The notes beneath the pieces are model-generated. The model had not been told where the DNA came from, searched no databases, and saw only the letters and a list, made by a program, of their open reading frames with translations. 64,000 nt of DNA, taken from Thauera humireducens. Lineage in GTDB: Bacteria; Pseudomonadota; Gammaproteobacteria; Burkholderiales; Rhodocyclaceae. The DNA is taken from positions 1,364,001 to 1,428,000 of the forward strand of contig NZ_CP014646.1 in the NCBI RefSeq assembly GCF_001051995.2, read 5' to 3'. Both the position numbers and the translations under genes were made by a program. Of the stretch, positions 1-64,000 are shown one piece after another; positions within the stretch are counted from its first letter, which is position 1, and the number at the start of each line of letters is the position of its first letter.

Positions 1-769
1 GCGGAATGCTCTTGGCCGGCAGCTTGGCAATCTCGCCGGCAACAATCTGCGGCTTTGCGCCTTGGGCGATCATAGTGTCGACGTCGCCCAGGCCAAAGCG
101 CTGCGCTACGCGCCCACCCAGGTAGCCGAACAGCGTACCGAGCGCGCCGGTAGCCACGGCGGCGCCGGCCTGCGTCGGCGCCAGAAGCCCGTCGTCGGTT
201 TCCTGACGGATGGCCTCGGCCTGCGCGCCGGCCATCATCGTGCCTTCGCCGATCGCGCCGGCCGCAGCGGCGCCCACCTTTGGCGCCACGGCGCGCACCG
301 CGCGTCCTGTAACGCCGCCGGCCAGCATCGGCGCTGCCGACTCGACAATGGTGTTCGCAATCAGGGACGGGTTCTGGATGGCGACTGCCGTCTTGTCCAG
401 GATGCCGTCGACCTCCTGGAATTGGCGCTGCTGCTCCTTGTACTGGTCCGTGTTGAACTCGCCAAGGATCTCCTTGGCTTCCTTCGGCCGGAAGCCGAAA
501 GAGCCGCCTTCGTTTTCCAGGAACTTCCCAACGCGGCCGCCGGCAGGAATGTCGGCAAGGCCGACAAGCGTCTCAGGAACGGCAATCGCAGACTTGACCG
601 CAGACAGGCCCAGGTCGCGGGCGTGACCGAGAAAGCCTTTGTCCTGCGGCGGAGCCGTCTGCATCAGCGCGTCAACTTCGCTCGCCGGCTTAACCGATGT
701 GCTGGCTGGCTTCTGGCCGCCGTTCTTGTTCGATTCGTAGCTGTCCAGAAACTTGTCGACTTCGCTCAT
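1..769 (-). CDS. Large phage internal-virion-type protein, N-terminal part (runs off window)
   Basis: The frame is open from an ATG at 769 to the window edge, so at least 256 residues are present and the C-terminus is missing. The first 75 residues are polar and rich in Ser, Lys and Gln; after that come Ala/Gly-rich helices (about residues 125-215) that look membrane-active. Long proteins of this style at the end of podovirus structural operons are usually ejected internal virion proteins, sometimes with a lytic transglycosylase domain further on. That role is inferred from position and composition; no catalytic motif is visible in the part seen. It follows the 755-residue FADGG-repeat gene by 13 nt. 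Confidence 0.7.
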   Translation of the reverse strand, partial: MSEVDKFLDSYESNKNGGQKPASTSVKPASEVDALMQTAPPQDKGFLGHARDLGLSAVKSAIAVPETLVGLADIPAGGRVGKFLENEGGSFGFRPKEAKEILGEFNTDQYKEQQRQFQEVDGILDKTAVAIQNPSLIANTIVESAAPMLAGGVTGRAVRAVAPKVGAAAAGAIGEGTMMAGAQAEAIRQETDDGLLAPTQAGAAVATGALGTLFGYLGGRVAQRFGLGDVDTMIAQGAKPQIVAGEIAKLPAKSIP

Positions 770-782
770 GTGGCGCTATTCC

Positions 783-3050
783 TCACTGATACCCAAGGGC
801 GCGGATCTGCGCGGCCCGCTGTTCGCGCGTAAGCGCGGTGTTCTGCATGATCTTCAGCACTGCTGGGTTCTCGTTGATCGGCGGAAGCGCCTGCGCGCCT
901 TGCTGCTGATCAACGAACTGCCCGGTTTGGTTGTTGAACACTCGCGCAGGACGGGTAAAGGCCATGTTGGTGGTCGGGTCGATTTCCTGGCCGCCCGGCA
1001 CGACCGTGTAGCGGTTCGGCGCGTCCTTCCCGTTCATAGCCCTGATCTGCTCGGCAACCGCGGCACGCTCTTCCGGCGTCTTCGCATTTTCGTATGCCGT
1101 GTACAGCTTCTCCACGCGCTCCAGGCTGCGGGCCTCGAAGCCGCGAACGTTCGCCTCGGTGTCAGCGCGCTGCTGGTCGATGCCGAGTCGGCTGCGTTCG
1201 ATCGCCGTTCGATTGGCCTCGGCCTGCGCCGCAAGTCCGCGGCTTGCGGCGCCTTCGCGCTCGCGCATGGCAAGCTCGGCTGCCGCACGCTGGCTCGCCA
1301 CGTCGGCATTGCGCATTGCTACCGTTGCATTCAAGCGCGTGCGTCCCATTCCCTTCATGGACTCTTGGAGCGCGGAATCGCTGAACCTGGCATTCGTCTC
1401 ATCGACAGCAGAGTTGCCAATGACGCCACCGCGAGGCCCGCCGTCTGAGCCACCCTGCGCGTCGAGATAGCTTTGGCGGATGGCGTTGGCTGCGGCCATG
1501 CGCTCGTTGGCGGCGTTCAGGTCAAAGCCGCGCGTGTAGTTCTGCGGTAGCGCACCTTCGCCATTGCCGGAAAACTCCATCACGCCGTTTGCGCCGCGGC
1601 GCGCGCTGATGTTCGATCCACGAACCCGCTGCTCGGCGTTGTAGAAGCCAAGCGCCTGATCGTTCGCGCCACGCATCCCAGCGGGCGCCTCGCGTTGCCA
1701 TGCTGAACGGTAGGCGTCTCCGGCATCGTTGCGCTGCTGCTCGGTCAGGGAGGACGGGTTGAAGCCTTGCGGAGCGGCGGCAGTCGACGTGCTCGCGGGA
1801 TCGCCGGCTTGGCGTTGTTGCGTAGCGGGGGCGGAGGTTGCCGGTTGCGACTTGGGCTGCGCAGAGAATCCGGCTGCCGGCCGCGTGCCCTCGATCGGCG
1901 TCGCGTCGCCAGTAACCGCCGTCTTCAGCGCATTGGCTGCCGGGTCGATCAAAGTCTTCACGCCACGACCGATGTCGTCAGCTAGGCCGACAGCGGACAC
2001 GGGCATATTGCGAACCGTGGCGCCAATCGCCGCCGGGATGCCGCCCTTCTGGTAGGACTCGGCGATGTTCTGGCTTGAGCCTCGGATCGCAGTGTCCGTA
2101 CTCGGGAAGGCGGCGCGGAAGCCGCGAGCAATTTCGCTGTTTGCGCCCTCGTACATCCCTTGCCCACCCGATCGCTCCACGCGAGCCTGATTGCCAAGCG
2201 CAACGGCGCCCATCTGCGGGCTCGGCCCGGTGCGGCGGCGCCCATCCTCGACAAGCCCGCCATCAGCGAACCCGCGCGGCTCGTCCATCAGCGACCGGCG
2301 CCCCATCGCGCTCTGCTGGTCGATCTGCCCTTGAAGCTGTGCGCTCATCTCGGCATTGCGGGCGATGGTTTCCGAGCGGCCCTGACGCTGCATGCGAGCC
2401 TGACGGTCAAGCGTGTCTTCCTCGATCTGGCGCGACCGGGCAAAGCCTTGGTCGATCGCGGACTCGTTGCCGCCCATTGCTGTATCGTCATCCACAATGC
2501 CGCCATCAGCGAAGCCGGCGGCTGCGTCGATCTGGCGCTTACGGTTGCGGAGTGCGTCAGCCGCGGAGCCGATCGACGGCGCGGCCGGGCGCTGGACGGG
2601 CTGCTGCGGAGCGGTGGCGGCTGCCGGCTGCGGGCGAGGCGAAGATCCGCCTCCGGTGCCGTACTTGGCGGAGATGCGCGCGATCAGGTCGTCGGTGCTT
2701 TCCACTGCGCCGCCATCGGCAAAGAAAAGCTCGCCTTCCTGCGGCTTGAAGCCTCGGGCTGCGACCGGCGTATGGGTGGCACCCTTCATCTGGTCAAGCA
2801 CCTTGGCGCCAACGGCATGCACCGCCTCTGGCGGCATCTCGTATTCGCCATTGCTCAGATTGACCGGGACGGGCTTTCCAAGCTGGCCCAGCGCCTTCTC
2901 GCCGATCTTCGCAGTAGAGTCCGCCGGCATGATGTAGCTGCCGCTCGGAACTTCGGTCTTGATGCTGTCGGACGTGCCGGTGCCTGGGCCTTTGATCTTC
3001 CCGCCCTTCGGTTTGTCCTTGGGCGCGGCGCCCGCCTTGAATCCATACAT
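783..3050 (-). CDS. Phage structural protein with FADGG repeats (internal virion protein candidate)
   Basis: 755 residues, starting at ATG 3050 behind AGGGG. The N-terminal 90 residues are Gly/Lys-rich and contain SGSYIMPADST and NGEYEMPPEA. The short motif FADGG[GIL]V recurs about four times (near residues 110, 180, 260), separated by Gln/Ala/Arg-rich low-complexity stretches. The C-terminal 200 residues are helical and charged and end in the pattern PAVLKIMQNTALTREQR. FADGG[LI]V repeats are familiar from podovirus virion proteins of unknown fold. Function is inferred as a virion or injection protein. It begins directly after a strong terminator and is the second-last gene of the visible late operon. 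Confidence 0.75.
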   Translation of the reverse strand: MYGFKAGAAPKDKPKGGKIKGPGTGTSDSIKTEVPSGSYIMPADSTAKIGEKALGQLGKPVPVNLSNGEYEMPPEAVHAVGAKVLDQMKGATHTPVAARGFKPQEGELFFADGGAVESTDDLIARISAKYGTGGGSSPRPQPAAATAPQQPVQRPAAPSIGSAADALRNRKRQIDAAAGFADGGIVDDDTAMGGNESAIDQGFARSRQIEEDTLDRQARMQRQGRSETIARNAEMSAQLQGQIDQQSAMGRRSLMDEPRGFADGGLVEDGRRRTGPSPQMGAVALGNQARVERSGGQGMYEGANSEIARGFRAAFPSTDTAIRGSSQNIAESYQKGGIPAAIGATVRNMPVSAVGLADDIGRGVKTLIDPAANALKTAVTGDATPIEGTRPAAGFSAQPKSQPATSAPATQQRQAGDPASTSTAAAPQGFNPSSLTEQQRNDAGDAYRSAWQREAPAGMRGANDQALGFYNAEQRVRGSNISARRGANGVMEFSGNGEGALPQNYTRGFDLNAANERMAAANAIRQSYLDAQGGSDGGPRGGVIGNSAVDETNARFSDSALQESMKGMGRTRLNATVAMRNADVASQRAAAELAMREREGAASRGLAAQAEANRTAIERSRLGIDQQRADTEANVRGFEARSLERVEKLYTAYENAKTPEERAAVAEQIRAMNGKDAPNRYTVVPGGQEIDPTTNMAFTRPARVFNNQTGQFVDQQQGAQALPPINENPAVLKIMQNTALTREQRAAQIRALGYQ

Positions 3051-3061
3051 GGGTGGCCCCT

Positions 3062-3104
3062 AAAGAAAACGGCTCGAACCGGGCCGATACTCCGGTTCGA
3101 GCCG
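3062..3104 (-). terminator. Rho-independent terminator
   Basis: Two perfect 13-nt arms, 3070-3082 and 3092-3104, enclose a 9-nt loop. On the minus strand the stem is followed by TTTTCTTT. It lies after the coiled-coil virion gene and only 12 nt before the start codon of the FADGG gene, whose Shine-Dalgarno follows the T-tract directly. Confidence 0.9.
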
Positions 3105-3112
3105 CTGGCAGG

Positions 3113-3127
3113 CCAGCCCTACAGGGG
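3113..3127 (-). repeat. Copy 1 of the 15-nt intergenic motif CCAGCCCTACAGGGG
   Basis: Exact copy of a 15-mer also found at 18032, 22059 and 26762. Here it lies 7 nt past the stop codon of the coiled-coil gene and before the terminator. The core CCCT-AC-AGGG is a dyad. Function unknown. Confidence 0.85.
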
Positions 3128-3134
3128 GCGTGCG

Positions 3135-4973
3135 CTACACGGCAGTCTTCGGCGTCACCTCGCCGGCCACGTCGCCGCCGTAGCTGTAGCTGACGCTGTT
3201 GCTCGCCGACCCGCTGATGCTGGCGCTGGCGTTGACCATGCCGTAGGCGCTGGAGGTGAGCTGCGCATAGACCTGCGCGCCGACCTTGGCCGCATCGAGA
3301 CGCGCGTTGTTGGTCTGGAGCGCCACGTCGGCGTTGATCTTGGCCGTCTGAAGCATGAGCTGCTGGCTCGCCTCGTAGTCCTTGATCTGCGTCTCCCAGC
3401 GCATCGTGATCATCTTCGCTTCGGACTCGATCGCCGCAGCCTCGGCCTTGTAGCCGTCCAGCAGCGCGCCGCTCTGGATGCCCAGCGCCTTGATCCGCTC
3501 CCCTTCGGTCTGCACCTTGGCCTTGTAGCCGTCCCACTCCGCCGTCTTGGCCGACACCAGAGCGTTGTAGCGGGCGAGTTCGGCCTTCGCCTTCTCGGCC
3601 TGTGCGCCCACCTTGGCGCTGAAGGCATCGGCCTTGGTCTTGTACATGTCGACCAGCGTGCTTTGTGCCTGCACGCTCGCCTTGTACGCCTCGACCTTGG
3701 CCGTCTCGGCATTGACCTGCGCGACATAGGCGCGAACCTGCTCGCCGGCCGCGCTGATCTTGGTTTGCTCCAACTGCACCAGCGTCTGCGCCGCGCCGAC
3801 CTGCGCGCGGTAGATCTCGACCTGGGACATGCCGGCGTCGATCTGGGCCTTGAACTGCTGCACCAGCGACTCGTTGATCTGCGCCTTGGTCTGCTCGCCT
3901 TGGAGTTGGGCCTTATAGACCTCGACCTTGGCAAGTTCGGCCTTGATGAGCGTGTCGTAGCTCTGTGCATAGGTCTGGTAGCCGACCAGCAGCGCCTTGA
4001 ACTGCTCCACCGCAGCGTTGTGGCTCTGGATCGCGTTATCTGCGTAGGCACGGGCCGTCTCGAACGAGAGCTGCTCCAGCTTGAAAGCGTAGTCGATGAG
4101 CTGGCCTTCGAGCTGCATGCCAGCGGCGATTGTGTCCTTCAGGTTCGCCTGCTCCAGCTCGGCTTGCTTGATCGCTACGTCGCGGCTCAGTTCCGAGAGC
4201 TTGTCGTAGTAGTTCTGCTGGGCCTCGCGCAGTTGCGCGGCAATGACGCCGGACGGAAGCTGGAAGCCCAGCGCCTCAGAAGCTCGCTGAATCTCGGCCT
4301 CGTTCGCCAGCGCGATCTTCGTCTCACGGCTGCGCGCGCGGTCCCATATCGCTTGCTCGACAGCCTCGGGAATCCCAGTGCCACCGGACAGACGCGCTTC
4401 GAGCGTCGCCTTCAGCGCGTTCAACAAGGTCGACGCGTATTCCGACCCGCGGGCGTAACTGAACGGTGTCGGGCTCACCAGCGTGAGCGTCGGCATGTCC
4501 TCCAGTCGCGCGAGCCAGTCCTCATGCAGATCGACACCGGCAAAACTGACCGTCGACAGGCTCAAGTACGTTGGCTCGGCCGGCATCGTGACCACCGGGG
4601 CCGCCGGCACGGCGACATCCGCGGCAGACGGGACAGTCGGCACGGCGCCATAAGAGAGCGTCGGCGCAGTGGGTAGCGTCAGCGTCGGCGCCGTTTCGGT
4701 GAAGTCGTCGATCGTGATCCCCGGCATGTCGATCGACAGTTCGGTCGGCTGACCGCCAGGAACGGCGAAGCTGATCGTCGGCATCGACGGCGCGACCGGC
4801 ATGGACGGCAGGCTCGGCGCCGCGATGCTGTTCCACGTCATCGAGATCGTGGGCGGGCTGTAGATGCTCGAGTTGAGCGCCGCAGTGAAGCTCGACATGT
4901 TCGACTGCGACAGTTCGGCGTACCGGTACGCGCGATCAAACGCCTCGGAAACTTCGGTGCTAGGACCGGACAT
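3135..4973 (-). CDS. Long coiled-coil phage virion protein
   Basis: 612 residues when started at the second ATG (4973), which has GGAGGG 7 nt upstream; the first ATG (4979) overlaps the previous stop but is too close to that site. Residues 35-145 are Pro/Thr/Ser-rich with PTL/PTI repeats. About 190-560 is one long alpha-helical region rich in Ala, Gln, Lys and Glu, clearly coiled coil. The last 60 residues hold VGAQVYAQL followed by a Ser/Gly-rich tail. The shape suggests an elongated virion, tail-needle or injected protein. I recognise no named family. The VGAQVYAQL segment recurs in the 97-residue gene at 16530. Confidence 0.75.
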   Translation of the reverse strand: MSGPSTEVSEAFDRAYRYAELSQSNMSSFTAALNSSIYSPPTISMTWNSIAAPSLPSMPVAPSMPTISFAVPGGQPTELSIDMPGITIDDFTETAPTLTLPTAPTLSYGAVPTVPSAADVAVPAAPVVTMPAEPTYLSLSTVSFAGVDLHEDWLARLEDMPTLTLVSPTPFSYARGSEYASTLLNALKATLEARLSGGTGIPEAVEQAIWDRARSRETKIALANEAEIQRASEALGFQLPSGVIAAQLREAQQNYYDKLSELSRDVAIKQAELEQANLKDTIAAGMQLEGQLIDYAFKLEQLSFETARAYADNAIQSHNAAVEQFKALLVGYQTYAQSYDTLIKAELAKVEVYKAQLQGEQTKAQINESLVQQFKAQIDAGMSQVEIYRAQVGAAQTLVQLEQTKISAAGEQVRAYVAQVNAETAKVEAYKASVQAQSTLVDMYKTKADAFSAKVGAQAEKAKAELARYNALVSAKTAEWDGYKAKVQTEGERIKALGIQSGALLDGYKAEAAAIESEAKMITMRWETQIKDYEASQQLMLQTAKINADVALQTNNARLDAAKVGAQVYAQLTSSAYGMVNASASISGSASNSVSYSYGGDVAGEVTPKTAV

Positions 4974-4975
4974 GG

Positions 4976-5431
4976 TCATACCCTCCGCGTAGTGGACTGG
5001 GCGACTGCGACCTCAATCCGATCAAGTGTGAAAGCGTCGCCGGCCGGATTGCTGAAGCCGAACGTCAGGTAGTTCTCTCGGATGCCTTTTCCGGGCTGGG
5101 CGCGAGACTGGCCCGCTGCTCGCACCGGGAAGCCGTAGCGGTATTCCGCTTCGTCGCCCATTCGGTCGCGCGCCTTGACGATCAGCTCGCCCTCCCCCGC
5201 GCATTCGGGGATCGAAAAATAGACCATCTCGACACGCTTCTTCAGGCTGGAATCCCACAGCGTTTCGCCAGTCAGCACCTCAGAAACGATGGCGTCGCCA
5301 TTATCCGTTTCGCCGCCGAGCGTGTACAGCCCTGCGGCGTTCCCGGCGTGTGTCTCGGTAATCGAGTCGAACGGAAAGTCGGCGTATTCGGTGACTGCGC
5401 CGGTCAGCGTGTTCATTACGATCGTGTTCAT
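4976..5431 (-). CDS. Phage virion-associated hypothetical protein
   Basis: 151 residues from ATG 5431, which shares its A with the preceding stop (TGATG) and has CGGAGTG 6 nt upstream; a longer in-frame start at 5458 is less likely. The protein is mostly beta: acidic middle, aromatic C-terminus (YLTFGFSNPAGDAFTLDRIEVAV). Tail or fibre accessory by position, with no recognisable domain. Translation is coupled to both neighbours. Confidence 0.7.
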   Translation of the reverse strand: MNTIVMNTLTGAVTEYADFPFDSITETHAGNAAGLYTLGGETDNGDAIVSEVLTGETLWDSSLKKRVEMVYFSIPECAGEGELIVKARDRMGDEAEYRYGFPVRAAGQSRAQPGKGIRENYLTFGFSNPAGDAFTLDRIEVAVAQSTTRRV

Positions 5432-5634
5432 CAAAACACTCCGATTTTGAACAGCCACGGGTACGGCTGTTCGTTGATGTGCAGAATTTCATGCGCGTCT
5501 TGCTCGCCGACGCCGATGAGATGCGCGGCAGTCGCGTGCACTTCGCGCCGGGACACGTTGTGCTGCGAAAGGACGGCGCCGTAGTACGTCCGCACGCACC
5601 CTTCAGCCCCGCGATCTATGGTCAGGTCATCCAT
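5431..5634 (-). CDS. Small conserved-style phage protein
   Basis: 67 residues. Its ATG lies inside the last codons of the 552-residue gene (ATGGATGA overlap) and its stop overlaps the next start, so it is embedded in a translationally coupled run. It contains RTYYGAVLSQHNVSRREVHATAAHLIGVGEQDAHEILHI in mixed order: helical, with several His. No family recognised. The tight overlaps on both sides are the main evidence that it is real. Confidence 0.6.
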   Translation of the reverse strand: MDDLTIDRGAEGCVRTYYGAVLSQHNVSRREVHATAAHLIGVGEQDAHEILHINEQPYPWLFKIGVF

Positions 5635-7285
5635 ATCGCGCCACCACCTCTTCCGGCGTCAGTGTGAAAAAGCGGGTGATGGGGTCGCCGTAATCCCAAG
5701 GACTCGATGCTGTGACGGCCACACCGCCCCTACCGATTGTCACCAGGTTCGTGTTCAAGCTCGCCAGCGTCGTATCGTTGGCGGCAACAGAGTAGTTCCC
5801 GGCGGATAGCGTGCCCTCTTCTCTAGTCGTCTGAATGCGCGCTGGGTAAATGTCTTCGTACAAACAACATGCGTCGTATCGTGCATCGAAGTCCACAACC
5901 CAGCCGCTGGTGAATCCGCCAGTTCTCGGCTGCGCAAGTTCGGCGACATAGCTGGGCGTGCCGGGGTAGTACGTGTTGCTTGTGACGACGGTTGGGCCGG
6001 CCGCCTCATCTATGAACCCAATGGAGCACGGCTTTGGGATCGCAAAGCGAACATCTCCGGCGTCATTAACAACCTTTGCGTGGTGGAGGCTGCTGTCGGC
6101 CGGCCTAACCGCCAACACCCCCTCGTCATGCCCGAGGCTGTCGCTCTTGCGGAAGTCTGCAGCGATCAGGACGCTGGGGATTGGCGGCGTAATCTCACGC
6201 ACCGCGACGGTCAGGTCGTCGACAGCGTCGCCTAAAACCTCTACTTCATACGCCGCGACTCTGGAAGTTATGCGCGGCTCGTATGTCACCTCATAGCAGA
6301 TTGTTCGCGCCTTTCTCCCGTCCAGATTGAAGTACCAGCCGTGAAGGTTGACCCAAGTCTCTGCCGGTCTAAAGGAGCCGATCGTCGTCTTTGCGCCGGA
6401 GTCGAGCTCATAGACAAAGAAGTTGAACTGCCCGCCAGTGGACGTGAAAGTGGCCGAGCGCTGCGCCCCCACCAAGAGCTTCTTGCCCCCGACACGGGTA
6501 AAGGCGACACCATCGACATTCCCGCCGGAGATGGTCGCCAGAACGCCCCCGTTGTTGTAGATGTTCGCGCCGTTTCCTCTATTCAGAGATCGGCGCACGA
6601 ACCCAGCGCTCTTCGTCGTGTCGATGAAGTTCTGGCCGAAAACGCCTGACGTCCCGAACTGGAACCAGCGGTCGAAGAAAAACTCGATGGTGCCGGACAA
6701 CACGTAGAAATACGTGTAGTTGTAGGTCTTCGCCTCCCACGACAACACGTCCGTCTCAGGGTTTCTCCCCTGCCAGTCGACCGTGCCGTAGAGCAGATCG
6801 ACGCCCTTCTCGACCCTGTAGCGCGAAGTCGGCTTTTTCTCTTTCCAGTGCGGGCGCAGGGCGACCGAGGGGTCTTCGCCGTAGAGCGTGCCGAGCGGGC
6901 GGTTCTCCGGTGTGAAGGGCTTGCCCCACCAGCGCGCCGGCCCTTCGTACTCCCATGTTCCGCCGTCACCAACCCCGCTGGTGGGGCGGCAGATGAACCC
7001 GCCGAGCAGCTTCTCGCCGTCGACGCCTTTCGTCCAGACCTCGACGACATCCCGCCCCATGAACGACGTGCAACGCACCCGAGAGCCGTCAGCCAGGGTT
7101 GCCCGACGAACTTGGTAGTCGCCGACAGCGACGAGGCAGGCGTCTGTGAAGCGCTTGTAGATGTGGAAGACCTCGCCTCGCTGTTGCCCAGTCAGGTCCG
7201 GGCCGTAAACAAGCAGCTCAGGCGGAGTGCGCCCGGTGAGCGGCTCGCCGTTGAACCCGATCCAGTGTTGGTTCCTGAGTGTCAT
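5627..7285 (-). CDS. Phage tail-region protein, 552 aa
   Basis: 552 residues. The ATG at 7285 overlaps the previous TGA by four bases (ATGA). The sequence is beta-rich with many aromatic residues (WWGKPF, YNYTYFYVLSG, FFFDRWFQFG), as in tail, nozzle or receptor-binding structural proteins. A central stretch (about 250-330) reads like a jelly-roll or fibre domain. No catalytic motif is evident and I do not recognise the family. It lies between the nozzle candidate and small virion genes. Confidence 0.7.
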   Translation of the reverse strand: MTLRNQHWIGFNGEPLTGRTPPELLVYGPDLTGQQRGEVFHIYKRFTDACLVAVGDYQVRRATLADGSRVRCTSFMGRDVVEVWTKGVDGEKLLGGFICRPTSGVGDGGTWEYEGPARWWGKPFTPENRPLGTLYGEDPSVALRPHWKEKKPTSRYRVEKGVDLLYGTVDWQGRNPETDVLSWEAKTYNYTYFYVLSGTIEFFFDRWFQFGTSGVFGQNFIDTTKSAGFVRRSLNRGNGANIYNNGGVLATISGGNVDGVAFTRVGGKKLLVGAQRSATFTSTGGQFNFFVYELDSGAKTTIGSFRPAETWVNLHGWYFNLDGRKARTICYEVTYEPRITSRVAAYEVEVLGDAVDDLTVAVREITPPIPSVLIAADFRKSDSLGHDEGVLAVRPADSSLHHAKVVNDAGDVRFAIPKPCSIGFIDEAAGPTVVTSNTYYPGTPSYVAELAQPRTGGFTSGWVVDFDARYDACCLYEDIYPARIQTTREEGTLSAGNYSVAANDTTLASLNTNLVTIGRGGVAVTASSPWDYGDPITRFFTLTPEEVVARYG

Positions 7286-8445
7286 GCCGGGATCGCCATA
7301 TACTGCGGGATGCCTGCGCGCATACGGAAGCTCGCATGGACTTCCGTCACGGTGGTCTTGTAGCGCCCCTCGGTCATGCGGACCACGCCGCCACCGTTGA
7401 ATCCCGCCACGATGCCGCCGTCAGCGATGCACAGCGCCGCAGCGCCCATACCTGCACCCTCACCCTGCTTGACCAGCTCTGCGCGAACGGAGACGCCCGA
7501 GCCGAGCACGACCGGACCATTCACGACGCGGCGATAGACGAGGTTGTCGAAGCGGTCGCCGGCCAGGAACGCCAGCTCGCGCTCGGTGCCGACGTAGATG
7601 CCGTCATCGACCGGGATCACAGCGGTGATCGGATCGACGAGCTGCTTGAAGTCGCGGCGCACGTCGAACAGCTCGGCGGTGTTAGGCGAGGATGCGTAGA
7701 GCACGTTGCCGTCGGCGACTAGCGCGCGGTTCCGCCACGTCGTCAGGCACCGCCCAGCGGGAGCCGGCTGCATGAACTCGGTGCGGCACGGCAACACCAG
7801 ATCGTCGTTCTTGCCGGTGAAGCTGAAGAGCCCGTTCGTCGTGCTGCCGGCGTAGAACGCGCGCCCGCCGTCGTGCGAGGTCAGATAGACGTTGATCTTG
7901 TACCCAGCTTCGACCGGCAGGCCCGAGAGGAACACGCCGCCGTCTTCGACACGAACCGGGGCGCTGCTGTACGCCGGTCCACCTTCGAGCCCGTCCGCGA
8001 GCCGCACGTAGGTGATCTGCCACTGGTACTCGCCGGGGCACAAGTCCCCCGCGAGCTCGGTCAGCGCGCCAACGCTGGGCGGAATCGGAACCCCCCAGGT
8101 CGTCGCAGTCACGCCGTCCGTGAGGCCGCAGATCAGGTCGTTGCTCCACGCGACGCGTCCGTCAGGGAGTTGCGCGTACCAGACCCGGCTCGAGCCGAGG
8201 CCGGCGTACAGCACCACGCCCGCGTCGACGTTCTTCAGGTCGCCATCGCACGTCGCCAGCAGGAATCCGTCTGCTTGAAAGAGGTTCTTGTGGCACCCTT
8301 CTGCCGCGAGTGCGTAGCCTTCTCGGCGGCGCAGCTCGCCGGTCAGACCCGCGTCGACGTTCGTGGCGACGGTCAGCGCGTCGGGCGAAAGCCGCTCTTG
8401 CGGGAGCACGTTGTTGATCCCGGTGAAGCTCTTGAATGTCAGCAT
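7282..8445 (-). CDS. Podovirus tail protein, nozzle/stalk candidate
   Basis: 387 residues from ATG 8445, with AAGGATG upstream and a 7-nt overlap with the previous gene. The frame continues upstream to 8640 inside the other gene, but that part is antisense-like. The N-terminus FKSFTGINNVLPQERL, then NVDAGLTGELRRREGY, is a pattern seen in podovirus proteins with a beta-propeller-like fold that do the job of T7 gp12 (tail nozzle). Repeated short beta motifs (GIYVGTERELAFLAG, LVYRRVVNG) fit this. The nozzle role is inference from pattern and position. Confidence 0.7.
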   Translation of the reverse strand: MLTFKSFTGINNVLPQERLSPDALTVATNVDAGLTGELRRREGYALAAEGCHKNLFQADGFLLATCDGDLKNVDAGVVLYAGLGSSRVWYAQLPDGRVAWSNDLICGLTDGVTATTWGVPIPPSVGALTELAGDLCPGEYQWQITYVRLADGLEGGPAYSSAPVRVEDGGVFLSGLPVEAGYKINVYLTSHDGGRAFYAGSTTNGLFSFTGKNDDLVLPCRTEFMQPAPAGRCLTTWRNRALVADGNVLYASSPNTAELFDVRRDFKQLVDPITAVIPVDDGIYVGTERELAFLAGDRFDNLVYRRVVNGPVVLGSGVSVRAELVKQGEGAGMGAAALCIADGGIVAGFNGGGVVRMTEGRYKTTVTEVHASFRMRAGIPQYMAIPA

Positions 8446-9335
8446 GAAGGCATCCTTGTGAGTTGTCCGCGCCCGACGCCGGTAGCCGGTGGAATGTGCG
8501 GCGCGCGGTGCCCCTGCGAAAACACGGCCAACCCGACCCCGGTCGTGGGCGCTACGCCGGGAATGTTGTGCACGTTGAACCGTGCAGATCCTGCCCCCAC
8601 ACGGCCCGTCATCACGACGGACGGCGCCACGAATGCCCACCCGAGCGTGAGATACGCAGTCCCGAAGCGCGTCGGTCGATGAACGCCTGGGGCCATGAAG
8701 TGAAGCCCTGCGCGCGGCACACCGACGCCGGTCGTCGGCTCAACGGCTGGCGCGGAGAACCTTGAGGCGAGCCGCGCCAGCCCGAGTCCGACCGAAGCGA
8801 TCGAGCCCACGCCGACAGCGAAGTGTGTTGCACGAGCCGACGCAGTGCCAACGCCACCGGTCGGCGCAACGCCTTGTGCGACTCCGGCCAGTGGAAGGTC
8901 GGCCGTCGCGGCGCCGACGTCGCCAGACTTGAACCCCGGTGCGTAGGTAAAGAGGTTGCGCAACCCGAGCATAGTTCGGATCGAGTACGCAAGGCCGACA
9001 CGGGCTTCGCACACTCCGGGCGCATCGCCGACGATCGGACGCGTGCGATCCCCGAGGCCGACCCCGCCGCTTCGGACGCCAAGCGCCCGGAAGTAGTAGC
9101 GCACCTCGCCCAGCCCGACCCCGCCCTCTGGCGCGACGCCGGGGGCCACCTCGATGGTTGCTCGTGTGCCGATACCAACGCCGCCTGTCGGGGCGACGCC
9201 AGGGGCATCACGGGGGATCGTTCCACCAGCGTCATACCACGTAGCTGAAGCCGCCGCCGCCGATGGGCGCGCGTACGCTGGTTCAGTGAACCAAGACGCC
9301 GACGCAGCCGAAGCGGATGGGCGGACGTAGCTCAT
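8439..9335 (-). CDS. Phage protein built from about 12 tandem 20-aa repeats
   Basis: 298 residues. After an N-terminal pair of Ala/Ser-rich units (ARPSAAAASATW type, common in phage tail proteins), residues 42-295 are about twelve degenerate units of the form APGVAPTGGVGxGxAR followed by five to eight variable, often aromatic residues. Regular GVG turns suggest a beta-solenoid or fibrous shaft. Codon choice varies between units, so the repeats look old and not recently expanded. Its ATG overlaps the stop of the propeller gene (ATGA). Fibre or spike shaft by inference. Confidence 0.7.
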   Translation of the reverse strand: MSYVRPSASAASASWFTEPAYARPSAAAASATWYDAGGTIPRDAPGVAPTGGVGIGTRATIEVAPGVAPEGGVGLGEVRYYFRALGVRSGGVGLGDRTRPIVGDAPGVCEARVGLAYSIRTMLGLRNLFTYAPGFKSGDVGAATADLPLAGVAQGVAPTGGVGTASARATHFAVGVGSIASVGLGLARLASRFSAPAVEPTTGVGVPRAGLHFMAPGVHRPTRFGTAYLTLGWAFVAPSVVMTGRVGAGSARFNVHNIPGVAPTTGVGLAVFSQGHRAPHIPPATGVGRGQLTRMPSC

Positions 9336-10507
9336 GCTGGGATGACCCTCTGAATCAGGTCATTGCGCAGGGGTGACTCCGACGGGTACAGGTACGTGAC
9401 CTGCACCTCCTGCTGGCTGGCAAACGGCCCAAGCGAGAAACTGCCGTCAGCGGCGGTCGTTGTCGCCCCAAGCAGCTCTCCGGTCCGCCGCAGGTACGCC
9501 CGAACGTCGGTCACGATCGGGTTGTTGTTCTGGTCAGTGACGGGGTCCGCCGCCGTGGTTCCGATGTACTTCTCAGACAGGCTGGCCGGGGCCTCGTCCA
9601 TGATGTAGAGCGCGACGGTGACGGGTTGTACCCACGCGCGTGTCCACGACCCGACCTGATATTCGTTGAGATATCCGCCCTGATTGCACGCCCACAACTT
9701 CGTGCCGTCTGCGCTTGGCACGATGCTGTAGACGAGGCCGGTCCCGCCAGCGATCAGCAGCGTGCGCGTCAACCCGACGAGGTCGTAGGCGTAGATCGCC
9801 TGCGATCCAGAGGAGCCGACGTAGAACCTATTTCCGTCCGGGCTGTATGCACAGCACTGCGCTGCCGCCACTGGGCCGCCTCCAGGCGTCGAGGACACGG
9901 TGGTCCAATCCGCGATGTTGTACACCCACACGTAGGGCAGCGCAGCGGTGCCGGTGATCGCCACTTTCGTGCCGTCAGGATGCACGGCACATCCAGTCCC
10001 GTTGCCACCGAGCGACGGAGTGCCCGACATCTGCGTCCAGTCGCTCGTGTTGTACCCGTAGAACCCCGGCGAATTCTGGCAGGCGACGAAGAGCTTGCTC
10101 CCATCCGGCGTGAAGGCGATGGCGTTCACGGTCCCCGACGGATTCGCGCTGAGTCCGGTGATTTTCGTCCATCCAGTCGTCTCGTAGATCGTCAGGAACG
10201 GCGCCGTGTTGTGGCCGACTGCGAGATACGCGCCGTCAGGGCTGAACTTGCAGCAGACGCCGGTCCCCGCAGGGTTCCCGCCCGAGATCGTGATCGGGCT
10301 GAAGGAGGCTGCGTCGTAGACGACGAGGTACGGACTGCTCGAGCACACATAGGCGATCTTCGTCCCGTCTGGACTCACCGATACCCCGCGCCCGTTCGTT
10401 GGCACTGTCGCGGTGAACTTTGCGGAATCCAAGCACCGCGTCAGTCCGACATAGGCGGCCAGGGGCGGATTCGCGGCGCCCGTAACCGGGACAAAAAGCA
10501 GAGACAC
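9332..10507 (-). CDS. Seven-bladed beta-propeller (YVTN/WD40-like) tail protein
   Basis: 391 residues. About seven units of 40-45 residues carry the pattern SPDGTKIAYVCS..PYLVVYD, FSPDGAYLAVGH..FLTIYE, FTPDGSKLFVACQ..FYGYN, HPDGTKVAITG..YVWVYN, YSPDGNRFYVGS..AIYAYD and PSADGTKLWACN..YLNEY, the classic YVTN/WD40-like signature. About residues 300-391 form a separate domain with RAYLRRTGELLGATTTAADGSFSLG, a carboxypeptidase-regulatory-like beta sandwich. Propellers in phage tails are usually for receptor or glycan recognition; here that is inference. It lies among other fibre-like genes and starts 9 nt after its upstream neighbour. Confidence 0.8.
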   Translation of the reverse strand: MSLLFVPVTGAANPPLAAYVGLTRCLDSAKFTATVPTNGRGVSVSPDGTKIAYVCSSSPYLVVYDAASFSPITISGGNPAGTGVCCKFSPDGAYLAVGHNTAPFLTIYETTGWTKITGLSANPSGTVNAIAFTPDGSKLFVACQNSPGFYGYNTSDWTQMSGTPSLGGNGTGCAVHPDGTKVAITGTAALPYVWVYNIADWTTVSSTPGGGPVAAAQCCAYSPDGNRFYVGSSGSQAIYAYDLVGLTRTLLIAGGTGLVYSIVPSADGTKLWACNQGGYLNEYQVGSWTRAWVQPVTVALYIMDEAPASLSEKYIGTTAADPVTDQNNNPIVTDVRAYLRRTGELLGATTTAADGSFSLGPFASQQEVQVTYLYPSESPLRNDLIQRVIPA

Positions 10508-10516
10508 GATTGCGCC

Positions 10517-10921
10517 TCAGAACGCGAAGATCTTGAACGCGCCGTTGTCCCAGTTCACGGTCACGTCGGAGCCGTTCGTCGTGAAAGGAAAGCCAGATAC
10601 GTCGCCGTTGAAGTGCAGCAGGATAGATGTCGCCGGATTCCCGGTGTCCACGTAGGTCACGACGCCCAGTGCGGTGTCGCCCGCTGCAACGGCGCTCCAC
10701 GTCACGTCCGCAGCATCGAACGCGCCGCCTGCGACCGACTTCGAAGTCAGGGTGATGTCTTCATCCAGCACATGCGCTGCGATCGTGCTGTAGAACTCAT
10801 CGGTCGTGGCGTTCGGTGTATAGGTGTTTGCCACAAGTGCAGTCTTGATCGTGTCGCCGACAAGATCGACCTGCTTGGTCATGATCTTCTCTTTCGCTTT
10901 GGTGTAGACGAATCGTGCCAT
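10517..10921 (-). CDS. Small phage fibre/virion protein (paralogue of the gene at 15487)
   Basis: 134 residues from ATG 10921 with CGGAGA upstream. The start aligns with the other copy: xxFVxxxAxxxxx(13)DTxKxxLxT. The family, a short beta-sandwich protein starting with FV(F/Y) and followed by DTIKxALV, is widespread beside phage tail genes. Two members in one phage, with the tail-fibre block between them, suggest duplication. Preceded by a 42-nt AT-rich gap, the largest in this block, which may hold a promoter. Confidence 0.75.
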   Translation of the reverse strand: MARFVYTKAKEKIMTKQVDLVGDTIKTALVANTYTPNATTDEFYSTIAAHVLDEDITLTSKSVAGGAFDAADVTWSAVAAGDTALGVVTYVDTGNPATSILLHFNGDVSGFPFTTNGSDVTVNWDNGAFKIFAF

Positions 10922-10963
10922 GGTATTTCTCCGTTATTTCCGTGAGTTATTTGAAGTGTACAC

Positions 10964-12271
10964 CTACTGCACTCTCGTGAATATGCGAGGCTCTTGGGTG
11001 CGGGCGAATGTGCTGTCTGACGACACGCGAACGAACGGCGCCTGCTCCCCCGTGCGCACGAACACTGAGCGCCGCAGCAGGTCCGAAACCTCTGCCGGGA
11101 TGACGACCTCTGCCCTGCCGGGGAAGAAGCTCGTCGAGCACTCGAACAGCGCGCCGCTGGCGACCTCGTTGCGCACTGCTGAAGCAGCGCCTGTGATGAG
11201 TTCCGCGCTGACGCTTAACGTAGCTCCCGGCCCGGTCGATGCGCTGCCGCCGAACGCCTCGCCTGCGATGAAGGTCGCGGTGGTCTGAAGCGACGCGGCA
11301 GAGGCGTCGGCGCTGACGAACGCGCTGCCGGGGATAAGCTCGATGCTGGTTGAGGTCAGCGTTCCTGGAGCGACGGCAGCGAATCCGCCCGACGCAGTGC
11401 CAGCGATTAACTCGATGCTCGCAGAGACTGCGGCGCCAGCGACGGTGGCGTTTTGCACACCTGTCGCCGCGCCCGCGACAAAGCTCGTTGCTGTATCAAC
11501 CACAACGCCCGCTGCCGTCGAGGCGGACGTGCCCTGTGCCGTTCCTGCGGTAAAGACCGTCTGCGTGGCGACGGAGGCGGCTGTGGCGACGCCTTGGCCC
11601 GAGGCCAGTCCAGTGACGATCGAGGCGGTGACTTCGAGCGTCGCGCCTGATGCGGTTGCGCTGATCTGACCCGTTGCTGCGCCCGCAACGAACGCTGCTG
11701 CTGTGTCGAGTGTCGCGCCGTTTGCCGTGCTGGCAGCTTCGCCGCTGGCTGTGCCCGGAGAGATGGATGCACTCGTGGCTACAGATGCGCTTGGCGCCGT
11801 TGCGTTGGCTTGACCCGTTGCAGAGCCTGCGACGAACGACGCGGTTGTTGCGAGAGTGACGGACGGGGATGTTGCGTTGATCTGGCCGGATGCGGAGCCG
11901 GGGGTGAAAGAGGCGCCCGTCTCAAAGGTGGCGGACGGGGCGACAACATCTTCGCCACCAACCGTGATCGTGACCGGCTGGGGCGTGCCGACTGCGACGC
12001 CGTCGAGGTAGAGCTGCGCCTCGAAAGTTGAGCCAGGGCCGTCGTAATCGAACGAAGTATCCTCGAAAACGAAGAGCGTCCCAGCGGTCGGCCAGGTCGT
12101 GACGAGCACGCGGACCTCTTTGCCGGCGTCCTCCGGCCCAAGCCACGTCGCAGCGATCCCGCCGCCATGCTCGACCGTGGACGGCACCGACTCTGCGAGC
12201 ACGCCCAGTCCAGGGACACCGACAACGACGGCCCCGGAGATCAGCGAAGAGGAATCGACGCGGATGCTCAT
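10964..12271 (-). CDS. Phage protein with about twelve 24-aa Ala/Thr/Gly repeats
   Basis: 435 residues. Residues 1-110 look like an Ig-like or beta-sandwich head (WLGPEDAGKEVRVLVTTW, QLYLDGVAVGTPQPVTITVG). About 115-390 are twelve units of 23-24 residues of the form TASFVAGSATGQANATA..ASVA, which should fold as a beta-solenoid or similar shaft. The last 45 residues are charged (RRSVFVRTGEQAPFVRV). It ends 43 nt before the next gene and overlaps the upstream stop by ATGA. Function inferred as tail-fibre shaft. Confidence 0.7.
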   Translation of the reverse strand: MSIRVDSSSLISGAVVVGVPGLGVLAESVPSTVEHGGGIAATWLGPEDAGKEVRVLVTTWPTAGTLFVFEDTSFDYDGPGSTFEAQLYLDGVAVGTPQPVTITVGGEDVVAPSATFETGASFTPGSASGQINATSPSVTLATTASFVAGSATGQANATAPSASVATSASISPGTASGEAASTANGATLDTAAAFVAGAATGQISATASGATLEVTASIVTGLASGQGVATAASVATQTVFTAGTAQGTSASTAAGVVVDTATSFVAGAATGVQNATVAGAAVSASIELIAGTASGGFAAVAPGTLTSTSIELIPGSAFVSADASAASLQTTATFIAGEAFGGSASTGPGATLSVSAELITGAASAVRNEVASGALFECSTSFFPGRAEVVIPAEVSDLLRRSVFVRTGEQAPFVRVSSDSTFARTQEPRIFTRVQ

Positions 12272-13788
12272 GATGCGGTTATTGGGCCGGTGATGCCGAC
12301 GCTGCCGTCAGCGAGCTTGATCACGACGTGGTACTGCTGCCCGGTCGTGATCGCGGCGTCCGTGATCGCAGCAAGCAGGCCGCTCGCGCTGGTCGTGAGG
12401 CCAGATGTCTCGAACACGCCAGCCAGCGTTGCAGCTTCGAGAACGGCGACGCGGACGCCGCTGACGTTTGCCAGCAGCGTGCCGGTGTTGTTCTTCAGCG
12501 GCTCGGTGACGGTGATTGTGCTCGGCAGCGCAGCCGCAGCGACCGTGATCGAGAAAGCGTTGCTGTCCGCCGTCAGCGCCCCGGCGTCCGTCGCCCGGAC
12601 TTGCAGCCCGGAGTACGTGCCCGCCGTGGTCGGCGTGCCGCTGATGACGCCAGCGCTCGATACCGTGACGCCCGCAGGCCACGAGCCTACAGCCGAGAAT
12701 GTCAGCGCAGACTCGGCATCCGAGAAGCGAGATGACACATCCAGCGACGACAGCGCGACGCCTTCCGTGGCGCTGATTGCCGCGATACTCGGGCCGTCGA
12801 AGCTGGGCGGCAGGTTGCCCGGACCCTCGGCTTCTGTGGTGAAGTTCGACACCGCGCTCCACGAGCCCGACCCGGCTGCGTTGATCGCACGGACCTCAAG
12901 GCTGTAGGGCGTGCTAGCCGTGAGTCCCGAGATCGTCGCAGGTGATGCGCCGATGCTCGCAGCCGTGCCACCGTTGAGCCGGTACTCGAAGCCGGTCGCG
13001 TCACTACCGCTGTAGCTGTAGGGGACCGATGCGGATGTGGTGCTCGGCGTGATCGTGCCGATGGTGACGGTTCCGGTCGGCGCAGTGCCACCGGACGGCA
13101 CTCTAGGCGCAGAGTCCGTGCCTGTGCCGACGCCGATAAATGCGATCCGGTTCTCGATATTGCCCGACTCATGCCTCCCGATACCAACTACACCGTCAGC
13201 CCAGTACGGAGCGCCTCCGCCCATCGTTGCACTAGTCGTTTCGACAGTCCATGTGCTCGGTTCCGCCTCGTCCGACCACCATGTTTTGTACTTGAGAACA
13301 ACCGACGCACCGAGGTCTGTCCACTTAAGAAGATAAGAGCGTTTGCGGTTGGTCTGAAACGCATAAAATGTGCCCGATGCGCCGGTTGTTGACGGAGAGT
13401 CCGCGCGTCGAATAGTCGGCACGACATTGCTTGATCCCCCCGCCCCATCCGCGCAAAGATACCCCTGCGTGACGCCCGCGTTGGCATTACAAAGGAGCCT
13501 GACGATGCCAGTCCTCGCATCGATGGCAGTGTTCGCAGCGAGCCCGGCAATGGCCTCGATATACATCTCGCCGCTGCCCGTAACCGGCACTGCATTCCAT
13601 CGCCACCAGGTATATCCGGTAAGATCCGCGCGATGAATTCGCAGCACGCGACCGCTTGCGCCCCGCGCGTCTTCCTCGACCTGGAACGTGTAGTCGGCTC
13701 GGCCAAGGAGGACCGAAAAGTCATGCCCCCCACTGTCGAGCTTGGTTGCCAGCGGATATTGAGTGAAGTCGTTGTAATACTGCGCCAT
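12268..13788 (-). CDS. Modular tail-fibre-like protein with FN3 and Ig-like domains
   Basis: 506 residues from ATG 13788 (AGAGGA 8 nt upstream). Residues 1-215 form a lectin/LamG-like beta sandwich (WWRWNAVPVTGSGEMYIEAI, SYLLKWTDLGASVVLKYK). About 225-315 is a fibronectin type III-like domain (YSLEVRAINAAGSGSWS). About 325-415 is a putative Ig/cadherin-like domain (FSDAESALTFSAVG..PAGVTVSSAGVISGTPT). The C-terminal 90 residues are a further beta domain. Such modular proteins decorate phage tails and bind carbohydrates; receptor binding is inference. Confidence 0.75.
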   Translation of the reverse strand: MAQYYNDFTQYPLATKLDSGGHDFSVLLGRADYTFQVEEDARGASGRVLRIHRADLTGYTWWRWNAVPVTGSGEMYIEAIAGLAANTAIDARTGIVRLLCNANAGVTQGYLCADGAGGSSNVVPTIRRADSPSTTGASGTFYAFQTNRKRSYLLKWTDLGASVVLKYKTWWSDEAEPSTWTVETTSATMGGGAPYWADGVVGIGRHESGNIENRIAFIGVGTGTDSAPRVPSGGTAPTGTVTIGTITPSTTSASVPYSYSGSDATGFEYRLNGGTAASIGASPATISGLTASTPYSLEVRAINAAGSGSWSAVSNFTTEAEGPGNLPPSFDGPSIAAISATEGVALSSLDVSSRFSDAESALTFSAVGSWPAGVTVSSAGVISGTPTTAGTYSGLQVRATDAGALTADSNAFSITVAAAALPSTITVTEPLKNNTGTLLANVSGVRVAVLEAATLAGVFETSGLTTSASGLLAAITDAAITTGQQYHVVIKLADGSVGITGPITAS

Positions 13789-13790
13789 TC

Positions 13791-15170
13791 TCAAATTCCT
13801 CTTGGATCAATCCAGCCCGGCGGGCGCCACAACCACACGTCGCCGTTTTCCGGGTGCTGCATGCCGACATAGCAATCCAAATCTGCCGCGTATTTCCACT
13901 TCCCCCAGACGCTGGCTCGCCATGCGTCTGGCGTGCCCGCGATTTCGTCCTTCGTCATCGGGCGAACGGTGGTCTCATCCGCAACGATCTCGATAGACCA
14001 TCCCGCGGTCGGCGTTGGATTACCTGCTGGAGCGTCGACGCGGTACACACGACCGCCACCGAGCCACACGAACACGCTGCCGCGCTTGTCGTCGGAAGCG
14101 CATCCGGGGGCCACGCGCTTTGTCGTTTGATACTGTCGATCAGCGACGTACTGGGCATAGACCTCGGCATTGCTAAATGTCGGCTCTTTCCAATTGTTGG
14201 TTGGCGACGCCGTCTTCAGGTCCCAAAAGCGCTCAACAGTCCAGCCCGACACAAACATGATTTCCGCGTTGCGATCAAGCGCGCAGCCAAGGTCTTCGTA
14301 CATACCAAGCGACCACATGCGGCCGATTGCCTCGACTGTGTGCGTCGTCACATCCAATGAGGGCATCGTGATCTTGCGTAGGGTCTTCGCAGACTCGGCC
14401 TGACCGACCTTGTAGATCACGTCGACTCCGCCTTCTACACGGACATCTGAGCCCCCCGAAATGCCGCCCGAAAAGTTCGTCGATACGCCGCGCTGCACGT
14501 AGTCGAGCACCTCCCACGGGCGCGCACCCGGCAGCGCCTTTGCACCTGCTCGCATCCAGTTAGAGCCAGTCGAGCCACCAACAAACCCTTTGCCGACGAG
14601 GTCAAGCTGACACAGGTATCCGGCGATAGCCTCGAACTGCCCAGCAGCTGCGTTCCACACACGAAAACCGCCGCCCCACTCCTGCGCTGCGCCGCCATGG
14701 GTATAGAAGCGATCAAGCACGGGCAGGTAGTTGTTGCCGCTGTATGTGTGGGACGACACAGGGCCGGCCATATGCCCATCCGGCGTGTTGTAGCTGCCCT
14801 GCGCATCAATCACAGTGCGCGCCGCGTAGTAGCCGACTCCCCACTGCCCTGTCTCGCCATCCCACACGTACAGGGCGTTATCGTCAGTGTTCGCGTGACC
14901 GCCGCCCCACAGGTAGATCCGGCTGCGCTTGCTGTCCCATGCCATGCTTGACCACGCATTGATGACATAAGACTCATAGCCAAAGCCGGGGCCGTAGTTC
15001 GGCGTTTGCAGGCGCGGCCAAATCGACTTGAACGTATTAGTGTTGGCCTTGACCCACTGCCCATCCGCAATCCCGGCCAGCAGATCGAGGAGTCGATTCG
15101 GGAACACCTCGCGCCCGCCGCCGACGCGCTGCACCGGCGACGTGTAAGTCAGCGGAACCGGGTTAGCCAT
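13791..15170 (-). CDS. Kelch/galactose-oxidase-like propeller tail protein
   Basis: 459 residues. It contains SMAWDSKRSRIYLWGGGHANTDDNALYVWD, then LDRFYTHGGAAQEWGGGFRVWN and FVWLGGGRVYRVD, when read in pieces: the Kelch-style YxWGGG...xxLYxWD pattern of galactose-oxidase-like propellers. The C-terminal YVGMQHPENGDVWLWRPP closes the last blade. Kelch-type proteins occur near phage tail fibres; enzymatic activity cannot be claimed. It overlaps the upstream small membrane-protein gene by 8 nt. With the YVTN-type gene at 9332 this gives two unrelated propellers in one tail module. Confidence 0.75.
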   Translation of the reverse strand: MANPVPLTYTSPVQRVGGGREVFPNRLLDLLAGIADGQWVKANTNTFKSIWPRLQTPNYGPGFGYESYVINAWSSMAWDSKRSRIYLWGGGHANTDDNALYVWDGETGQWGVGYYAARTVIDAQGSYNTPDGHMAGPVSSHTYSGNNYLPVLDRFYTHGGAAQEWGGGFRVWNAAAGQFEAIAGYLCQLDLVGKGFVGGSTGSNWMRAGAKALPGARPWEVLDYVQRGVSTNFSGGISGGSDVRVEGGVDVIYKVGQAESAKTLRKITMPSLDVTTHTVEAIGRMWSLGMYEDLGCALDRNAEIMFVSGWTVERFWDLKTASPTNNWKEPTFSNAEVYAQYVADRQYQTTKRVAPGCASDDKRGSVFVWLGGGRVYRVDAPAGNPTPTAGWSIEIVADETTVRPMTKDEIAGTPDAWRASVWGKWKYAADLDCYVGMQHPENGDVWLWRPPGWIDPRGI

Positions 15171-15483
15171 GACGACTCCACAGCCGCTTAATGCGCCACA
15201 GCACCACGCCCGCAGCGAACACGACGGCAGCCAGCATCAGCCGGTTCGGCGTCCAAACGCGCGGCGCGGCGTGGTCCTGCGTGTCGGTCACGCCTTCATA
15301 CCCGAAGACGACGCTAACCTTCCCTGCGGGCTCTTGCGGATGCCAGTTGATGATGTCGCCCGCCAGCATCGACGCCCACATCGCGTGCGGGTACGGCCGC
15401 CACCGGAGGGATGGCGTGCGCAGCGCGATATAGCCCGGATGGGCTACTGCGGCTTCGCAGGCAGCGTCGATGCAGTTCTGCAT
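15163..15483 (-). CDS. Small phage protein with C-terminal membrane segment
   Basis: 106 residues. The N-terminal 75 residues contain ALRTPSLRWRPYPHAMWASM and DIINWHPQEPAGKVSVVFGYEG. About 80-97 is a hydrophobic span (LMLAAVVFAAGVVLW) followed by IKRLWSRHG, giving a positive C-terminus. Probably a small membrane-associated tail or lysis accessory protein. No family recognised. It lies 3 nt after the paralogous fibre gene. Confidence 0.6.
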   Translation of the reverse strand: MQNCIDAACEAAVAHPGYIALRTPSLRWRPYPHAMWASMLAGDIINWHPQEPAGKVSVVFGYEGVTDTQDHAAPRVWTPNRLMLAAVVFAAGVVLWRIKRLWSRHG

Positions 15484-15486
15484 GGC

Positions 15487-15909
15487 TTACGGGTTGTTCT
15501 TGCGGTACGTCGAGGCGTTCAGCGTGAAGGTGCCGTTGGTGCTGGTCACGTCCGCGCCGAAGTCGTTGACCGCGATCAGCTCGTCGGCCGTAGCTGCGCC
15601 ACCGCGCGACTTGTAATAGACGGCGTAGCGCGCGGTGATCGTGCTCGCGGCCCAAGCAGCGCCGCCCAGCGTGATCTCGACGCGATCGTTCGCCGTATCG
15701 ACTGCGCCAACAGTGACCGTTGCAGCAGCGCCGCCCGCCGGGTAGCCCGTGCCAGTCGCTTCGTTGGTCACGTCCGAGCGCTTGGCCCACGTGTCCTTGT
15801 TCGGGCTTGCTGCGCTGGTGAGCAGCATCACCTTGAAGGTGTCGGTGTCGTAGTCGATGTTGCCGACAGCTTCATCGCGCAGTGCCGAGTTGAAAACGAA
15901 CGATGTCAT
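15487..15909 (-). CDS. Small phage fibre/virion protein (paralogue of the gene at 10517)
   Basis: 140 residues beginning TSFVFNSALRDEAVGNIDYD, then TDTFKVMLLTS. This N-terminal pattern is common to a family of short virion proteins near tail genes. It aligns end to end with the product at 10517-10921 at low identity. The remainder is beta-rich (VTVGAVDTANDRVEITLGG). The exact role (decoration, fibre adaptor) is unknown. The neighbouring genes are spaced 3-5 nt away, consistent with one mRNA. Confidence 0.75.
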   Translation of the reverse strand: MTSFVFNSALRDEAVGNIDYDTDTFKVMLLTSAASPNKDTWAKRSDVTNEATGTGYPAGGAAATVTVGAVDTANDRVEITLGGAAWAASTITARYAVYYKSRGGAATADELIAVNDFGADVTSTNGTFTLNASTYRKNNP

Positions 15910-15913
15910 GTGA

Positions 15914-16528
15914 TTACTCCGTAGTGGTGATTTCAGGCGTCACGGTCAGTTGGGATTCTGCGGAGCAGATCGGCTCGACACCGCCGCCCGTGCGCAGCAG
16001 CTCGATGTCAAAAACGTAGGTCTTCGCGGCGAGCACCAGCGACTGCTCGATCGTCGGCTCGAACCACACCGCGTTCGTGATGCCGTCCAGGCGCAGACCG
16101 TCGCCCTCGCTGAAACTCAGGATCGGCTCGCCGCCAACCTTCTCTTTCACGTCCATGCGGACGCCGTTGAACGGAGACAGGTTGAGCGGTTCGCGGTACG
16201 CGAGCTGCCCGCCAGATGCGTAGGCTTTGAACCCGGCCCCGTTGATCGCGTTGAACTCCACCGTGTCGGCGTCCACGACGACCACGGCGCGAAGGTCGGC
16301 GTCCTTGGGTGGGTTGTTCTGCGCAGCGAAGTCGCCAACGAGCGCGAGGTTCATCATCGCGGCACGCCAACCGTCAGGGATGCCGTGCTCGACTGCCGTC
16401 ACGCGCAGCGGCGCGGACTGCTCGACGCCTGTGATCTGGGCGTACTTCCATGTAGAGGACTCGACGCGAATCGGGATGATGTTCGTCGCGCCGCGCCGGA
16501 TTGTGAGGTTGAGCTTCTGGAGCGCCAC
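15914..16528 (-). CDS. Phage structural hypothetical protein, 204 aa
   Basis: 204 residues, beta-rich. The start LQKLNLTIRRGATNIIPIRVES and the later APLRVTAVEHGIPDGWRAAM...DADTVEFNAING resemble the FCCH-like beta module found in phage baseplate and tail proteins, where a coordinate-like value is turned into a surface. About 140-200 repeats a similar motif. No enzyme motif. Function unknown; it sits at the head of the fibre block, directly after the short VGAQVYAQL gene. Confidence 0.65.
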   Translation of the reverse strand: MALQKLNLTIRRGATNIIPIRVESSTWKYAQITGVEQSAPLRVTAVEHGIPDGWRAAMMNLALVGDFAAQNNPPKDADLRAVVVVDADTVEFNAINGAGFKAYASGGQLAYREPLNLSPFNGVRMDVKEKVGGEPILSFSEGDGLRLDGITNAVWFEPTIEQSLVLAAKTYVFDIELLRTGGGVEPICSAESQLTVTPEITTTE

Positions 16529-16529
16529 G

Positions 16530-16823
16530 TCAAACCCCCGTCGCGGCGCGCAGGATCACGCGCGGCCACACGAACCACAGCGTGAATGCCATGTCCATGT
16601 TTGCCCGAATCGTCGTCTCGACCGCCTCGTTCCAGCGGCAGTAGTCGATCACTACCGGGCGAGAGTGCGCGGCTTTCCAGTCAGCGAGTTTCGTCACCGT
16701 GGTGTCTCCATGTGGCCCACCGGAAGTACGCACCATGTCGTGAGCCGATGCGGCAAGTTGTGCATAGACCTGCGCACCGACCGTCACCGGGTCGAGTCGG
16801 GAAGTATCAAAGGGGTGATTCAT
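16530..16823 (-). CDS. Short phage protein sharing the VGAQVYAQL motif
   Basis: 97 residues from ATG 16823; the frame is open further upstream, but that part is Arg/Ser-rich shadow sequence. Residues 12-31 contain VGAQVYAQLAASAHDMV, matching the C-terminal VGAQVYAQLTSSAYGMV of the coiled-coil protein at 3135. The rest has WNEAVETTIRANMDMAFTLW and WPRVILRA, possibly membrane-contacting. The shared segment suggests a common docking element. Overlaps the preceding Cys-rich gene by 17 nt. Confidence 0.65.
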   Translation of the reverse strand: MNHPFDTSRLDPVTVGAQVYAQLAASAHDMVRTSGGPHGDTTVTKLADWKAAHSRPVVIDYCRWNEAVETTIRANMDMAFTLWFVWPRVILRAATGV

Positions 16824-16971
16824 TTCTCGGCTCCCGGTGCGGCGTTTTCCAGCGACAGTTCTCGACCATCGGCTTGTTCTTGAGGCATCGGTGCGACCAG
16901 TCAGGAAAGAGGTACTGGCTCTGCCGCTCCGCACACTTACGGCAGCACATCGGAAGGTCGCTCGGGGTCAT
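16807..16971 (-). CDS. Short Cys-rich (zinc-finger-like) protein, 54 aa
   Basis: 54 residues. ATG 16971 overlaps the stop of the endolysin gene by four bases (ATGA), the usual coupling in this operon. The sequence has CCRKC near residue 9 and a His-Arg-Cys around residue 27, a possible zinc knuckle. The upstream in-frame extension is antisense-like and rejected. No family recognised; lysis-cassette accessory or small regulator. The evidence is the coupling and the Cys pattern only. Confidence 0.5.
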   Translation of the reverse strand: MTPSDLPMCCRKCAERQSQYLFPDWSHRCLKNKPMVENCRWKTPHREPRNESPL

Positions 16972-17684
16972 GCCCACCCTTCCTTGCGCTGCTTCATGCG
17001 CTGGTAGAGCGATACCCCGCCAGACCACAACACCGCCAGCAGCACGCCATACACGGGCTGGATGCCCAGCGCTGCGGCGACAAGCTGGCCGGTCTCGGTG
17101 GATTCGGTCAGTGTGCCAAGCACCGCTGCGGCGGTTGCAGCGACGCTGGCTTGTGCGATGGGGCTCGACTTCAGGCTCGACTCGGGCTCGATTGTCTGGG
17201 GCATCGGCATGTCGTCGTCCGACAGATACAGGGCGGCCTCTCTCGCGCGTCGCGCAGTCAGCCCGTCGACGACCTGAAGAACCCCGTTGATGCGCGCCTT
17301 GTTCCACAGTGCGAATGCACGAGCGGCAGACTGACGATCACCCTCGTTGTGCCGCTTCAGGACAGTCGAGCCCTTGAATCCGGCGAGCCCGATGTTGTAG
17401 GCCAGCGATACCATCGCCCCCAGCTCGGAGTCGTCCGCGTCGCGCTTGAGCGCCCGCTTCACGCCGTCTGCGAACTCGGTCAGGTCTTCGACGAACCAGG
17501 CGTCGGCCTGCTCTTGCGTACAGGTGTCGCCCATCTTGACGCCGCGCGTGTGGCCCCAGCCGATCGTCGGAACACCTGCGGGGCAGCGATATGCCTTGAG
17601 TTTGCACCCCTCGGAGCGGCCGATCTCCAGCACAGCCTCGTAGGCGATGGGCCAGTCGAGCTTCGGGTTCGGTTGTGTGGTCAC
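16968..17684 (-). CDS. GH24 lysozyme-type endolysin with C-terminal membrane segments
   Basis: 238 residues. The GH24 catalytic face is visible: Glu25 in RSEGCKLKAY, Cys34 where T4 lysozyme has Asp20, and Thr40 in PTIGWGH, with the correct 9 and 6 residue spacing. About 95-150 is the conserved helical lobe (ELGAMVSLAYNIGL, ARRAREAALY). Unusually for the family, about 75 C-terminal residues follow with two hydrophobic segments (QASVAATAAAVLGTL; ALGIQPVYGVLLAVLW), so the enzyme is probably membrane-tethered. Peptidoglycan degradation at lysis. ATGA overlap with the holin candidate upstream. Confidence 0.9.
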   Translation of the reverse strand: MTTQPNPKLDWPIAYEAVLEIGRSEGCKLKAYRCPAGVPTIGWGHTRGVKMGDTCTQEQADAWFVEDLTEFADGVKRALKRDADDSELGAMVSLAYNIGLAGFKGSTVLKRHNEGDRQSAARAFALWNKARINGVLQVVDGLTARRAREAALYLSDDDMPMPQTIEPESSLKSSPIAQASVAATAAAVLGTLTESTETGQLVAAALGIQPVYGVLLAVLWSGGVSLYQRMKQRKEGWA

Positions 17685-17974
17685 GGCTTGGCTCCCTTCT
17701 CGGACATCAAGCGCATCAGCTCAGTGCGCAACAGGCGCAGCTCGTGCTTCACGTCGGAAGCAAGTTCCCGCACCTCGTCAGACGCCCGCTTGTTCTCTGT
17801 CGCCTGGACCTGCATCTTCTCTTCGAGAATCGCCACGCGCCGGTCCATGTTGTTCGCGTAGGCAAAGAGACTGCCGGCGATGACGACGGTGGTCAGCAGA
17901 TGAGAGACGTTCAGGGTCTTGTCGAGGTGCCAGTGCCGGCGGTCTGTTTCTGAATGGGGGTTGGCGGGTTGCAT
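17681..17974 (-). CDS. Membrane coiled-coil protein, holin candidate
   Basis: 97 residues: basic N-terminus (RRHWHLDKTLN), one hydrophobic span at about 23-41 (SHLLTTVVIAGSLFAYAN), then a charged coiled coil (about 43-92) ending EKGAKP. One-TM proteins with cytoplasmic coiled coils beside GH24 endolysins are commonly called holins or spanin-like proteins. Position next to the endolysin (ATGA overlap) supports a lysis role; the holin assignment is inference. Confidence 0.65.
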   Translation of the reverse strand: MQPANPHSETDRRHWHLDKTLNVSHLLTTVVIAGSLFAYANNMDRRVAILEEKMQVQATENKRASDEVRELASDVKHELRLLRTELMRLMSEKGAKP

Positions 17975-18031
17975 GCCGGCTCGTGTCTGCTCAATATTTG
18001 CGTAGAGGATTGCGTTCCGAGCCGTTCTGCT

Positions 18032-18046
18032 CCAGCCCTACAGGGG
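18032..18046 (-). repeat. Copy 2 of the 15-nt intergenic motif, with a partial tandem copy
   Basis: CCAGCCCTACAGGGG, followed at 18049-18058 by a second AGCCCTACAG that runs into the stop codon of the adaptor gene. It lies between adaptor and holin genes, 58 nt before the holin start, with no terminator between. Confidence 0.85.
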
Positions 18047-18051
18047 GAGCC

Positions 18052-18717
18052 CTACAGCCAAGCGACGATCCGTTGCGCCTCGTCATGTCGCGTGCTCGCG
18101 CGAAGATCGGCGTCGGGCCTGGAGCCGAAAAAGCGCGAGAACTCCGCCTCGGCGATGCGCGACTTGTCGGGGTTGAAGGTTTCGGCGTCGGGGATCGAGT
18201 AGCCGACGTGCATCGCCCACTGAACGAGATGGACGTGGTGGAATGCCGGGATCTCGGGCTCGTCCTCGTCGCTCTCCATCGCTTTCGGCATCCGATAGCC
18301 CTCGAGTAGCAGCGTGCCGGCGATGCTTGGCGCCGGGGAAAGCTGGAGCACGTTGGCGTCCTGCACAAGATAAGCCGGCTCGCCTGCGGGCTCATCGCGC
18401 CACCGCGGAATGGTTGTGTCCATCCATTCGCGCGAGACAAGATGAAGTCGCGCCGTGCGATCGCCTTGTCGCCACGACTGGTGGCTGATCTCGAACAGGC
18501 TGTGCGGGATTGTGACTGTCGACTCGCCAGCACCAAGGCTGTGCTCGCAGAGGTTTCCGTCGGTCGCAGGCGTTGCGCGCAAAAGGCGAGCGCGAACGGC
18601 GCCCTCCTGCTGCGCCTCGTTGAGCCAGTCGTCAATATCCTCGTCCTGCCACATATACGGACGGGCCGTATCTTGGGCCAGCAGGCGGACGCGACGGCGC
18701 AAGGCTCCCCGATTCAT
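18052..18717 (-). CDS. Phage adaptor (head-tail connector) protein
   Basis: 221 residues. RRRVRLLAQDTARPYMWQDEDIDDWLNEAQQEGAVRARLL (read in parts) is the N-terminal helical pattern of DUF6682-type adaptor proteins, which sit below the portal ring in P22-like and podovirus particles. The middle has a beta insertion (ESTVTIPHSLFEI), and the C-terminal helix contains HHVHLVQWAMHVGYSIPDAETFNPDKS. Position downstream of capsid genes and 1 nt from the preceding gene supports this. Confidence 0.75.
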   Translation of the reverse strand: MNRGALRRRVRLLAQDTARPYMWQDEDIDDWLNEAQQEGAVRARLLRATPATDGNLCEHSLGAGESTVTIPHSLFEISHQSWRQGDRTARLHLVSREWMDTTIPRWRDEPAGEPAYLVQDANVLQLSPAPSIAGTLLLEGYRMPKAMESDEDEPEIPAFHHVHLVQWAMHVGYSIPDAETFNPDKSRIAEAEFSRFFGSRPDADLRASTRHDEAQRIVAWL

Positions 18718-18718
18718 G

Positions 18719-19105
18719 TCAGCGCGCTCCGAACTGCTCGATCAGGCTCACGACCTCGCCGCGCAGCTTCTCGACGCCGCGGCGTTTGTCCAGATTGACC
18801 TCGTACTTCATCGCGTAGGCTTCGAGCGCGTCCTTGTCCATCGTCTCGATGAGCATCAGCATGCCTTCGGTTTCGCGGTGCTCGTCCTGCTCACGCTGAT
18901 TCTGTGCAGCGACAATGGCCTCCACGTCGCCCGGCTGATCTGCGGCTTCTGTTTCATCGCCGCGCTTGAACTCGGCAAAGCGCAGCAAGGTCTTGGCCTC
19001 ACGCTCGGGCACGCGCTTCACGTCGCCCGGATTCCACTCTGTCCGCAATGCGGTGCGATCGCGGTAGAACTTCTGGCCTTCGTACTTCACAACGATCAGT
19101 TTCAT
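18719..19105 (-). CDS. Small head-region protein, 128 aa
   Basis: 128 residues from ATG 19105 with TGAGGA upstream; the long in-frame extension upstream is Arg-rich shadow. The N-terminus KLIVVKYEGQKFYRDR is a small beta element; residues 35-128 are mostly charged helix (EREAKTLLRFAEFKRGDETEAADQPGDV..AQNQREQDEH). Probably a head-completion or accessory protein. It starts right behind a strong terminator. Confidence 0.65.
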   Translation of the reverse strand: MKLIVVKYEGQKFYRDRTALRTEWNPGDVKRVPEREAKTLLRFAEFKRGDETEAADQPGDVEAIVAAQNQREQDEHRETEGMLMLIETMDKDALEAYAMKYEVNLDKRRGVEKLRGEVVSLIEQFGAR

Positions 19106-19119
19106 GGTGTCCTCATGTG

Positions 19120-19151
19120 AAAAAGGCCGGCCAGGGCGAACCCGGCCGGCC
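19120..19151 (-). terminator. Rho-independent terminator with UUCG loop
   Basis: Arms GGCCGGCC at 19125-19132 and 19144-19151, extended inward by GGG/CCC, close a UUCG tetraloop on the minus-strand RNA. Five T follow (19120-19124). It lies after the head/decoration gene and 14 nt before the next start codon. Confidence 0.9.
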
Positions 19152-19164
19152 CGTTTCGTGCCGC

Positions 19165-19647
19165 TTAGGCCACGCCTTCGTTGATGGCGAAGACGATGAT
19201 CTCCACCTCGGACGCCTTGGCGTTGGCAGCGCCGCCGGTCGTCAGCGTCAGCCAGGCTTCTTTCGGCAGGACGACACTGGGATTGGCGGTGACGTTGCGC
19301 AGACGCGCGGCTGCCGACATGACGACGCCCGTACCGAACAGATCGTCGTCTTGCGGGACGGCGGTCACGTCGACGCCATCGGCGTAGGCGAAGCCCAGCT
19401 TGGCGGTCACGGATGCGCTCATCGCGGTCTTGATGACGATCTCGCTGTCGATCAGGCGAAAGCCTGCGGGCAGAACACCTACCTTTACGACATCGCCGGA
19501 GGCGACCGCAGAGGCCGAGTCGCCGCCGATCACTGCGCCGGTTGCGTTGGTGGTCAGCAGGAAGCGGAAGGCCGTGAGGTTCCCGTAGGGCGTGGAGCCG
19601 AGGCGGTTGCTCGGATCTTGCATGCCCAGCTTGGTGATGGTTGCCAT
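19165..19647 (-). CDS. Phage head/decoration protein
   Basis: 160 residues immediately downstream of the major capsid gene. Beta-rich with Ala/Thr/Val (FRFLLTTNATGAVIGGDSAS, EIVIKTAMSASVTAKLGFAYADG, SEVEIIVFAINEG). Small beta proteins in this place are usually decoration or cement proteins, or the conserved head proteins of N4-gp56-type phages. Position and composition support this; the exact family is not recognised. Confidence 0.7.
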   Translation of the reverse strand: MATITKLGMQDPSNRLGSTPYGNLTAFRFLLTTNATGAVIGGDSASAVASGDVVKVGVLPAGFRLIDSEIVIKTAMSASVTAKLGFAYADGVDVTAVPQDDDLFGTGVVMSAAARLRNVTANPSVVLPKEAWLTLTTGGAANAKASEVEIIVFAINEGVA

Positions 19648-19709
19648 GGTTCAAATCTCCTTGGTGGCGACCGCCCTCTCAGACGGCCGCCGATTACTCA
19701 GGGCTGGCG

Positions 19710-21005
19710 TTACTTGCGAGCGCCGATGATGGAAACGGCGGTGTCGATGGCGACGACGCCGTGGTCGGTGAAGTGCTTTTCGCCGTTGCCCTGATCGACC
19801 AGCCAGCGAACCTTGCTGATGCCCTGGATAGCGCCGATCAACAGCTCCATCTTGTCGTCGTGGTCAAACTCCTTCTCCTTCCAGAAGAAGGGCATGCCAC
19901 CGTGGCCGGATGCGGCAAACGCCTGGGCGATGGCTTGGCCGCCCAGCAGGATCGCGCGATCGACCGCGTGAGTCGTTCCGAAGCTGGCATTGACCGTGGC
20001 GGTCGATTCCGTCTCGCTGGTAAAGCTGGCGCAGTAGTTCAGCGCGTCGCCTGCGTAGAAGCGGATCGGCTTGGGCATCTTCATCAGCAGGACGCCGTTC
20101 CACAGCCCGCACTCGCCCAAGAACAGCGGGTGTTGCTTCGCCTTCGCAGCGCGCGCCAGGGCGTTGGCCTGGAACTGGCGGAAGTTCGGGTCTTGCGCGA
20201 AGGCGTGGTACTGAGCCGGAGAAACCAGCAGCACACGCAGCGGCGAGTCCTCGGCAACGACGTCGCCGGGGATCTTCACGGCCGGCGGCGGCAGCGCGAT
20301 CGATTCCATCACGGTGCGGATCGCATCGACCACATCCATGTTGAGCACGTCGGTCGTCGCCAGATCAACGACGCCACCCGTCTGCGAGAACTCGGCGATG
20401 CCGTTGGTGCCGTCAGCGATGAAGTGGCGATTCTTCGTCGGGGCGCGCACCGAATTGATTGCGATCTCGGCGAACTCGGGGTGCGATGCGACCGGCACCC
20501 GCCACTCGATGTTGTCGTGGAAGCCACGCGCACCAGCCATATGCAGCAGCAGCGACTGGTCCATGTAGCTGTCCATCAGCGACTGCGCAACCGGACGGCC
20601 CATGCGGCGGAAGTCCACCGGCGAGCGCAGGCTGGTCATGGTGTCGCCGAGATCCACCGGGAAGCGGGCCTGATTCACACGGACACGCGAAGTGTCGTAA
20701 CTCAGGCCAGTGCCCTTACCCTCGGCTGTGCGGCTGCCCATGATCGGGTAGGCGCCGACAGGTTGCAGGAACTGGAACTCGACCTCGTCGCCCTTGCCGC
20801 GGGACAGATCGACGGTCTTGACGATCGGCAGGTCGGTAGAGGTCTGCTTGCGCACGACTTCGCCGGCTCGCGCCTCGCCTTTGGGCATGGGGCCGGACAG
20901 GCGACCCATGGTGGAGTTGCGTTGCATCGACTGGGCGAAGAGGCCCGCGGCGAGAACGCGCTGCTTATCCGCGGCGGTGGCCGGGACGTTGGTCTTGGTG
21001 GTCAT
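19710..21005 (-). CDS. Major capsid protein, N4 gp56 family (HK97-fold)
   Basis: 431 residues from ATG 21005 (AGGAGT upstream; a TTG six bases earlier is less likely). Key patterns: QRNSTMGRLSGPMPKGEA, KGDEVEFQFLQPVG, DLGDTMTSLRSPVDFRRMGRPVAQSLMDSYMD (in parts) and WNGVLLMKMPKPIRFYAGD. These match the N4 gp56/DUF4043 family of major capsid proteins used by many podoviruses. It assembles the icosahedral shell around the scaffold encoded directly upstream. Gene order terS-terL-portal-gp49-scaffold-capsid is standard. Confidence 0.85.
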   Translation of the reverse strand: MTTKTNVPATAADKQRVLAAGLFAQSMQRNSTMGRLSGPMPKGEARAGEVVRKQTSTDLPIVKTVDLSRGKGDEVEFQFLQPVGAYPIMGSRTAEGKGTGLSYDTSRVRVNQARFPVDLGDTMTSLRSPVDFRRMGRPVAQSLMDSYMDQSLLLHMAGARGFHDNIEWRVPVASHPEFAEIAINSVRAPTKNRHFIADGTNGIAEFSQTGGVVDLATTDVLNMDVVDAIRTVMESIALPPPAVKIPGDVVAEDSPLRVLLVSPAQYHAFAQDPNFRQFQANALARAAKAKQHPLFLGECGLWNGVLLMKMPKPIRFYAGDALNYCASFTSETESTATVNASFGTTHAVDRAILLGGQAIAQAFAASGHGGMPFFWKEKEFDHDDKMELLIGAIQGISKVRWLVDQGNGEKHFTDHGVVAIDTAVSIIGARK

Positions 21006-21025
21006 GTTCAATGACTCCTATGCGT

Positions 21026-21994
21026 TCAAATGAGGTTGTCCAGCAGGTCGTCGATGCGGTCCGATGACATGGAGCCCATGCGTTCGAGCAAGGCGGCTGC
21101 ATTTCCAGCTGCGGCGAGGGTCTGCTGCGTTTCGTCCATCGGCGCCGCTCCAGGCACATCGGACAGGGAGTTGGGCACGCGAAGGGCGGGCGCCTCCGGC
21201 GCGGTGCGTGCGGTACTGGGCTGCTGCGGCTTGGTTGCGCGGAATGCGTTGAAGACCTCGATCACGTCTTGCGCGGCGCCCTTGGTCAGCGCGTGCTCGA
21301 CGCCGGCCTTGGCGAATGCAGGCAGGCCGTTACGCCATGCCGCGAACTCGGCCGACTCGACAAGCTCGTCAGCGTCCGGGTGGGCGCCGTAGATCGCGTC
21401 GTAGTGGGCGTCGGATGCCGTCTTGGCTTCCTTCGCCTTGATCGGGGCCAGCCTGTCATCGAGCGCGGCCATCAGCCGTGACTCAACTTGGGCCATGGCG
21501 CGGCGATTCAACTCGGCCACGCCTTTCGCAAGATCCTCTTCCGAGAAGTCGCCGAAGACAGAGATGTCGACGCCTTCGGCCATCGCCTGCGTAGCGGCAG
21601 CGAGGTTCGCATCTGCTGCGGTCTGCCCTTGACCGGCGGCTGCGCGGTCTTGTGCATCGGCCTGGGCGGCTGCGAGGTTTTGCTGCTGGCGGGCGGTCAG
21701 TTCCGCCACTTGCTGCTCAAGCTGTGCGACGCGGTCCAGCGCGGCCTTGCGACCTTCGCGGGCCTCGGCCAGCTTTTCGTAGGGGATGGTGTAGGCGCCG
21801 GACTTGCTCAGGATCGGTGCGCCCTCGACTTCCGTCTCGGTAGCGCCGGCCTGCGGCGGGTCTTGGCGTTCGGTAGAGGCGGCAGCGGGCGCGTCGTCGG
21901 TTTCGGTGACTTGCGGCTGCTCGGTGGGTGCGTCATCATCCTGAAGCGTCCCGTCCAGGGCGGCCTCGAGGAGTTCGGCGGCGGTCATGCTCAT
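21026..21994 (-). CDS. Capsid scaffolding protein
   Basis: 322 residues, very acidic and Ala/Gln-rich. The first 60 residues are disordered (DDDAPTEQPQVTETDD). About 75-120 is a coiled coil (EGRKAALDRVAQLEQQVAELTARQQQ in parts). The C-terminus ends ALLERMGSMSSDRIDDLLDNLI, a helical capsid-binding-type tail. Composition and position before the capsid gene are typical of scaffolds, which are removed from the mature head. No protease is seen next to it. Confidence 0.8.
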   Translation of the reverse strand: MSMTAAELLEAALDGTLQDDDAPTEQPQVTETDDAPAAASTERQDPPQAGATETEVEGAPILSKSGAYTIPYEKLAEAREGRKAALDRVAQLEQQVAELTARQQQNLAAAQADAQDRAAAGQGQTAADANLAAATQAMAEGVDISVFGDFSEEDLAKGVAELNRRAMAQVESRLMAALDDRLAPIKAKEAKTASDAHYDAIYGAHPDADELVESAEFAAWRNGLPAFAKAGVEHALTKGAAQDVIEVFNAFRATKPQQPSTARTAPEAPALRVPNSLSDVPGAAPMDETQQTLAAAGNAAALLERMGSMSSDRIDDLLDNLI

Positions 21995-22058
21995 TTGCGC
22001 TTATCCAAGCTGCGGGCAACATTGCGCGGGCAGTTTGGTTGGGCGAATGCACAAGGCT

Positions 22059-22073
22059 CCAGCCCTACAGGGG
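22059..22073 (-). repeat. Copy 3 of the 15-nt intergenic motif
   Basis: CCAGCCCTACAGGGG, 65 nt before the scaffold start codon and downstream (in transcription) of the terminator at 22128. This copy is far from any stop codon, unlike the other three. A GGGCG(A/G)ATGCAC direct repeat flanks it (22041 and 22083). Confidence 0.85.
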
Positions 22074-22127
22074 GTAAGGATTGGGCGGATGCACTACTGG
22101 CGGGAAAGCGGCGGGAAATGCGGGCGC

Positions 22128-22151
22128 AAAAAAGCCCGCGCTCGGCGGGCT
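22128..22151 (-). terminator. Rho-independent terminator
   Basis: Stem AGCCCGC/GCGGGCT (22133-22139 and 22145-22151) with a 5-nt loop and six T on the minus strand. It separates the portal/Gp49 genes from the scaffold-capsid genes. Confidence 0.9.
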
Positions 22152-22191
22152 CGTAGGGGTGGCGCGGCTGCGCCTGTGCTTGGCGCCTCGG

Positions 22192-22557
22192 CTATGCCTG
22201 GCCGGCGAGGCGCTCTTTCAGCGCGTAGACCATCAGCGGCCATGCCTTGGTGATGGCATCCTTGCGGGCTTCATTGCGCCCCGTCTCTGCATCAAATCTC
22301 TCAGCGTCGGCACAGTACGATTCGCCGGGCACGGTGAAGCCGTTACGGAGCACGAGGACGCAGAATGTCAGAAGCTGCAGCGTGCCCCAATCCGGCGACT
22401 TGCCGATTTCGTGCACGCAGCCTTCTACCGCTTCAACGGCCTGCGATGCGGTGAAGTAGTGCTCCCCGACGATGTTCGCCTCGATGTCCGCGGGCGTCAC
22501 GCGCGGCGCGGTCAACCCTTTGGCTTGAATTTCCTGCTCGATGGTGTGGTCGTTCAT
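22192..22557 (-). CDS. N4 Gp49/Sf6 Gp66-family protein, copy A
   Basis: 121 residues. The N-terminus NDHTIEQEIQAKGLTAPRVT, then PADIEANIVGEHYF, is the signature of the N4 Gp49/Sf6 Gp66 family, small phage proteins of unknown function. ATGA overlap with the portal stop. The C-terminus has RFDAETGRNEARKDAITKAWPLMVYALKERL in parts. A second member, with LEQAIQSKGLTAPRIT, is encoded on the other arm at 42194. An internal duplication of this family within one prophage is unusual. Confidence 0.8.
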   Translation of the reverse strand: MNDHTIEQEIQAKGLTAPRVTPADIEANIVGEHYFTASQAVEAVEGCVHEIGKSPDWGTLQLLTFCVLVLRNGFTVPGESYCADAERFDAETGRNEARKDAITKAWPLMVYALKERLAGQA

Positions 22558-24803
22558 GCTTCAGCTCCTTCGGGGAGGTTGTCGGCCGTCTCCGGCGTCT
22601 CGATCCCTTGCATGGGCGAAGCGCCATCATCCGGCACCGGGGGGAACGTCGGGCTGGTATTCTGCCGCACCTCGGGCGCAGCCTGGGCCTGTTCTGCGAC
22701 GGCGGGCGCGGTCGGCTGCGGGAAGTTGGGGTCGTCGCCCATCGGATTCGGGCGCTTGTAGCCTGCTCCCTGCATCACGACGTCGGCGATCGGAGCGATC
22801 TGCGGCATGTGTGCGACTTGCGCGCCGGCCTGCATCGCGCTGAATGCCGCCTGCACGCCGGTCTGCACCGCTTCGGCCATCAGCTTCTTGATCTTGGCCT
22901 CGCTCTCGGATTCCTTGATAGCGAGCTCGCGCTCCTTGAGCTCGAACATCAGTTCGCGCTTGATCTGCTCGCGCAACTGCTCGGGGTCCGCCTGCGCCGT
23001 CGCCTGTCGAATGGCCTGCACGATCTGATCCTTACGCGGCAGATCCATGAGGTCGATCATGAACGGCATCACGACCGTCTGAAGCTTTTGCGGCAGTGAC
23101 TTCACCGACTCAGACAGTGCGGCCAGTTGCTGTGCGCGGAAGCTGCTGGAACTGGGCACATCCTCGAGGGCGACCATCAGGCGGGTGCGCTGCACGTCGT
23201 TGCTCAGGTACTGGATGCCGGTGTCGGGATCGATCTCGGGGTGATTCAGCACGACGGTCCGCGGCGGATTGAGCGTGTCGCCCTCGATCACGATGGTCTG
23301 CTCGGCCTTGCCCATGTCGGTGATGATGAGCGACATCAGCAATTCGCCCACCATGCGCCGCGCTTCCTTGAAGTTGTCCATCAGATCGGCGACGGCGACC
23401 TGGGACTGCTCAAGCTGCGTCTGCTCCTGAATACCCGATGCTGCGGTGCCCTTCTGGCCCTGGAAGGCTGCCGTGATCCCGCTGACGCGCTCCATTGCGC
23501 GGCGCGAGTCGTTCATCAGATCGAACTGCTGCGCATTCAGTTGGAAGTCGCGCTTGACCTCGAAACGCGCGCCGGGCCGGGCCATATGGTCCGCATCTAG
23601 GGTGATGTCGGCGTCGACGCGGGCAGCCATGCGCCGGAACACCTCATCCGTCATGGCGACCGCGCCCTTTGTGCGCTCGATGCGCGTCGCCGACATGCCC
23701 CAGCGCAGCTTGCTGATCGAGGCGTTGAGGTTGTCCTGCGGGAACAGCATGTCGCGCACGAGCCCGTAGGGAATCCCGGTCATGTCCTCGCGGTTCCCCC
23801 ACACGGGCACGTAGGGGAAGTGCTGGTGCGGGTGCGGCGTCGGGCCGTCATGCAGGCAGTGCGGCCCCATGAAGTAGGCGCGGCGCATCTTCGGGATGAT
23901 CTGGCGCTCCAGCACGCCACGCCCAGCATGCAGCATCGCATCGTGGGCCGGGTTGCTCGGGTCGTACTCGACAGCGCGGCCGGTGTGCGCTCGCAGGATT
24001 GTGACCTCGGCCCAGCGGCGATACCAGAGCTCGGTCAGGCAAACCTGCTGGTTCTCGTCGTTGTACCAGTTGTCTTCCTGCACGGTCCATGCGCGCTCTG
24101 CGTCGATGGCCTGGGCGAGCCCGGTTGACTGCCCGCCTTCGAGCATTTCGCCGGCCAGATCCGCAATCCACTTGTCCGCGGAGTGCATGATGATCGTGGC
24201 GTGCTCGGGGAACATGCGCGCAGCGCGCTGCCTATCCACCCAGCGACGGCGGAACAGCCAGCGGGCGTCTTCCAGATCCGGCTCGACGCTCTGCATGTCC
24301 CACCAGATTTCGTTCCGGTGGACTGCGCGGCACTTGTACGGGAACTGGAGCGCGTTCGAGGCGCGCGTGACCTCCACCCAGCCGATTCCGACGGTCGCGG
24401 CAGATCGGAAAGCATCGGACAGCGCGCGATCGGCGCGACTGTGCCGTTCGGCTTGGTTGAGCCGGTAGTTCAGCGCGTCGGCGACGTCCTGCCCTTGCGG
24501 GTCGCCGTCGGGCGTCACGCGCCAGTCCGTGCGCGTCTTGGCCTCGTAGCCGCACACCGCGCGAATGGCCGGGCCGATGATGTTCTCCTTGGCCGGCGGA
24601 ATGCCGAGCATCTTCTGCCGCTGCAGCAGTTCGCTATCCAGCTGATTGCCGTCGGCGTAGTCTGCTTCCTTGTCCGCGTTCGCGCGCCAGGGTTGCTGGT
24701 TGATCGCCTCACGCACGAACTGGGCGAACTCGTCGACGGTGATCGGCGCGTCGGCCGGTTGCAGTTCCGTTTCGTCGGTGGTGTGGGTCTGTTCTGCGAG
24801 CAT
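22554..24803 (-). CDS. Portal protein (P22-like)
   Basis: 749 residues. Conserved portal motifs: NIIGPAIRAVCGYEAKTRTDWRV and ADALNYRLNQAERHSRADRALSDAFRSAATVGIGW in parts, FMGPHCLHDGPTPHPHQHFPYVPVWG, and the stem and crown helices DLPRKDQIVQAIRQATAQADPEQLREQIKREL in parts. The 750-residue size and C-terminal coiled coil fit P22-type portals, the dodecamer at the capsid vertex through which DNA is packaged by the terminase encoded upstream. The C-terminal 90 residues are Pro/Gln-rich and probably disordered. It overlaps the Gp49-family gene by ATGA. Confidence 0.9.
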   Translation of the reverse strand: MLAEQTHTTDETELQPADAPITVDEFAQFVREAINQQPWRANADKEADYADGNQLDSELLQRQKMLGIPPAKENIIGPAIRAVCGYEAKTRTDWRVTPDGDPQGQDVADALNYRLNQAERHSRADRALSDAFRSAATVGIGWVEVTRASNALQFPYKCRAVHRNEIWWDMQSVEPDLEDARWLFRRRWVDRQRAARMFPEHATIIMHSADKWIADLAGEMLEGGQSTGLAQAIDAERAWTVQEDNWYNDENQQVCLTELWYRRWAEVTILRAHTGRAVEYDPSNPAHDAMLHAGRGVLERQIIPKMRRAYFMGPHCLHDGPTPHPHQHFPYVPVWGNREDMTGIPYGLVRDMLFPQDNLNASISKLRWGMSATRIERTKGAVAMTDEVFRRMAARVDADITLDADHMARPGARFEVKRDFQLNAQQFDLMNDSRRAMERVSGITAAFQGQKGTAASGIQEQTQLEQSQVAVADLMDNFKEARRMVGELLMSLIITDMGKAEQTIVIEGDTLNPPRTVVLNHPEIDPDTGIQYLSNDVQRTRLMVALEDVPSSSSFRAQQLAALSESVKSLPQKLQTVVMPFMIDLMDLPRKDQIVQAIRQATAQADPEQLREQIKRELMFELKERELAIKESESEAKIKKLMAEAVQTGVQAAFSAMQAGAQVAHMPQIAPIADVVMQGAGYKRPNPMGDDPNFPQPTAPAVAEQAQAAPEVRQNTSPTFPPVPDDGASPMQGIETPETADNLPEGAEA

Positions 24804-24821
24804 CGTTCGCTCCGGTGTGGG

Positions 24822-26096
24822 TCAGGTGCGCCAGTCGGGCGGCGGGGGTTCTTCGTAGTTCTGTTCCATCGAGGCCGGCATCACCGGAACGGCTTGGCCG
24901 ATGTAGCGGAACATGTCGCTGCCGTGGCTGAACTCGTCGTGCAGCGGCCCCATGGGTTCGCCAGTCTGCGTGTGCAGCGCGCGGCGGTAGCGCTTCAGGC
25001 ACTCCAGCAGCCGGCTGGTCTTGTCTTGGTCGAAATAGCACCGTGGGAACAGCATGCGGGCGACCTTGATGCCTTCCTCGACGCTTGTCTGTGCCAGAAC
25101 GATCGGCTTACGCCCCATTTCTCGCAGAAGATCCTCGGTGCTCTTTCCCGTCTGGAAATTGCGCGTGCGGCCATCGTGCGGCAGATAGTCGTGACCCCAG
25201 CGATACGGGCGGCGCTCGATCTGCGCCACATACCAGTCGAGCGTGCGGTGCGAGTCCTCGATGTAGTCGATGATCCGGACGTCCATTGGCGAGCGCTGCA
25301 CGAAGCCGATGGTCATGGCGTCGTTCCACCCCAAGTCCCACACGGTGTGCACCGGCAGCAGCGGGTCGTAGGGCACGCGCGCGACGCGGTTCTCGGCGTA
25401 GAGCGCTTGGATCTCGTGGCGATAGATCGCACCTTCGGCTACGGTGCGCGGTTTGCCTTCCCAGATGTGCTCGTAATCCTCCAGCAGCATCGAGCGCTTG
25501 GCCTTCAACCGCTCCTGGTTCAGCACTTCCGGGAACCACGGATTGTCGCGCCAGTTGATCTCGCAAACCCAGGTGTCGGGCGACGGCGTTGCGATGAATC
25601 GCTGGTACGTCTCGTCGGTGTCCATGTCCGGGTTGAGCGTCAGCCATATCTCCGATCCGTCCTTGCGGATGGTCGGGATGAGCACGTCCCATGACTTCTT
25701 GCTGACGCCGTGGGCCTCCTCGACCCACACAACGTCCACGCCCTCGAATGACTTGATCGAATCGACGGTGTGCGACTGCAGGCCGGAGAACAGGAACATC
25801 GAGCCGTTGGCGCCGCGGATCTCGGTATCGAGCACCTCGTAGAAGTCCTGAAGACCAAGGCGCACGATCGTGTCCTTCAGCAGGCGATGCACCGAGTCGC
25901 GCATCGACTTCTGAACCTCGCGCGCACACAGGATGCGAAGCGGCCTGTCTGCGGCAAGCACCAGCAGCGCGGCAGCGACAGCCCACGATTTCCCGCCACC
26001 ACGGCCGCCGTGCATCACCTTGTAGCGGCGTGGCGTGAAAAGCCCTTCCAGCTTCTCGGTGATCTGCAGCTTTGCTATTGGCGGCTCGGCGAGCAT
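24822..26096 (-). CDS. terL: Terminase large subunit
   Basis: 424 residues from ATG 26096 (TGATG overlap with terS). The ATPase domain has Walker A HGGRGGGKS at about 29-37 and Walker B DVVWVEEAH near 118. The RNase H-like nuclease domain carries VWDLGWNDAMTIGF near 245, with acidic residues further on (HDEFSHGSDMFRY). PBSX/phage-terminase-3 type. It powers DNA packaging and makes the genome cuts, docking on the portal encoded next. Confidence 0.93.
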   Translation of the reverse strand: MLAEPPIAKLQITEKLEGLFTPRRYKVMHGGRGGGKSWAVAAALLVLAADRPLRILCAREVQKSMRDSVHRLLKDTIVRLGLQDFYEVLDTEIRGANGSMFLFSGLQSHTVDSIKSFEGVDVVWVEEAHGVSKKSWDVLIPTIRKDGSEIWLTLNPDMDTDETYQRFIATPSPDTWVCEINWRDNPWFPEVLNQERLKAKRSMLLEDYEHIWEGKPRTVAEGAIYRHEIQALYAENRVARVPYDPLLPVHTVWDLGWNDAMTIGFVQRSPMDVRIIDYIEDSHRTLDWYVAQIERRPYRWGHDYLPHDGRTRNFQTGKSTEDLLREMGRKPIVLAQTSVEEGIKVARMLFPRCYFDQDKTSRLLECLKRYRRALHTQTGEPMGPLHDEFSHGSDMFRYIGQAVPVMPASMEQNYEEPPPPDWRT

Positions 26097-26737
26097 CACG
26101 ACTCGTCATCCTCGCTTCGAGCGGGCGGGCGCACGAACTCAACGGCAATGCGGGCCTTGATCGGCCCTCCTCCCTCGCCGACGTGCTCCTGCGTGACCTT
26201 GTCGCCAAAGCGGCGGGGCTTGAGTTTGCCCATAAGCCACTTCTTGTTGTCGGCCTCCAAGCGCACGATCGCTGCCGACGCCTTATCGACGGTCATCAGC
26301 GGCCTGCCGTCGACCACGATGGGCATCCCGGTATCTGGATCGAGGACAGGCACCCACGCCTTGTTGTGAAGTTCGGCCAGCTCTTCGGCCATGAACTCAG
26401 CCTGGGCCTCCTTCGCGCGCGCGTACTGGTCGCAGATCGGGTTGGCGCCGTTCTCGTCTTTCTCATTCAGCCAGCGTGCGACAGTTGCATAATCGGGAAG
26501 CGGGTGGCCTTGGTGCCCGGCGGCCAGAATGGTGGTGATGCTCTTCGAGCTTGATGCGATCGCATTGCACACCGCATCCATGACTTTCTCGCGGTTCCAT
26601 TCCTTGCTGTTGATCTTGAACGGGTTGGCCGGTGCTTTTGCTGCAGCCTTGCGCGCAGCGGTGCCGGCGACTCGCTTCCTCGCGGCCGGCTTCTTCGGAT
26701 CGGTGGACGTGGCGGTCTTACGAGTCATGCGCGGCAT
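26096..26737 (-). CDS. terS: Terminase small subunit
   Basis: 213 residues. A long basic N-terminus (Lys/Arg/Ala-rich, residues 1-35) precedes WNREKVMDAVCNAIASSSKSITTILAAG and PLPDYATVARWLNEKDENG, the helix-turn-helix of Sf6/terminase-small-like proteins; residues 105-180 are coiled-coil oligomerisation helices. It recognises the packaging site, which for such phages is often inside or near this gene. The copy of the 15-nt motif lies 25 nt before its start. Confidence 0.85.
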   Translation of the reverse strand: MPRMTRKTATSTDPKKPAARKRVAGTAARKAAAKAPANPFKINSKEWNREKVMDAVCNAIASSSKSITTILAAGHQGHPLPDYATVARWLNEKDENGANPICDQYARAKEAQAEFMAEELAELHNKAWVPVLDPDTGMPIVVDGRPLMTVDKASAAIVRLEADNKKWLMGKLKPRRFGDKVTQEHVGEGGGPIKARIAVEFVRPPARSEDDES

Positions 26738-26761
26738 GCTCGCCAGCAGCCACGCGTCAAT

Positions 26762-26776
26762 CCAGCCCTACAGGGG
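26762..26776 (-). repeat. Copy 4 of the 15-nt intergenic motif
   Basis: CCAGCCCTACAGGGG, one base after the stop of the winged-helix regulator and 25 nt before the terS start codon. Confidence 0.85.
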
Positions 26777-26777
26777 T

Positions 26778-27281
26778 TTAGGCCTTGTTCGATGCCAGCA
26801 GCGGCAGCGCCATCTGCTCTTCGGCATGCGCTGAGGTCAGCTCCTGCACGAGCCGCTCGAGCCTCCGCACCTTCGCGCTGAGCGTTGCTGCCATGAACTC
26901 CGCCTCGTGACCAATCTGAATGGCCGCGTACTGCTGCCCTGAGCCGGCCATGAGCTCACCGAGCACGCGAGATTCGCGCGGCGTCAGCTGCATCACTGTG
27001 TCCCCGATCTCGAGCACCGTCGTCCCGTCGGGCAGAAGCGTCCGGGTGATGAGCCTGGCCGGCTTGTGCTGCTCCATCGGAACGAAGACCCCGCGCTGCA
27101 CCCGGCGAATCTTGCCGTTATCCAGCAGGTAACCAAGGCGGTCGTCGATCGTCGTCAGCTTCAGGCCGGTGAGTTCGGCCAGCGTCTCCCGGGTCACGAT
27201 CTGCTCACGGGCGTGGATGTCCTGCACTGCCTCGAGCACGATCTCCGCTGTCGACTTCTTCGCGCAGCCCTGCTCCTTCAC
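26778..27281 (-). CDS. Winged-helix phage regulator in the position of an antiterminator
   Basis: 167 residues from GTG 27281, which overlaps the RusA stop (GTGA) and has GGAGGT 6 nt upstream. Residues 9-60 are a winged helix: AEIVLEAVQDIHAREQIVTRETLAELTGLKLTTIDDRLGYLLDNGKIRRVQRGVF in parts. About 90-160 are helical with TPRESRVLGELMAG and a C-terminal coiled coil. It sits between the RusA gene and terS, where lambdoid phages place Q, so control of late transcription is plausible but not shown. Confidence 0.75.
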   Translation of the reverse strand: MKEQGCAKKSTAEIVLEAVQDIHAREQIVTRETLAELTGLKLTTIDDRLGYLLDNGKIRRVQRGVFVPMEQHKPARLITRTLLPDGTTVLEIGDTVMQLTPRESRVLGELMAGSGQQYAAIQIGHEAEFMAATLSAKVRRLERLVQELTSAHAEEQMALPLLASNKA

Positions 27282-27703
27282 TCGAACACCTCCGCCGGCT
27301 GAACAATCACCTGCGCCATCGGACGCATGCCGTAACGCTTGCGAATCGCGACGTCGGTGATCTGCTTGTCGTCGCGCCACACGATGCCGTTGCACGCATC
27401 GGCGATCGCCTTGAGCACGTTGTCGCAGTCGGGCTTCGTGGTCGGGCGGATCTGCCCATCGAGCGCCTGGTTGCGCTTCTTCATCGACCAGGATGCCGGC
27501 GGCACCGTCACGAGGACCATACCGACGGCCACCGCGCCCTCCATTGGCGCACGTCCAGCCATGGCCTCTTGTGCCGCCATCGCCACCAGGTTCTCGTAGC
27601 GCGCAGTCTTCTCCGGCGTGTGCATCCGCACGCCGTCGCCCATCCTGAACGCTCTTGGGCGCCCCTTCCCTACCGGCTCACCCGGCACGACGAACTCGAT
27701 CAC
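27278..27703 (-). CDS. rusA: RusA-family Holliday-junction resolvase
   Basis: 141 residues from GTG 27703 (GTGA overlap with the previous gene). It begins IEFVVPGEPVGKGRPRAF; the metal-binding acidic cluster lies in RPTTKPDCDNVLKAIADACNGIVWRDDKQITDV (pieces at about 87-120), with Asp residues in KPDCDN and WRDD at the RusA catalytic positions. The length is usual for the family. It resolves four-way junctions made during phage recombination and replication before packaging. A longer in-frame start at 27877 would run through the upstream gene and is rejected. Confidence 0.9.
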   Translation of the reverse strand: MIEFVVPGEPVGKGRPRAFRMGDGVRMHTPEKTARYENLVAMAAQEAMAGRAPMEGAVAVGMVLVTVPPASWSMKKRNQALDGQIRPTTKPDCDNVLKAIADACNGIVWRDDKQITDVAIRKRYGMRPMAQVIVQPAEVFE

Positions 27704-27870
27704 CGCCAATCCCCCCTCTCCCCGCGATTGCCCTTTGCCCACTGTGCGTTCGCATCCGGAAGCAGTACCGAGTACCCGCTGCTTCGCTTCATCGCCTCGA
27801 CTGCAGCCCGATTCCCCTGCGCCCGAAACCGCAGCAACTGGCGCACCAAACAGCGATGCTTGTGTTTCAT
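27700..27870 (-). CDS. Small Arg-rich protein next to rusA
   Basis: 56 residues from ATG 27870 (GAGGTGA 10 nt upstream). It begins KHKHRCLVRQLLRFRAQGN and is followed by RAAVEAMKRSSG; this Arg/His-rich KHRCxVRQ pattern is met in small genes beside rusA (DUF7696-like). Its stop overlaps the rusA start (GTGA). An alternative GTG at 27936 would give 78 residues. Function unknown. Confidence 0.55.
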   Translation of the reverse strand: MKHKHRCLVRQLLRFRAQGNRAAVEAMKRSSGYSVLLPDANAQWAKGNRGERGDWR

Positions 27871-27895
27871 GCCCCATGACTCACCTCGTTCGCGT

Positions 27896-27958
27896 TCAGG
27901 CAGCAATAGCGTCATAGCCTGCTGCAGCCCATGCACTGACCTGTTGCTCCGCGCTCAT
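27896..27958 (-). CDS. Tiny coupled ORF, 20 aa
   Basis: Twenty codons, ATG 27958 to TGA 27896, with ATG overlapping the stop of the DUF6475-like gene (ATGA). The product is SAEQQVSAWAAAGYDAIAA after the Met. It could be a leader peptide coupling translation to the next gene, or chance. Only the coupling supports it. Confidence 0.3.
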   Translation of the reverse strand: MSAEQQVSAWAAAGYDAIAA

Positions 27959-28614
27959 GCCGCGCTCCTGCCGTCGATCACGCGCAGCGGCTGCGAGGCC
28001 TCAATCGCAGCGGCCGACGCAGTCGCGAAGCCGATCAGCGGTCGTCTCGTTCCGCCCTGCATCACCGCTTCAGCCTTGGTCGCGTCGCCGATCAGTCGCG
28101 GCGGATCGGAACGCAGGCCGCGACGTACGTTTTCCGCCTCGGCGATACCAGTCAGGACCGGCGGATACTCGGGTCTCTCGTTGCGCATGGCGTAGCCGCG
28201 ATAGCGGTTCTCGAACTCCTTGGCAACGAACGGCCACTCGTCCTCGCTCTTCGAGCTCAGACCAACCCATCCGCCCATGTCGTGGAGCACGCGGTGGATC
28301 AGGGCATCGTCGAACGCCACGCTGGCGTAGGGGCCGACGTGGCGCACGGCCTTGTCGATCTTTGCCCAGGCGCGCAGTGCGGAGTCCTGCGTTGTGCCGC
28401 CGAGCATGCGGCGCACGTCGGCAATCTTCGGCATGAACTGTCCGGTGTCGGGGTTCTGCACGTGGGCGTTCAGCGCGTGGCGCACGGCCGGCAGGTCAAG
28501 GTCTTTCAGCCCCTGCCAGTAGATCGCGATCACGCCCGGCGAGAGCGGCTTGCCGCAGTATTCGGCCACCGCCTGGAGCATGTCGGAGAACGCGTCGAAT
28601 TCGTGTTGCTGCAT
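27955..28614 (-). CDS. DUF6475-like phage replication-region protein
   Basis: 219 residues, ATG 28614 with GAGGG upstream. Residues 1-70: FDAFSDMLQAVAEYCGKPLSPGVIAIYWQGLKDLDLPAVRHAL in parts, then GQFMPKIADVRRMLGG. This is the pattern of DUF6475 and related phage proteins that sit where helicase loaders are encoded. The C-terminal half has a Trp/Glu-rich DEWPFVAKEFENRYRGYAM segment. Loader function is inference by position. Confidence 0.7.
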   Translation of the reverse strand: MQQHEFDAFSDMLQAVAEYCGKPLSPGVIAIYWQGLKDLDLPAVRHALNAHVQNPDTGQFMPKIADVRRMLGGTTQDSALRAWAKIDKAVRHVGPYASVAFDDALIHRVLHDMGGWVGLSSKSEDEWPFVAKEFENRYRGYAMRNERPEYPPVLTGIAEAENVRRGLRSDPPRLIGDATKAEAVMQGGTRRPLIGFATASAAAIEASQPLRVIDGRSAA

Positions 28615-28618
28615 GGGT

Positions 28619-29446
28619 TCAACCCTCGCCGAAGATCAGTCGCTTGGCCTCATCGGCCGCTTGTCGATTGCGGTCTGCCAACGTCGGGGATGCTCTCGGC
28701 AGCGGTCGCACCTTGGCCGCATCGCGGCGCCGGCCTTCAGCGGTGGCCAGCACCCAAGCCATGCCCTTGCCGGCCGCGTTCGGTTCGGCAGCAATGCCGC
28801 ACAGCTCGTCGGCGGTGATGCCGGCTTGCAGCAGGGCGAGCAGTTTCGGGTGGCCTGGATTCACGCCCTGGATGCCCGATTCCCGCATCCGTCGGCAGAT
28901 CGTGCCGGCCTCGGTGGGCTCGACTTCGGGGGAAGGCTCGGCAGAGGCGAGCGCGCCCGGATCCTCGTGCGTGCTACTGCGGTTCAGTGATTCGCTCGCT
29001 TTTGGTTCACCTGGTGTCTGGTGTCTGGTGCCTGGTGCTTGGTGAGCTTTCTGCTGGGTTTCGGAATCGGAACCCGACGAAAACCCATCGGGTTTCTGCT
29101 GGGTTTCCGAATCAGAACCGGTTGGGTTTTTGCGAGGACGCCCACCCTTCTTGCCGTTCTGCTGTGCCGTAACGATGCGCTGACGCGCTCGCTCGATTTC
29201 CTCGTCGGCACGCCCGTTGTGCCACACCCCATCGACCAGTTCGAAGAACTCCTCCAGCACGACATCAACGGCCTGGCGCTCCTCGTCTGAGCGAGCCCTA
29301 GCAAGGCGATAAGCCTGCGCCGCGGGGATGCCTGCCTCCGTGGAGTAATAGCGGTCGAGCAGGATGCGATACGCCCCGTGCTCAAGCATCGAGAGATGCC
29401 CCGTGTCCTTGGCGTAGTCGCCCAGGTGGTGCTCGTAGTAGTTCAT
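28619..29446 (-). CDS. DUF1376 (YdaU-like) replication protein with repeat linker
   Basis: 275 residues from ATG 29446. Residues 1-85 are a DUF1376 domain (NYYEHHLGDYAKDTGHLSML, EHGAYRILLDRYYSTE), typical of phage replication-initiation proteins. About 95-150 is a low-complexity linker: GSDSETQQK occurs twice with a 15-residue period, followed by a heptanucleotide repeat tract in the DNA. About 185-275 is a C-terminal helical domain (RRMRESGIQGVNPGHPKLLALLQAG). First gene of the minus-strand replication-packaging block. Confidence 0.8.
   Translation of the reverse strand: MNYYEHHLGDYAKDTGHLSMLEHGAYRILLDRYYSTEAGIPAAQAYRLARARSDEERQAVDVVLEEFFELVDGVWHNGRADEEIERARQRIVTAQQNGKKGGRPRKNPTGSDSETQQKPDGFSSGSDSETQQKAHQAPGTRHQTPGEPKASESLNRSSTHEDPGALASAEPSPEVEPTEAGTICRRMRESGIQGVNPGHPKLLALLQAGITADELCGIAAEPNAAGKGMAWVLATAEGRRRDAAKVRPLPRASPTLADRNRQAADEAKRLIFGEG
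29011..29045. repeat. Five tandem 7-nt repeats inside the DUF1376 gene
   Basis: On the plus strand, CTGGTGT twice, CTGGTGC twice, then TTGGTGA. A 7-nt unit inside coding sequence shifts the reading frame if one copy is gained or lost. Confidence 0.8.
29048..29118. repeat. Imperfect 45-nt direct repeat in the same linker
   Basis: A 26-nt segment at 29048-29073 recurs at 29093-29118 with few changes; the period of 45 nt (15 codons) gives the duplicated GSDSETQQK. Confidence 0.75.
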
Positions 29447-29546
29447 CTGCCCACCCGCACATTCGCCAGCACCGCCTTCAACAGACCTGAGCGGCATGGA
29501 GTGAGACAATCATCCCCCCATGAGAAGAACGCGGTGAGGTATGCCA

Positions 29547-29759
29547 ATGAACAAGTGCGACGACTGCTTGAAGCTACCCAAGGGGCGCCGCGCACCGCCA
29601 CACCGAAGCCTCGCAAGCGTTGGCTATGCGGGCTCGTACGCCCCCGCCGGACAGCGGGCCGCGAACATTGAGAAGTACGTCTGTCGAGCGTGCGGGCAAC
29701 GCTGGACGTTCGAGAACGACTCCAACGACGACTTCGTTGGATGGACAGAGCAGAACTGA
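29547..29759 (+). CDS. Small zinc-ribbon protein, 70 aa
   Basis: 70 residues from ATG 29547 (GTGAGGT 6 nt upstream). Cys pairs CDDC at about 4-7 and CRAC at about 46-49 define a zinc ribbon; the C-terminus is acidic (ENDSNDDFVGW). It lies on the plus strand, against the flow of the left arm, 100 nt from the divergent DUF1376 gene. Unknown function, possibly nucleic-acid or partner binding. Confidence 0.6.
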   Translation: MNKCDDCLKLPKGRRAPPHRSLASVGYAGSYAPAGQRAANIEKYVCRACGQRWTFENDSNDDFVGWTEQN

Positions 29760-29855
29760 CCGTCACCTGAGGGGCACCGCAAGCCGCATCGTCCCCCACT
29801 TCGCGCGAGACGCTTACGACGTGGCGAATCATGCCGTCGCCCGCCACATGGCGCC

Positions 29856-30167
29856 TCATTCCCGCCCCCTACCCTTTTGTATTACCAAATCACGAAGCCG
29901 CGACGGCAGGATGTCGACATCGTCCTCATCCATGCAGTCGACCGTGATCAGGAACCGTGCGTACTCGCCCATCGTTGAGAAGCCCAATGCCCGCGCACGG
30001 CGCAGACCGAGCGTCTTGAGCTCTGCGGGCATTCGGAGCGAGAAACCATCGTCCATCGCGACGCCTGACGAGTCGGCCGCGCGGCGCGAGAACTGCGGAT
30101 CGTCTCCGGCAGCGGCCTCGCCGGCCGGCTCTCGGGCGAACCAGGTGAAAGGATTGAGCAGAGACAC
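29856..30167 (-). CDS. Ribbon-helix-helix-like DNA-binding protein
   Basis: 103 residues from GTG 30167 (GGAG 8 nt upstream); a longer ATG start at 30233 is possible. The middle, DGFSLRMPAELKTLGLRRAR then ALGFSTMGEYARFLI, fits a ribbon-helix-helix of Arc/Mnt type: a beta strand with alternating exposed residues, then two helices. The C-terminus is short and charged. Likely a small transcriptional regulator; its target is unknown. Confidence 0.6.
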   Translation of the reverse strand: MSLLNPFTWFAREPAGEAAAGDDPQFSRRAADSSGVAMDDGFSLRMPAELKTLGLRRARALGFSTMGEYARFLITVDCMDEDDVDILPSRLRDLVIQKGRGRE

Positions 30168-30256
30168 TAGCGGTGCTCCAGGGGGTTTATGGGCGGCTTC
30201 CCCGATGCATATAGAATGGGAGTTCTCACGCAACCGTCATTCGCAAAGGGGAAGCC

Positions 30257-30505
30257 ATGAACGAAATCGAAGCGATGAAGGCGAACGTCGACCTCATTCA
30301 CGGCCGCCTGAACGCGGTGGAGGCAACGCTCCAAGCTCTTCTCCGTATGCACAGTCAGCCGAGAGAGGCGCTTGTTGCTGCCCTGACGGAGGCGTCACTC
30401 CGCGTCGAAATCGGCGCAGACACATGGCCCGTGTCAGATCGAACCATTGCCGCCACGAAAGATGCGCTGCGAGGTCTTCTGTCTGCGGCGCGGAACGACT
30501 CGTAG
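30257..30505 (+). CDS. Small phage hypothetical protein, 82 aa
   Basis: 82 residues behind AAGGGGAAGCC-ATG, a very good ribosome site. Residues 3-35 are a coiled coil (NEIEAMKANVDLIHGRLNAV, EATLQALLRM); the rest is helical. No recognised family. It overlaps an opposite-strand frame (30294-30632) almost completely; ribosome site and composition favour this one, although both may be used. Confidence 0.6.
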   Translation: MNEIEAMKANVDLIHGRLNAVEATLQALLRMHSQPREALVAALTEASLRVEIGADTWPVSDRTIAATKDALRGLLSAARNDS

Positions 30506-30632
30506 CAGTCACATACTGGCGGGTGCCGAGCTCCAACTGCTCGTACATCGCGGCGCCGATCACAGATCCGAGCCGGCCGGCGTCGATAGCGTCTTGCAGT
30601 CGCTGCTCCACTGCGGATCGGTCGCTCGACAT
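30294..30632 (-). CDS. Possible antisense-overlapping phage protein, 112 aa
   Basis: 112 residues from ATG 30632 with AGGGGGCG upstream. The first 48 residues (SSDRSAVEQRLQDAIDAGRL, then GSVIGAAMYEQLELGTRQYV) look like a genuine soluble helical protein and lie outside the opposing gene. The remaining part is antisense to 30257-30505 and becomes Arg/Pro-rich. It is in the direction of the Cro-like operon. Either a real gene with a 3' overlap or partly chance. Confidence 0.35.
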   Translation of the reverse strand: MSSDRSAVEQRLQDAIDAGRLGSVIGAAMYEQLELGTRQYVTATSRSAPQTEDLAAHLSWRQWFDLTRAMCLRRFRRGVTPPSGQQQAPLSADCAYGEELGALPPPRSGGRE

Positions 30633-30725
30633 CACGCCGCCCCCTGGCTGGGAATGACAACGGGGAGCAACCCACAATGGATACAATGAAGCTTCCACAC
30701 ACCATTGACTCCAAAGGGGTTGCTC

Positions 30726-31010
30726 ATGAGCTTGATCAAGGACGCTTGGGACATCATCAAAGAGCGCAGCGAGTGGAAGGCCATGCAGGCTGCGGCACAG
30801 AAAGTCCCGGAATTGGAGGCGCGCATTGCGAAGCTGGAAGCGGCACTCGCAAACGGCGCGGCAGGCAACGTCTGCGACCACTGCGCATCGCCTCGGCTGA
30901 CGCGCACTGGAAGCCGAAACAGCCGCAAGCTGCCAGGCGCCAAAGAAGCCATCTTCAAGTGCGACGACTGCGGAGACCTGAGCGCCTTCACGATTCCTGC
31001 TCCGAGGTAG
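30726..31010 (+). CDS. Coiled-coil zinc-ribbon protein, 94 aa
   Basis: 94 residues from ATG 30726 (AAAGGGG upstream). Residues 3-45 are a coiled coil (IKDAWDIIKERSEWKAMQAA, KVPELEARIAKLEAAL); about 50-85 carry two Cys pairs, CDHC and CDDC, forming a zinc ribbon around a basic loop (RTGSRNSRKLPGAKEAIFK). This design recurs in phage small proteins. Its 3' end overlaps the convergent membrane-protein gene by 23 nt. TACAAT at about 30690 could be a -10 element. Confidence 0.65.
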   Translation: MSLIKDAWDIIKERSEWKAMQAAAQKVPELEARIAKLEAALANGAAGNVCDHCASPRLTRTGSRNSRKLPGAKEAIFKCDDCGDLSAFTIPAPR

Positions 31011-31116
31011 CCCGCTTGTCTTCCCGGCCCTGCTCCCACTTGACAAAGGCGAGCACGGGCCTGGCAACAACGACCGCCATCAGCCAGCCCCAGGCGATTA
31101 CTAGCTTTCGTGTCAT
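30988..31116 (-). CDS. Small membrane protein after cro, 42 aa
   Basis: 42 residues. ATG 31116 overlaps the stop of the Cro-like gene (ATGA). One hydrophobic span, LVIAWGWLMAVVVARPVLAF, with a charged tail WEQGREDKRATSEQES. Single-TM microproteins next to cro are known as exclusion or toxic early proteins in some phages; here the function is unknown. It is too short for strong inference. Confidence 0.55.
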   Translation of the reverse strand: MTRKLVIAWGWLMAVVVARPVLAFVKWEQGREDKRATSEQES

Positions 31117-31346
31117 GCGGCCTCCGGGCTCGATCTTGATGACGAACAGCGCACATGCTTTGCGTGGAGCGCGATCAGCGCCTGGCCGACCTCCCACTGA
31201 ACAGTTGTCGTGCGGCCCCGCACAAGGTCAGACACAGCCGGCTGAGACAGACCAATGGCCTGCCCAATTTCGGTCTGCGTCATCCCCGCTTGGCACAGAT
31301 CGAGGATTCGGGCTTTCGGGTCAAGGGTGATGGCTTTCGAAGTCAT
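31113..31346 (-). CDS. Cro-like HTH protein
   Basis: 77 residues from ATG 31346. The helix-turn-helix is MTQTEIGQAIGLSQPAVSDLVRG at about 22-44, preceded by ARILDLCQAG. It is divergent from the CI-like repressor, with three operators between, and heads the minus-strand early transcript. By position and size it is the Cro counterpart. The last 10 residues are Ser-rich. Confidence 0.75.
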   Translation of the reverse strand: MTSKAITLDPKARILDLCQAGMTQTEIGQAIGLSQPAVSDLVRGRTTTVQWEVGQALIALHAKHVRCSSSRSSPEAA

Positions 31347-31355
31347 GATCGAAAG

Positions 31356-31384
31356 AGTATCGCCTATGCGATTTTTTTGCAATC
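31356..31384 (-). promoter_or_regulatory. Predicted PR-like promoter for the Cro-like gene
   Basis: On the minus strand GATTGC (31379-31384), a 17-nt spacer, then GATACT (31356-31361). The -35 overlaps operator 2 and the -10 overlaps operator 1, so repressor bound there would block it. The -35 is weak. Confidence 0.5.
31359..31372. promoter_or_regulatory. Repressor operator 1 (ATCGCCTATGCGAT)
   Basis: Dyad ATCGC-N4-GCGAT, exact copy of the sites at 33892 and 33917. Lies 13 nt before the Cro-like start codon. Confidence 0.85.
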
Positions 31385-31406
31385 GCCTATGCGGTTCTCG
31401 TTTAAA
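31377..31406 (+). promoter_or_regulatory. Predicted repressor promoter (PRM-like)
   Basis: TTGCAA (31377-31382), 18-nt spacer, TTTAAA (31401-31406). Transcription would start only a few bases before the cI ATG at 31420, which has no Shine-Dalgarno, so the mRNA would be almost leaderless, as for lambda cI. Confidence 0.55.
31382..31395. promoter_or_regulatory. Repressor operator 2 (one mismatch)
   Basis: ATCGCCTATGCGGT, centred 23 bp from operator 1. Confidence 0.8.
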
Positions 31407-31419
31407 TCACAATTGCGAT
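31406..31419. promoter_or_regulatory. Repressor operator 3 (diverged)
   Basis: ATCACAATTGCGAT: right arm perfect, left arm with one change. Centred 24 bp from operator 2 and ending one base before the cI start codon, where binding would shut off cI itself. Confidence 0.65.
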
Positions 31420-32082
31420 ATGGAAACCTTCGGTTATCGCGTCCGAGCGGCGCGCAAAACTCGCGGCATGACACAGACGCAGCTCGCTGCTGCCTCAGGG
31501 CTCTCTCAGACGACGATTTCTGACATCGAACGAGGCCGCAACGCCTCTTCGGCGGACATTGTTGCTCTTGCTCGCGCCCTTGACGTACGAGCGGAGTGGC
31601 TGGCAGACGGTCGCGGGCCTAGAAGCCTGTCGTCGTTTTCTGATGAAGCCAACGTCGCCCCTGCATATGCAATGAAGGGGCGCGTACCTCTGATCTCATC
31701 GGTACAGGCCGGCATGTGGACAGAGATCATCGACAACTTCCAACCGGGTGACGCTGAGGCATGGGTTGAATGCCATCGCGACCTGGGGCCGCACGGCTAC
31801 GCGCTACGCGTCAAGGGTGAGTCGATGACGGCGCCGACCGGTGAGTACTCGTTCCCGCACGGGATGATCCTGTACGTCAATCCCAGCGCCGAGCCGTTGC
31901 CTGGCAAGTTCGTCGTCGTGCGGCGCAACGGGCACGAGGCAACCTTCAAGCGACTCACGCTTGTCGATGGCGAGATGTACCTCGAGGCGATCAACCCCGA
32001 CTGGCCGAACCGCTACATCAAGCTCACCCCCGACGATCACATCTGTGGGGTCGTGGTCTATGCGGGCCTTGAGCTGCCGTAG
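31420..32082 (+). CDS. CI-like repressor with S24 self-cleavage domain
   Basis: 220 residues from ATG 31420; in-frame sequence further upstream runs through the operators and is rejected. N-terminal XRE helix-turn-helix at about 6-60 (RVRAARKTRGMTQTQLAAAS, GLSQTTISDIERGR). C-terminal LexA/S24 peptidase: cleavage site Ala-Gly in SSVQAGMW, catalytic Ser in VKGESMTAP and Lys in HEATFKRL. It should hold the prophage silent by binding the five operators and be inactivated through RecA during SOS. Divergent from the Cro-like gene. Confidence 0.9.
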   Translation: METFGYRVRAARKTRGMTQTQLAAASGLSQTTISDIERGRNASSADIVALARALDVRAEWLADGRGPRSLSSFSDEANVAPAYAMKGRVPLISSVQAGMWTEIIDNFQPGDAEAWVECHRDLGPHGYALRVKGESMTAPTGEYSFPHGMILYVNPSAEPLPGKFVVVRRNGHEATFKRLTLVDGEMYLEAINPDWPNRYIKLTPDDHICGVVVYAGLELP

Positions 32083-32240
32083 TTTCATGTCCGCACAGAT
32101 TACGATCGACCAGCTCATCTCATGGGTGCATCGCCTGACGCACTTTGCAGTCTGGGTTCCGCTGCCTCCTCAAGAGCATCAAGGCTAGACGCGTCGATCT
32201 GTAGCCGAACGAACGCCACTTATTGCCTATTGGTCCAACT

Positions 32241-32510
32241 ATGGTTACCCCTGACATCCACCCTCCACCGAGCGACGACGATCTCGAGTCACACGACGGC
32301 CCGATGTTGCCCCAGGCGATCACCGCGGTCGGCTCGATGACCGTAATCCTTGCCAAGCTGCTTCTTCGTAAAGGGTTGATTGACGAGGATGAGCTGGTAA
32401 GCATGGTCGAGGCCACGCGCCTCAGTGCTCGCGAAGAGGGCAACTTCCCGATTGACCTTGTGCTGCACGCAACGATCATCTCCATTCTCAACAAGGGGGA
32501 GTCGTCATGA
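32241..32510 (+). CDS. Small phage protein downstream of cI, 89 aa
   Basis: 89 residues from ATG 32241; an upstream TTG (32223) is possible. The acidic start (PDIHPPPSDDDLESHDGP) is followed by an amphipathic helix TAVGSMTVILAKLLLRKGLI and DEDELVSMVEATRLSAREEG. No clear ribosome site. It lies 160 nt after cI in the same direction, and its stop overlaps the next start (ATGA), so it is probably expressed in the lysogen. Function unknown; the location is that of superinfection-exclusion genes. Confidence 0.6.
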   Translation: MVTPDIHPPPSDDDLESHDGPMLPQAITAVGSMTVILAKLLLRKGLIDEDELVSMVEATRLSAREEGNFPIDLVLHATIISILNKGESS

Positions 32511-32959
32511 GCCGACCGCAGCCGATCGAGAACGTGATCGACTTCATGACCAAGATCGACAAGGGTCGGCCCCGCCGCTACGATGGGGGGAACGATGGAG
32601 ATCCACCCGTGACTGACTATGTGACACATGCCGAATTCGCAGATGCTATGCACCGCATCGACGGACGCTTTGCGCAGGTCGATCAGCGGTTCGCACGCGT
32701 TGAGTCCCGGCTTGATCAGACCGCAACCAAGGAAGATGTGGCGTCAGTGAAGGCCGAAATCCATCGCGGCATCGTTGAGACGCAGCGCTGGATGATCGCC
32801 ACTGTCGTGGGGCTGTTCATCGGCTTCGGCGGCTTGTTCATGGCCATGACGAATGCCCTTAAGCCTGCGGCGACCCAACCCGCAGCCGCGACTGCGCCTC
32901 CGGTTATCATCAACGTCCCGGCCCCCGTATTGGCGCCACCCTCCGCGCCAACACAGTAG
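32507..32959 (+). CDS. Coiled-coil, single-span membrane protein
   Basis: 150 residues. Residues 40-85 form a heptad-rich coiled coil (FADAMHRIDGRFAQVDQRFA, RVESRLDQTATKEDVASVK). About 96-116 is a membrane span (MIATVVGLFIGFGGLFMAM). The tail is Pro/Ala-rich (PAATQPAAATAPP, VPAPVLAPPSAP). This layout matches DUF1640/Bdr-like membrane proteins, common near phage immunity regions. Coupled by ATGA to the preceding gene and closed by a terminator. Confidence 0.7.
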   Translation: MSRPQPIENVIDFMTKIDKGRPRRYDGGNDGDPPVTDYVTHAEFADAMHRIDGRFAQVDQRFARVESRLDQTATKEDVASVKAEIHRGIVETQRWMIATVVGLFIGFGGLFMAMTNALKPAATQPAAATAPPVIINVPAPVLAPPSAPTQ

Positions 32960-32981
32960 CGCGCCCTCAGCCTTCTGATCC

Positions 32982-33005
32982 AGCCCGCCCCGACCGGGCT
33001 TTTTT
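32982..33005 (+). terminator. Rho-independent terminator of the cI cassette
   Basis: AGCCCG/CGGGCT stem (32982-32987, 32995-33000) followed by a run of T (33001-33005). Confidence 0.85.
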
Positions 33006-33174
33006 ACGCTCTCAGTCCGGCACGAGCCCGTAGCACCAACTCGAATGCCAGCGCTGCAACAAACGCCTCTTTGTTGCTCGATGTTCGATACGCCTGCATC
33101 AACAGCCCCATGACGCCGTCGGGGCCTTGGTCCAGAATGCGGTTGATCATTTCGGAATAGGATCCAATTTCCAT
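33004..33174 (-). CDS. 56-aa protein with start codon overlapping a divergent gene
   Basis: 56 residues from ATG 33174, with AGGAGA 7 nt upstream, an excellent ribosome site lying inside the opposite gene. The product has EIGSYSEMINRILDQGPDGV then MGLLMQAYRTSSNKEAFVAA, all soluble helix. The ATG is the reverse complement of the CAT overlapping the plus-strand ATG at 33173, so the two start codons share bases. No family recognised. Antitoxin-like size, but that is speculation. Confidence 0.55.
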   Translation of the reverse strand: MEIGSYSEMINRILDQGPDGVMGLLMQAYRTSSNKEAFVAALAFELVLRARAGLRA

Positions 33175-33802
33175 GTCTTCTCTCCTGGGGCTGTGCCCTT
33201 ACTGCATCAAGGATGTCGTGTTCCCGGTGGTGACAACCCGTTCCATCAAGGACTCGCCCAACGAATTCGATCTGTTCTGCGCCTGCCCAAGCTGCGAGCG
33301 GGCGTCCGTCGCGCACGTCGTCTTCGAAGACGCCAAGAAGCGCGGCTTCCAGCGCGACTGGCCCAAAGTCATTCGTCCCGAGCCGGGCATGAGCATCGAA
33401 ATCACCCCCAAGCCGCCCATCGCGCGCGCGCCAGAGCACCTGCCCTCGCAGGTTGAAGCGCTGTTCATCCAGGGGGCAGACGCACTGATTCGCGACCACG
33501 ACAACGGCGACGCCGCCGCAATGGTCTTTCGCAAGACACTCGAAGTTGCGCTCAAAACCCGCTGGCCGGACATGACCGGCACGCTCGCCCACCGCATCGA
33601 CCTGCTTGCCGCCCGCCACGAAATCACCAAAAGCTTGGCCGAGTGGGCGCACGCCATCCGGTTCGACGATAATACCGCCGTGCATGACACTGACCCGGTA
33701 ACGGTCGAATTCGCTCGCAACCTGCGCGACTTCACCGAACTTTTCCTGATGTACGTCTTCACGCTACCCGCCATGCTTGAGGAACGACGGCGCACGACAT
33801 AG
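33173..33802 (+). CDS. DUF4145-like protein with N-terminal zinc ribbon
   Basis: 209 residues. Cys pairs CPYC at 8-11 and CPSC at about 38-41 form a zinc ribbon. About 95-195 is a helical DUF4145-type domain: AADAMVFRKTLEVALK-like segment, DLLAARHEITKSLAEWAHAI, RFDDNTAVHDTDPVT and ARNLRDFTELFLMYVFTLPAML. DUF4145 occurs attached to restriction-modification and other defence proteins, and alone in prophages. It lies downstream of cI, between two terminators, so it may be a lysogenic, possibly anti-phage gene (inference). Confidence 0.75.
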   Translation: MSSLLGLCPYCIKDVVFPVVTTRSIKDSPNEFDLFCACPSCERASVAHVVFEDAKKRGFQRDWPKVIRPEPGMSIEITPKPPIARAPEHLPSQVEALFIQGADALIRDHDNGDAAAMVFRKTLEVALKTRWPDMTGTLAHRIDLLAARHEITKSLAEWAHAIRFDDNTAVHDTDPVTVEFARNLRDFTELFLMYVFTLPAMLEERRRTT

Positions 33803-33825
33803 CGTCGCCGCGCCTCCTGATTCAC

Positions 33826-33849
33826 AGCCCGCCCATCGCGGGCTTTTTT
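33826..33849 (+). terminator. Rho-independent terminator
   Basis: AGCCCGC/GCGGGCT stem (33826-33832, 33838-33844) with five T; closes the DUF4145-like gene just before the early promoter. Confidence 0.9.
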
Positions 33850-33891
33850 ACGCCTATCGATCGAGGTGCGGGTGGATTATTTCATAAAAAT

Positions 33892-33905
33892 ATCGCCTAT
33901 GCGAT
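33892..33905. promoter_or_regulatory. Distal repressor operator 4
   Basis: Exact ATCGCCTATGCGAT; its last base is the first base of the -35 box of the early promoter. Confidence 0.85.
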
Positions 33906-33933
33906 TGACTAATAGAATCGCCTATGCGATATT
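33905..33933 (+). promoter_or_regulatory. Early (PL-like) promoter
   Basis: TTGACT (33905-33910), exactly 17 nt, GATATT (33928-33933). Operators 4 and 5 overlap the -35 and the spacer/-10, so the repressor should silence it. It reads toward the recombination operon. Confidence 0.8.
33917..33930. promoter_or_regulatory. Distal repressor operator 5
   Basis: Exact ATCGCCTATGCGAT, centred 25 bp from operator 4, inside the early promoter. Confidence 0.85.
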
Positions 33934-34219
33934 TTGCCCATCGTAGCACATCACAGCGCTGCGATGCCTTAACAACCAGACCAATACCACCGCCCGCACA
34001 TGCTGCGAGAGTTGGCGGACATCGCGTGATCGAGACACGCGGCAATCCCGGCACCGCCAGGCCAAGACCTGCACGGACCGACTCGATAGGCGATCCCAGG
34101 CCGAAAAGCGGACCACGCGCAAGCGATCCGTGGGATAGGCAGCAGACCGACCGAACATCGACTGCACAGATGGGCTGGCTCCCAAAGCCGGCAACACTTG
34201 GCCGCTTCTCACGAGGCGG

Positions 34220-34323
34220 CACAAGAAAGAGGGCGCCCCGTGAAAAAAGCTGAACAGGGCACGCAAGCAGTACGAACGGGCGGACGTAGCGTGCCGCCGC
34301 TGTCAGGATCCCTCTTTCTTGTG
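34220..34323. repeat. 14-nt perfect inverted repeat, 76 nt apart
   Basis: CACAAGAAAGAGGG at 34220-34233 pairs with 34310-34323. The left arm contains the ribosome site of the GTG frame at 34240; the right arm is inside that frame. A nested GGCACGC/GCGTGCC pair lies between. Confidence 0.85.
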
Positions 34324-34437
34324 GGTGAATGCGTGATTGAGTTTGGCTACACGTCGCTGAAGTGCCGCGGCGGAAGATATCCGTGTGGCGAGGCGCCCAG
34401 CCAAAGGGTCGGATCGGACCTCGCCAAACGCCGGTAA
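34240..34437 (+). CDS. Possible small basic protein in N-like position, 65 aa
   Basis: 65 residues from GTG 34240 with AGAGGG 6 nt upstream. It begins KKAEQGTQAVRTGGRSVPPL and ends PSQRVGSDLAKRR; net positive. It is the first frame after the early promoter and is followed by a strong terminator, as N is in lambda. It shows no clear Arg-rich RNA-binding motif. Similar in-frame sequences recur in many proteobacterial phage leaders, so it may be a conserved leader and not a protein. Confidence 0.35.
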   Translation: MKKAEQGTQAVRTGGRSVPPLSGSLFLVGECVIEFGYTSLKCRGGRYPCGEAPSQRVGSDLAKRR

Positions 34438-34520
34438 AACCGTACCGGCCCCCCACACGATCGCCCACAGGCCCGCAAGGGATGTGCTTTGGAGCGAACG
34501 CCGGTAAAGCGTAATCCGGC
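34426..34520. repeat. Direct repeat of a hairpin unit (AACGCCGGTAAA)
   Basis: Units at 34426-34450 and 34496-34520, 70 nt apart. Each contains GCCGG near its start and CCGGC at its end, so each can form a small hairpin. Confidence 0.75.
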
Positions 34521-34531
34521 AAAATGCAGTA

Positions 34532-34547
34532 CCAGCCCTCTCGGGGG
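34532..34547 (-). repeat. Variant of the 15-nt motif in the leader
   Basis: CCAGCCCTCTCGGGGG differs from the left-arm motif only in the three central bases. It may be related or may be a simple hairpin. Confidence 0.4.
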
Positions 34548-34654
34548 CTTCCCTGGCTCGCTTCACCCCTTGTGGGCAGTCTGATCTACACCCGGCGCCC
34601 TCCTCCCGTCGGTTCAGCGAGGCGGGCCAGCAAAGCCCCTATCACCTCCCCTTT

Positions 34655-34683
34655 GGCCCGCCCTCGTGCGGGCCTTTTTTTTT
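34655..34683 (+). terminator. Strong terminator at the start of the early operon
   Basis: GGCCCGC/GCGGGCC stem (34655-34661, 34668-34674) and nine T. The ribosome site GGAG of the next gene follows within 3 nt of the T-run. Confidence 0.9.
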
Positions 34684-34695
34684 CCGGAGTACGAC

Positions 34696-35064
34696 ATGTG
34701 CCTTCAGGAAGCCTACGAGCGGCGCGCGCTCGCCACTCACTACGCCGAACTGGACGACTCGATCGCCGAGGACGAGGCGATCGACGCCATCGCCGACCAG
34801 ATCTGGGATCGCGAGGTCGGCACCCCGATCCGCGGCGCTGCGCTTGCCGAGGCGCTGACGGAGGTGCTTGCGACCTACGACCACGAAGACATGCAGCTGC
34901 TGATGTGCGCCGCCTTCGTCGGCGACGCGCACGTCGGAACGCTGCTAATGGACGAGGCACGCGGTTACCTCAATGCCAGGTGCCGCGAGAAGGCCCGCGA
35001 GCAGATCGAGCGCGACAAGCGCCTGGCTGAAGCTGAGGCCGTCGCCGATCGGATGGCTGCGTGA
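34696..35064 (+). CDS. First early-operon protein, 122 aa
   Basis: 122 residues from ATG 34696 (GGAG 8 nt upstream). Acidic helical N-terminus (AELDDSIAEDEAIDAIADQI) and a conserved-looking middle (GAALAEALTEVLATYDHEDMQLLMCAAFVGDAHVG in parts); the C-terminus is a charged coiled coil. No family recognised. Because a terminator precedes it, expression needs read-through or antitermination. Confidence 0.7.
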   Translation: MCLQEAYERRALATHYAELDDSIAEDEAIDAIADQIWDREVGTPIRGAALAEALTEVLATYDHEDMQLLMCAAFVGDAHVGTLLMDEARGYLNARCREKAREQIERDKRLAEAEAVADRMAA

Positions 35065-35372
35065 TGAGCGCCGCGCTACTTGCAGTGATGTGGCTCGCCG
35101 CCGGGCTGCTGGTGGCGCGATGTGTAGGAATCAACCGTTCCCAGGAAGAGAACATGAACCCCAACAAGAAACCCGCCCCGCGTTGGCCAGCCTGGCTTGG
35201 AGTTGCCCTGATTTTCGCCGGATATGGCGCGCTTGAGGCGCACGACGCGCACACCGAGATGCTGATCGCCAAGGCCGATGCGGAAGCAGCGATCGCAGTT
35301 GCGCAGGTAGCCCGTCAGTACGGGATCGAGTGCGGAGAGCCGCACGCTGTCATCGCCGAGGCGCAACCATGA
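35064..35372 (+). CDS. Small two-span membrane protein
   Basis: 102 residues from ATG 35064 (TGATG overlap). Two hydrophobic stretches: AALLAVMWLAAGLLVARCVG and WPAWLGVALIFAGYGALEA. A second start at 35154 with the strong site AGGAAGAG would give only the second span (72 residues), so two products are possible. The C-terminus is helical (IAKADAEAAIAVAQVARQYG). Unknown early protein. Overlaps the exonuclease start by ATGA. Confidence 0.6.
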   Translation: MSAALLAVMWLAAGLLVARCVGINRSQEENMNPNKKPAPRWPAWLGVALIFAGYGALEAHDAHTEMLIAKADAEAAIAVAQVARQYGIECGEPHAVIAEAQP

Positions 35373-36190
35373 ACGCCCCCGAGACGCTCCCGTCCCTCAC
35401 CGTCCGCGCATCGTCCTGGGCAGGGCTCTTCGACTGCGCCTACCGGTGGGAGGGCATCCACCTCTTGAAGCTCCGAAACGTGGTCGGGCTTCGGGCAGCG
35501 CTTGGCACGGCCATCCATGCGGGTACCGCGGTGTTCGACCAGTCGCGCCTTGATGGGTCGGGGCTGACCGCTGATGACGCGGCCGGCGCCATGGTGGACA
35601 CACTGCGCGACCCGGAGAACGAGTTCGACCCCGCTCGGGACGACATCACCATGTCCGAGGCCGAGCGCGTAGGCCTCGCTCTGGTCTCGAAGTACTGCAC
35701 CGAGGTTTCGCCGAACTACGACTTCATCGCCGTCGAGATGGAGACCAAGCCGCTCGATATCGACTGCGGCAGCGGCGTGATCGTGCGCCTGACCGGGACC
35801 ATGGACCGCGCCCGGATTCGGCGCCTTGGTGAGGGTGTCGGGATCGCTGACCTTAAGAGCGGATCCGCAGCTGTCCAGAAGGGCGCCGCGGTCACCAAGG
35901 GCCACGGTCCGCAGATCGGCACCTATGAACTCCTGTACGAGCACACGACGGGCCAACCCATCACCGACGACGCCGAGATCATCGGACTCAAGACCAAGGG
36001 CACGCCCGAGATCGCGACAGGAACGATCCGCAACGGCAAGCGCGTGATGGTCGGTACCGACGAACACCCGGGCCTCATCGAGTTCGCGGCCGAGATGTTC
36101 AAGACCGGCCGTTTCTACCCCAACGCCAAGTCGCTTCTGTGCTCGGACAAGTACTGCCCGCGCCATGCGACCTGCCCATTTCACGATTGA
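35369..36190 (+). CDS. 4Fe-4S PD-(D/E)XK exonuclease (Cas4/RecB-nuclease-like)
   Basis: 273 residues. Nuclease motifs: LGTAIHAGTAVFD near 49 (motif I His), VRLTGTMDRARI then GIADLKSG (motifs II/III, D and K about 148-172) and QIGTYELLYEH (QxxxY). Four Cys, C23 and C258/C263/C269, are spaced as in the iron-sulphur-containing Cas4/AddB group. This is the phage 5'-3' exonuclease that makes single strands for the RecT annealase encoded next. It is not a CRISPR gene here: no array is present. Confidence 0.88.
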   Translation: MNAPETLPSLTVRASSWAGLFDCAYRWEGIHLLKLRNVVGLRAALGTAIHAGTAVFDQSRLDGSGLTADDAAGAMVDTLRDPENEFDPARDDITMSEAERVGLALVSKYCTEVSPNYDFIAVEMETKPLDIDCGSGVIVRLTGTMDRARIRRLGEGVGIADLKSGSAAVQKGAAVTKGHGPQIGTYELLYEHTTGQPITDDAEIIGLKTKGTPEIATGTIRNGKRVMVGTDEHPGLIEFAAEMFKTGRFYPNAKSLLCSDKYCPRHATCPFHD

Positions 36191-36210
36191 CACACCAGGA
36201 GCCCACCACC

Positions 36211-37389
36211 ATGGCAACCGCCAACCTCGCCGAACTGAAGCAAGGCCAGCAGCAACGCAATCTCGCGGAGATGAAGCCGAAAGACCAGATCGCCTACCTG
36301 CTCAAGAGCCGGCAAGCAGAGATCCAGAAGATGCTGCCCAAGCACCTGAACGCCGAGCGCCTGCTGAAGGTCGCGCAGATCGCCGCCACGACGACACCTG
36401 CCCTGGCGAAGTGTGACGTCCCGAGCCTCATCGGTGCGATCGGTCAGTGCGCGCAGATGGGCCTCGAGCCGAACACCGTGCTCGGTCACGCCTACCTGGT
36501 GCCGTTCAACACCAAGCGCAAGGACGCCAACGGGAATGAGCGTTGGGTGAATTCGGTGCAAGTCATCATTGGCTACAAGGGGCTGATCGACCTCGCCCGC
36601 CGCAGTGGTCAGATCGTTAGCATCGCCGCGCACGAGGTCTGCGTGGCCGACCACTTCGACATGGTCTACGGGCTGGACGAGAAGCTCGAGCACAAGCCCG
36701 CGCTCGGCGAGCGAGGCGACATCATCGGCTTCTACGCCGTGGCCAAGCTCAAGGACGGCGGCCATTGCTTCGAGTTCATGAGCCTGCACCAGGTGCGCGA
36801 AATCATGGCGGCCACCCAGAGCAAGGGCAAGTACGGCCCTTGGAAGGATCACTTCGTGGAGATGGGCCGCAAGACGGTGATCCGCCGGCTCGCGAAGTAT
36901 CTGCCGCTCTCCATCGAGTTTCAGACCGCCGCCGCACTCGACGGCATGGCCGAGGCCGGTCGCGATCAGCAGCTCGACGCCTTCGACGGAGAGTTCTCGG
37001 TCGTCGCGGATGACGAGGCGCCGATCGGTAGTGACGGCTTCGATCCGCAGGACGACGAACTCCGCCAGGTCGAACAGAAACAGTCGAACACCATCCCGAT
37101 GCAGGCACGCGTCCGAGCGGCAGAACACGTCGACGCCGAGACGGGCGAGATCCGCGAGTCAGCCGTCACTCAGCAACAGGACGACGGCGCCCCAGGCTTC
37201 GCCGACGCTCACGCTGCGGTGCGCGCTGGCGACTTCGACATCGCGCGCGACATTGCCCGCAAGCTGCCCGACGCCCAGCGCCAGCAGATCGAGACGGCGA
37301 TCGCCAACCTGGAAGGCGGCCAGCAAGACGAATCGCCTGCACGTGGCCGCGGCCGCCAGCGCGGTCAGGGCGGGTTGGGCCTCGACTGA
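36211..37389 (+). CDS. recT: RecT single-strand annealing protein
   Basis: 392 residues from ATG 36211. Core (about 55-260): LNAERLLKVAQIAATTTPALAKCDVPSLIGAIGQCAQMGLEPN in parts, GHAYLVPFN, VQVIIGYKGLIDLARRSG, DIIGFYAVAKLKDGG and GPWKDHFVEMGRKTVIRRLAKYLP. This is the RecT/RedB-type annealase pattern. The C-terminal 130 residues are acidic and Gln-rich, with an RGRGRQRGQGG end. It anneals complementary strands made by the preceding exonuclease during phage recombination. Its length is above the usual 270-330 because of the tail. Confidence 0.92.
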   Translation: MATANLAELKQGQQQRNLAEMKPKDQIAYLLKSRQAEIQKMLPKHLNAERLLKVAQIAATTTPALAKCDVPSLIGAIGQCAQMGLEPNTVLGHAYLVPFNTKRKDANGNERWVNSVQVIIGYKGLIDLARRSGQIVSIAAHEVCVADHFDMVYGLDEKLEHKPALGERGDIIGFYAVAKLKDGGHCFEFMSLHQVREIMAATQSKGKYGPWKDHFVEMGRKTVIRRLAKYLPLSIEFQTAAALDGMAEAGRDQQLDAFDGEFSVVADDEAPIGSDGFDPQDDELRQVEQKQSNTIPMQARVRAAEHVDAETGEIRESAVTQQQDDGAPGFADAHAAVRAGDFDIARDIARKLPDAQRQQIETAIANLEGGQQDESPARGRGRQRGQGGLGLD

Positions 37390-37408
37390 CCGACCACAGG
37401 AGAACGAC

Positions 37409-37621
37409 ATGACCGCATCGCAGATCGTCGCTCGAGACGCCTACATCCGCACAACCCGCCACGATGGCAGATCGACCGTCACCCAGCATCGCGTTTGGGA
37501 CGCCGAACGATTCTTGGCTGCACAGCAACGAGAAGCCATGGAGCGCGCCCGCAAGGACAACACGCCCCCGGACATCGTGATCTCGGCCACTGCGGAAGAG
37601 TACCGGCGCGCACGCAACTGA
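37409..37621 (+). CDS. Small early phage protein, 70 aa
   Basis: 70 residues from ATG 37409 (AGGAGA upstream). Helical and charged: RVWDAERFLAAQQREAMERA. The C-terminus has ISATAEEYRRARN. Similar short proteins follow recT in other phages; function unknown. Its stop is immediately followed by the structured RNA region. Confidence 0.6.
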   Translation: MTASQIVARDAYIRTTRHDGRSTVTQHRVWDAERFLAAQQREAMERARKDNTPPDIVISATAEEYRRARN

Positions 37622-37626
37622 TCACC

Positions 37627-37727
37627 GGGGCTGCGGAGGGCGAGCATTCGCGAAGACGCGTTCGCAGGAGCGCCCGGTCGCCGAGCGCAGCCCCACCCAA
37701 CACAGCCCGCCTAGCGCGGGCTTTCTT
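37627..37727 (+). ncRNA. Candidate structured small RNA ending in an intrinsic terminator
   Basis: Three nested stems: GGGGCTGCG (37627-37635) with CGCAGCCCC (37686-37694); GGGCG (37638-37642) with CGCCC (37671-37675); GCGAA (37650-37654) with TTCGC (37661-37665). A terminator follows at 37704-37727 (AGCCCGC/GCGGGCT, then TTTCTT). No open frame explains it. No promoter was identified, so it may be processed from the operon mRNA. Confidence 0.55.
37704..37727 (+). terminator. Rho-independent terminator
   Basis: AGCCCGC/GCGGGCT with a 5-nt loop, then TTTCTT; 14 nt before the next ATG. Confidence 0.85.
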
Positions 37728-37740
37728 CATGGAGCAAGCC

Positions 37741-38121
37741 ATGCAAACCATCTACGAAGGCTCGCTTGACTCGGAGCTCTTTCGGCGAATCGCAAGCCAG
37801 ACGGCAGACATCGACCTGAGCAAGCGAGACGCAGCGACGCGGGCGCGGCTCGATGAGATCGCGTCAGGCATGAAGACCGACCGCAAGGCCGTTCGCCGCA
37901 TTGCGCGTATCGCAAAGCAGGTTCAGGCGTTCTCGCTGCGACTCGTCGGGAATGGGGCAGATGTTCCCGTTGCAACCGTCGTCACCGCCAAGGGATTCGA
38001 GAGCGCATGCAAGACGGCGCTGCGAACCTTCGGCGGGACATTCAAGAACCTCGAGCTCCCCGGTTATGCAATTCAAGAGCAGGGGGGGGGGGTAATCACA
38101 TGCCTCTCGACAAGCTCATGA
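37741..38121 (+). CDS. Phage protein with a G11 tract near its C-terminus
   Basis: 126 residues from ATG 37741 (GGAG 6 nt upstream). Residues 15-75 are helical and charged (FRRIASQTADIDLSKRDAAT, RARLDEIASGMKTDRKAVRR); about 88-110 read VATVVTAKGFESACKTALRT. The 11-G run at 38082 encodes GlyGlyGly; at G10 the frame would stop at once, at G12 it would extend into ...HMPLDKLMNRN. So the C-terminus may vary, or the tract may be a sequencing error. Confidence 0.6.
   Translation: MQTIYEGSLDSELFRRIASQTADIDLSKRDAATRARLDEIASGMKTDRKAVRRIARIAKQVQAFSLRLVGNGADVPVATVVTAKGFESACKTALRTFGGTFKNLELPGYAIQEQGGGVITCLSTSS
38082..38092 (+). repeat. Homopolymer of 11 G
   Basis: Eleven consecutive G inside the 3' end of the 126-residue gene. 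It is the longest mononucleotide run I noticed in the window and lies 43 nt before the rdgC-like start. Confidence 0.85.
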
Positions 38122-38134
38122 ATAGGAACTGACC

Positions 38135-39070
38135 ATGTACTTCAAGAACGCACAGATTTACCGCCTCTCGCCGGAGTGGCCGATCGCGCTCGAAGCCCTG
38201 CACGAGCAGCTTGCGAAGCGCGCCTTTACCCCCTGCGGCAGCCAGGACACGGAGCGCTGCGGCTGGATCGAGCCCTACGAGGGCGCCGGCCTTGTGCACG
38301 CCGTCGGCGACAACTGGATGGTGTGCATGCAGACCGAGACGAAGCTCCTGCCGGCCGCCGTCGTGCAGCAGGAGGCGGAGAGGCGGGCCGTGGAGATCGC
38401 CGAGCAGCAGGGCTACAAGCTCGGCCGCAAGCAGATGAAGGAGTTGCGCGAGCAGATCACGCAGGAACTGCTGCCGCGTGCCTTCACACGTTCCCGCAAG
38501 ACCTTCGCATGGATCAACGTCGCCGCCGGCTGGCTGGTGATCGACGCTGCCAGCCAAAGCAAGGCCGAGGATGTGCTGGAGCAGCTGCGCCACACGCTCG
38601 ACACCTTCCCGGTTTCGCTGCTGCGCACCGAGCGCTCGCCCATGTCGGCAATGGCCGGATGGCTGGCCGGTGAGGCGCCCGAGGGCTTCACGATCGACCA
38701 GGACTTCGCGCTGCAGTCGGTCAGCGAAGACAGGGCGCGCGCCACGTTCAAGGGCCACGACCCCGACGACGTGCACGTCACCGAGCACCTGGAGGCTGGG
38801 CGCCTGCCAATCAAGCTGGCGATGACCTACGACGACCGGATCAGCTTCACGCTGACTGAGTGTGGCGAGATCAAGCGCCTGGACTTCCTCGATGTGGTCC
38901 GCGATCAGGCCAGGGCCGACGATCACGACGACGCCATGGCGCTCTTCAGCGCTGAGTTTGCGCTGATGACGGGCGAGCTGCTGCGGTTGCTGGCGGCGAT
39001 CGTGGAGGCGATGGGCGGCGAGATTGTACGAGATCCCGATCTTGTGGATCAGGCGAAGGAGAAAACATGA
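38135..39070 (+). CDS. rdgC: RdgC-like recombination-associated protein
   Basis: 311 residues, near the usual RdgC length. N-terminus YFKNAQIYRLSPEWPIALEAL, LAKRAFTPCGSQDTERCGWI and HAVGDNWMVCMQTETKLLPAAVV match RdgC; QEAERRAVEIAEQQGYKLGR, KQMKELREQITQELLPRAFT and the C-terminal MTYDDRISFTLTECGEIKRL are further family blocks. RdgC forms a DNA-encircling ring and restrains RecA. A phage copy may channel recombination away from RecA toward RecT. ATGA overlap with the ATPase gene. Confidence 0.9.
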   Translation: MYFKNAQIYRLSPEWPIALEALHEQLAKRAFTPCGSQDTERCGWIEPYEGAGLVHAVGDNWMVCMQTETKLLPAAVVQQEAERRAVEIAEQQGYKLGRKQMKELREQITQELLPRAFTRSRKTFAWINVAAGWLVIDAASQSKAEDVLEQLRHTLDTFPVSLLRTERSPMSAMAGWLAGEAPEGFTIDQDFALQSVSEDRARATFKGHDPDDVHVTEHLEAGRLPIKLAMTYDDRISFTLTECGEIKRLDFLDVVRDQARADDHDDAMALFSAEFALMTGELLRLLAAIVEAMGGEIVRDPDLVDQAKEKT

Positions 39071-40872
39071 AAATCCATCACATTGCCGTCCAGAACTTTC
39101 TGGGCGCGCGAACCATAGACCTTCCCCTCACGCAGCCCGTGACGCTCTTGTCCGGGATGAACGGCACCGGCAAGTCGTCGCTGCGGGACGCGATCAGCTT
39201 TGCGCTCACCGCCGACCTGTGCCGCATCTCGAAGAAGGGCGAAGCCGCGGCGCTCATCAGCGAAGGGGCGACGAGCGCTCGGGTGTTCGTGCAGACCGAC
39301 GAGCGCGACTTCGAAGTCACCATCTCCAAGGCCGGGAAGATCACCGACGGCGCCGCCGGCACCGAGCCGCACGCAGCCCTCCCCTTCGTCCTCGACCCGT
39401 CTCGGCTTGCACGTCTGACCGACACCGAGCGCCGCGGCTTCCTGTTCGGCCTGCTGGGCATCGAGACGAGCCACAAGGCCATCGGCGAGCGCCTGACGCG
39501 CAAAGGCCTGGACGAGCAGAAGATCGCCGCCGTGCTGCCGGTGCTGCGCGCTGGCTTCGCTGCAGGCGAGAAGCACGCCAAGGAACTGGCGTCTCAGGCC
39601 CGCGGCGCCTGGAAGGCCGTGACCGGCGAAGCCTACGGCGACAAGAAGGCCGAAGGCTGGCAGCCGGCCGCGGTTGATGTAGCCGGCGACCCGGCGAAGA
39701 AGGCCGAGCATGCCCGCGCCCAAGTTGGGGAGTGCGAGGTGCTGATCGCCAGCCTGCAGCAGCAGATCGGCGCAGCGCGGGCCGCCCGCCAAGCATTCGA
39801 GGCCGAGGCGATCCGCCGTGAACGGCTGCGCGATCAGGCCAAGATGGCCGATCGCATCCGCGACCGGCTCAAGACCGCCGAGGAGAACGTCGAAGCCTGC
39901 CGCGCGCAGCTCGCGGCGGCCGGCGGTGGCGAAGACCCGCGCGCACCCGGCTCGTACCTGCTGCGTGGGCTGGCGAGCGTAACCGCGGAGTTCGTGGCAG
40001 TTGCTGATGACGTTGACCCCGAACTCACCAACCGCGCAAACGCCCACCTCGCCGAGTACCGCAAGCTCCACGGTGACCCGAACACGGAGCCCGGCGACCC
40101 GGCCCGCGCCGACGAGATCCGCCGAGGCCTACAGACGGCCGAGTCCGGCGCCGCCAACGCCCGCCGAGACCTGGCCGCCGCAGAGGCTGCAGCCGCCGAA
40201 CTCTCCGAGCTCGAGAAGACCCCGCTCGAAGCGCGGGCCAGCGTCGGCGACATCGAGGAGCAGCTGCGCGCACTCACCACCAAGCGCGACGAGTGGCGCG
40301 CAGATGAGCGCAAGTACCGTGAGGCAGCCGGAGACGCCGAGCGCCGCGCCCAGCAGATCGAAGACGCCGCCCGCCACCACGCCGACGTGCAGCAGTGGTT
40401 GGCCATCGCAGACGCCCTATCGCCCGACGGCATCCAGGCCGAGATGATCGCCGAAGCGCTGGACCCGCTGAACGCAACGCTGGCCGAACATGCAGCACTC
40501 GCGCAGTGGCAGCCACCGCGCATCGGTCCCGACATGCTCATCACGGTTGGGGGGCGGGCCTACAGCCTGTGCTCTGAAAGCGAGCGCTGGCGTGCCGATG
40601 CGCTGATCGCGCTCACGATTGCGCAGCTCTCAGGCCTGCGGTTCGTCGTGCTGGATCGGCTGGACGTGCTGGACGCCACCGGCCGCGAGGACGCGCTGTT
40701 CTGGCTCTCTGACCTGGCTGAAGCCGGACAGATCGGCACCGCCATCGTGCTGGCGACGCTCAAGAGCGCCCCGGCGGCCGCCGCACTGCCGGCGCATATC
40801 GCAAGTCACTGGATCGAGCGCGGCACCCTGATTGCCACCCACACCAACCAGCAAGCCCTGGAGGCAGCATGA
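39067..40872 (+). CDS. SbcC/RecF-like ABC ATPase
   Basis: 601 residues. Walker A GMNGTGKSS at 30-38. A long coiled-coil middle (about 200-440, with LKTAEENVEACRAQLAAAGG and RKYREAAGDAERRAQQIEDA) lacks an obvious zinc hook CxxC. Near 500-515 SESERWRADALI resembles a signature motif, and about 524-537 FVVLDRLDVLDA is Walker B with Arg where Glu is usual. The fold is SMC/SbcC type. No Mre11/SbcD phosphoesterase is next to it; the following gene is a DEDDh exonuclease. ATGA overlaps at both ends suggest a joint complex. Confidence 0.85.
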   Translation: MKIHHIAVQNFLGARTIDLPLTQPVTLLSGMNGTGKSSLRDAISFALTADLCRISKKGEAAALISEGATSARVFVQTDERDFEVTISKAGKITDGAAGTEPHAALPFVLDPSRLARLTDTERRGFLFGLLGIETSHKAIGERLTRKGLDEQKIAAVLPVLRAGFAAGEKHAKELASQARGAWKAVTGEAYGDKKAEGWQPAAVDVAGDPAKKAEHARAQVGECEVLIASLQQQIGAARAARQAFEAEAIRRERLRDQAKMADRIRDRLKTAEENVEACRAQLAAAGGGEDPRAPGSYLLRGLASVTAEFVAVADDVDPELTNRANAHLAEYRKLHGDPNTEPGDPARADEIRRGLQTAESGAANARRDLAAAEAAAAELSELEKTPLEARASVGDIEEQLRALTTKRDEWRADERKYREAAGDAERRAQQIEDAARHHADVQQWLAIADALSPDGIQAEMIAEALDPLNATLAEHAALAQWQPPRIGPDMLITVGGRAYSLCSESERWRADALIALTIAQLSGLRFVVLDRLDVLDATGREDALFWLSDLAEAGQIGTAIVLATLKSAPAAAALPAHIASHWIERGTLIATHTNQQALEAA

Positions 40873-41474
40873 AGCCCATCCTGTTCTACGATTCGGAGAC
40901 GCAATCGCTTCCGTTGTGGAATCAACCCAGCGATCACCCCGACCAGCCCCACATCGTCCAACTCGCTGCCCTTCTGGTCGATCCCGGCACGCGCGAGACC
41001 ATCGCCAGCATGGACGTGATCGTTCGCCCCGATGGCTGGACGATTCCCGCCGATGTCGCGGCGGTGCACGGCATCACGACCGAGCGCGCAATCACCGTCG
41101 GCGTGTCCGAGAGCATTGCGCTCGGGCTCTTCATGGACCTGTGGCACGCCGCCGATTTTCGTGTCGGGCACAACGAGAGCTTCGACGCCAGAATCATCCG
41201 CATCGCCCAACACCGCTTCGAATGTGGCGAACTCGACGTGTGGAAGGAAGGCCGCGCGGAGTGCACCGCCCGGTTGGCAACGCCCATCTGTGCCCTGCCT
41301 CCGACCGAGAAAATGAAGGCCGCCAAGCGCTTCCACCACAAGACGCCGAACCTGAGCGAGGCCTACCGTCACCTCACCGGCCGCGAGTTGGAGAACGCAC
41401 ACAGCGCAATGGCTGACGTGCTCGCCTGCAGGGACGTATATTTCAACATCATCGACATGAAGGAAGCAGCATGA
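40869..41474 (+). CDS. DEDDh 3'-5' exonuclease (DnaQ-like)
   Basis: 201 residues. ExoI DxE is FYDSETQ with D8 and E10; ExoII GHNESFDARI at about 99-108; ExoIII HSAMADVLACRDVYF, with His about 178 and Asp 183. All four acidic residues and the His are present, so it should be active. It overlaps both the ATPase gene and the HTH gene by ATGA. Likely role: trimming DNA ends in the phage recombination module. Not a polymerase proofreading subunit in this context. Confidence 0.88.
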   Translation: MKPILFYDSETQSLPLWNQPSDHPDQPHIVQLAALLVDPGTRETIASMDVIVRPDGWTIPADVAAVHGITTERAITVGVSESIALGLFMDLWHAADFRVGHNESFDARIIRIAQHRFECGELDVWKEGRAECTARLATPICALPPTEKMKAAKRFHHKTPNLSEAYRHLTGRELENAHSAMADVLACRDVYFNIIDMKEAA

Positions 41475-41698
41475 AGGCCCCCAACTACACCGGCGAGGAA
41501 GTGCTCGCGATCCGCAAGAAGCTTCATATGAACCAGATGGAGTTCTGGGGGCCCCTCGGCATCACGCAGAGCGGCGGCAGCCGCTACGAGTCGGGGCGCA
41601 ACATCCCGCGCCCTGTGCAGCGCCTACTGGCGATCGCCTATGGCACCGAGAAGCAGTCCGCCGCGGCTGTCGAAGCCCTGCGCAAACGCGACGCCTGA
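41471..41698 (+). CDS. XRE-family HTH protein, 75 aa
   Basis: 75 residues. VLAIRKKLHMNQMEFWGPLGITQSGGSRYESGRNIPRPVQRLLAIAY (read in parts) is a helix-turn-helix with QMEFWGPLGITQSGGSRYE as the recognition part. It closes the overlap chain rdgC-ATPase-exonuclease-HTH. It probably regulates early genes. Confidence 0.75.
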   Translation: MKAPNYTGEEVLAIRKKLHMNQMEFWGPLGITQSGGSRYESGRNIPRPVQRLLAIAYGTEKQSAAAVEALRKRDA

Positions 41699-41721
41699 TC
41701 AGCCCCCACCCTGCACCACCG

Positions 41722-41750
41722 AGCCCCGCCATCGAGCGGGGCTTTTCTTT
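41722..41750 (+). terminator. Rho-independent terminator
   Basis: AGCCCCGC/GCGGGGCT and TTTTCTTT; 13 nt before the next ATG. Confidence 0.9.
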
Positions 41751-41762
41751 GAGGAAACGAAG

Positions 41763-42197
41763 ATGCAGACCTACATCGGGACCAAGATCATCCGCGCTCT
41801 GCCGATGACCAGGCAGGAATACAACGACTACCGCGGCTGGCAGCTACCGGCCGATGAGAACGGCGACGACGAGGGCTATCTGGTCGAGTACGTCGACGGA
41901 GGCAAGGCCAACGACCAGCGGCACGCCGGCTATATCAGTTGGAGTCCGAAAGATGTGTTCGAGCGCTCTTACCGGCCGATGCAAGGCCATGGCTTGCCGC
42001 CGCACCAGCAGCGCGTCGCTGAGGAGAAATACGAACTTAACGAGAAGCTCGGCAAGCTGCTGGCCTTCTTTCAAACCGAGATTTTTTCATCCCTGCCGGA
42101 AGCCGAGCGTTCGCGCCTGCGCAATCAAGCGCGCTTCATGGATGGGTATTCCGCCGTGCTGCAAGAGCGCATCGTGGCGTTCGGAGAACAGCAATGA
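41763..42197 (+). CDS. crAss001_48-type phage protein
   Basis: 144 residues from ATG 41763. YIGTKIIRALPMTRQEYNDY is typical of small early phage proteins; about 80-135 has LPPHQQRVAEEKYELNEKLGKLLAFFQ (in parts), the crAss001_48-related helical domain, then AERSRLRNQARFMDGYSAVL. Unknown function. ATGA overlap with the Gp49-type gene. Confidence 0.75.
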   Translation: MQTYIGTKIIRALPMTRQEYNDYRGWQLPADENGDDEGYLVEYVDGGKANDQRHAGYISWSPKDVFERSYRPMQGHGLPPHQQRVAEEKYELNEKLGKLLAFFQTEIFSSLPEAERSRLRNQARFMDGYSAVLQERIVAFGEQQ

Positions 42198-42646
42198 ACG
42201 ACCAAGATCTCGAGCAGGCCATTCAATCCAAGGGCCTGACTGCGCCGCGCATCACCCTGGCGGACATCGACGCGCTGATGAGCCGCATCGTCTACACGTT
42301 CGACGTGCGCCCGAACGGCTCGACCACGACGCTGGCGCATGCCTTCCTTGACGGGAAGTTCTACCTCGCCACCGGTGTGTCGTCCTGCGTGTCTGTCGAG
42401 AACTTCGACGCCGAGCTGGGCAAGGACATGGCCATGGGCAGCGCGAAGGCCGCGGCGGAGGACAAGCTGTGGGAGCTGGAAGGCTACGCGCTGTGGAAGC
42501 GGATGGCGGAGCCGTCTATCCAGCTCACCCCTTTCGAGGTGCAGTCCGGCCTTGATCGCGTCCGTTTCGCCGAGGGGCTGATCCGTCAGCTACCCGCCGA
42601 CCATGATGGGCGCAATACGTGGCTGCTGAACTACGGCCAGAAGTAA
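42194..42646 (+). CDS. N4 Gp49/Sf6 Gp66-family protein, copy B
   Basis: 150 residues starting NDQDLEQAIQSKGLTAPRIT, the same N-terminal block as the gene at 22192. The middle (FDVRPNGSTTTLAHAFLDGK) is not shared, and the C-terminus carries AKAAAEDKLWELEGYALWKRM. Early-arm copy of a family usually present once; unknown function. Confidence 0.8.
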   Translation: MNDQDLEQAIQSKGLTAPRITLADIDALMSRIVYTFDVRPNGSTTTLAHAFLDGKFYLATGVSSCVSVENFDAELGKDMAMGSAKAAAEDKLWELEGYALWKRMAEPSIQLTPFEVQSGLDRVRFAEGLIRQLPADHDGRNTWLLNYGQK

Positions 42647-42658
42647 GAGAAACCACCA

Positions 42659-42681
42659 AGCCCGCCGAGTGCGGGCTTTTT
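42659..42681 (+). terminator. Rho-independent terminator
   Basis: AGCCCGC/GCGGGCT, then TTTTT; 15 nt before the next ATG. Confidence 0.9.
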
Positions 42682-42695
42682 CATGGACGAACGAA

Positions 42696-43691
42696 ATGAA
42701 CGCACGCGAACACCTCACCGTCGAGCAGGCGCTCGACGCCGCCCCTGGAATGCTCACTGCTGAAGAGATCGAGCAGGCAACCGGCCTCGATGAGAAGGCA
42801 GTGCGCGCCGAATTGAGGCGAATCGCAGGGCTCGGCAACCTAGAGCATGTACCGGGCCGCGGGCGTGGGATCAAGTCGCGCTATGGCCTGATCGCACGAC
42901 TGGGAACTGGAGTACTTGGATCCGCGCCGTCGCAATCAGCGGAAATTCCCCTAGTTGAGCAGAATCATGGGGTTGCTGCGGATGAGCCCGGTGCTCTCGC
43001 TGTGATCGCCGACATCCGCGCTGCGGTCGGCGACAAGACCGGGAAGATCATGCTGGGCGAACTTGCCGCGCACATCGGCAAGATCTACGAACTCGGCGAA
43101 GCTCATCGAGAGGCTTGCATGAGCTGGGAGCGGGCAATGATGGCCGCCATCGGCGCCGACGGCATCGGCGACGTCGTCGAGGCGATCGGGCAGCTGGAAG
43201 CCAGCAATCGCATCCGCGGCGAGAACTGCGACACCCTCCGCCAGCAGATCCTCGAGCGCGACAGCGCCATGGAGATCATGGATGCGCAGATCACTGCTGC
43301 CAGCGAGACGCTTGCGCCGTGCGTGCTCGGTGACGTCGACACCTCTGACATGGGCCTGCAGGAGATCGCCGAAGCCGTTGCCGTTGCGATGGCCGATACA
43401 GCCGCAAAGCTCGGTCGAGCGATCAGTGATAACGAGGCACTGCGCACGCAGCTGTCCGAGGCCTACGCCGAGCGCGACGAAATCAGGCTGCGTAACGATA
43501 GCCCGCCGGCAGATCAACCAGTCGGCTACCTGGTGCGCGCCGCGAAGCGCAAGCCCCGCACGCTGCAGGCCGAAGACAAAGCCCGCGAAGCCGCGCTCGG
43601 AGCGATCCGTGCCGGCGCACCGCGCGCGGAGGTCTTCGCGCTTGTGCCGGTCGGGCAAGCGAAGCGTGGTGCGGAGTGGAAGGAGGCGTGA
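42696..43691 (+). CDS. Phage HTH/coiled-coil protein, 331 aa
   Basis: 331 residues from ATG 42696. Residues 18-65 are a winged helix: MLTAEEIEQATGLDEKAVRA, ELRRIAGLGNLEHVPGRG, KSRYGL. The rest is helical with several coiled coils (LGELAAHIGKIYELGEAHRE, ISDNEALRTQLSEAYAERDE). The design is like DUF1627-type phage regulators. It follows a terminator and is coupled (TGATG) to the next gene. Confidence 0.7.
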   Translation: MNAREHLTVEQALDAAPGMLTAEEIEQATGLDEKAVRAELRRIAGLGNLEHVPGRGRGIKSRYGLIARLGTGVLGSAPSQSAEIPLVEQNHGVAADEPGALAVIADIRAAVGDKTGKIMLGELAAHIGKIYELGEAHREACMSWERAMMAAIGADGIGDVVEAIGQLEASNRIRGENCDTLRQQILERDSAMEIMDAQITAASETLAPCVLGDVDTSDMGLQEIAEAVAVAMADTAAKLGRAISDNEALRTQLSEAYAERDEIRLRNDSPPADQPVGYLVRAAKRKPRTLQAEDKAREAALGAIRAGAPRAEVFALVPVGQAKRGAEWKEA

Positions 43692-44449
43692 TGCAGATCG
43701 GCACCCCACACCGCAGCGCCATCGAGACCCGCGGCCTGCGCCCAATTGGCGAGTTGGCTCGCAACCGCCCCCACGGCGACCGCCTGCGCTACATGGCTGG
43801 CTGCCGTTGCCCGGCCTGTCGCGGCGCCAACACCGCGTACGAGCGCATGCGGGCCCGGGCACGAAAGGCCGGCGAAGCCAACCCCATCGTGCCGGCCGAT
43901 GCCGCCCGCGCTCACATCCAAGCGCTGGCCGCGGCGGGCGTGGGCCGCCGCACGCTCTCGATCGCCACCGACATCACCGAGGCCACGCTGTGGGCCATCA
44001 AGCGCGGCGAGCGCGCCAACCTGCGGCGGGCCACCGAGAAGAAGATCCTCGCCATGCGCGCCGATCTGCTGGCCGACGGCGCCTTGGTGGATGCCGCGCC
44101 CACCTGGGCGCTCATCGATGCGCTGCTCAAGGCAGGCTTCACGAAACTGGCGATCGCCCGCGGGCTGGGCCAGCAAGGGGGAGGCCTGCAATTGAGGCGC
44201 ACGCGGGTCACCGTCCGCAACGCCGAAAAGGTGCGCCGCCTGCACGACAAGCTGATGGCCGACGCCGAACGCCTGGTCGACGCCACACCGTCCGCCGTCC
44301 TGCTGCAAGAACTGCTCGACGAGGGCTACCTTCCCCAGCGCCTGAAGCGCGAAATCGACGGACTGCCCGAATCTATGAGCTTGCCCAAGAAGATCAGCGC
44401 CGGCCTGGCCAACCAGATCGCCGAGGCGCATAGGAGGCTCACGCAATGA
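43691..44449 (+). CDS. Phage protein with HGxRLRYxxGCRCxxCR motif
   Basis: 252 residues from ATG 43691. Residues 26-52 have RPHGDRLRYMAGCRCPACRG then ANTAYERM, a Cys-pair motif frequent in phage and actinobacterial small proteins. The remainder is three helical, HTH-like repeats (GVGRRTLSIATDITEATLWA; GFTKLAIARGLGQQG; GYLPQRLKREIDGLP). Probably DNA-binding; role unknown. Confidence 0.7.
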   Translation: MQIGTPHRSAIETRGLRPIGELARNRPHGDRLRYMAGCRCPACRGANTAYERMRARARKAGEANPIVPADAARAHIQALAAAGVGRRTLSIATDITEATLWAIKRGERANLRRATEKKILAMRADLLADGALVDAAPTWALIDALLKAGFTKLAIARGLGQQGGGLQLRRTRVTVRNAEKVRRLHDKLMADAERLVDATPSAVLLQELLDEGYLPQRLKREIDGLPESMSLPKKISAGLANQIAEAHRRLTQ

Positions 44450-44970
44450 ACGAGCACCCCGTTTCACTCTCACGCGCAGACCGCCGCAAGTTCGAGAAGG
44501 CAATGCGGCGAGCGCCGCGGGCTACCCGGCAGAAGCCCACGCGCGCAGATCTTCCGCTGCGCCTGATCCCATGGAACATCCACGGCGTATGGGCGCCGCT
44601 CGACGCCATCCTAGCCAGACTCGATAGAGACGGCACAGCAGAGTACTCCGGCAGCGAGCCCGTCCTCTACGACCCCGGCACGAACGACTGGCACAACAGC
44701 GCCCAGGCCGTCCGCGGCATTGCTGATTTCCATGAGGTCGCAGCGCTGCGCAAGGGATGGACCATCAACACCGAGCCGATCACCCGCTTTGCGCGGCTGC
44801 TGGAGTCGGACGACGAGATTGCTCAGCAAGACATCGACGATGTACGCGCATGCGCCGACGTGCTGCGCCGCCTTTCCGGCAGCCTGACGCTGCGCGAGGC
44901 CAAGGCATACCTGAACGAGACGTGCATCAGGATCGAGGTCGAGAAGGCTGGGATGACTGGAGAGAAATGA
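44446..44970 (+). CDS. Phage hypothetical protein, 174 aa
   Basis: 174 residues, ATGA overlap at both ends. The basic N-terminus (RADRRKFEKAMRRAPRATRQ) is followed by LPLRLIPWNIHGVWAPLDAI and LTLREAKAYLNETCIRIE. No known fold is recognised, though similar proteins occur in prophages of Betaproteobacteria. Possibly a small accessory protein of the preceding HTH protein. Confidence 0.6.
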   Translation: MNEHPVSLSRADRRKFEKAMRRAPRATRQKPTRADLPLRLIPWNIHGVWAPLDAILARLDRDGTAEYSGSEPVLYDPGTNDWHNSAQAVRGIADFHEVAALRKGWTINTEPITRFARLLESDDEIAQQDIDDVRACADVLRRLSGSLTLREAKAYLNETCIRIEVEKAGMTGEK

Positions 44971-45878
44971 TGATCGAACACGAAGACCAAACGCCTTGCG
45001 CGTCGCGCGTCGAGACCCTGATCAGCAAGGTAATGGCCGAGCACCCGAGCAAGACACAGGCCGCCCAGCACGACTACTTCGAAGCGGTGCACCAGCAGCT
45101 TGCGCCGCTTGCACGGGAGCTTGAGCTCGAGAACGAAGTCCTGCGCGCTGAACTTGTCGCAGCGAAAGCTGCTGGGGAGTACCACGCAAACCAAACCTGC
45201 GAGGTCACTAAAGCGTATCAGTCTGAACTCGATGCGCTGAAGGGGAAGGAGCCCCTGTTCTGGGTTCGCCTGTGCGGCGATGGCACATATGAAGGACCAA
45301 TCCACAACGCGCACATCGAGCCTGTACGAAAGCGGTCAGGCGCATGGATTCCGCTGGTGATGATCGACAGTGTCATTCCGCCTGCGCCGGAAGGCGCCCT
45401 GCCAGATCGCGATCAAAGCAAGCCCGCCGAGCAGCATGGGCTGTTCCGCAAGTTCGTTGTCAGCCGTACCGATGGCAGCGATGCGCCGGGCGGGAAGCAC
45501 CACGGATGCCGCTATTTCGTGCTCGACGTGGATCACGACCAGCACGCGAGCGCAGCGCTGTCCGCATACGCGACGGCCCGTGAAGCGACTCACCCAGCCC
45601 TGGCAAAAGACCTGCGGGAGAAGTGGGGCGCGCCCCTTCCCGTCGCACAGCCAACGCCGAGCGTGCCGGATGAAGCGCGTGAGTGGGTTATGGCCGCAAT
45701 CGCTCAAGCCCTGGGTAACGCATACGACTGCACGCGGGTGTGGGAGGCGTGGAGCTACGGAACGATGGATGAAGACGACTTCTCTCTGATCGCTGAAGAC
45801 AGTGATCGCCTCAGAGAGATCGCGGACGCCGCCATTATGGCCATGGGCGCCTCTGCGCCGAAGCCGGATGCCGCATAG
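44967..45878 (+). CDS. Phage accessory protein with KFxVxRTDG/HHGCxYFVLD block
   Basis: 303 residues. Helical N-terminus (about 1-90), then LFWVRLCGDGTYEGPIHNAH (about 97-116). About 150-215 has LFRKFVVSRTDGSDAPGGKH, HGCRYFVLDVDHDQHASAAL and ATHPALAKDLREKWG, a module found in many phage proteins of unknown function. The acidic C-terminus has AIAQALGNAYDCTRVWEAWS. It may be a composite of two small phage families. No enzyme motif visible. Confidence 0.65.
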   Translation: MMIEHEDQTPCASRVETLISKVMAEHPSKTQAAQHDYFEAVHQQLAPLARELELENEVLRAELVAAKAAGEYHANQTCEVTKAYQSELDALKGKEPLFWVRLCGDGTYEGPIHNAHIEPVRKRSGAWIPLVMIDSVIPPAPEGALPDRDQSKPAEQHGLFRKFVVSRTDGSDAPGGKHHGCRYFVLDVDHDQHASAALSAYATAREATHPALAKDLREKWGAPLPVAQPTPSVPDEAREWVMAAIAQALGNAYDCTRVWEAWSYGTMDEDDFSLIAEDSDRLREIADAAIMAMGASAPKPDAA

Positions 45879-45906
45879 CGCGAATCCGAGCAGTGGAGAA
45901 AGATCA

Positions 45907-46134
45907 ATGAGTTGCGACTACTGCACTGATCCTGACGGCGTGCCGTGCTTCCCCGTCTATGGCGTTGGCCCCCACATCCACGAGGGCCGAGACGGCAACC
46001 CGCTACTGGGCCGGACGATCCCGCTGCCGCCCGACGAGTGGCCCGACAACTACCGCGAGAGCAAGGACGATCCGGGCCATGGCGTTTGGTGGTGCCCGCA
46101 CTGCGGAGAGGGGAAGCCGGAGGAAAATCCATGA
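45907..46134 (+). CDS. Small zinc-binding protein, 75 aa
   Basis: 75 residues from ATG 45907. CDYC at 3-6 and CPHC near 63-66 form a zinc ribbon around a Pro-rich loop (RTIPLPPDEWPDNYRES). Coupled by ATGA to the next zinc-ribbon gene. Unknown function. Confidence 0.65.
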   Translation: MSCDYCTDPDGVPCFPVYGVGPHIHEGRDGNPLLGRTIPLPPDEWPDNYRESKDDPGHGVWWCPHCGEGKPEENP

Positions 46135-46343
46135 ACAAGACAATCGGAACCTGCTCAATCTGCGGCGGGCGTGTGACCGTGCCGCATATCTGGGGTGGGG
46201 TTACGCCGCCGACTCCGACCTGCGAGTCGTGCGGCGCGAGGGCAGCATCGCATGGGCCTGTGATCCCGATGCAACGGCCCGCGAACACCGGGTCAGTGCG
46301 CGTGACGATCGCAGCATCCGCCAAGACAGAGACCAACCCATGA
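46131..46343 (+). CDS. Small zinc-ribbon protein, 70 aa
   Basis: 70 residues. CSICGGRV at about 8-15 and CESCGARA at about 31-38 give a clean CxxCG pair. The tail is disordered. Overlap ATGA upstream and with the following membrane micro-gene. Confidence 0.65.
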   Translation: MNKTIGTCSICGGRVTVPHIWGGVTPPTPTCESCGARAASHGPVIPMQRPANTGSVRVTIAASAKTETNP

Positions 46344-46468
46344 CCGCATTCGGCCTCATCGTTGCCGCCCTGATCATTGGGCACGACATCAGAAAGGGGC
46401 TCGAGCGAGTTGCCGATGCAATCGTGAGCCACCGCACACGTAACAGGAAGCACCAACCGCCGGCATGA
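46340..46468 (+). CDS. Tiny membrane protein, 42 aa
   Basis: 42 residues with one short hydrophobic span (AFGLIVAALIIG) and a basic tail (SHRTRNRKHQPP). Its stop codon lies inside the following terminator stem. ATGA overlap with the zinc-ribbon gene supports translation. Confidence 0.5.
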   Translation: MTAFGLIVAALIIGHDIRKGLERVADAIVSHRTRNRKHQPPA

Positions 46469-46481
46469 CCGGCGGTTTTTA
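46455..46481 (+). terminator. Rho-independent terminator
   Basis: AACCGCCGG/CCGGCGGTT (46455-46463, 46469-46477) and TTTTT; 15 nt before the excisionase GTG. Confidence 0.9.
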
Positions 46482-46496
46482 TTTCAGGAGACCACA

Positions 46497-46778
46497 GTGA
46501 CCATCGCCATTGAGCAACACGCCGCCATGCTTCAACCCGTCACCCTCAGCGCGCACACCGAAAACCGCCTTCTGTTCTGGTCTTCGCCTGAAGATGCGCT
46601 TTTCCCTGCCGATGTCGCCGCCCACGTGCTTGACGTCGATTACTCCACCCTCGCCCGCTGGCGCTGCACCGAACAAGGGCCGAAGTTCTGCAAGCGGGGC
46701 AACAAGATCTATTACCGCAAGCGGGACCTGGTGGACTGGATGCAGAGCAAGCCCCAGGCCGGGGCATCACCGCAATGA
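46497..46778 (+). CDS. xis: Excisionase / AlpA-like HTH protein
   Basis: 93 residues from GTG 46497 (AGGAG upstream). About 38-85 is a MerR-like winged helix: LFPADVAAHVLDVDYSTLAR, WRCTEQGPKFCKRGNKIYYR, KRDLVDWM, the HTH_17/AlpA pattern of phage excisionases. It lies between the early operon and the integrase, as expected for a directionality factor. Assignment as Xis is inference from fold and position. Confidence 0.75.
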   Translation: MTIAIEQHAAMLQPVTLSAHTENRLLFWSSPEDALFPADVAAHVLDVDYSTLARWRCTEQGPKFCKRGNKIYYRKRDLVDWMQSKPQAGASPQ

Positions 46779-46836
46779 CAAAAGCACATACAGCGTGGCA
46801 CAGTACCCGCTTCGCAACCCCCGAAGGAAGAGCATC

Positions 46837-47187
46837 ATGAAGCGCATCATCACCGGCCTAGCCCTGTCTATAGCCCTCGTCGGCCCGGCGGCTGCCGCTT
46901 GCGTCGGCTCTGGCAGTCTGCGCACATGCATGGACGACAGCGGCAACACCTACACCGTGCAGCGCCTGGGCAACACCACCTACGTCGACGGCAGCAACCC
47001 CAACGGCTCGCGCTGGAGCCAGGAAAGCACCACTATCGGCAACACCACCTTCCACAACGGCACCGCAGCCGATGGGGGCAGCTGGAACGGCACCACCACC
47101 CGCATCGGCAACACGGTGATCAACAGCGGCACCGACTCGGACGGCAACCCGTACTCGTCGTCGTGCTACGGGCGCTTCTGCGATTGA
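46837..47187 (+). CDS. Secreted Gly/Asn/Thr-rich repeat protein
   Basis: 116 residues. Signal peptide KRIITGLALSIALVGPAAAA with a likely cut after AAA (about residue 20). The mature part repeats a unit of about 20 residues with IGNTT(F/V)xNG, ending GNPYSSSCYGRFCD with two Cys that could pair. Similar proteins occur in prophages and plasmids. Because it sits at the attachment end near int, it could be a lysogenic conversion gene. Confidence 0.65.
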   Translation: MKRIITGLALSIALVGPAAAACVGSGSLRTCMDDSGNTYTVQRLGNTTYVDGSNPNGSRWSQESTTIGNTTFHNGTAADGGSWNGTTTRIGNTVINSGTDSDGNPYSSSCYGRFCD

Positions 47188-47197
47188 GGGGGAGGAG

Positions 47198-47314
47198 ATG
47201 AGACGCCTGGTCCTTGTTGCCCTGGCTGGCGCGCTCGTTGCCGGCTGCGGGGCCTCACAGCGCGAGGCCGAGCAAGCGGCCGCAAATCGCGCCCAGCGCG
47301 CCGAGTTTTCGTAG
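47198..47314 (+). CDS. Small lipoprotein, 38 aa
   Basis: 38 residues behind GGGGGAGGAG-ATG. Lipobox LVAGC after a hydrophobic signal (RRLVLVALAGALVAGCG), then a short charged helix REAEQAAANRAQRAEFS. Rz1-like or entericidin-like in size; without a partner, Rz1 is unlikely. It ends 3 nt before the convergent integrase stop. Confidence 0.6.
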   Translation: MRRLVLVALAGALVAGCGASQREAEQAAANRAQRAEFS

Positions 47315-47317
47315 CGC

Positions 47318-48592
47318 TCACCCCGTGCCCGTCGCCCCGGCGGGCGCGCATTCATCCTGCGGGCAGCACATCCCTATCAGCTTCGCCTCGAGCCGATCCA
47401 CAATCGGCCGCAGGCGCTCGATGTCACTCTGCACGTAGCCCGCCGTCACGTCGCCGGCCGCACCGCTCTTGTGGTTGAGCAAGCGCTTGACCACGAACGA
47501 CGACACCTCGAGCGAATCCAGCCAGGTCGCAAACGTGCGTCGCAGATCATGCGGCGTCCACGCCAGATCATGCTTGGCGACCAGAATCTCGCGGATGTCG
47601 TGCGCGGGCGACGTATGCCCGACCTCGCGCTTTGGCGCAGGAAACACCCACGGCGAGCCGATCTTCTTTGCTGCAGCCACTCTGCGCTCCAGCATCGCTC
47701 GCACCCATGGACCGACCGGAACCTCGAAGCTCTCCCGGTTCTTCGTGTCCTCCACCTCGAACGTGCCCCGGCGCAGATTCACCTTGGCGACCTCCAGTCG
47801 CGCTGCCTCATAGCTGCGCATGCCGGTGAAAAGCAAGAAGCGCCAGTAGTCGCGCACAACCTCCCACCGATCAGGCCATCGCTCGTCCGCGACGTCATCG
47901 ACGAGCTTCCACCACAGCGGCAATGTCGCCGCATCAAGGTAGTTCTTCCTCCGCCGCTCGCGGTTCCATAGCCGGCGCTGCCGCAGCACCACGACAGGAT
48001 TCAACACGATCAGCGGCACCCCGCCGGGCTTGATGTATTGCTCGTTGTTGAGCGCGTAGTTCATGACCGCAGAGAGCGTACGCATCACCCGGTTTGCAGT
48101 GGTGCCTGACGGCTTCGCGGTAAGGGCCTTGTGCCGTTCGATCACCATCGAGGCGTCAATGCTGTCGGCGGGCAATGCGTGCCAGTCGGCAAGATACCTC
48201 CACAGCTTTCTGTAGTCGTCGACCGTGCGCGGCTTGAGCGGCGGGTCTGTCCTGGTGCGCTCGGTCAGGTAGTCCTCAAACAGCATGTCGAGCGTCACGA
48301 CCTCAGTCGGCGCGGATTCGCGCCGCTCGTCGTGCGGGTTCTTGCCGGCGGCCATGCCGGCCAGGAGCCGCATACCTTCCACGCGCGCGTCGGGCAGCGT
48401 CACCACGCCAACGCGGCCGACCGTGACGCGCACGGTCTTGCCGCCCATTTTGCGCTCGACGATGTAGCTCTTTGCCCCGTTGGCGGTGACGCGCAGCGCG
48501 AAGCCAGGCACCTCGGAGTCACGAACGAACAGCGCGCCAGATTCTGGCGGCTCGATGGCCTCGATCACGGCCTTGGTCAGCTTCAGCTTCAT
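47318..48592 (-). CDS. int: Tyrosine integrase (phage type, DUF4102 arm domain)
   Basis: 424 residues from ATG 48592; the upstream in-frame part covers the repeat region and is rejected. N-terminal DUF4102 arm-binding domain (KLTKAVIEAIEPPESGALFV, GFALRVTANGAKSYIVERK). Core-binding domain about 110-200. Catalytic domain: Arg in LFTGMRSYEAARLE, Lys in the EVEDTKNRESF turn, HxxR in WTPHDLRRTFATW, His in LLNHKS, and Tyr in TAGYVQSD. All expected catalytic residues appear present. It integrates the prophage beside uvrC and excises it with Xis. Confidence 0.93.
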   Translation of the reverse strand: MKLKLTKAVIEAIEPPESGALFVRDSEVPGFALRVTANGAKSYIVERKMGGKTVRVTVGRVGVVTLPDARVEGMRLLAGMAAGKNPHDERRESAPTEVVTLDMLFEDYLTERTRTDPPLKPRTVDDYRKLWRYLADWHALPADSIDASMVIERHKALTAKPSGTTANRVMRTLSAVMNYALNNEQYIKPGGVPLIVLNPVVVLRQRRLWNRERRRKNYLDAATLPLWWKLVDDVADERWPDRWEVVRDYWRFLLFTGMRSYEAARLEVAKVNLRRGTFEVEDTKNRESFEVPVGPWVRAMLERRVAAAKKIGSPWVFPAPKREVGHTSPAHDIREILVAKHDLAWTPHDLRRTFATWLDSLEVSSFVVKRLLNHKSGAAGDVTAGYVQSDIERLRPIVDRLEAKLIGMCCPQDECAPAGATGTG

Positions 48593-48597
48593 GTTGT

Positions 48598-48655
48598 GGC
48601 TACACAGGCTACACAAGTAGCCACGAATCCTACCCCATGTAGCCAATCGGTAGCC
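48598..48655. repeat. Integrase-leader repeats (GGCTACACA and inverted copies)
   Basis: GGCTACACA twice in direct tandem (48598-48606, 48607-48615), then AGTAGCC, TGTAGCC and GGTAGCC in inverted orientation up to 48655. Candidate arm-type Int/Xis sites or an int operator. Confidence 0.65.
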
Positions 48656-48773
48656 GCCGGAAATCGCTCCTCTGCTATCCGACTGCACTGAATGAAATTA
48701 CAGCAAAGAGCAGCAACCCTTTCACGCAGCATGCTCGACACCAATTCCCATCAAAAGGAATCTGATGCAAATC
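48656..48773. other. Prophage-host junction zone
   Basis: 118 nt between the int leader repeats and the uvrC stop. No tRNA or tmRNA is seen. CTGCACTGA at about 48682 and TCAGTGCAG at about 48774 form an inverted pair whose second arm overlaps the end of uvrC. The attachment core is probably here, but the matching copy would be beyond position 1. Confidence 0.5.
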
Positions 48774-50591
48774 TCAGTGCAGCGCAGCGTAGATCTGTTC
48801 GGCCAGCTTGCGGCTGACGCCGTCGACGCGGCACAGGTCCTCGACCGTGGCGTCGCGCACGCCATCCAGTCCGCCGAAGGCGGCGAGCAGACTCCGCCGG
48901 CGTGAGGGGCCGACGCCCGGGATGTCCTCCAGTTTCGAGCCCACCCGTACCTTGCCGCGCTTGACGCGGTGGCCGGTGATCGCAAAACGGTGGGCCTCGT
49001 CGCGGATCTCCACGATCAGGTGCAGCGCGGCCGATTCGCCGCCGAGCGCCAGCCCTTCGCGGCCGTCGGGGAAGATCAGCGTCTCCAGTCCTGCCTTGCG
49101 CCCCTCGCCTTTCGCCACGCCCACCATCGCCACCGACTCGAGGCCGACTTCGGCGAGGATCGCGCGTGCGGCGCTCACCTGCCCCTTGCCGCCGTCGATC
49201 AGGATCAGGTCCGGGCACACGCTTTCGCCCGCCGCTACCTTGCCGTAACGGCGTTCCAGCGCCTGGCGCATCGCCGCGAAGTCGTCACCCGGGGTGATGC
49301 CGCTGATGTTGTAACGGCGGTACTCGGCACGCTTCATCGCGCCCGCCTCGCACACCACGCAGGACGCCACCGTGGCCTCGCCCATGGTGTGGCTGATGTC
49401 GAAGCACTCGATGCGCTGCGGCGCCTCGTCCATGCCGAGCGCCTCGCGCAGGGCGTCGAGGCGCTGCTCGATGCGGCCGGTATCGCGTGCGCGGGCCTGG
49501 ATGGCGAGGCGGGCGTTCTTCTCCGCCATCTCCATCCAGGCCTTCTCGGCGGCAAAGCGCGGCGATACCACGCCCGGCGGGCGATCGGTGATCTCGGCCA
49601 ATGTCTCCTTGACCGCCTCCGGCGCCAGATTCACCAGGATGCGCGCAGGGATCGGGTGCTGGCTGTAGTGCTGCTCGACAAAGGCGAGCAGGCTGTCTGC
49701 CGCACCGGAAACCGCCGCGCCGCTGGGGAACTGGGGACGGTCGCCGAGGTGGCGGCCGCCGCGCACCATGGCGATGTTCACGCAGGTCATGCCGTCCTCC
49801 TCGATCGCGGCGAGCACATCGACGTCCTCGTCCTTGCGGCTGTCTACGAACTGCTTGTGCAGCACCGCCTGCAACACGCGCACCTGGTCGCGGCAGGCGG
49901 CGGCCTCCTCGAAGGCCAGGCGGTCGGCGGCGGCCTGCATGCGCGTGCTGAGATCATCGATGACTTCGTTGGCCTGGCCGTCGAGGAAGCGCGTGGCGAG
50001 CTTTACGTCGGCCGCGTAGCCCTGGGGTTCGATGAGGCCGACGCAGGGCGCGGTGCAGCGCTTGATCTGATGCAGCAGGCAGGGACGCGAGCGGTTGGCG
50101 AAGACGGTATTCTCGCAAGTGCGCAGCTGGAAGGTCTTCTGCAGCAGGTGAATGCTCTCGCGCACCGCCCAGGCGTTCGGGAAGGGGCCGAAGTAGCGCG
50201 CGCCCTTGGTGAAGGCGCCGCGGTGGTAGGCGAGACGCGGGTATTCGTCGGCGGAGAGTTCGATGTAGGGGTAGGTCTTGTCGTCGCGGAAGAGGATGTT
50301 GTAGCGCGGCGCCAGGCTCTTGATGAGGTTGTTCTCGAGGATCAGGGCCTCGGCCTCGGAGCGGGTGGCGGTGATGTCGACGCGCTGGACCTGCGCGACC
50401 ATCATGGCGATGCGCGGGCTGGAGACGGTCTTCTGGAAGTAACTGGAGACGCGGCGTCTGAGGTTCTTGGCCTTGCCGACGTAGAGCACCTTGTCGTCGG
50501 CGCCGATCATGCGATAGACGCCGGGTTCCTCGGTGAGGGTGCGGAGGAAGGGCTTGGGGTCGAAGGCGCTAACAGGCGTCGGATCGGTCAT
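48774..50591 (-). CDS. uvrC: Excinuclease ABC subunit C
   Basis: 605 residues, full length. GIY-YIG nuclease domain at about 20-100 (PGVYRMIGADDKVLYVGKAK, NLRRRVSSYFQK). UVR motif about 205-240. The RNase H-like C-terminal nuclease region has CFDISHTMGEATVASCVV and LILIDGGKGQVSAA. Tandem helix-hairpin-helix at 550-605 (IPGVGPSRRRSLLAAFGGLD, RVDGVSRKLAEQIYAAL). It makes both incisions in nucleotide excision repair after UvrAB. The gene is intact beside the integrated phage. Confidence 0.97.
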   Translation of the reverse strand: MTDPTPVSAFDPKPFLRTLTEEPGVYRMIGADDKVLYVGKAKNLRRRVSSYFQKTVSSPRIAMMVAQVQRVDITATRSEAEALILENNLIKSLAPRYNILFRDDKTYPYIELSADEYPRLAYHRGAFTKGARYFGPFPNAWAVRESIHLLQKTFQLRTCENTVFANRSRPCLLHQIKRCTAPCVGLIEPQGYAADVKLATRFLDGQANEVIDDLSTRMQAAADRLAFEEAAACRDQVRVLQAVLHKQFVDSRKDEDVDVLAAIEEDGMTCVNIAMVRGGRHLGDRPQFPSGAAVSGAADSLLAFVEQHYSQHPIPARILVNLAPEAVKETLAEITDRPPGVVSPRFAAEKAWMEMAEKNARLAIQARARDTGRIEQRLDALREALGMDEAPQRIECFDISHTMGEATVASCVVCEAGAMKRAEYRRYNISGITPGDDFAAMRQALERRYGKVAAGESVCPDLILIDGGKGQVSAARAILAEVGLESVAMVGVAKGEGRKAGLETLIFPDGREGLALGGESAALHLIVEIRDEAHRFAITGHRVKRGKVRVGSKLEDIPGVGPSRRRSLLAAFGGLDGVRDATVEDLCRVDGVSRKLAEQIYAALH

Positions 50592-50633
50592 GGGGGGCGT
50601 GTTGAACGGGGCTAGAAACCATCGGTGACCTGA

Positions 50634-50729
50634 AGCGGATGCGGCGTGCTCCTTCCATGGTCTGCGGAACTCGCTCGCGCTGCTCGCTCAGACAGTCCTC
50701 GCCCATTTCAGGAACACCCCGCATCCGCT
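50634..50729. repeat. REP-like intergenic inverted repeat
   Basis: 15-nt arms AGCGGATGCGG(C/G)GTG at 50634-50648 and 50715-50729 (one mismatch). The interior reads CTCGCTCGCGCTGCTCGCTC-type sequence, a dispersed intergenic repeat style often seen in Azoarcus-type genomes. No gene. Confidence 0.65.
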
Positions 50730-50784
50730 CCAGCGCAGTCAATACGCGACGGCCGCTTGAGAGCGGCGCTGCGTTGCCCGGGGA

Positions 50785-51930
50785 TTATCCGTCCTTGCGC
50801 AGGACTTCGGTACGTTGCTGGCCGATGGTGGCGGCGGTCATCGTTGGCGCGACGCTCGTGTCTCCGGGAATGGACGCGACGTGTTCGCGAGCCTGGGAGT
50901 AGGCCGCGTGCAACTCCAGGGCGAAGGGATCGGCGAGCCAGGCTGGCCGGGCCGTGCTCGGCACGATCGCCGCGAGGCGGGCGAGGTTGTCGGCATCGGG
51001 AACCGGGGCCCAGCGGTCGAGCAGTTCGGCGGCGAGATCCGGGCGGTTGCAGACGAGCAGCATGTCGCAGCCGGCCTCGTAGGCGGCCTTGGCACGGCCG
51101 ACGATGTCGCCGGCAAGGCGCGCGCCTTCCATGTTGAGGTCGTCGCTGAAGATCACGCCCTTAAAGCCGAGGCGGCCACGGAGCACGTCCTTGAGCCAGA
51201 AGGGCGAGAAGCCCGCCGGCTGCGGTTGCGGGCTGGGATCGGCCTTGGGGTAGATGACGTGGGCCGGCATCACGCCGGCGAGCTGGCGACCGAGGCGGTG
51301 GCGGTAGGGGGCGACGTCCTCGGCCCAGATCGTGTCGAAGTCGCGTTCGTCGACCGGCACGTCGTGGTGCGAGTCGGCCTCGACGAAGCCGTGGCCGGGG
51401 AAGTGCTTGCCGATGCAGCCCATGCCGGCATCGGCCATCCCCGCACACAGCGCCTGGGCGAGCGCGGCAACGGCCTGCGGGTCGCGATGGAAGGCGCGGT
51501 TGCCGATGGCGCGGCTGCAGCCATAGTCGAGATCGAGCACCGGCGTGAAGCTGAGGTCGACGCCATGCGCCAGCAGTTCGGCGGCAAGCACGAAGCCGGT
51601 AGCGCGGGCGGCATCGAGCGCCGCGAGGTGGTCCTGCGCCCACAGCGCGCCGAGGCTGCGCATGGCGGGCAGGCGGGTGAAGCCGTCGGTGCGGAAGCGC
51701 TGTACCCTGCCCCCTTCATGATCGACCGCGATGATCAGCGCCGGGTCGCGCAGTGCGCGGATCTCGGCGGTGAGCGCGCGAAGCTGGTCGGAGCCGGTGT
51801 AGTTGCGCGCGAACAGGATCACGCCGCCGACCAGAGGATCGAGCAGGCGCTCGCGCTCCGCGTCGGTGAGCGCAGTGCCGGCGACGTCGATCATGACGGG
51901 GCCGCGCGGACGGTGGATCGCTTGGCTCAT
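50785..51930 (-). CDS. nagZ: Beta-N-acetylhexosaminidase
   Basis: 381 residues, GH3 family. IIAVDHEGGRVQRFRTDGFT, then KHFPGHGFVEADSHHDVP (the conserved GKHFPGHG...DSH loop with the catalytic His/Asp pair) and FSDDLNMEGARL with the nucleophile Asp. It removes GlcNAc from anhydro-muropeptides during cell-wall recycling in the cytoplasm. About 40 extra residues follow the barrel. 18 nt after acpS. Confidence 0.95.
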   Translation of the reverse strand: MSQAIHRPRGPVMIDVAGTALTDAERERLLDPLVGGVILFARNYTGSDQLRALTAEIRALRDPALIIAVDHEGGRVQRFRTDGFTRLPAMRSLGALWAQDHLAALDAARATGFVLAAELLAHGVDLSFTPVLDLDYGCSRAIGNRAFHRDPQAVAALAQALCAGMADAGMGCIGKHFPGHGFVEADSHHDVPVDERDFDTIWAEDVAPYRHRLGRQLAGVMPAHVIYPKADPSPQPQPAGFSPFWLKDVLRGRLGFKGVIFSDDLNMEGARLAGDIVGRAKAAYEAGCDMLLVCNRPDLAAELLDRWAPVPDADNLARLAAIVPSTARPAWLADPFALELHAAYSQAREHVASIPGDTSVAPTMTAATIGQQRTEVLRKDG

Positions 51931-51948
51931 GGGGTCAGGTCCTTGGAC

Positions 51949-52326
51949 TCAGACGCGCTCGATCAGCGCGAACGCCACGACGTTGTCTTCCTCGTCGCTG
52001 ATGCTGAGGTGGGCGCGCAGCGCGTGAGCCTGCATGTGCGCGGCGAGGCGATCGTCGTAACGGTACTCGGGCTTGCCGAGCGCATCGTGGGCGACGGCAA
52101 CGGCGTGCAGCGTGGCGGGCACGGCCACACCGGTGCCGAGCGCCTTGCCGAACGCCTCCTTGGCGGCGAAGCGCTTGGCGAGGAAGCGTGCCGGGTCGCG
52201 GTGCGCACGCCATGCCTCGACCTCTGAAGCGGCGAGGATGCGCAGGGCGAAGCGCTCGCCGAAGCGCGCGAGTGACTTTCGCACACGCTCGATGCGCACG
52301 ATGTCGGTACCGATGCCATGGATCAC
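51949..52326 (-). CDS. acpS: Holo-acyl-carrier-protein synthase
   Basis: 125 residues. IHGIGTDIVRIERVRKSLAR with the metal-binding Asp, then FLAKRFAAKEAFGKALGTGV with the conserved KxxxxKE motif and Glu. It transfers the 4'-phosphopantetheine arm from CoA to apo-ACP for fatty acid synthesis. Typical length and place between pdxJ and nagZ. Confidence 0.95.
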   Translation of the reverse strand: MIHGIGTDIVRIERVRKSLARFGERFALRILAASEVEAWRAHRDPARFLAKRFAAKEAFGKALGTGVAVPATLHAVAVAHDALGKPEYRYDDRLAAHMQAHALRAHLSISDEEDNVVAFALIERV

Positions 52327-52348
52327 GCGTGTGCCTTCGCGGGCCGGG

Positions 52349-53101
52349 TCAGGCGGTCTGCGCCGCTTCGCGCATCAGGCGCTTCATCTCGACCACCGCC
52401 TCGCGCAGGCCGACGAAGACCGAGCGGCTGACGATGGCGTGGCCGATGTGCAGCTCGCGGATGCCGTGCAGGCGCGCGATCGGCTGCACGTTGTAGTAGT
52501 TGAGCGCATGACCGGCGTTGAAGCGCATCCCCAGGCGGCGGACAGCCTCGCCCGCGCTGCGGATCTTGTCGATTTCGGCAAGCACAGCCGGCGCTTCGGC
52601 ATCGCGGCCGGCGGCATGGAAGGCGTGGGCGTAGGGGCCGGTGTGGATCTCGCACACGCGCGCGCCGATACGGGCAGCGGCCTCGATCTGGTCGACCTCG
52701 GCGTCGATGAAGACACTCGTGACGATACCGGCGTCGGCCAGGCGGGCGATGACGTCCTTGAGGCGCGCCTCCTGCGACAGCACGTCCAGCCCACCTTCGG
52801 TCGTGATCTCGTGACGCCCCTCCGGCACCAGCATCGCCATCTGCGGCCGGGTGCGGCAGGCGATCGCGACCATCTCGTCAGTGGCCGCCATCTCGAGGTT
52901 GAGCTTGACCTGGGTGAGTTCGGCCAAACGACGCACGTCCTCGTCGTTGATGTGGCGGCGATCCTCGCGCAGATGGATGGTGATGCCGTCCGCCCCGCCA
53001 AGGTGGGCTTCCACCGCGGCCCACACCGGATCGGGTTCCCAGGTGCGGCGCGCCTGGCGCAGCGTGGCGACGTGGTCGATGTTGACGCCGAGTTCGATCA
53101 T
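52349..53101 (-). CDS. pdxJ: Pyridoxine 5'-phosphate synthase
   Basis: 250 residues. [20 protein letters not shown] and [20 protein letters not shown] are the N-terminal active-site blocks; further on [25 protein letters not shown] and [19 protein letters not shown]. It condenses aminoacetone phosphate with deoxyxylulose 5-phosphate. Its ATG overlaps the recO stop (TGATG). Confidence 0.96.
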
Positions 53102-53853
53102 CAGAGTTCCTGCAATTCCTTCAGCACCCGGCGCGACTGCAGCGGCTGGCCGCCCAGGGTGTGGTTGATCAGCATGCGCAGCAGGTGCTTGGACTGGGCG
53201 AGCGTTTCTGCGCGGGAAAAATCGTCGGCCGCCATGTCGAGCAGGGTCTGCCCCGACAGCAGCGGCTGGTCACCGAGCGCAGCCGCATCGATGCCCTCCT
53301 CCTCGAGGGCCTCCAGCCGCACCGGACCGCGCTCGATTATATAAAGGTAGCGCCCCTCGGGCCGCACTGGCGCGCCGCTCTCGGCCTCTGCGGCGAGCCC
53401 GGCCTCATAGCCGAGATCCTGCAGCAGGGCGAGCTCGAAACGGCGCAGGATCGGGGATTCGGGCTCGCCCCGAGCGAGCGCGCGCACCGCCTCGGCATAG
53501 GCCGCGAACAGCCGCGGATGCGGGTCCTCGCGCGCAGTCAGGCGCACCAGCAGCTCGTTGAGGTAGTAGCCGCAAATGAGCGCGCGACCGGTGAGCAAGG
53601 GCTGGCCGCCCTGCCACTCGGCGCGCACCAGCGTCTTCACCTCGCCGCCGCCGGACCAGTCCATCAGCAGCGGCTGGAAGGCCATCAGCACGCCGCGCAA
53701 CTGCGAATACGGCCGCCGCGCGCCCTTGGCGACGAGACCGACGCGCCCATGGTCACGCGAGAAGACCTCGACGATCAGGCTCGTCTCGCGCCACGGCAGG
53801 GCGTGCAGCATCCAGGCGGGCTGCTGCTCGACGCGCTGTTTCGGACCCGCCAT
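53101..53853 (-). CDS. recO: DNA repair protein RecO
   Basis: 250 residues. N-terminal OB fold: [41 protein letters not shown]-terminal helical part about 80-245 with [11 protein letters not shown] and [20 protein letters not shown]. No zinc-binding Cys cluster is seen, as in many Betaproteobacteria. With RecF/RecR it loads RecA on SSB-coated DNA. Confidence 0.93.
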
Positions 53854-53868
53854 GCGCTGTCCTGCGGC

Positions 53869-54798
53869 TTACTCGTAGCCGAGGCTCTTCAGCGCGCGCT
53901 CGTCGTCGGCCCAGCCGCTCTTGACCTTGACCCAGACCTCGAGGAACACCTTGCCGTCGAACAGCTTCTCGAGCTCGACGCGAGCCTCGCTGGAAATGCG
54001 CTTGAGCTTCTCGCCGCCCTTGCCGATGACGATGGACTTGTGGCCCGCCTTGTCCACGATGACCGCAGCATGAATGCGGCGCAGGTTACCTTCGACCTCG
54101 AACTTCTCGATCTCGACCGCAATGCCGTAGGGCAGCTCGTCGCCGAGCAGACGGAACAGCTTCTCGCGCAGGAACTCCGACGCCAGGAAGCGCTCGCTGC
54201 GGTCGGTGATCTCGTCCTCCTCGAACATCGGCTCGCCGAACGGCAGCAGCGGCGTGGCGGCCTTGATCAGTTCCTCGACGTTGCGCCCCTTCTCGGCCGA
54301 CAAGGGCACGATCTCGGCAAAGTCGCGCACCTTGCGAACCTCGTCGATGAAGGGCAGCAGGCGGGCCTTGTCCTTCAACTGGTCCACCTTGTTGATCACC
54401 AGGACGAGCTTCGCCGCCTCGGGAATCACCGACAGCACCTTGCGATCGTCCTCGCCGAAGCGCCCGGCCTCGATCACGAAGAACACCAGGTCGACGTCAG
54501 CGAGCGCCTGCGACACGCTGCGGTTCATGGCGCGGTTGAGCGCATTGCGGTGCTTGGTCTGGAAGCCCGGCGTATCGACGAACACGAACTGCGCACCGGC
54601 CTCGGTCAGGATGCCGGTGACGCGGTGGCGCGTGGTCTGCGCCTTGCTGGAGACGATGCTGATCTTCTGTCCGATCAGGCGGTTGAGCAGGGTCGATTTG
54701 CCGACGTTGGGGCGGCCGACGATAGCGACGAAACCGGCGCGAAAACCGCCCTCTCCGCCATGGTCTGCTGCGTTCTGATCTGGATGCTGTTCGTTCAT
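53869..54798 (-). CDS. era: GTPase Era
   Basis: 309 residues from ATG 54798, which overlaps the rnc stop (ATGA). G motifs: [33 protein letters not shown], and [12 protein letters not shown] domain about 230-300 with [20 protein letters not shown]. It binds the 3' end of 16S rRNA and helps 30S maturation. Coupling to rnc is conserved. Confidence 0.96.
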
Positions 54799-55466
54799 TT
54801 GTTCCTCAAGGCTGCCAGCGCAAGCTCGGCCGACTGCTGTTCCGCCACGCGGCGGCTGGGGCCCCGTCCAAGGGTGCGGACGCCGAATTTCGGCACTTCG
54901 CAGGCCACCTCGAACTCCTGCGCATGCGCCTCGCCGAGCGCCTGCACCATCGTATATGTCGGCAACGCCACCTTGCGCGCCTGAAGCCATTCCTGCAAGG
55001 CCGTCTTGGGGTCCTTGCTGGGCCGCTTGGGATCGACCTCGCCGACCGCCTGCGCGTAGAGGCGGTCGATGACGGCCTTCGCCGCGTCGAAACCCGCATC
55101 GAGGAAGACGGCGGCAAACACCGCTTCCATCGCATCGGCCAGGATGGACGGACGGCGTGCGCCCCCCGACTTCAGTTCGCCCTCGCCCAGCCGCAGCACA
55201 TCGCCCAGCTCGAGATCGAGCGCGATGCGGTACAGCGCGTCCTGGCGGACCAGCGAGGCCCGCACGCGCGACAGCTCGCCCTCGCGCAGCTGGCCGAAGC
55301 GGCCGAAAAGGGCGATCGACATCACGCAGTTGAGAATGCTGTCGCCGAGAAACTCGAAGCGTTCGTTGTTCGGCTGCCCGAAACTGCGGTGGGTCAACGC
55401 CTCGTTGAGCAGGCCAGGATCACGAAACCGGTGCCCGAGCCTGTCCTGCAGGCGGTCAAGCGACAT
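54795..55466 (-). CDS. rnc: Ribonuclease III
   Basis: 223 residues. Catalytic block [17 protein letters not shown] and second acidic block [20 protein letters not shown]; dsRNA-binding domain about 155-223 ([20 protein letters not shown]). It processes rRNA precursors and dsRNA. Its overlap with era is typical. Confidence 0.97.
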
Positions 55467-55470
55467 CGGC

Positions 55471-55836
55471 TCAACGCCCCTCGCTGGTGGCGTGGAAGTC
55501 GATCACCAGGCTCACGTTGGCGAACAGCGGGACACGACGCTCGTACTCGGCCTCGACCAGCGTGCGCCCATTGACCTTCTCGATGAACAGGTCCGCGCCC
55601 TGCACCGAACTCACGTTGTCGACCTCGGCGCGGCGGCTGAAGCTGCTGCGGATCTGGCTGACGGAAGCACCGTCGTCACCTTCCTGCGCCAGCGCACCGA
55701 CGATGCGCTCCACCGCCATGTACTCGGTGACCGCCGGAACCGTGCGGAAACCCACCAATATCGCCATTGCCGCAACCGCGCCCACGATGAGCACGCTGAT
55801 GAGGGTCAGGCCGCGTTGTTTCGTGTGGTTCTTCAT
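55471..55836 (-). CDS. DUF4845 membrane-associated protein
   Basis: 121 residues. Basic start ([20 protein letters not shown]), one membrane segment at about 9-30, and a soluble domain with [20 protein letters not shown] and [20 protein letters not shown]. The DUF4845 family sits between lepB and rnc in Betaproteobacteria. Function unknown. 4 nt from rnc. Confidence 0.85.
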
Positions 55837-55851
55837 TCAAGCCCCCGAACG

Positions 55852-56640
55852 TCAGTGAAAGCCGCCAATGCGCTTCATGTCGTTGAAATTGAACCAGATG
55901 AAGAAGGCCTTGCCGACGATGTTCTCTTCCGGCACGAACCCCCACACCCGGCTGTCGCTGCTGGCATCGCGATTGTCGCCCATGACGAAGTAATGCCCGT
56001 CGGGCACGGTACACGCAACGCCGGCGCTCGTGTAGGTGCAGTTCTCACGGAACGGGAAGTTCATCACCTGGGGCACGAAGGCCGGCGCGTCACGTTCGAT
56101 CAGCACCGCGTGCTCAACCTCGCCGAGCTTCTCGGTGTACTGGGGCGAATAGTAGAGACGATCCGGGTGCAGGTAGCTGCCGGCCTCGGCAATGGCGACG
56201 GCCTCGCCGTTGATCGTGAGGCGCTTGTTGCGATACTCGACACGGTCGCCCGGCAGCCCCACCACACGCTTGATGTAGTCGAGCGACGGATCGGCCGGAT
56301 AGCGGAACACCATCACGTCGCCGCGCTTGGGCAGGTTCACCTCGATGACCTTCTTGTTGATCACCGGCAGCCGGATGCCGTAGGTCCACTTGTTGACGAG
56401 AATGAAGTCGCCCACCAGCAGGGTCGGGATCATCGAGCCCGAAGGAATCTTGAACGGCTCGACCACGAACGAGCGCAGGCCGAACACGATCACGATGACC
56501 GGAAAGAAGCTCGCGCCGTATTCCACCCACCACGGCGCCGGCTCGTGCGAGGAACGTCGCTTGCGCGCATGGAAATGGTCGAAGCACCACAACACTCCGG
56601 TGGCAAGGAGCAACAGGAGAAGGATCAGGGCGAAGTTCAT
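55852..56640 (-). CDS. lepB: Signal peptidase I
   Basis: 262 residues. Two N-terminal membrane spans (about 3-19 and 45-66); catalytic Ser in PFKIPSGSMIPTLLVGDFIL; Lys region LPKRGDVMVFRYPADPSLDY; C-terminal box YFVMGDNRDASSDSRVWGFV. It removes signal peptides on the periplasmic face of the inner membrane. 10 nt after lepA. Confidence 0.96.
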   Translation of the reverse strand: MNFALILLLLLLATGVLWCFDHFHARKRRSSHEPAPWWVEYGASFFPVIVIVFGLRSFVVEPFKIPSGSMIPTLLVGDFILVNKWTYGIRLPVINKKVIEVNLPKRGDVMVFRYPADPSLDYIKRVVGLPGDRVEYRNKRLTINGEAVAIAEAGSYLHPDRLYYSPQYTEKLGEVEHAVLIERDAPAFVPQVMNFPFRENCTYTSAGVACTVPDGHYFVMGDNRDASSDSRVWGFVPEENIVGKAFFIWFNFNDMKRIGGFH

Positions 56641-56650
56641 GCGCGTTCGG

Positions 56651-58447
56651 TCACTTGCTCTCGTCGGTACGCAGTACGGCGAGGAAAGCTTCCTGCGGAA
56701 TCTCGACGTTGCCGACCTGCTTCATCCGCTTCTTGCCTTCCTTCTGCTTCTCGAGCAGTTTCTTCTTGCGCGAGATGTCGCCGCCATAGCACTTGGCAAG
56801 CACGTTCTTGCGCAGCGCCTTGATCGTTTCGCGCGCGATGATGTGGGAACCGATCGCGGCCTGTACGGCAACGTCGAACATCTGGCGCGGAATCAGCCCG
56901 CGCAGCTTGGCCGCCAGCTCGCGGCCGCGGTACTGCGCGCTGGCGCGGTGCACGATAACCGACAACGCATCAACCTTCTCGCCGCCCACCATCAGGTCGA
57001 GCTTGACCAGGTCGGCAGCACGGTACTCCTTGAACTCGTAGTCGAGCGAGGCGTAGCCACGCGAAACGGACTTCAGCTTGTCGAAGAAATCCATGACGAC
57101 TTCGTTCATCGGCATGTCGTAGGTCAGCTGCACCTGACGGCCGTGATAGCGCATGTCGACCTGCACGCCGCGCTTCTGGTTACACAGCGTGATCACGGGG
57201 CCCACGTAGTCCTGCGGCAGGAAGATCGTGGCGGTGATGATCGGCTCGCGGATCTCCGCGTACTTGCCCACTTCGGGCAGCTTGGCCGGGTTCTCGACAT
57301 GAATGATCTCGCCGCTGTTCAACACCACCTCGTAGACCACCGTCGGCGCAGTGGTGATGAGGTCCATGTCGAACTCGCGCTCCAGGCGCTCTTGCACGAT
57401 GTCCATGTGCAACAGGCCGAGGAAGCCGCAGCGGAAGCCGAAACCCAACGCCTGCGAGACTTCGGGCTCGAACTGCAACGAGGCGTCGTTGAGGCGCAGC
57501 TTCTCGAGCGAATCGCGCAACTGGTCGTATTCGGACGACTCCACCGGATACAGGCCGGCGAAAACCTGCGGCTTGATCTCCTTGAAGCCCGGCAGCGGCT
57601 CCGCGGCCGGCTTGTTGGCCAGCGTCACCGTGTCACCGACCTTGGCCGCCTCGAGTTCCTTGATGCCGGCGATGATGAAGCCCACCTCACCGGCGCACAG
57701 CTGGTCGCGTCCAACCGAGCGCGGTGTGAACACGCCGACCTGATCGCAAGGGTACTGTGCCCCGGACGACATCAGCAGGATGCGGTCCTTGGGCTTGAGC
57801 ACGCCATCGACCACGCGCACCAGCATGACCACCCCGACGTAGTTGTCGAACCACGAGTCGATGATCAGCGCCTTCAGCGGCCCGTCCGGATTGCCCTTCG
57901 GTGCCGGCATGCGGGCGACGATCGCCTCGAGCACGTCCTGCACGCCGAGCCCGGTCTTCGCCGAACACAGAACGGCCTCCGTCGCATCGACGCCGATGAC
58001 ATCCTCGATCTCGCTGCGGGCGTTGTCAGGGTCGGCCGCCGGCAGGTCGATCTTGTTGAGGACCGGCACCACCTCGACGTTCAGGTCGAGTGCGGTGTAG
58101 CAGTTCGCCACAGTCTGGGCTTCGACGCCCTGCGAGGCATCCACGACCAGCAGCGCACCTTCACAGGCTGCGAGCGAGCGGCTGACCTCATACGAGAAGT
58201 CGACGTGACCCGGGGTGTCGATGAGGTTCAGGTTATAGACTTGGCCGTCCTTCGCCTTGTAGCTCAGTGCCGCCGTCTGCGCCTTGATGGTGATGCCGCG
58301 CTCGCGCTCGATGTCCATCGAGTCGAGCACCTGCTCTTCCATCTCGCGCTCGGACAGACCGCCGCAGAAGTGAATCAGACGATCGGCCAGGGTCGATTTG
58401 CCGTGGTCGATGTGGGCGATGATCGAGAAATTTCGGATATGGTTCAT
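56651..58447 (-). CDS. lepA: Elongation factor 4 (LepA)
   Basis: 598 residues. GTPase motifs [32 protein letters not shown], and [13 protein letters not shown]; unique C-terminal domain about 490-598 ([40 protein letters not shown]). Ribosome back-translocase/biogenesis factor. Standard length and standard position upstream of lepB. Confidence 0.97.
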
Positions 58448-58517
58448 GCGAAACGAAAAGGGTGCCTCGCAGCACCCGTTTCGGAATGAGTTCGGGAAAG
58501 TGCCTGAAAAAGGCTCG

Positions 58518-58793
58518 TCAGGCTCGCGATTCTAGCGGAAAACCGCTGCAATAAGCGCGCACTGCGGCCTCATCGAGGTGGTAGTGGCACAGCTCGCGCT
58601 CGCCGTGCAGCAGCACCGGCACCAGTTCGTCCCAACGCGCCTCGAGCTCCGGATGCCGATCAACGTCGATGACCTCGATCTTCCAGCCATACTCGGTGGC
58701 AATCGGCTCGAGCGCGGCGACCAGGTCATGGCAGAGGTGACACCACTCACGGCTCAGCACCGTAAACGTGCGCTCGGCCGCGACTGCGCTCAC
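58518..58793 (-). CDS. Glutaredoxin-like protein (DUF836)
   Basis: 91 residues. Redox motif CHLC at about 18-21 in [15 protein letters not shown]; later [26 protein letters not shown] with the cis-Pro expected for thioredoxin folds. Overlaps the mucD stop by ATGA. Thiol-redox partner of unknown client. Confidence 0.85.
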
Positions 58794-60205
58794 TTGCCCG
58801 CCCTCAGGCTGACGTAGGAGGTCGCCTCGCCGCGCCGCACCAGCAGCGTCACCTGTTGTCCGGCCTCAAGCCCACCGACGAAGCGGTCGAAGTCGGCCAC
58901 CGAGTTCAGGCGCACCTGCCGTCCGCTGACCACGGCGGCCAGTACCACGTCGCCCTGGCGAACCTCCGCCCGCGCAGCCGCCCCTTGCGAGCGCTGCACA
59001 ACCAAGCCTTCGGACAGCCCCTGATCGCGCCGCTGCGCCGCAGTCGGCGGCGCCAGCACCAGCCCGAGCCGGTTCGGCGCCACTGCCGAGCGCGAACCGT
59101 TGGCCGACACTGCAGGCTGCTTTGGATCCTGCCACTCGCCCACAGTGAGCTTCAGGTTCTGCAAGGTGCCCGCGCGATAGACATCGACCGGCACGCTCGT
59201 ACCGGGCTGCACCGCCGCGACGATGCGCGGCAGGTCGTTAGACGCCCCGACCTCGCGGCCCGCGAAGCGGACGATCACGTCGCCCTGCTGGATACCCCCC
59301 TGCGCCGCCGGGCTGTCCGGCTCGACCGAACTGACCAGCGCACCCGACGCCCGCGGCAGACCGAAGCCGTCGGCCAGATCGCGGGTGACCTCCTGGATCG
59401 CCACGCCGATCCGGCCGCGCTGCACGCGGCCCTTTGTCCGCAACTGCCGCTGCACGTCCATCGCCACGTCGATCGGAATCGCGAACGACAGGCCCATGAA
59501 GCCCCCCGTCCGGCTGTAGATCTGCGAGTTGATGCCGACCACCTCACCCCTCAGGTTGAAGAGCGGCCCACCCGAGTTGCCAGGATTGATCGCCACGTCG
59601 GTCTGGATGAAAGGCACGAAGTTCTCGTCGGGCAACGAGCGCCCCTTCGCACTGACGATCCCCGCGGTGACCGACTGGTCGAACCCGAACGGCGACCCGA
59701 TCGCGACCACCCATTCACCGACCTTCAAGCGCTCGGGGTCGCCCTGCGTCACACGCGGCAGCCCCGTCGCCTCGATCTTGATCAGCGCGACGTCACTGCG
59801 CACGTCTGCACCGATGACGCGCGCGCTGAACTCGCGCTTGTCGGCAAGGCGCACGAGAATCTCCTCGGCCTCCTCGACCACGTGCGCATTCGTCAGGATG
59901 TAACCATCGTCGCTGATGATGAAACCGGAGCCCAGCGACTGGTTGTCGGGATCCGAGCCGGGAAACTCCGGATGCTTCGGAATGAACTTGCGGAAGAAGT
60001 CGAACATCGGGTCCGACTCGTCCAGGTTCGGGAACGGCAACTGCGCCCGCTCGCTGCGCTCCTGCGTCGTACTGATGTTCACCACAGCGGCGCCCTGACG
60101 CTCCACCAGCGCGGTAAAGTCGGGCAGCGACGCGGCGATCGCAGCCGGCAGCCACAGCGCAAGTCCGACCACCATCCACAGCCGTCGAATGACGGAAAGA
60201 CTCAT
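58790..60205 (-). CDS. mucD: Periplasmic serine endoprotease (DegP/MucD)
   Basis: 471 residues from ATG 60205 (ATGA overlap with rseC). Signal peptide about 1-25. Trypsin-like triad: His in YILTNAHVVEEAEE, Asp in RSDVALIKIEATG, Ser in NPGNSGGPLFNLRG. Two PDZ domains (about 255-345 and 375-465). Degrades misfolded envelope proteins; its place in the rpoE operon fits the MucD type. Confidence 0.96.
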   Translation of the reverse strand: MSLSVIRRLWMVVGLALWLPAAIAASLPDFTALVERQGAAVVNISTTQERSERAQLPFPNLDESDPMFDFFRKFIPKHPEFPGSDPDNQSLGSGFIISDDGYILTNAHVVEEAEEILVRLADKREFSARVIGADVRSDVALIKIEATGLPRVTQGDPERLKVGEWVVAIGSPFGFDQSVTAGIVSAKGRSLPDENFVPFIQTDVAINPGNSGGPLFNLRGEVVGINSQIYSRTGGFMGLSFAIPIDVAMDVQRQLRTKGRVQRGRIGVAIQEVTRDLADGFGLPRASGALVSSVEPDSPAAQGGIQQGDVIVRFAGREVGASNDLPRIVAAVQPGTSVPVDVYRAGTLQNLKLTVGEWQDPKQPAVSANGSRSAVAPNRLGLVLAPPTAAQRRDQGLSEGLVVQRSQGAAARAEVRQGDVVLAAVVSGRQVRLNSVADFDRFVGGLEAGQQVTLLVRRGEATSYVSLRAGK

Positions 60206-60669
60206 CGCGATTCCTCGAACGAATGAAGGCATGCAGCCTCGGGAGCGAGCTTCATCTGGAGCTGGGTGCGCCAGCTGCGGCTGCGGAACAACAGGCGATT
60301 GAGGCCGTACGCGAACCCGAGCCCGAGCGCGCCACCGACTGCCGCCGCCGCATCGACCGGGCCTTCGCCCGATAACGCCACCCCGGCAGCCGCCCCAAGC
60401 AGGAGCAGCACGGCGCCCAGACCGTAACTCGCCATGGCCGCCTTGAGGGCTCCACCATCCGGGATGGCGATCAGCACCCGATCGCCCGGGGCCAGAACGA
60501 GCTCGCTCGGCAGCCAGAACTCCGCCGTGGGCAAGCCGAACGCCTGAGTGATCTGAACCGAGCGACAGCCACCCGGCTCATCGCACCGTCCGCAGCCTCC
60601 GCCGGCATTCGAGACCCGCAGGCGCACCCGCCCCGGCTCCACCTGCAACACCTGCGCCTGAGCCTGCAT
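60202..60669 (-). CDS. rseC: SoxR-reducing/sigma-E regulator RseC
   Basis: 155 residues from ATG 60669 (TGATG overlap with rseB). Cys cluster GGGCGRCDEPGGC at about 24-36; two membrane spans, AMASYGLGAVLLLLGAAAGV and AAAVGGALGLGFAYGLNRLL. RseC/MucC family; modest role in sigma-E signalling or redox. Confidence 0.9.
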   Translation of the reverse strand: MQAQAQVLQVEPGRVRLRVSNAGGGCGRCDEPGGCRSVQITQAFGLPTAEFWLPSELVLAPGDRVLIAIPDGGALKAAMASYGLGAVLLLLGAAAGVALSGEGPVDAAAAVGGALGLGFAYGLNRLLFRSRSWRTQLQMKLAPEAACLHSFEESR

Positions 60670-61637
60670 CACTGTCCGGCAGGCTGGATGGCGTCGCCGA
60701 TGATCCTGACCGCGCGCTCGGGCACTTCGCCAAGCGCCGTGACCAGATGACCATTCACGGAACGTTTGTAGATATTGATTGCACCACTGGCCAGCGGCCC
60801 GAGCCCGACCTGCGCGCCATCGCCCATCGGCTCGATGAAGACCGACACCGAGGCAAGTCCGTCACTGAAGACCATATGAACCGCCTGCCCGCGCTCGGGT
60901 CCCAGCGGTCGGCGCATCACCGAGGTCAGCGCATATCCCGGAGGTGCCGCAGCCACCGTCCAGCCGCTCTCGGCCTTGGAAAGTTCACTGCCCCGGGCGT
61001 TCACGACACGCCAGCCATCGACGTCGTCAAAGCGCGGCTTCAGCAACTGGGCATCGATGTCGCCGCCGATGCGGACATCGCTGAAGGCGAACTGCTCGAT
61101 GACCTGACCTGCTTCGTTGACCGTGCGCGCCTTCAACAGCAGCCCCGACTGCATCTCGGCCCACAAGGTATGACCGTAGCGCAGATCGTCGCGCGGCTCG
61201 AGGATGAGCGCCTGAGCCTCGAGCCCGGCGACCCGGCCAACCTCACCCTTGCGGATCCGGTAGCTCTCGGCCAGCCCCACGGGTGAAACCGGCAGACGCG
61301 CCGGGAAAGCCCTGCGACCGGCGGATTCGTCGATGATCACGGTACGCTGGTCGGGCAGGACACACCGGACCTCGTTGCCCGATCGAATGACCTCTCGCGG
61401 ACTCCCGTCCAGCACTTCGAGCCGCTCGTGCTCACCGCTGGCGTCGACCCGATGCGCGATGCGGGAGGTTTCGACATGGCTGCCCGACTGGTACATGAAC
61501 GTCCCAACGTAGTTGAGTCGTTGCCCGGCTGTCGCGATGCGCCCCATCCAGGCCAGGGGGTCCGCTGGCGTTTCCGCGAATGCGGGCCCCTGCAGCAAGA
61601 GCGCGCACACCCCCAGAACTGCGGCGAAACCCCTCAT
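60669..61637 (-). CDS. rseB: Sigma-E regulator RseB (MucB)
   Basis: 322 residues from ATG 61637 (ATGA overlap with rseA). Signal peptide to about residue 21 (FAAVLGVCALLLQGPAFAE). MucB/RseB lipoprotein-sensor-like N-domain (about 28-210: LNYVGTFMYQSGSHVETSRI, HERLEVLDGSPREVIRSG) and a smaller C-domain to 320 (SVMRRPLGPERGQAVHMVFS). In the periplasm it shields RseA from cleavage. Confidence 0.93.
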   Translation of the reverse strand: MRGFAAVLGVCALLLQGPAFAETPADPLAWMGRIATAGQRLNYVGTFMYQSGSHVETSRIAHRVDASGEHERLEVLDGSPREVIRSGNEVRCVLPDQRTVIIDESAGRRAFPARLPVSPVGLAESYRIRKGEVGRVAGLEAQALILEPRDDLRYGHTLWAEMQSGLLLKARTVNEAGQVIEQFAFSDVRIGGDIDAQLLKPRFDDVDGWRVVNARGSELSKAESGWTVAAAPPGYALTSVMRRPLGPERGQAVHMVFSDGLASVSVFIEPMGDGAQVGLGPLASGAINIYKRSVNGHLVTALGEVPERAVRIIGDAIQPAGQ

Positions 61638-62191
61638 CGACCCGAGCCCTCGGGCTGCGCCGAAACGGTTCTGACGTACTGCACGGCGGCCGGCATCGGA
61701 CCGCCGCTGACGCCTTGATGGGCGAAGACGTACTCGCGCATCGGATCGTCCGCCAGCCCCTGCACGCGCGACACCGTAACGGCGGACGAGCCACTGCTGG
61801 CAACAACCGGGGGCGCTGCGACCCGCTGCACCGCAATCGTCGCAGGCACGGGGTCTTCCTGCGAATAAAGCGTGGCAGCCACGAGCCCGACGGCCGCAAC
61901 GCCCATCACCGAAGCTGCGATGGGCATCAGCTTGTGCCACAGGCCACTGCCCGAGGCACTGCCGGCGAACGCAGCCGGAGCCAGTACCGTCGGCTCGTCC
62001 TCCAGCCCTGCCATCACGCGATCGACAAAGCCGACCGAACCCGCTCGCTCGCCTCGGATGGCATCGCCAATCAGGCAGTACGCATCCCAGTCGCGGCGCA
62101 GCGTCTCATCCCGGCGCAAGCCTTCGAAAATCGGTCGCATTGCCTGTTCGTCGAGATCACCATCGATCAGGGCCGAGAGTTTGTCCTTCAT
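61634..62191 (-). CDS. rseA: Anti-sigma-E factor RseA
   Basis: 185 residues from ATG 62191. N-terminal anti-sigma domain (KDKLSALIDGDLDEQAMRPI, RDWDAYCLIGDAIRGER); membrane span about 88-110 (IAASVMGVAAVGLVAATLY); Ala/Ser/Val-rich periplasmic part. It binds the rpoE product at the membrane until regulated proteolysis. A longer start at 62206 is less likely. Confidence 0.93.
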   Translation of the reverse strand: MKDKLSALIDGDLDEQAMRPIFEGLRRDETLRRDWDAYCLIGDAIRGERAGSVGFVDRVMAGLEDEPTVLAPAAFAGSASGSGLWHKLMPIAASVMGVAAVGLVAATLYSQEDPVPATIAVQRVAAPPVVASSGSSAVTVSRVQGLADDPMREYVFAHQGVSGGPMPAAVQYVRTVSAQPEGSGR

Positions 62192-62199
62192 GCCTACAC

Positions 62200-62799
62200 C
62201 TACCAACGTTTGTCCGGCGCCGTATCCAGCAACGGCCGCAGGCGCTCTGCAATCGCTTCACGCGCGCGGAAGATCCGCGAGCGCACCGTACCGATCGGGC
62301 ACTCCATGATGTTGGCGATCTCCTCGTAGCTGAGGCCCTCCAGCTCGCGCAGCATGATGGCAGTCCGCAGCTCCTCGGGTAGAGCTGCCATCGCATCGTC
62401 GACGGTTTCCCCGATCTGTCGCGTCATCATCAACCGCTCGGGCGTGTTGATGTCGCGCAGCTGGTCACCATCTTCGAAGGTTTCCGCTTCTTCCGAGTCG
62501 AAACTCGTTGAAGTCGGTGCCCTTCGTCCCTGGGATACGAGGTAGTTCTTGGCCGTGTTGATACCGATCCGGTACAACCACGTGTAGAACGCACTGTCCC
62601 CGCGGAACGAACCCAGCGCACGGTAAGCCTTAATGAAGGTTTCCTGCGCCACGTCTTCAACTTCGGCTGGATCGCGGATCAGTCTGGACAGCAGGCGATT
62701 GAGCTTGCGCTGGTACTTGGATACCAGCAAGCCGAAAGCCTGCTTGTCGCCGCGCTGCACGCGCTCGACGAGTTGCTGATCGATTTCACGATCGGTCAT
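62200..62799 (-). CDS. rpoE: RNA polymerase sigma factor RpoE (AlgU)
   Basis: 199 residues. Sigma region 2 (AEVEDVAQETFIKAYRALGS, FRGDSAFYTWLYRIGINTAK) and region 4 (LPEELRTAIMLRELEGLSYE, EIANIMECPIGTVRSRIFRA). ECF sigma factor of the envelope stress response, held by RseA. First gene of the operon, read from a sigma-E-type and a sigma-70-type promoter. Confidence 0.97.
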   Translation of the reverse strand: MTDREIDQQLVERVQRGDKQAFGLLVSKYQRKLNRLLSRLIRDPAEVEDVAQETFIKAYRALGSFRGDSAFYTWLYRIGINTAKNYLVSQGRRAPTSTSFDSEEAETFEDGDQLRDINTPERLMMTRQIGETVDDAMAALPEELRTAIMLRELEGLSYEEIANIMECPIGTVRSRIFRAREAIAERLRPLLDTAPDKRW

Positions 62800-62843
62800 G
62801 GAGTGTTCGTACTTTCCGGAAATTCAAATGACAAAGCGTCCGG

Positions 62844-62873
62844 ATTATATGCGAGCACCCCTGCACTAACCAA
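62844..62873 (-). promoter_or_regulatory. Sigma-70-type promoter of rpoE
   Basis: Minus strand TTGGTT (62868-62873), 18 nt, TATAAT (62844-62849); 45 nt before the rpoE ATG. Confidence 0.65.
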
Positions 62874-62889
62874 AAATAGAAGACACAGG

Positions 62890-62917
62890 CACAGACACGA
62901 CCCTGTGCGATTAGTTC
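62890..62917 (-). promoter_or_regulatory. Sigma-E-type autoregulatory promoter of rpoE
   Basis: Minus strand GAACTA (62912-62917), 16 nt, TCTG (62892-62895); matches the GAACTT-N16-TCTGA consensus. Gives positive feedback of RpoE on its own operon. Confidence 0.75.
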
Positions 62918-63036
62918 ATACGCCAGCGAGGTCTTCCTCCCGGTCCGCGACAACCCTGCCTGCACAGGCCACAATCCCGTAAGCACGGGCGTGCGTGCTA
63001 TATTTTTGCGTTTTTATCCTGAGCTAGGGCGACATC

Positions 63037-64000
63037 TTGCTGAAACAGTACGACGTACTCATTCTTGGCAGCGGCGCCGCGGGGCAATCGATGGCTCTCC
63101 GGCTCGCGGAATGCCTCAAGGTCGCTCTCGTCACCAAGCGCGAACTCTCCGACAGTGCCAGCAACTGGGCGCAGGGCGGCATCGCCGCGGTGCTCGACAC
63201 CACCGACAGCATCGAAGCGCACATCCAGGACACCTTCACCGCCGGCGCCGGCCTGTGTGACCCGGTTGCGACGCGCTTCGTGGTCGAGAACGGCAAGCGC
63301 GCCATCGAATGGCTGATCGATCGCGGCGTGCCCTTCACGCGCGAGGCCGACTCCCAGCTGGGCTATCACCTCACCCGGGAGGGCGGGCACTCGCACCGCC
63401 GGATCATCCACGCTGCCGACGCAACCGGCGCCGCCGTGCAAACCACGCTTTCGGCCCAGGTACGCGCGCACCCGAACATCGACATCTACGAGCACCACAT
63501 CGCCATCGACCTGGTCCTTGGCGACAAGGTCGGTCAGCCGGGTGCAGGCTGTCTTGGCGCCTACGTGCTCGACATCGAGGCCGACGAGGTCGTGACCTTC
63601 GCCGCGCGCAGCACCGTGCTCGCCACCGGCGGCACGGGCAAGGTCTACCTGTACACCACCAATCCGGACGTCGCCACCGGCGACGGCGTGGCGATGGCCT
63701 GGCGCGCGGGCTGCCGCGTCGCGAACATGGAGTTCATCCAGTTCCACCCGACCTGCCTGTACCACCCCCAGGCGAAGTCCTTCCTCATCTCGGAGGCCGT
63801 GCGCGGCGAAGGTGGGCTGCTGAAGCTGCCCGACGGCACCCGCTTCATGCCCGAGCACGACCCGCGCGAGGAACTCGCGCCGCGCGACATCGTCGCGCGC
63901 GCGATCGACTTCGAGATGAAGAAGCGCGGCATCGACTGCGTGTATCTCGACATCAGCCACAAGCCGGCGGATTGGCTACGCTCGCACTTCCCGAACATCC
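63037..64000 (+). CDS. nadB: L-aspartate oxidase (truncated by window end)
   Basis: At least 321 residues from TTG 63037 (AGGGCGA upstream). FAD site [20 protein letters not shown]; substrate loop [52 protein letters not shown]; and [12 protein letters not shown] with the active-site residues of the succinate dehydrogenase-like flavoproteins. First step of NAD biosynthesis. Divergent from rpoE, with a shared 238-nt intergenic region that holds the rpoE promoters; TATATT at 62999 may be its -10. Confidence 0.95.

What the first reader, a model, noticed from the sequence alone, without database searches (positions are those of the whole stretch)
3113..26776. An exact 15-nt motif repeated four times, only in left-arm intergenic gaps
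CCAGCCCTACAGGGG occurs at 3113, 18032, 22059 and 26762, each time between genes and nowhere else that I could see. Four exact copies of a 15-mer cannot be chance. Three start 1-8 nt after a stop codon; the fourth is downstream of a terminator. The core is a dyad (CCCT-AC-AGGG), so a dimeric regulator, a late promoter element, an RNA-processing or antitermination site, or a packaging/methylation site are all possible. Each copy precedes a functional block: FADGG virion gene, lysis genes, scaffold-capsid, terminase.
Basis: partly seen in the sequence, partly recalled or inferred. Interest (0 to 1): 0.78.

Follow-up and report, generated by a model that had tools for sequence, protein, structure and literature searches.

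The report
Phage late-gene promoter switch with activator
A short DNA word repeated in two related prophages marks the spots where the virus most likely switches on its late genes, and a neighbouring, so far unexplained viral protein is the likely switch.

Summary
In detail: the 15-mer occurs exactly four times, on one strand, between genes. The genome holds eight copies, four here and four in a second related prophage. Read on the coding (-) strand (CCCCTGTAGGGCTGG) it looks like the upstream half of a late promoter. A sigma-70-like -10 (xAnnnT) follows at fixed spacing in 69 of 71 non-redundant sites of relatives and at all four window sites. This puts the 10-bp dyad at about -41.5, the class II activator position. 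In 96 relative loci the core lies 144 times downstream on the coding strand, twice upstream, never on the other strand. The likely activator is the winged-helix protein at 26778-27281 (phrog_8117). It is encoded in 35 of 45 records with promoter-type sites and 0 of 30 with chance 15-mers, and is the only non-virion protein found in all six related phages compared, as far as they were read. The terminase start codon sits at the predicted transcription start (9 of 10 by script; the tenth on inspection), predicting leaderless mRNA. Some sites overlap stable RNA hairpins. No binding or transcription was measured.

The parts
26762..26776 (-). Activator-site motif 4 (CCCCTGTAGGGCTGG), predicted late promoter of the terminase/portal block
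   Evidence: exact match; spacing to -10; PWM scan
26736..26741 (-). -10-like hexamer GAGCAT of promoter 4
   Evidence: A and T at offsets 22/26 after the motif
26096..26728 (-). terS; ATG at 26728 lies at offset 34 = predicted +1/+2, so a leaderless mRNA is predicted (a second in-frame ATG at 26737, offset 25, overlaps the -10)
   Evidence: Pfam Sf6_terminase
22059..22073 (-). Activator-site motif 3, predicted late promoter of the scaffold-like/capsid block
22032..22037 (-). -10-like hexamer CAAACT of promoter 3 (spacing +1)
18032..18046 (-). Activator-site motif 2, predicted late promoter of the lysis block and, by position, the genes after it
18006..18011 (-). -10-like hexamer AATCCT of promoter 2
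3113..3127 (-). Activator-site motif 1, predicted late promoter of the FADGG gene (783-3050)
3087..3092 (-). -10-like hexamer GAGTAT of promoter 1, inside the terminator-like hairpin
3058..3112 (-). Region with hairpin and T-run around promoter 1; read-through RNA folds at -33 kcal/mol (z -5.65), RNA from the predicted start at -0.5
26778..27281 (-). Candidate late activator: winged-helix protein, 167 aa, phrog_8117

Best explanation
The motif is the binding site of a phage-encoded late-gene activator. The site is centred at about -41.5 of four sigma-70-type late promoters that have a poor -10 and no separate conserved -35. The activator is most likely the winged-helix protein encoded at 26778-27281, immediately upstream of terminase. 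After induction the early leftward operon makes this protein; it binds the dyad, probably as a dimer, acts on host RNA polymerase as a class II activator, and switches on terminase/portal, scaffold/capsid, lysis (with the tail genes behind it) and FADGG together. Shown by sequence: motif, its distribution, fixed spacing to the -10, co-occurrence with the protein. Inferred: binding, dimer, activation, transcription starts, timing.
Against: No binding, transcription or knockout data. Co-occurrence cannot by itself separate this protein from other core phage genes; the inference rests on its being the only shared non-virion, DNA-binding-like protein, and the six phages were read only in part (50-56 kb of each). 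One of the six, Pseudoalteromonas Y7, has only weak sites. Of 45 promoter-type records 10 lack the protein; 8 are under 43 kb and may be fragments, but two (G017, G019, 55 kb) are not clearly so. Four activator loci (L072, L147, L148, L149) show no site; L147 and L148 belong to genomes without any exact CCCCTGTARGGNT. Five other genomes of the order match the protein model (G181 and G221 clearly, three weakly) and none has the exact 13-mer. One terS-linked site (L143) has no ATG at the predicted start. The dyad is only 10 bp, short for a classical HTH dimer.
Confidence: 0.82

Rival explanations
1. Late promoter element recognised by something else: a host activator, or another phage protein not examined here.
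For: Motif and -10 are statistically firm whichever protein binds; 10 of 45 promoter-type records lack a detected homologue; L147/L148 carry the protein in genomes without an exact site; five other genomes of the order match the protein but lack the 13-mer.
Against: A host activator would be expected to leave sites in host genes: 13 of 299 other genomes of the order have the 13-mer, one copy each, and the own genome has none outside the prophages. Among window proteins only one non-virion protein matched all six related phages in the parts read. 0 of 30 chance-hit records encode it.
Confidence: 0.12
2. Antitermination or RNA-processing site acting in the transcript (put-, nut- or Q-like).
For: Copy 1 is followed by a terminator-like hairpin and copy 3 is preceded by one; the protein gene sits where lambda Q sits (recalled).
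Against: A -10 at fixed spacing places the motif upstream of the start, so it would not be transcribed from its own promoter. The hairpin over copy 1 is lost in RNA started at the predicted +1. Several sites per phage; no Rfam family in window 1-48000.
Confidence: 0.04
3. Promoter of a phage-encoded RNA polymerase, or of a phage sigma factor.
For: Long, exact, repeated upstream word.
Against: The downstream element is a host-type -10 (A at -11, T at -7) with spacing that varies by one base. No polymerase or sigma family was seen among the window proteins scanned, though not every ORF was scanned.
Confidence: 0.02
4. Packaging, recombination or methylation site, or a spreading repeat.
For: One copy lies beside terS.
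Against: Single orientation, one copy before each late block, conserved in divergent relatives, fixed -10 spacing.
Confidence: 0.01

Closest known systems
P1 Lpa (late promoter activator)
   Same: One phage activator, many late promoters (11 in P1), each with a short inverted repeat; lpa is listed next to pacA and pacB (PMC10695390, passages).
   Different: P1 repeat is 9 bp. Its distance from the start (about -22 is recalled, not from a call) would differ from -41.5. The two proteins were not compared.
Mu C (lys, I, P, mom promoters)
   Same: Four late promoters served by one dimeric activator with a site at or upstream of a non-consensus -35 (PMC4461284, abstract and passages).
   Different: Different motif and phage type (recalled); no sequence relation tested.
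GIL01 gp6
   Same: Phage activator of a late promoter, bound over the -35 at -43.5, described as class II (PMC6182141, abstract and passages).
   Different: One late promoter (P3), LexA homologue, phage of Bacillus thuringiensis.
P2 Ogr/Delta
   Same: Multi-promoter late activator of temperate phages (recalled).
   Different: Recalled site TGT-N12-ACA near -55, zinc-finger protein; the site here is a 10-bp dyad at -41.5 and the protein is a predicted winged helix.
AbiEi antitoxin, name given to homologues in phages D14I and D14S
   Same: N-terminal winged helix, weak AbiEi_4 match (21.7 bits).
   Different: Below the Pfam cut-off of 25; neighbours are RusA and terS, not an AbiEii toxin.

Membership tests
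Phage late-activator regulon (kind: Lpa, Mu C, Ogr) | Same cis element before several late operons | tested here: met
   4 of 4 sites precede terminase, scaffold-like/capsid, endolysin and FADGG blocks (scaffold and holin named by position); same gene classes in relatives (161 sites, 19 without a recognised gene)
Phage late-activator regulon (kind: Lpa, Mu C, Ogr) | Element at a fixed activator distance from a -10 | tested here: met
   69 of 71; 87 of 88
Phage late-activator regulon (kind: Lpa, Mu C, Ogr) | Phage DNA-binding protein that co-occurs with the element | tested here: met
   35 of 45 against 0 of 30; fold; exceptions L147, L148, G181, G221
Phage late-activator regulon (kind: Lpa, Mu C, Ogr) | The protein binds and activates | not testable with these tools
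   needs EMSA, footprint, reporter
AbiEi (type IV toxin-antitoxin) | Pfam AbiEi_4 above its gathering score | tested here: not met
   21.7 bits against 25; PADLOC and NCBIfam empty. Some homologues carry PF13338 as precomputed domain
AbiEi (type IV toxin-antitoxin) | Adjacent AbiEii toxin | tested here: not met
   neighbours are RusA and terS
Q-type antiterminator | Single late promoter with Q site between -35 and -10 (recalled) | tested here: not met
   four promoter sites; motif ends about 20 nt upstream of the -10
P2 Ogr/Delta | TGT-N12-ACA site near -55 (recalled) | tested here: not met
   dyad is CCCTGTAGGG centred at -41.5
Hollowayvirus (F116) relatives | Homologous portal and capsid | tested here: met
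   portal 56%, capsid 60% to F116

The most novel reading that the evidence does not exclude
At the terminase and FADGG sites the late promoter is nested in a hairpin. Read-through RNA from upstream forms a hairpin that ends transcription (FADGG) or closes the start codon (terS), while RNA started at the promoter lacks the 5' arm and, for terS, begins at the AUG. One short DNA element would thus enforce timing twice, by activator-dependent starts and by silencing of read-through messages, and terminase of a whole phage group would be made from leaderless mRNA. (Lowered from 0.40 to 0.35 on checking, because a -10 inside a predicted loop is also common at other site classes; only the fold stability stands out.)
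Probability: 0.35. Interest if true: 0.66.

Novelty: new member of a known kind. Interest (0 to 1): 0.56.

Why it matters
F116 is a classic generalised transducing phage, and loci with this protein were found in beta- and gammaproteobacteria such as Thauera, Variovorax, Pseudomonas and Acinetobacter. No description of their late-gene switch was seen in the listed results of the paper searches made. The analysis gives a likely function to an unannotated family (phrog_8117; 529 homologues), a motif that predicts late operons and gene starts in unannotated relatives, and a testable case of leaderless late mRNA. It would correct two annotations: the AbiEi-antitoxin name, and the F116 terS start, which lies 75 nt downstream of the in-frame ATG at the predicted start.

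Tried and rejected
Chance: rejected. Host regulatory word: rejected. Structured RNA: no Rfam family in window 1-48000. AbiE toxin-antitoxin: rejected. Further sites in the window: a PWM scan finds only the four. Standard promoters: two hits in 2600-22400, none at copies 1-3, at the level of shuffles (mean 2.3); copy 4 lay outside that scan. The terminator scan of the same stretch did not list the hairpins of copies 1 and 3, though folding shows them. PDB sequence search gave nothing below E 0.14. The VIA table covers mainly residues 6-73, so nothing is claimed about the fold of the C-terminal part.

Of the 96 activator loci, 18 had no exact core-plus-T hit. Three (L078, L098, L156) have a site just beyond the fetched stretch, taking the numbered contig as the same one; for L159 the whole-record hits could not be placed relative to the gene. 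L079, L110, L111 and L134 have CCCCTATARGG variants, and L154 and L163 weak ones. L072, L147, L148 and L149 have none found. L084, L094, L103 and L137 reach only 502 to 3428 nt downstream and were not followed. One of the 97 loci (L040) was left out of the counts.

Hairpins as a general feature: rejected. The -10 core lies in a predicted loop at 8 of 10 terS sites, but also at 9 of 24 scaffold-like, 3 of 5 lysis and 26 of 39 unclassified sites, and at only 2 of 6 FADGG sites.

Covariation: five loci with DDN instead of DDR in the recognition helix (L110, L134, L143, Shewanella Y11, Pseudoalteromonas Y7) have A at motif position 9 in the coding-strand sites seen. These are probably one clade and some DDR loci also have A, so it is only suggestive.
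Full report
OBSERVATION. The 15-mer is present at exactly the four stated places with 0 expected by chance, and eight times in the genome, always in one of two related prophages. Both prophages encode the same winged-helix protein (each E 4.7e-75). The genes run on the - strand, so the working form is CCCCTGTAGGGCTGG. The prophage belongs with F116-like podoviruses: portal 56% and capsid 60% identical to F116. It carries a RecT-like gene, a CI-like repressor, RusA, terminase, portal, capsid and endolysin genes.

RELATIVES. The exact 15-mer recurs in phages 8P and USP_18. Of the six USP_18 sites with at most 2 mismatches on the coding strand, four are exact; the six lie before terS, the scaffold-like gene, a csrA homologue, gene 26, the FADGG homologue and holin. 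F116, Shewanella Y11 and Acidovorax AP1 have variants such as CCCCTGTARGGTTCG or ACCCTGTAGGGTTCG; Pseudoalteromonas Y7 has only weak ones. Using an alignment of the neighbouring winged-helix protein, 97 loci were fetched (80 viral contigs, a capped list; 17 named genomes); 96 were scanned. The core plus T13 occurs 144 times downstream of the gene on the coding strand, twice upstream, never on the other strand and never in reversed controls. Of 161 sites (146 from these loci, 15 from six phages), the genes after them are mostly terS and the scaffold-like gene; lysis, csrA and FADGG genes are seen where the stretch reaches them; 19 had no recognised gene.

PROMOTER. Beyond the motif the only strong column signals are A at offset 22 (71 of 88) and T at offset 26 (65 of 88), with A/C between: a host-type -10. 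A...T at offsets 21-23 is found in 87 of 88 sites, against a control mean of 7.1. That set held 14 sites from loci picked by eye, so it was repeated with activator loci alone and the bare 10-mer: 69 of 71 against 6.3. With A taken as -11, the dyad CCCT-GT-AGGG is centred at -41.5 (-42.5 where the spacing is one longer). All eight sites of the two prophages of this genome fit. Three marks agree on the start: the in-frame terS ATG at offset 33-35 (9 of 10 non-redundant sites by script, out of 35 whose terS match begins within 330 nt; the window's phage was listed with an ATG at 25 and has a second at 34), tRNA-Met genes that begin at offset 33 in L101 and L144 (sites, tRNAs), and a rise of A at offset 34 (42 of 88; terS ATGs contribute to it). 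L143, whose terS match lies 642 nt on, has no ATG there.

HAIRPINS. At 10 terS sites the region around the -10 folds more stably than mononucleotide shuffles (mean z -2.55), at 24 scaffold-like sites it does not (mean z -0.11), and at 6 FADGG sites the mean is -3.55, carried by three strong stems. The -10 core sits in a predicted loop at 8 of 10 terS sites, but this is also common elsewhere (9 of 24 scaffold-like, 26 of 39 unclassified), so it is not distinctive by itself; at FADGG it is 2 of 6. In the window, read-through RNA over copy 1 folds at -33 kcal/mol (z -5.65), whereas RNA from the predicted start folds at -0.5. The window's own terS site is one of the two terS exceptions. This suggests that read-through messages are ended or silenced while late-promoter messages escape. 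It is an inference from sequence.

COUNTEREVIDENCE. Four activator loci show no site, two of them in genomes without any exact match. Ten of 45 promoter-type records lack a detected protein. Five other genomes of the order match the protein model, two clearly, and none has the exact 13-mer. The dyad is short for a dimer. No experiment was possible.

KNOWN SYSTEMS. It works like P1 Lpa (11 late promoters with a 9-bp inverted repeat; PMC10695390, passages), Mu C (four late promoters; PMC4461284, abstract and passages) and GIL01 gp6 (class II, -43.5; PMC6182141, abstract and passages). The phiC725A paper (PMC5217972, passages) has no occurrence of 'promoter' or 'motif' in its main text. The YA3 paper (PMC7326022, passages) concerns another phage with a Q protein. 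Searches for the motif letters (20 of 116 papers listed; one phage paper among them, PMC9434293, an attachment site, passage) and for late regulators (listings) showed no description of this system. Older subscription papers on F116 are not in the library, so prior mention cannot be excluded.

Noticed in passing
L150:10459-12579: A FADGG-like protein in Pseudothauera contains a 33-residue segment 94% identical to the window's terS, an apparent transfer of a terS piece into another gene.
   Followed up: partly
L059 (F116) 7581-7656: Annotated F116 terS starts 75 nt downstream of an in-frame ATG that lies at the predicted transcription start.
   Followed up: partly
L101:707-830 and L144:10465-10588: In two relatives the motif stands before a tRNA-Met gene whose first base lies at the predicted +1.
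   Followed up: partly
L110, L111, L134, L079: Motif variant CCCCTATARGG, which makes the dyad a perfect palindrome when position 9 is G; loci with Asn in place of Arg in the recognition helix have A at position 9.
   Followed up: partly
G000:C1:1137883-1163385: A second F116-like prophage in the same genome with the same order of four sites and the activator.
   Followed up: partly
L147, L148, L150, L151 (Thauera group): Close activator relatives, in L150 within a differently arranged phage; L150 has a diverged site (CCGGTGTAGGGCTGG) right after the gene and before a FADGG gene.
   Followed up: partly
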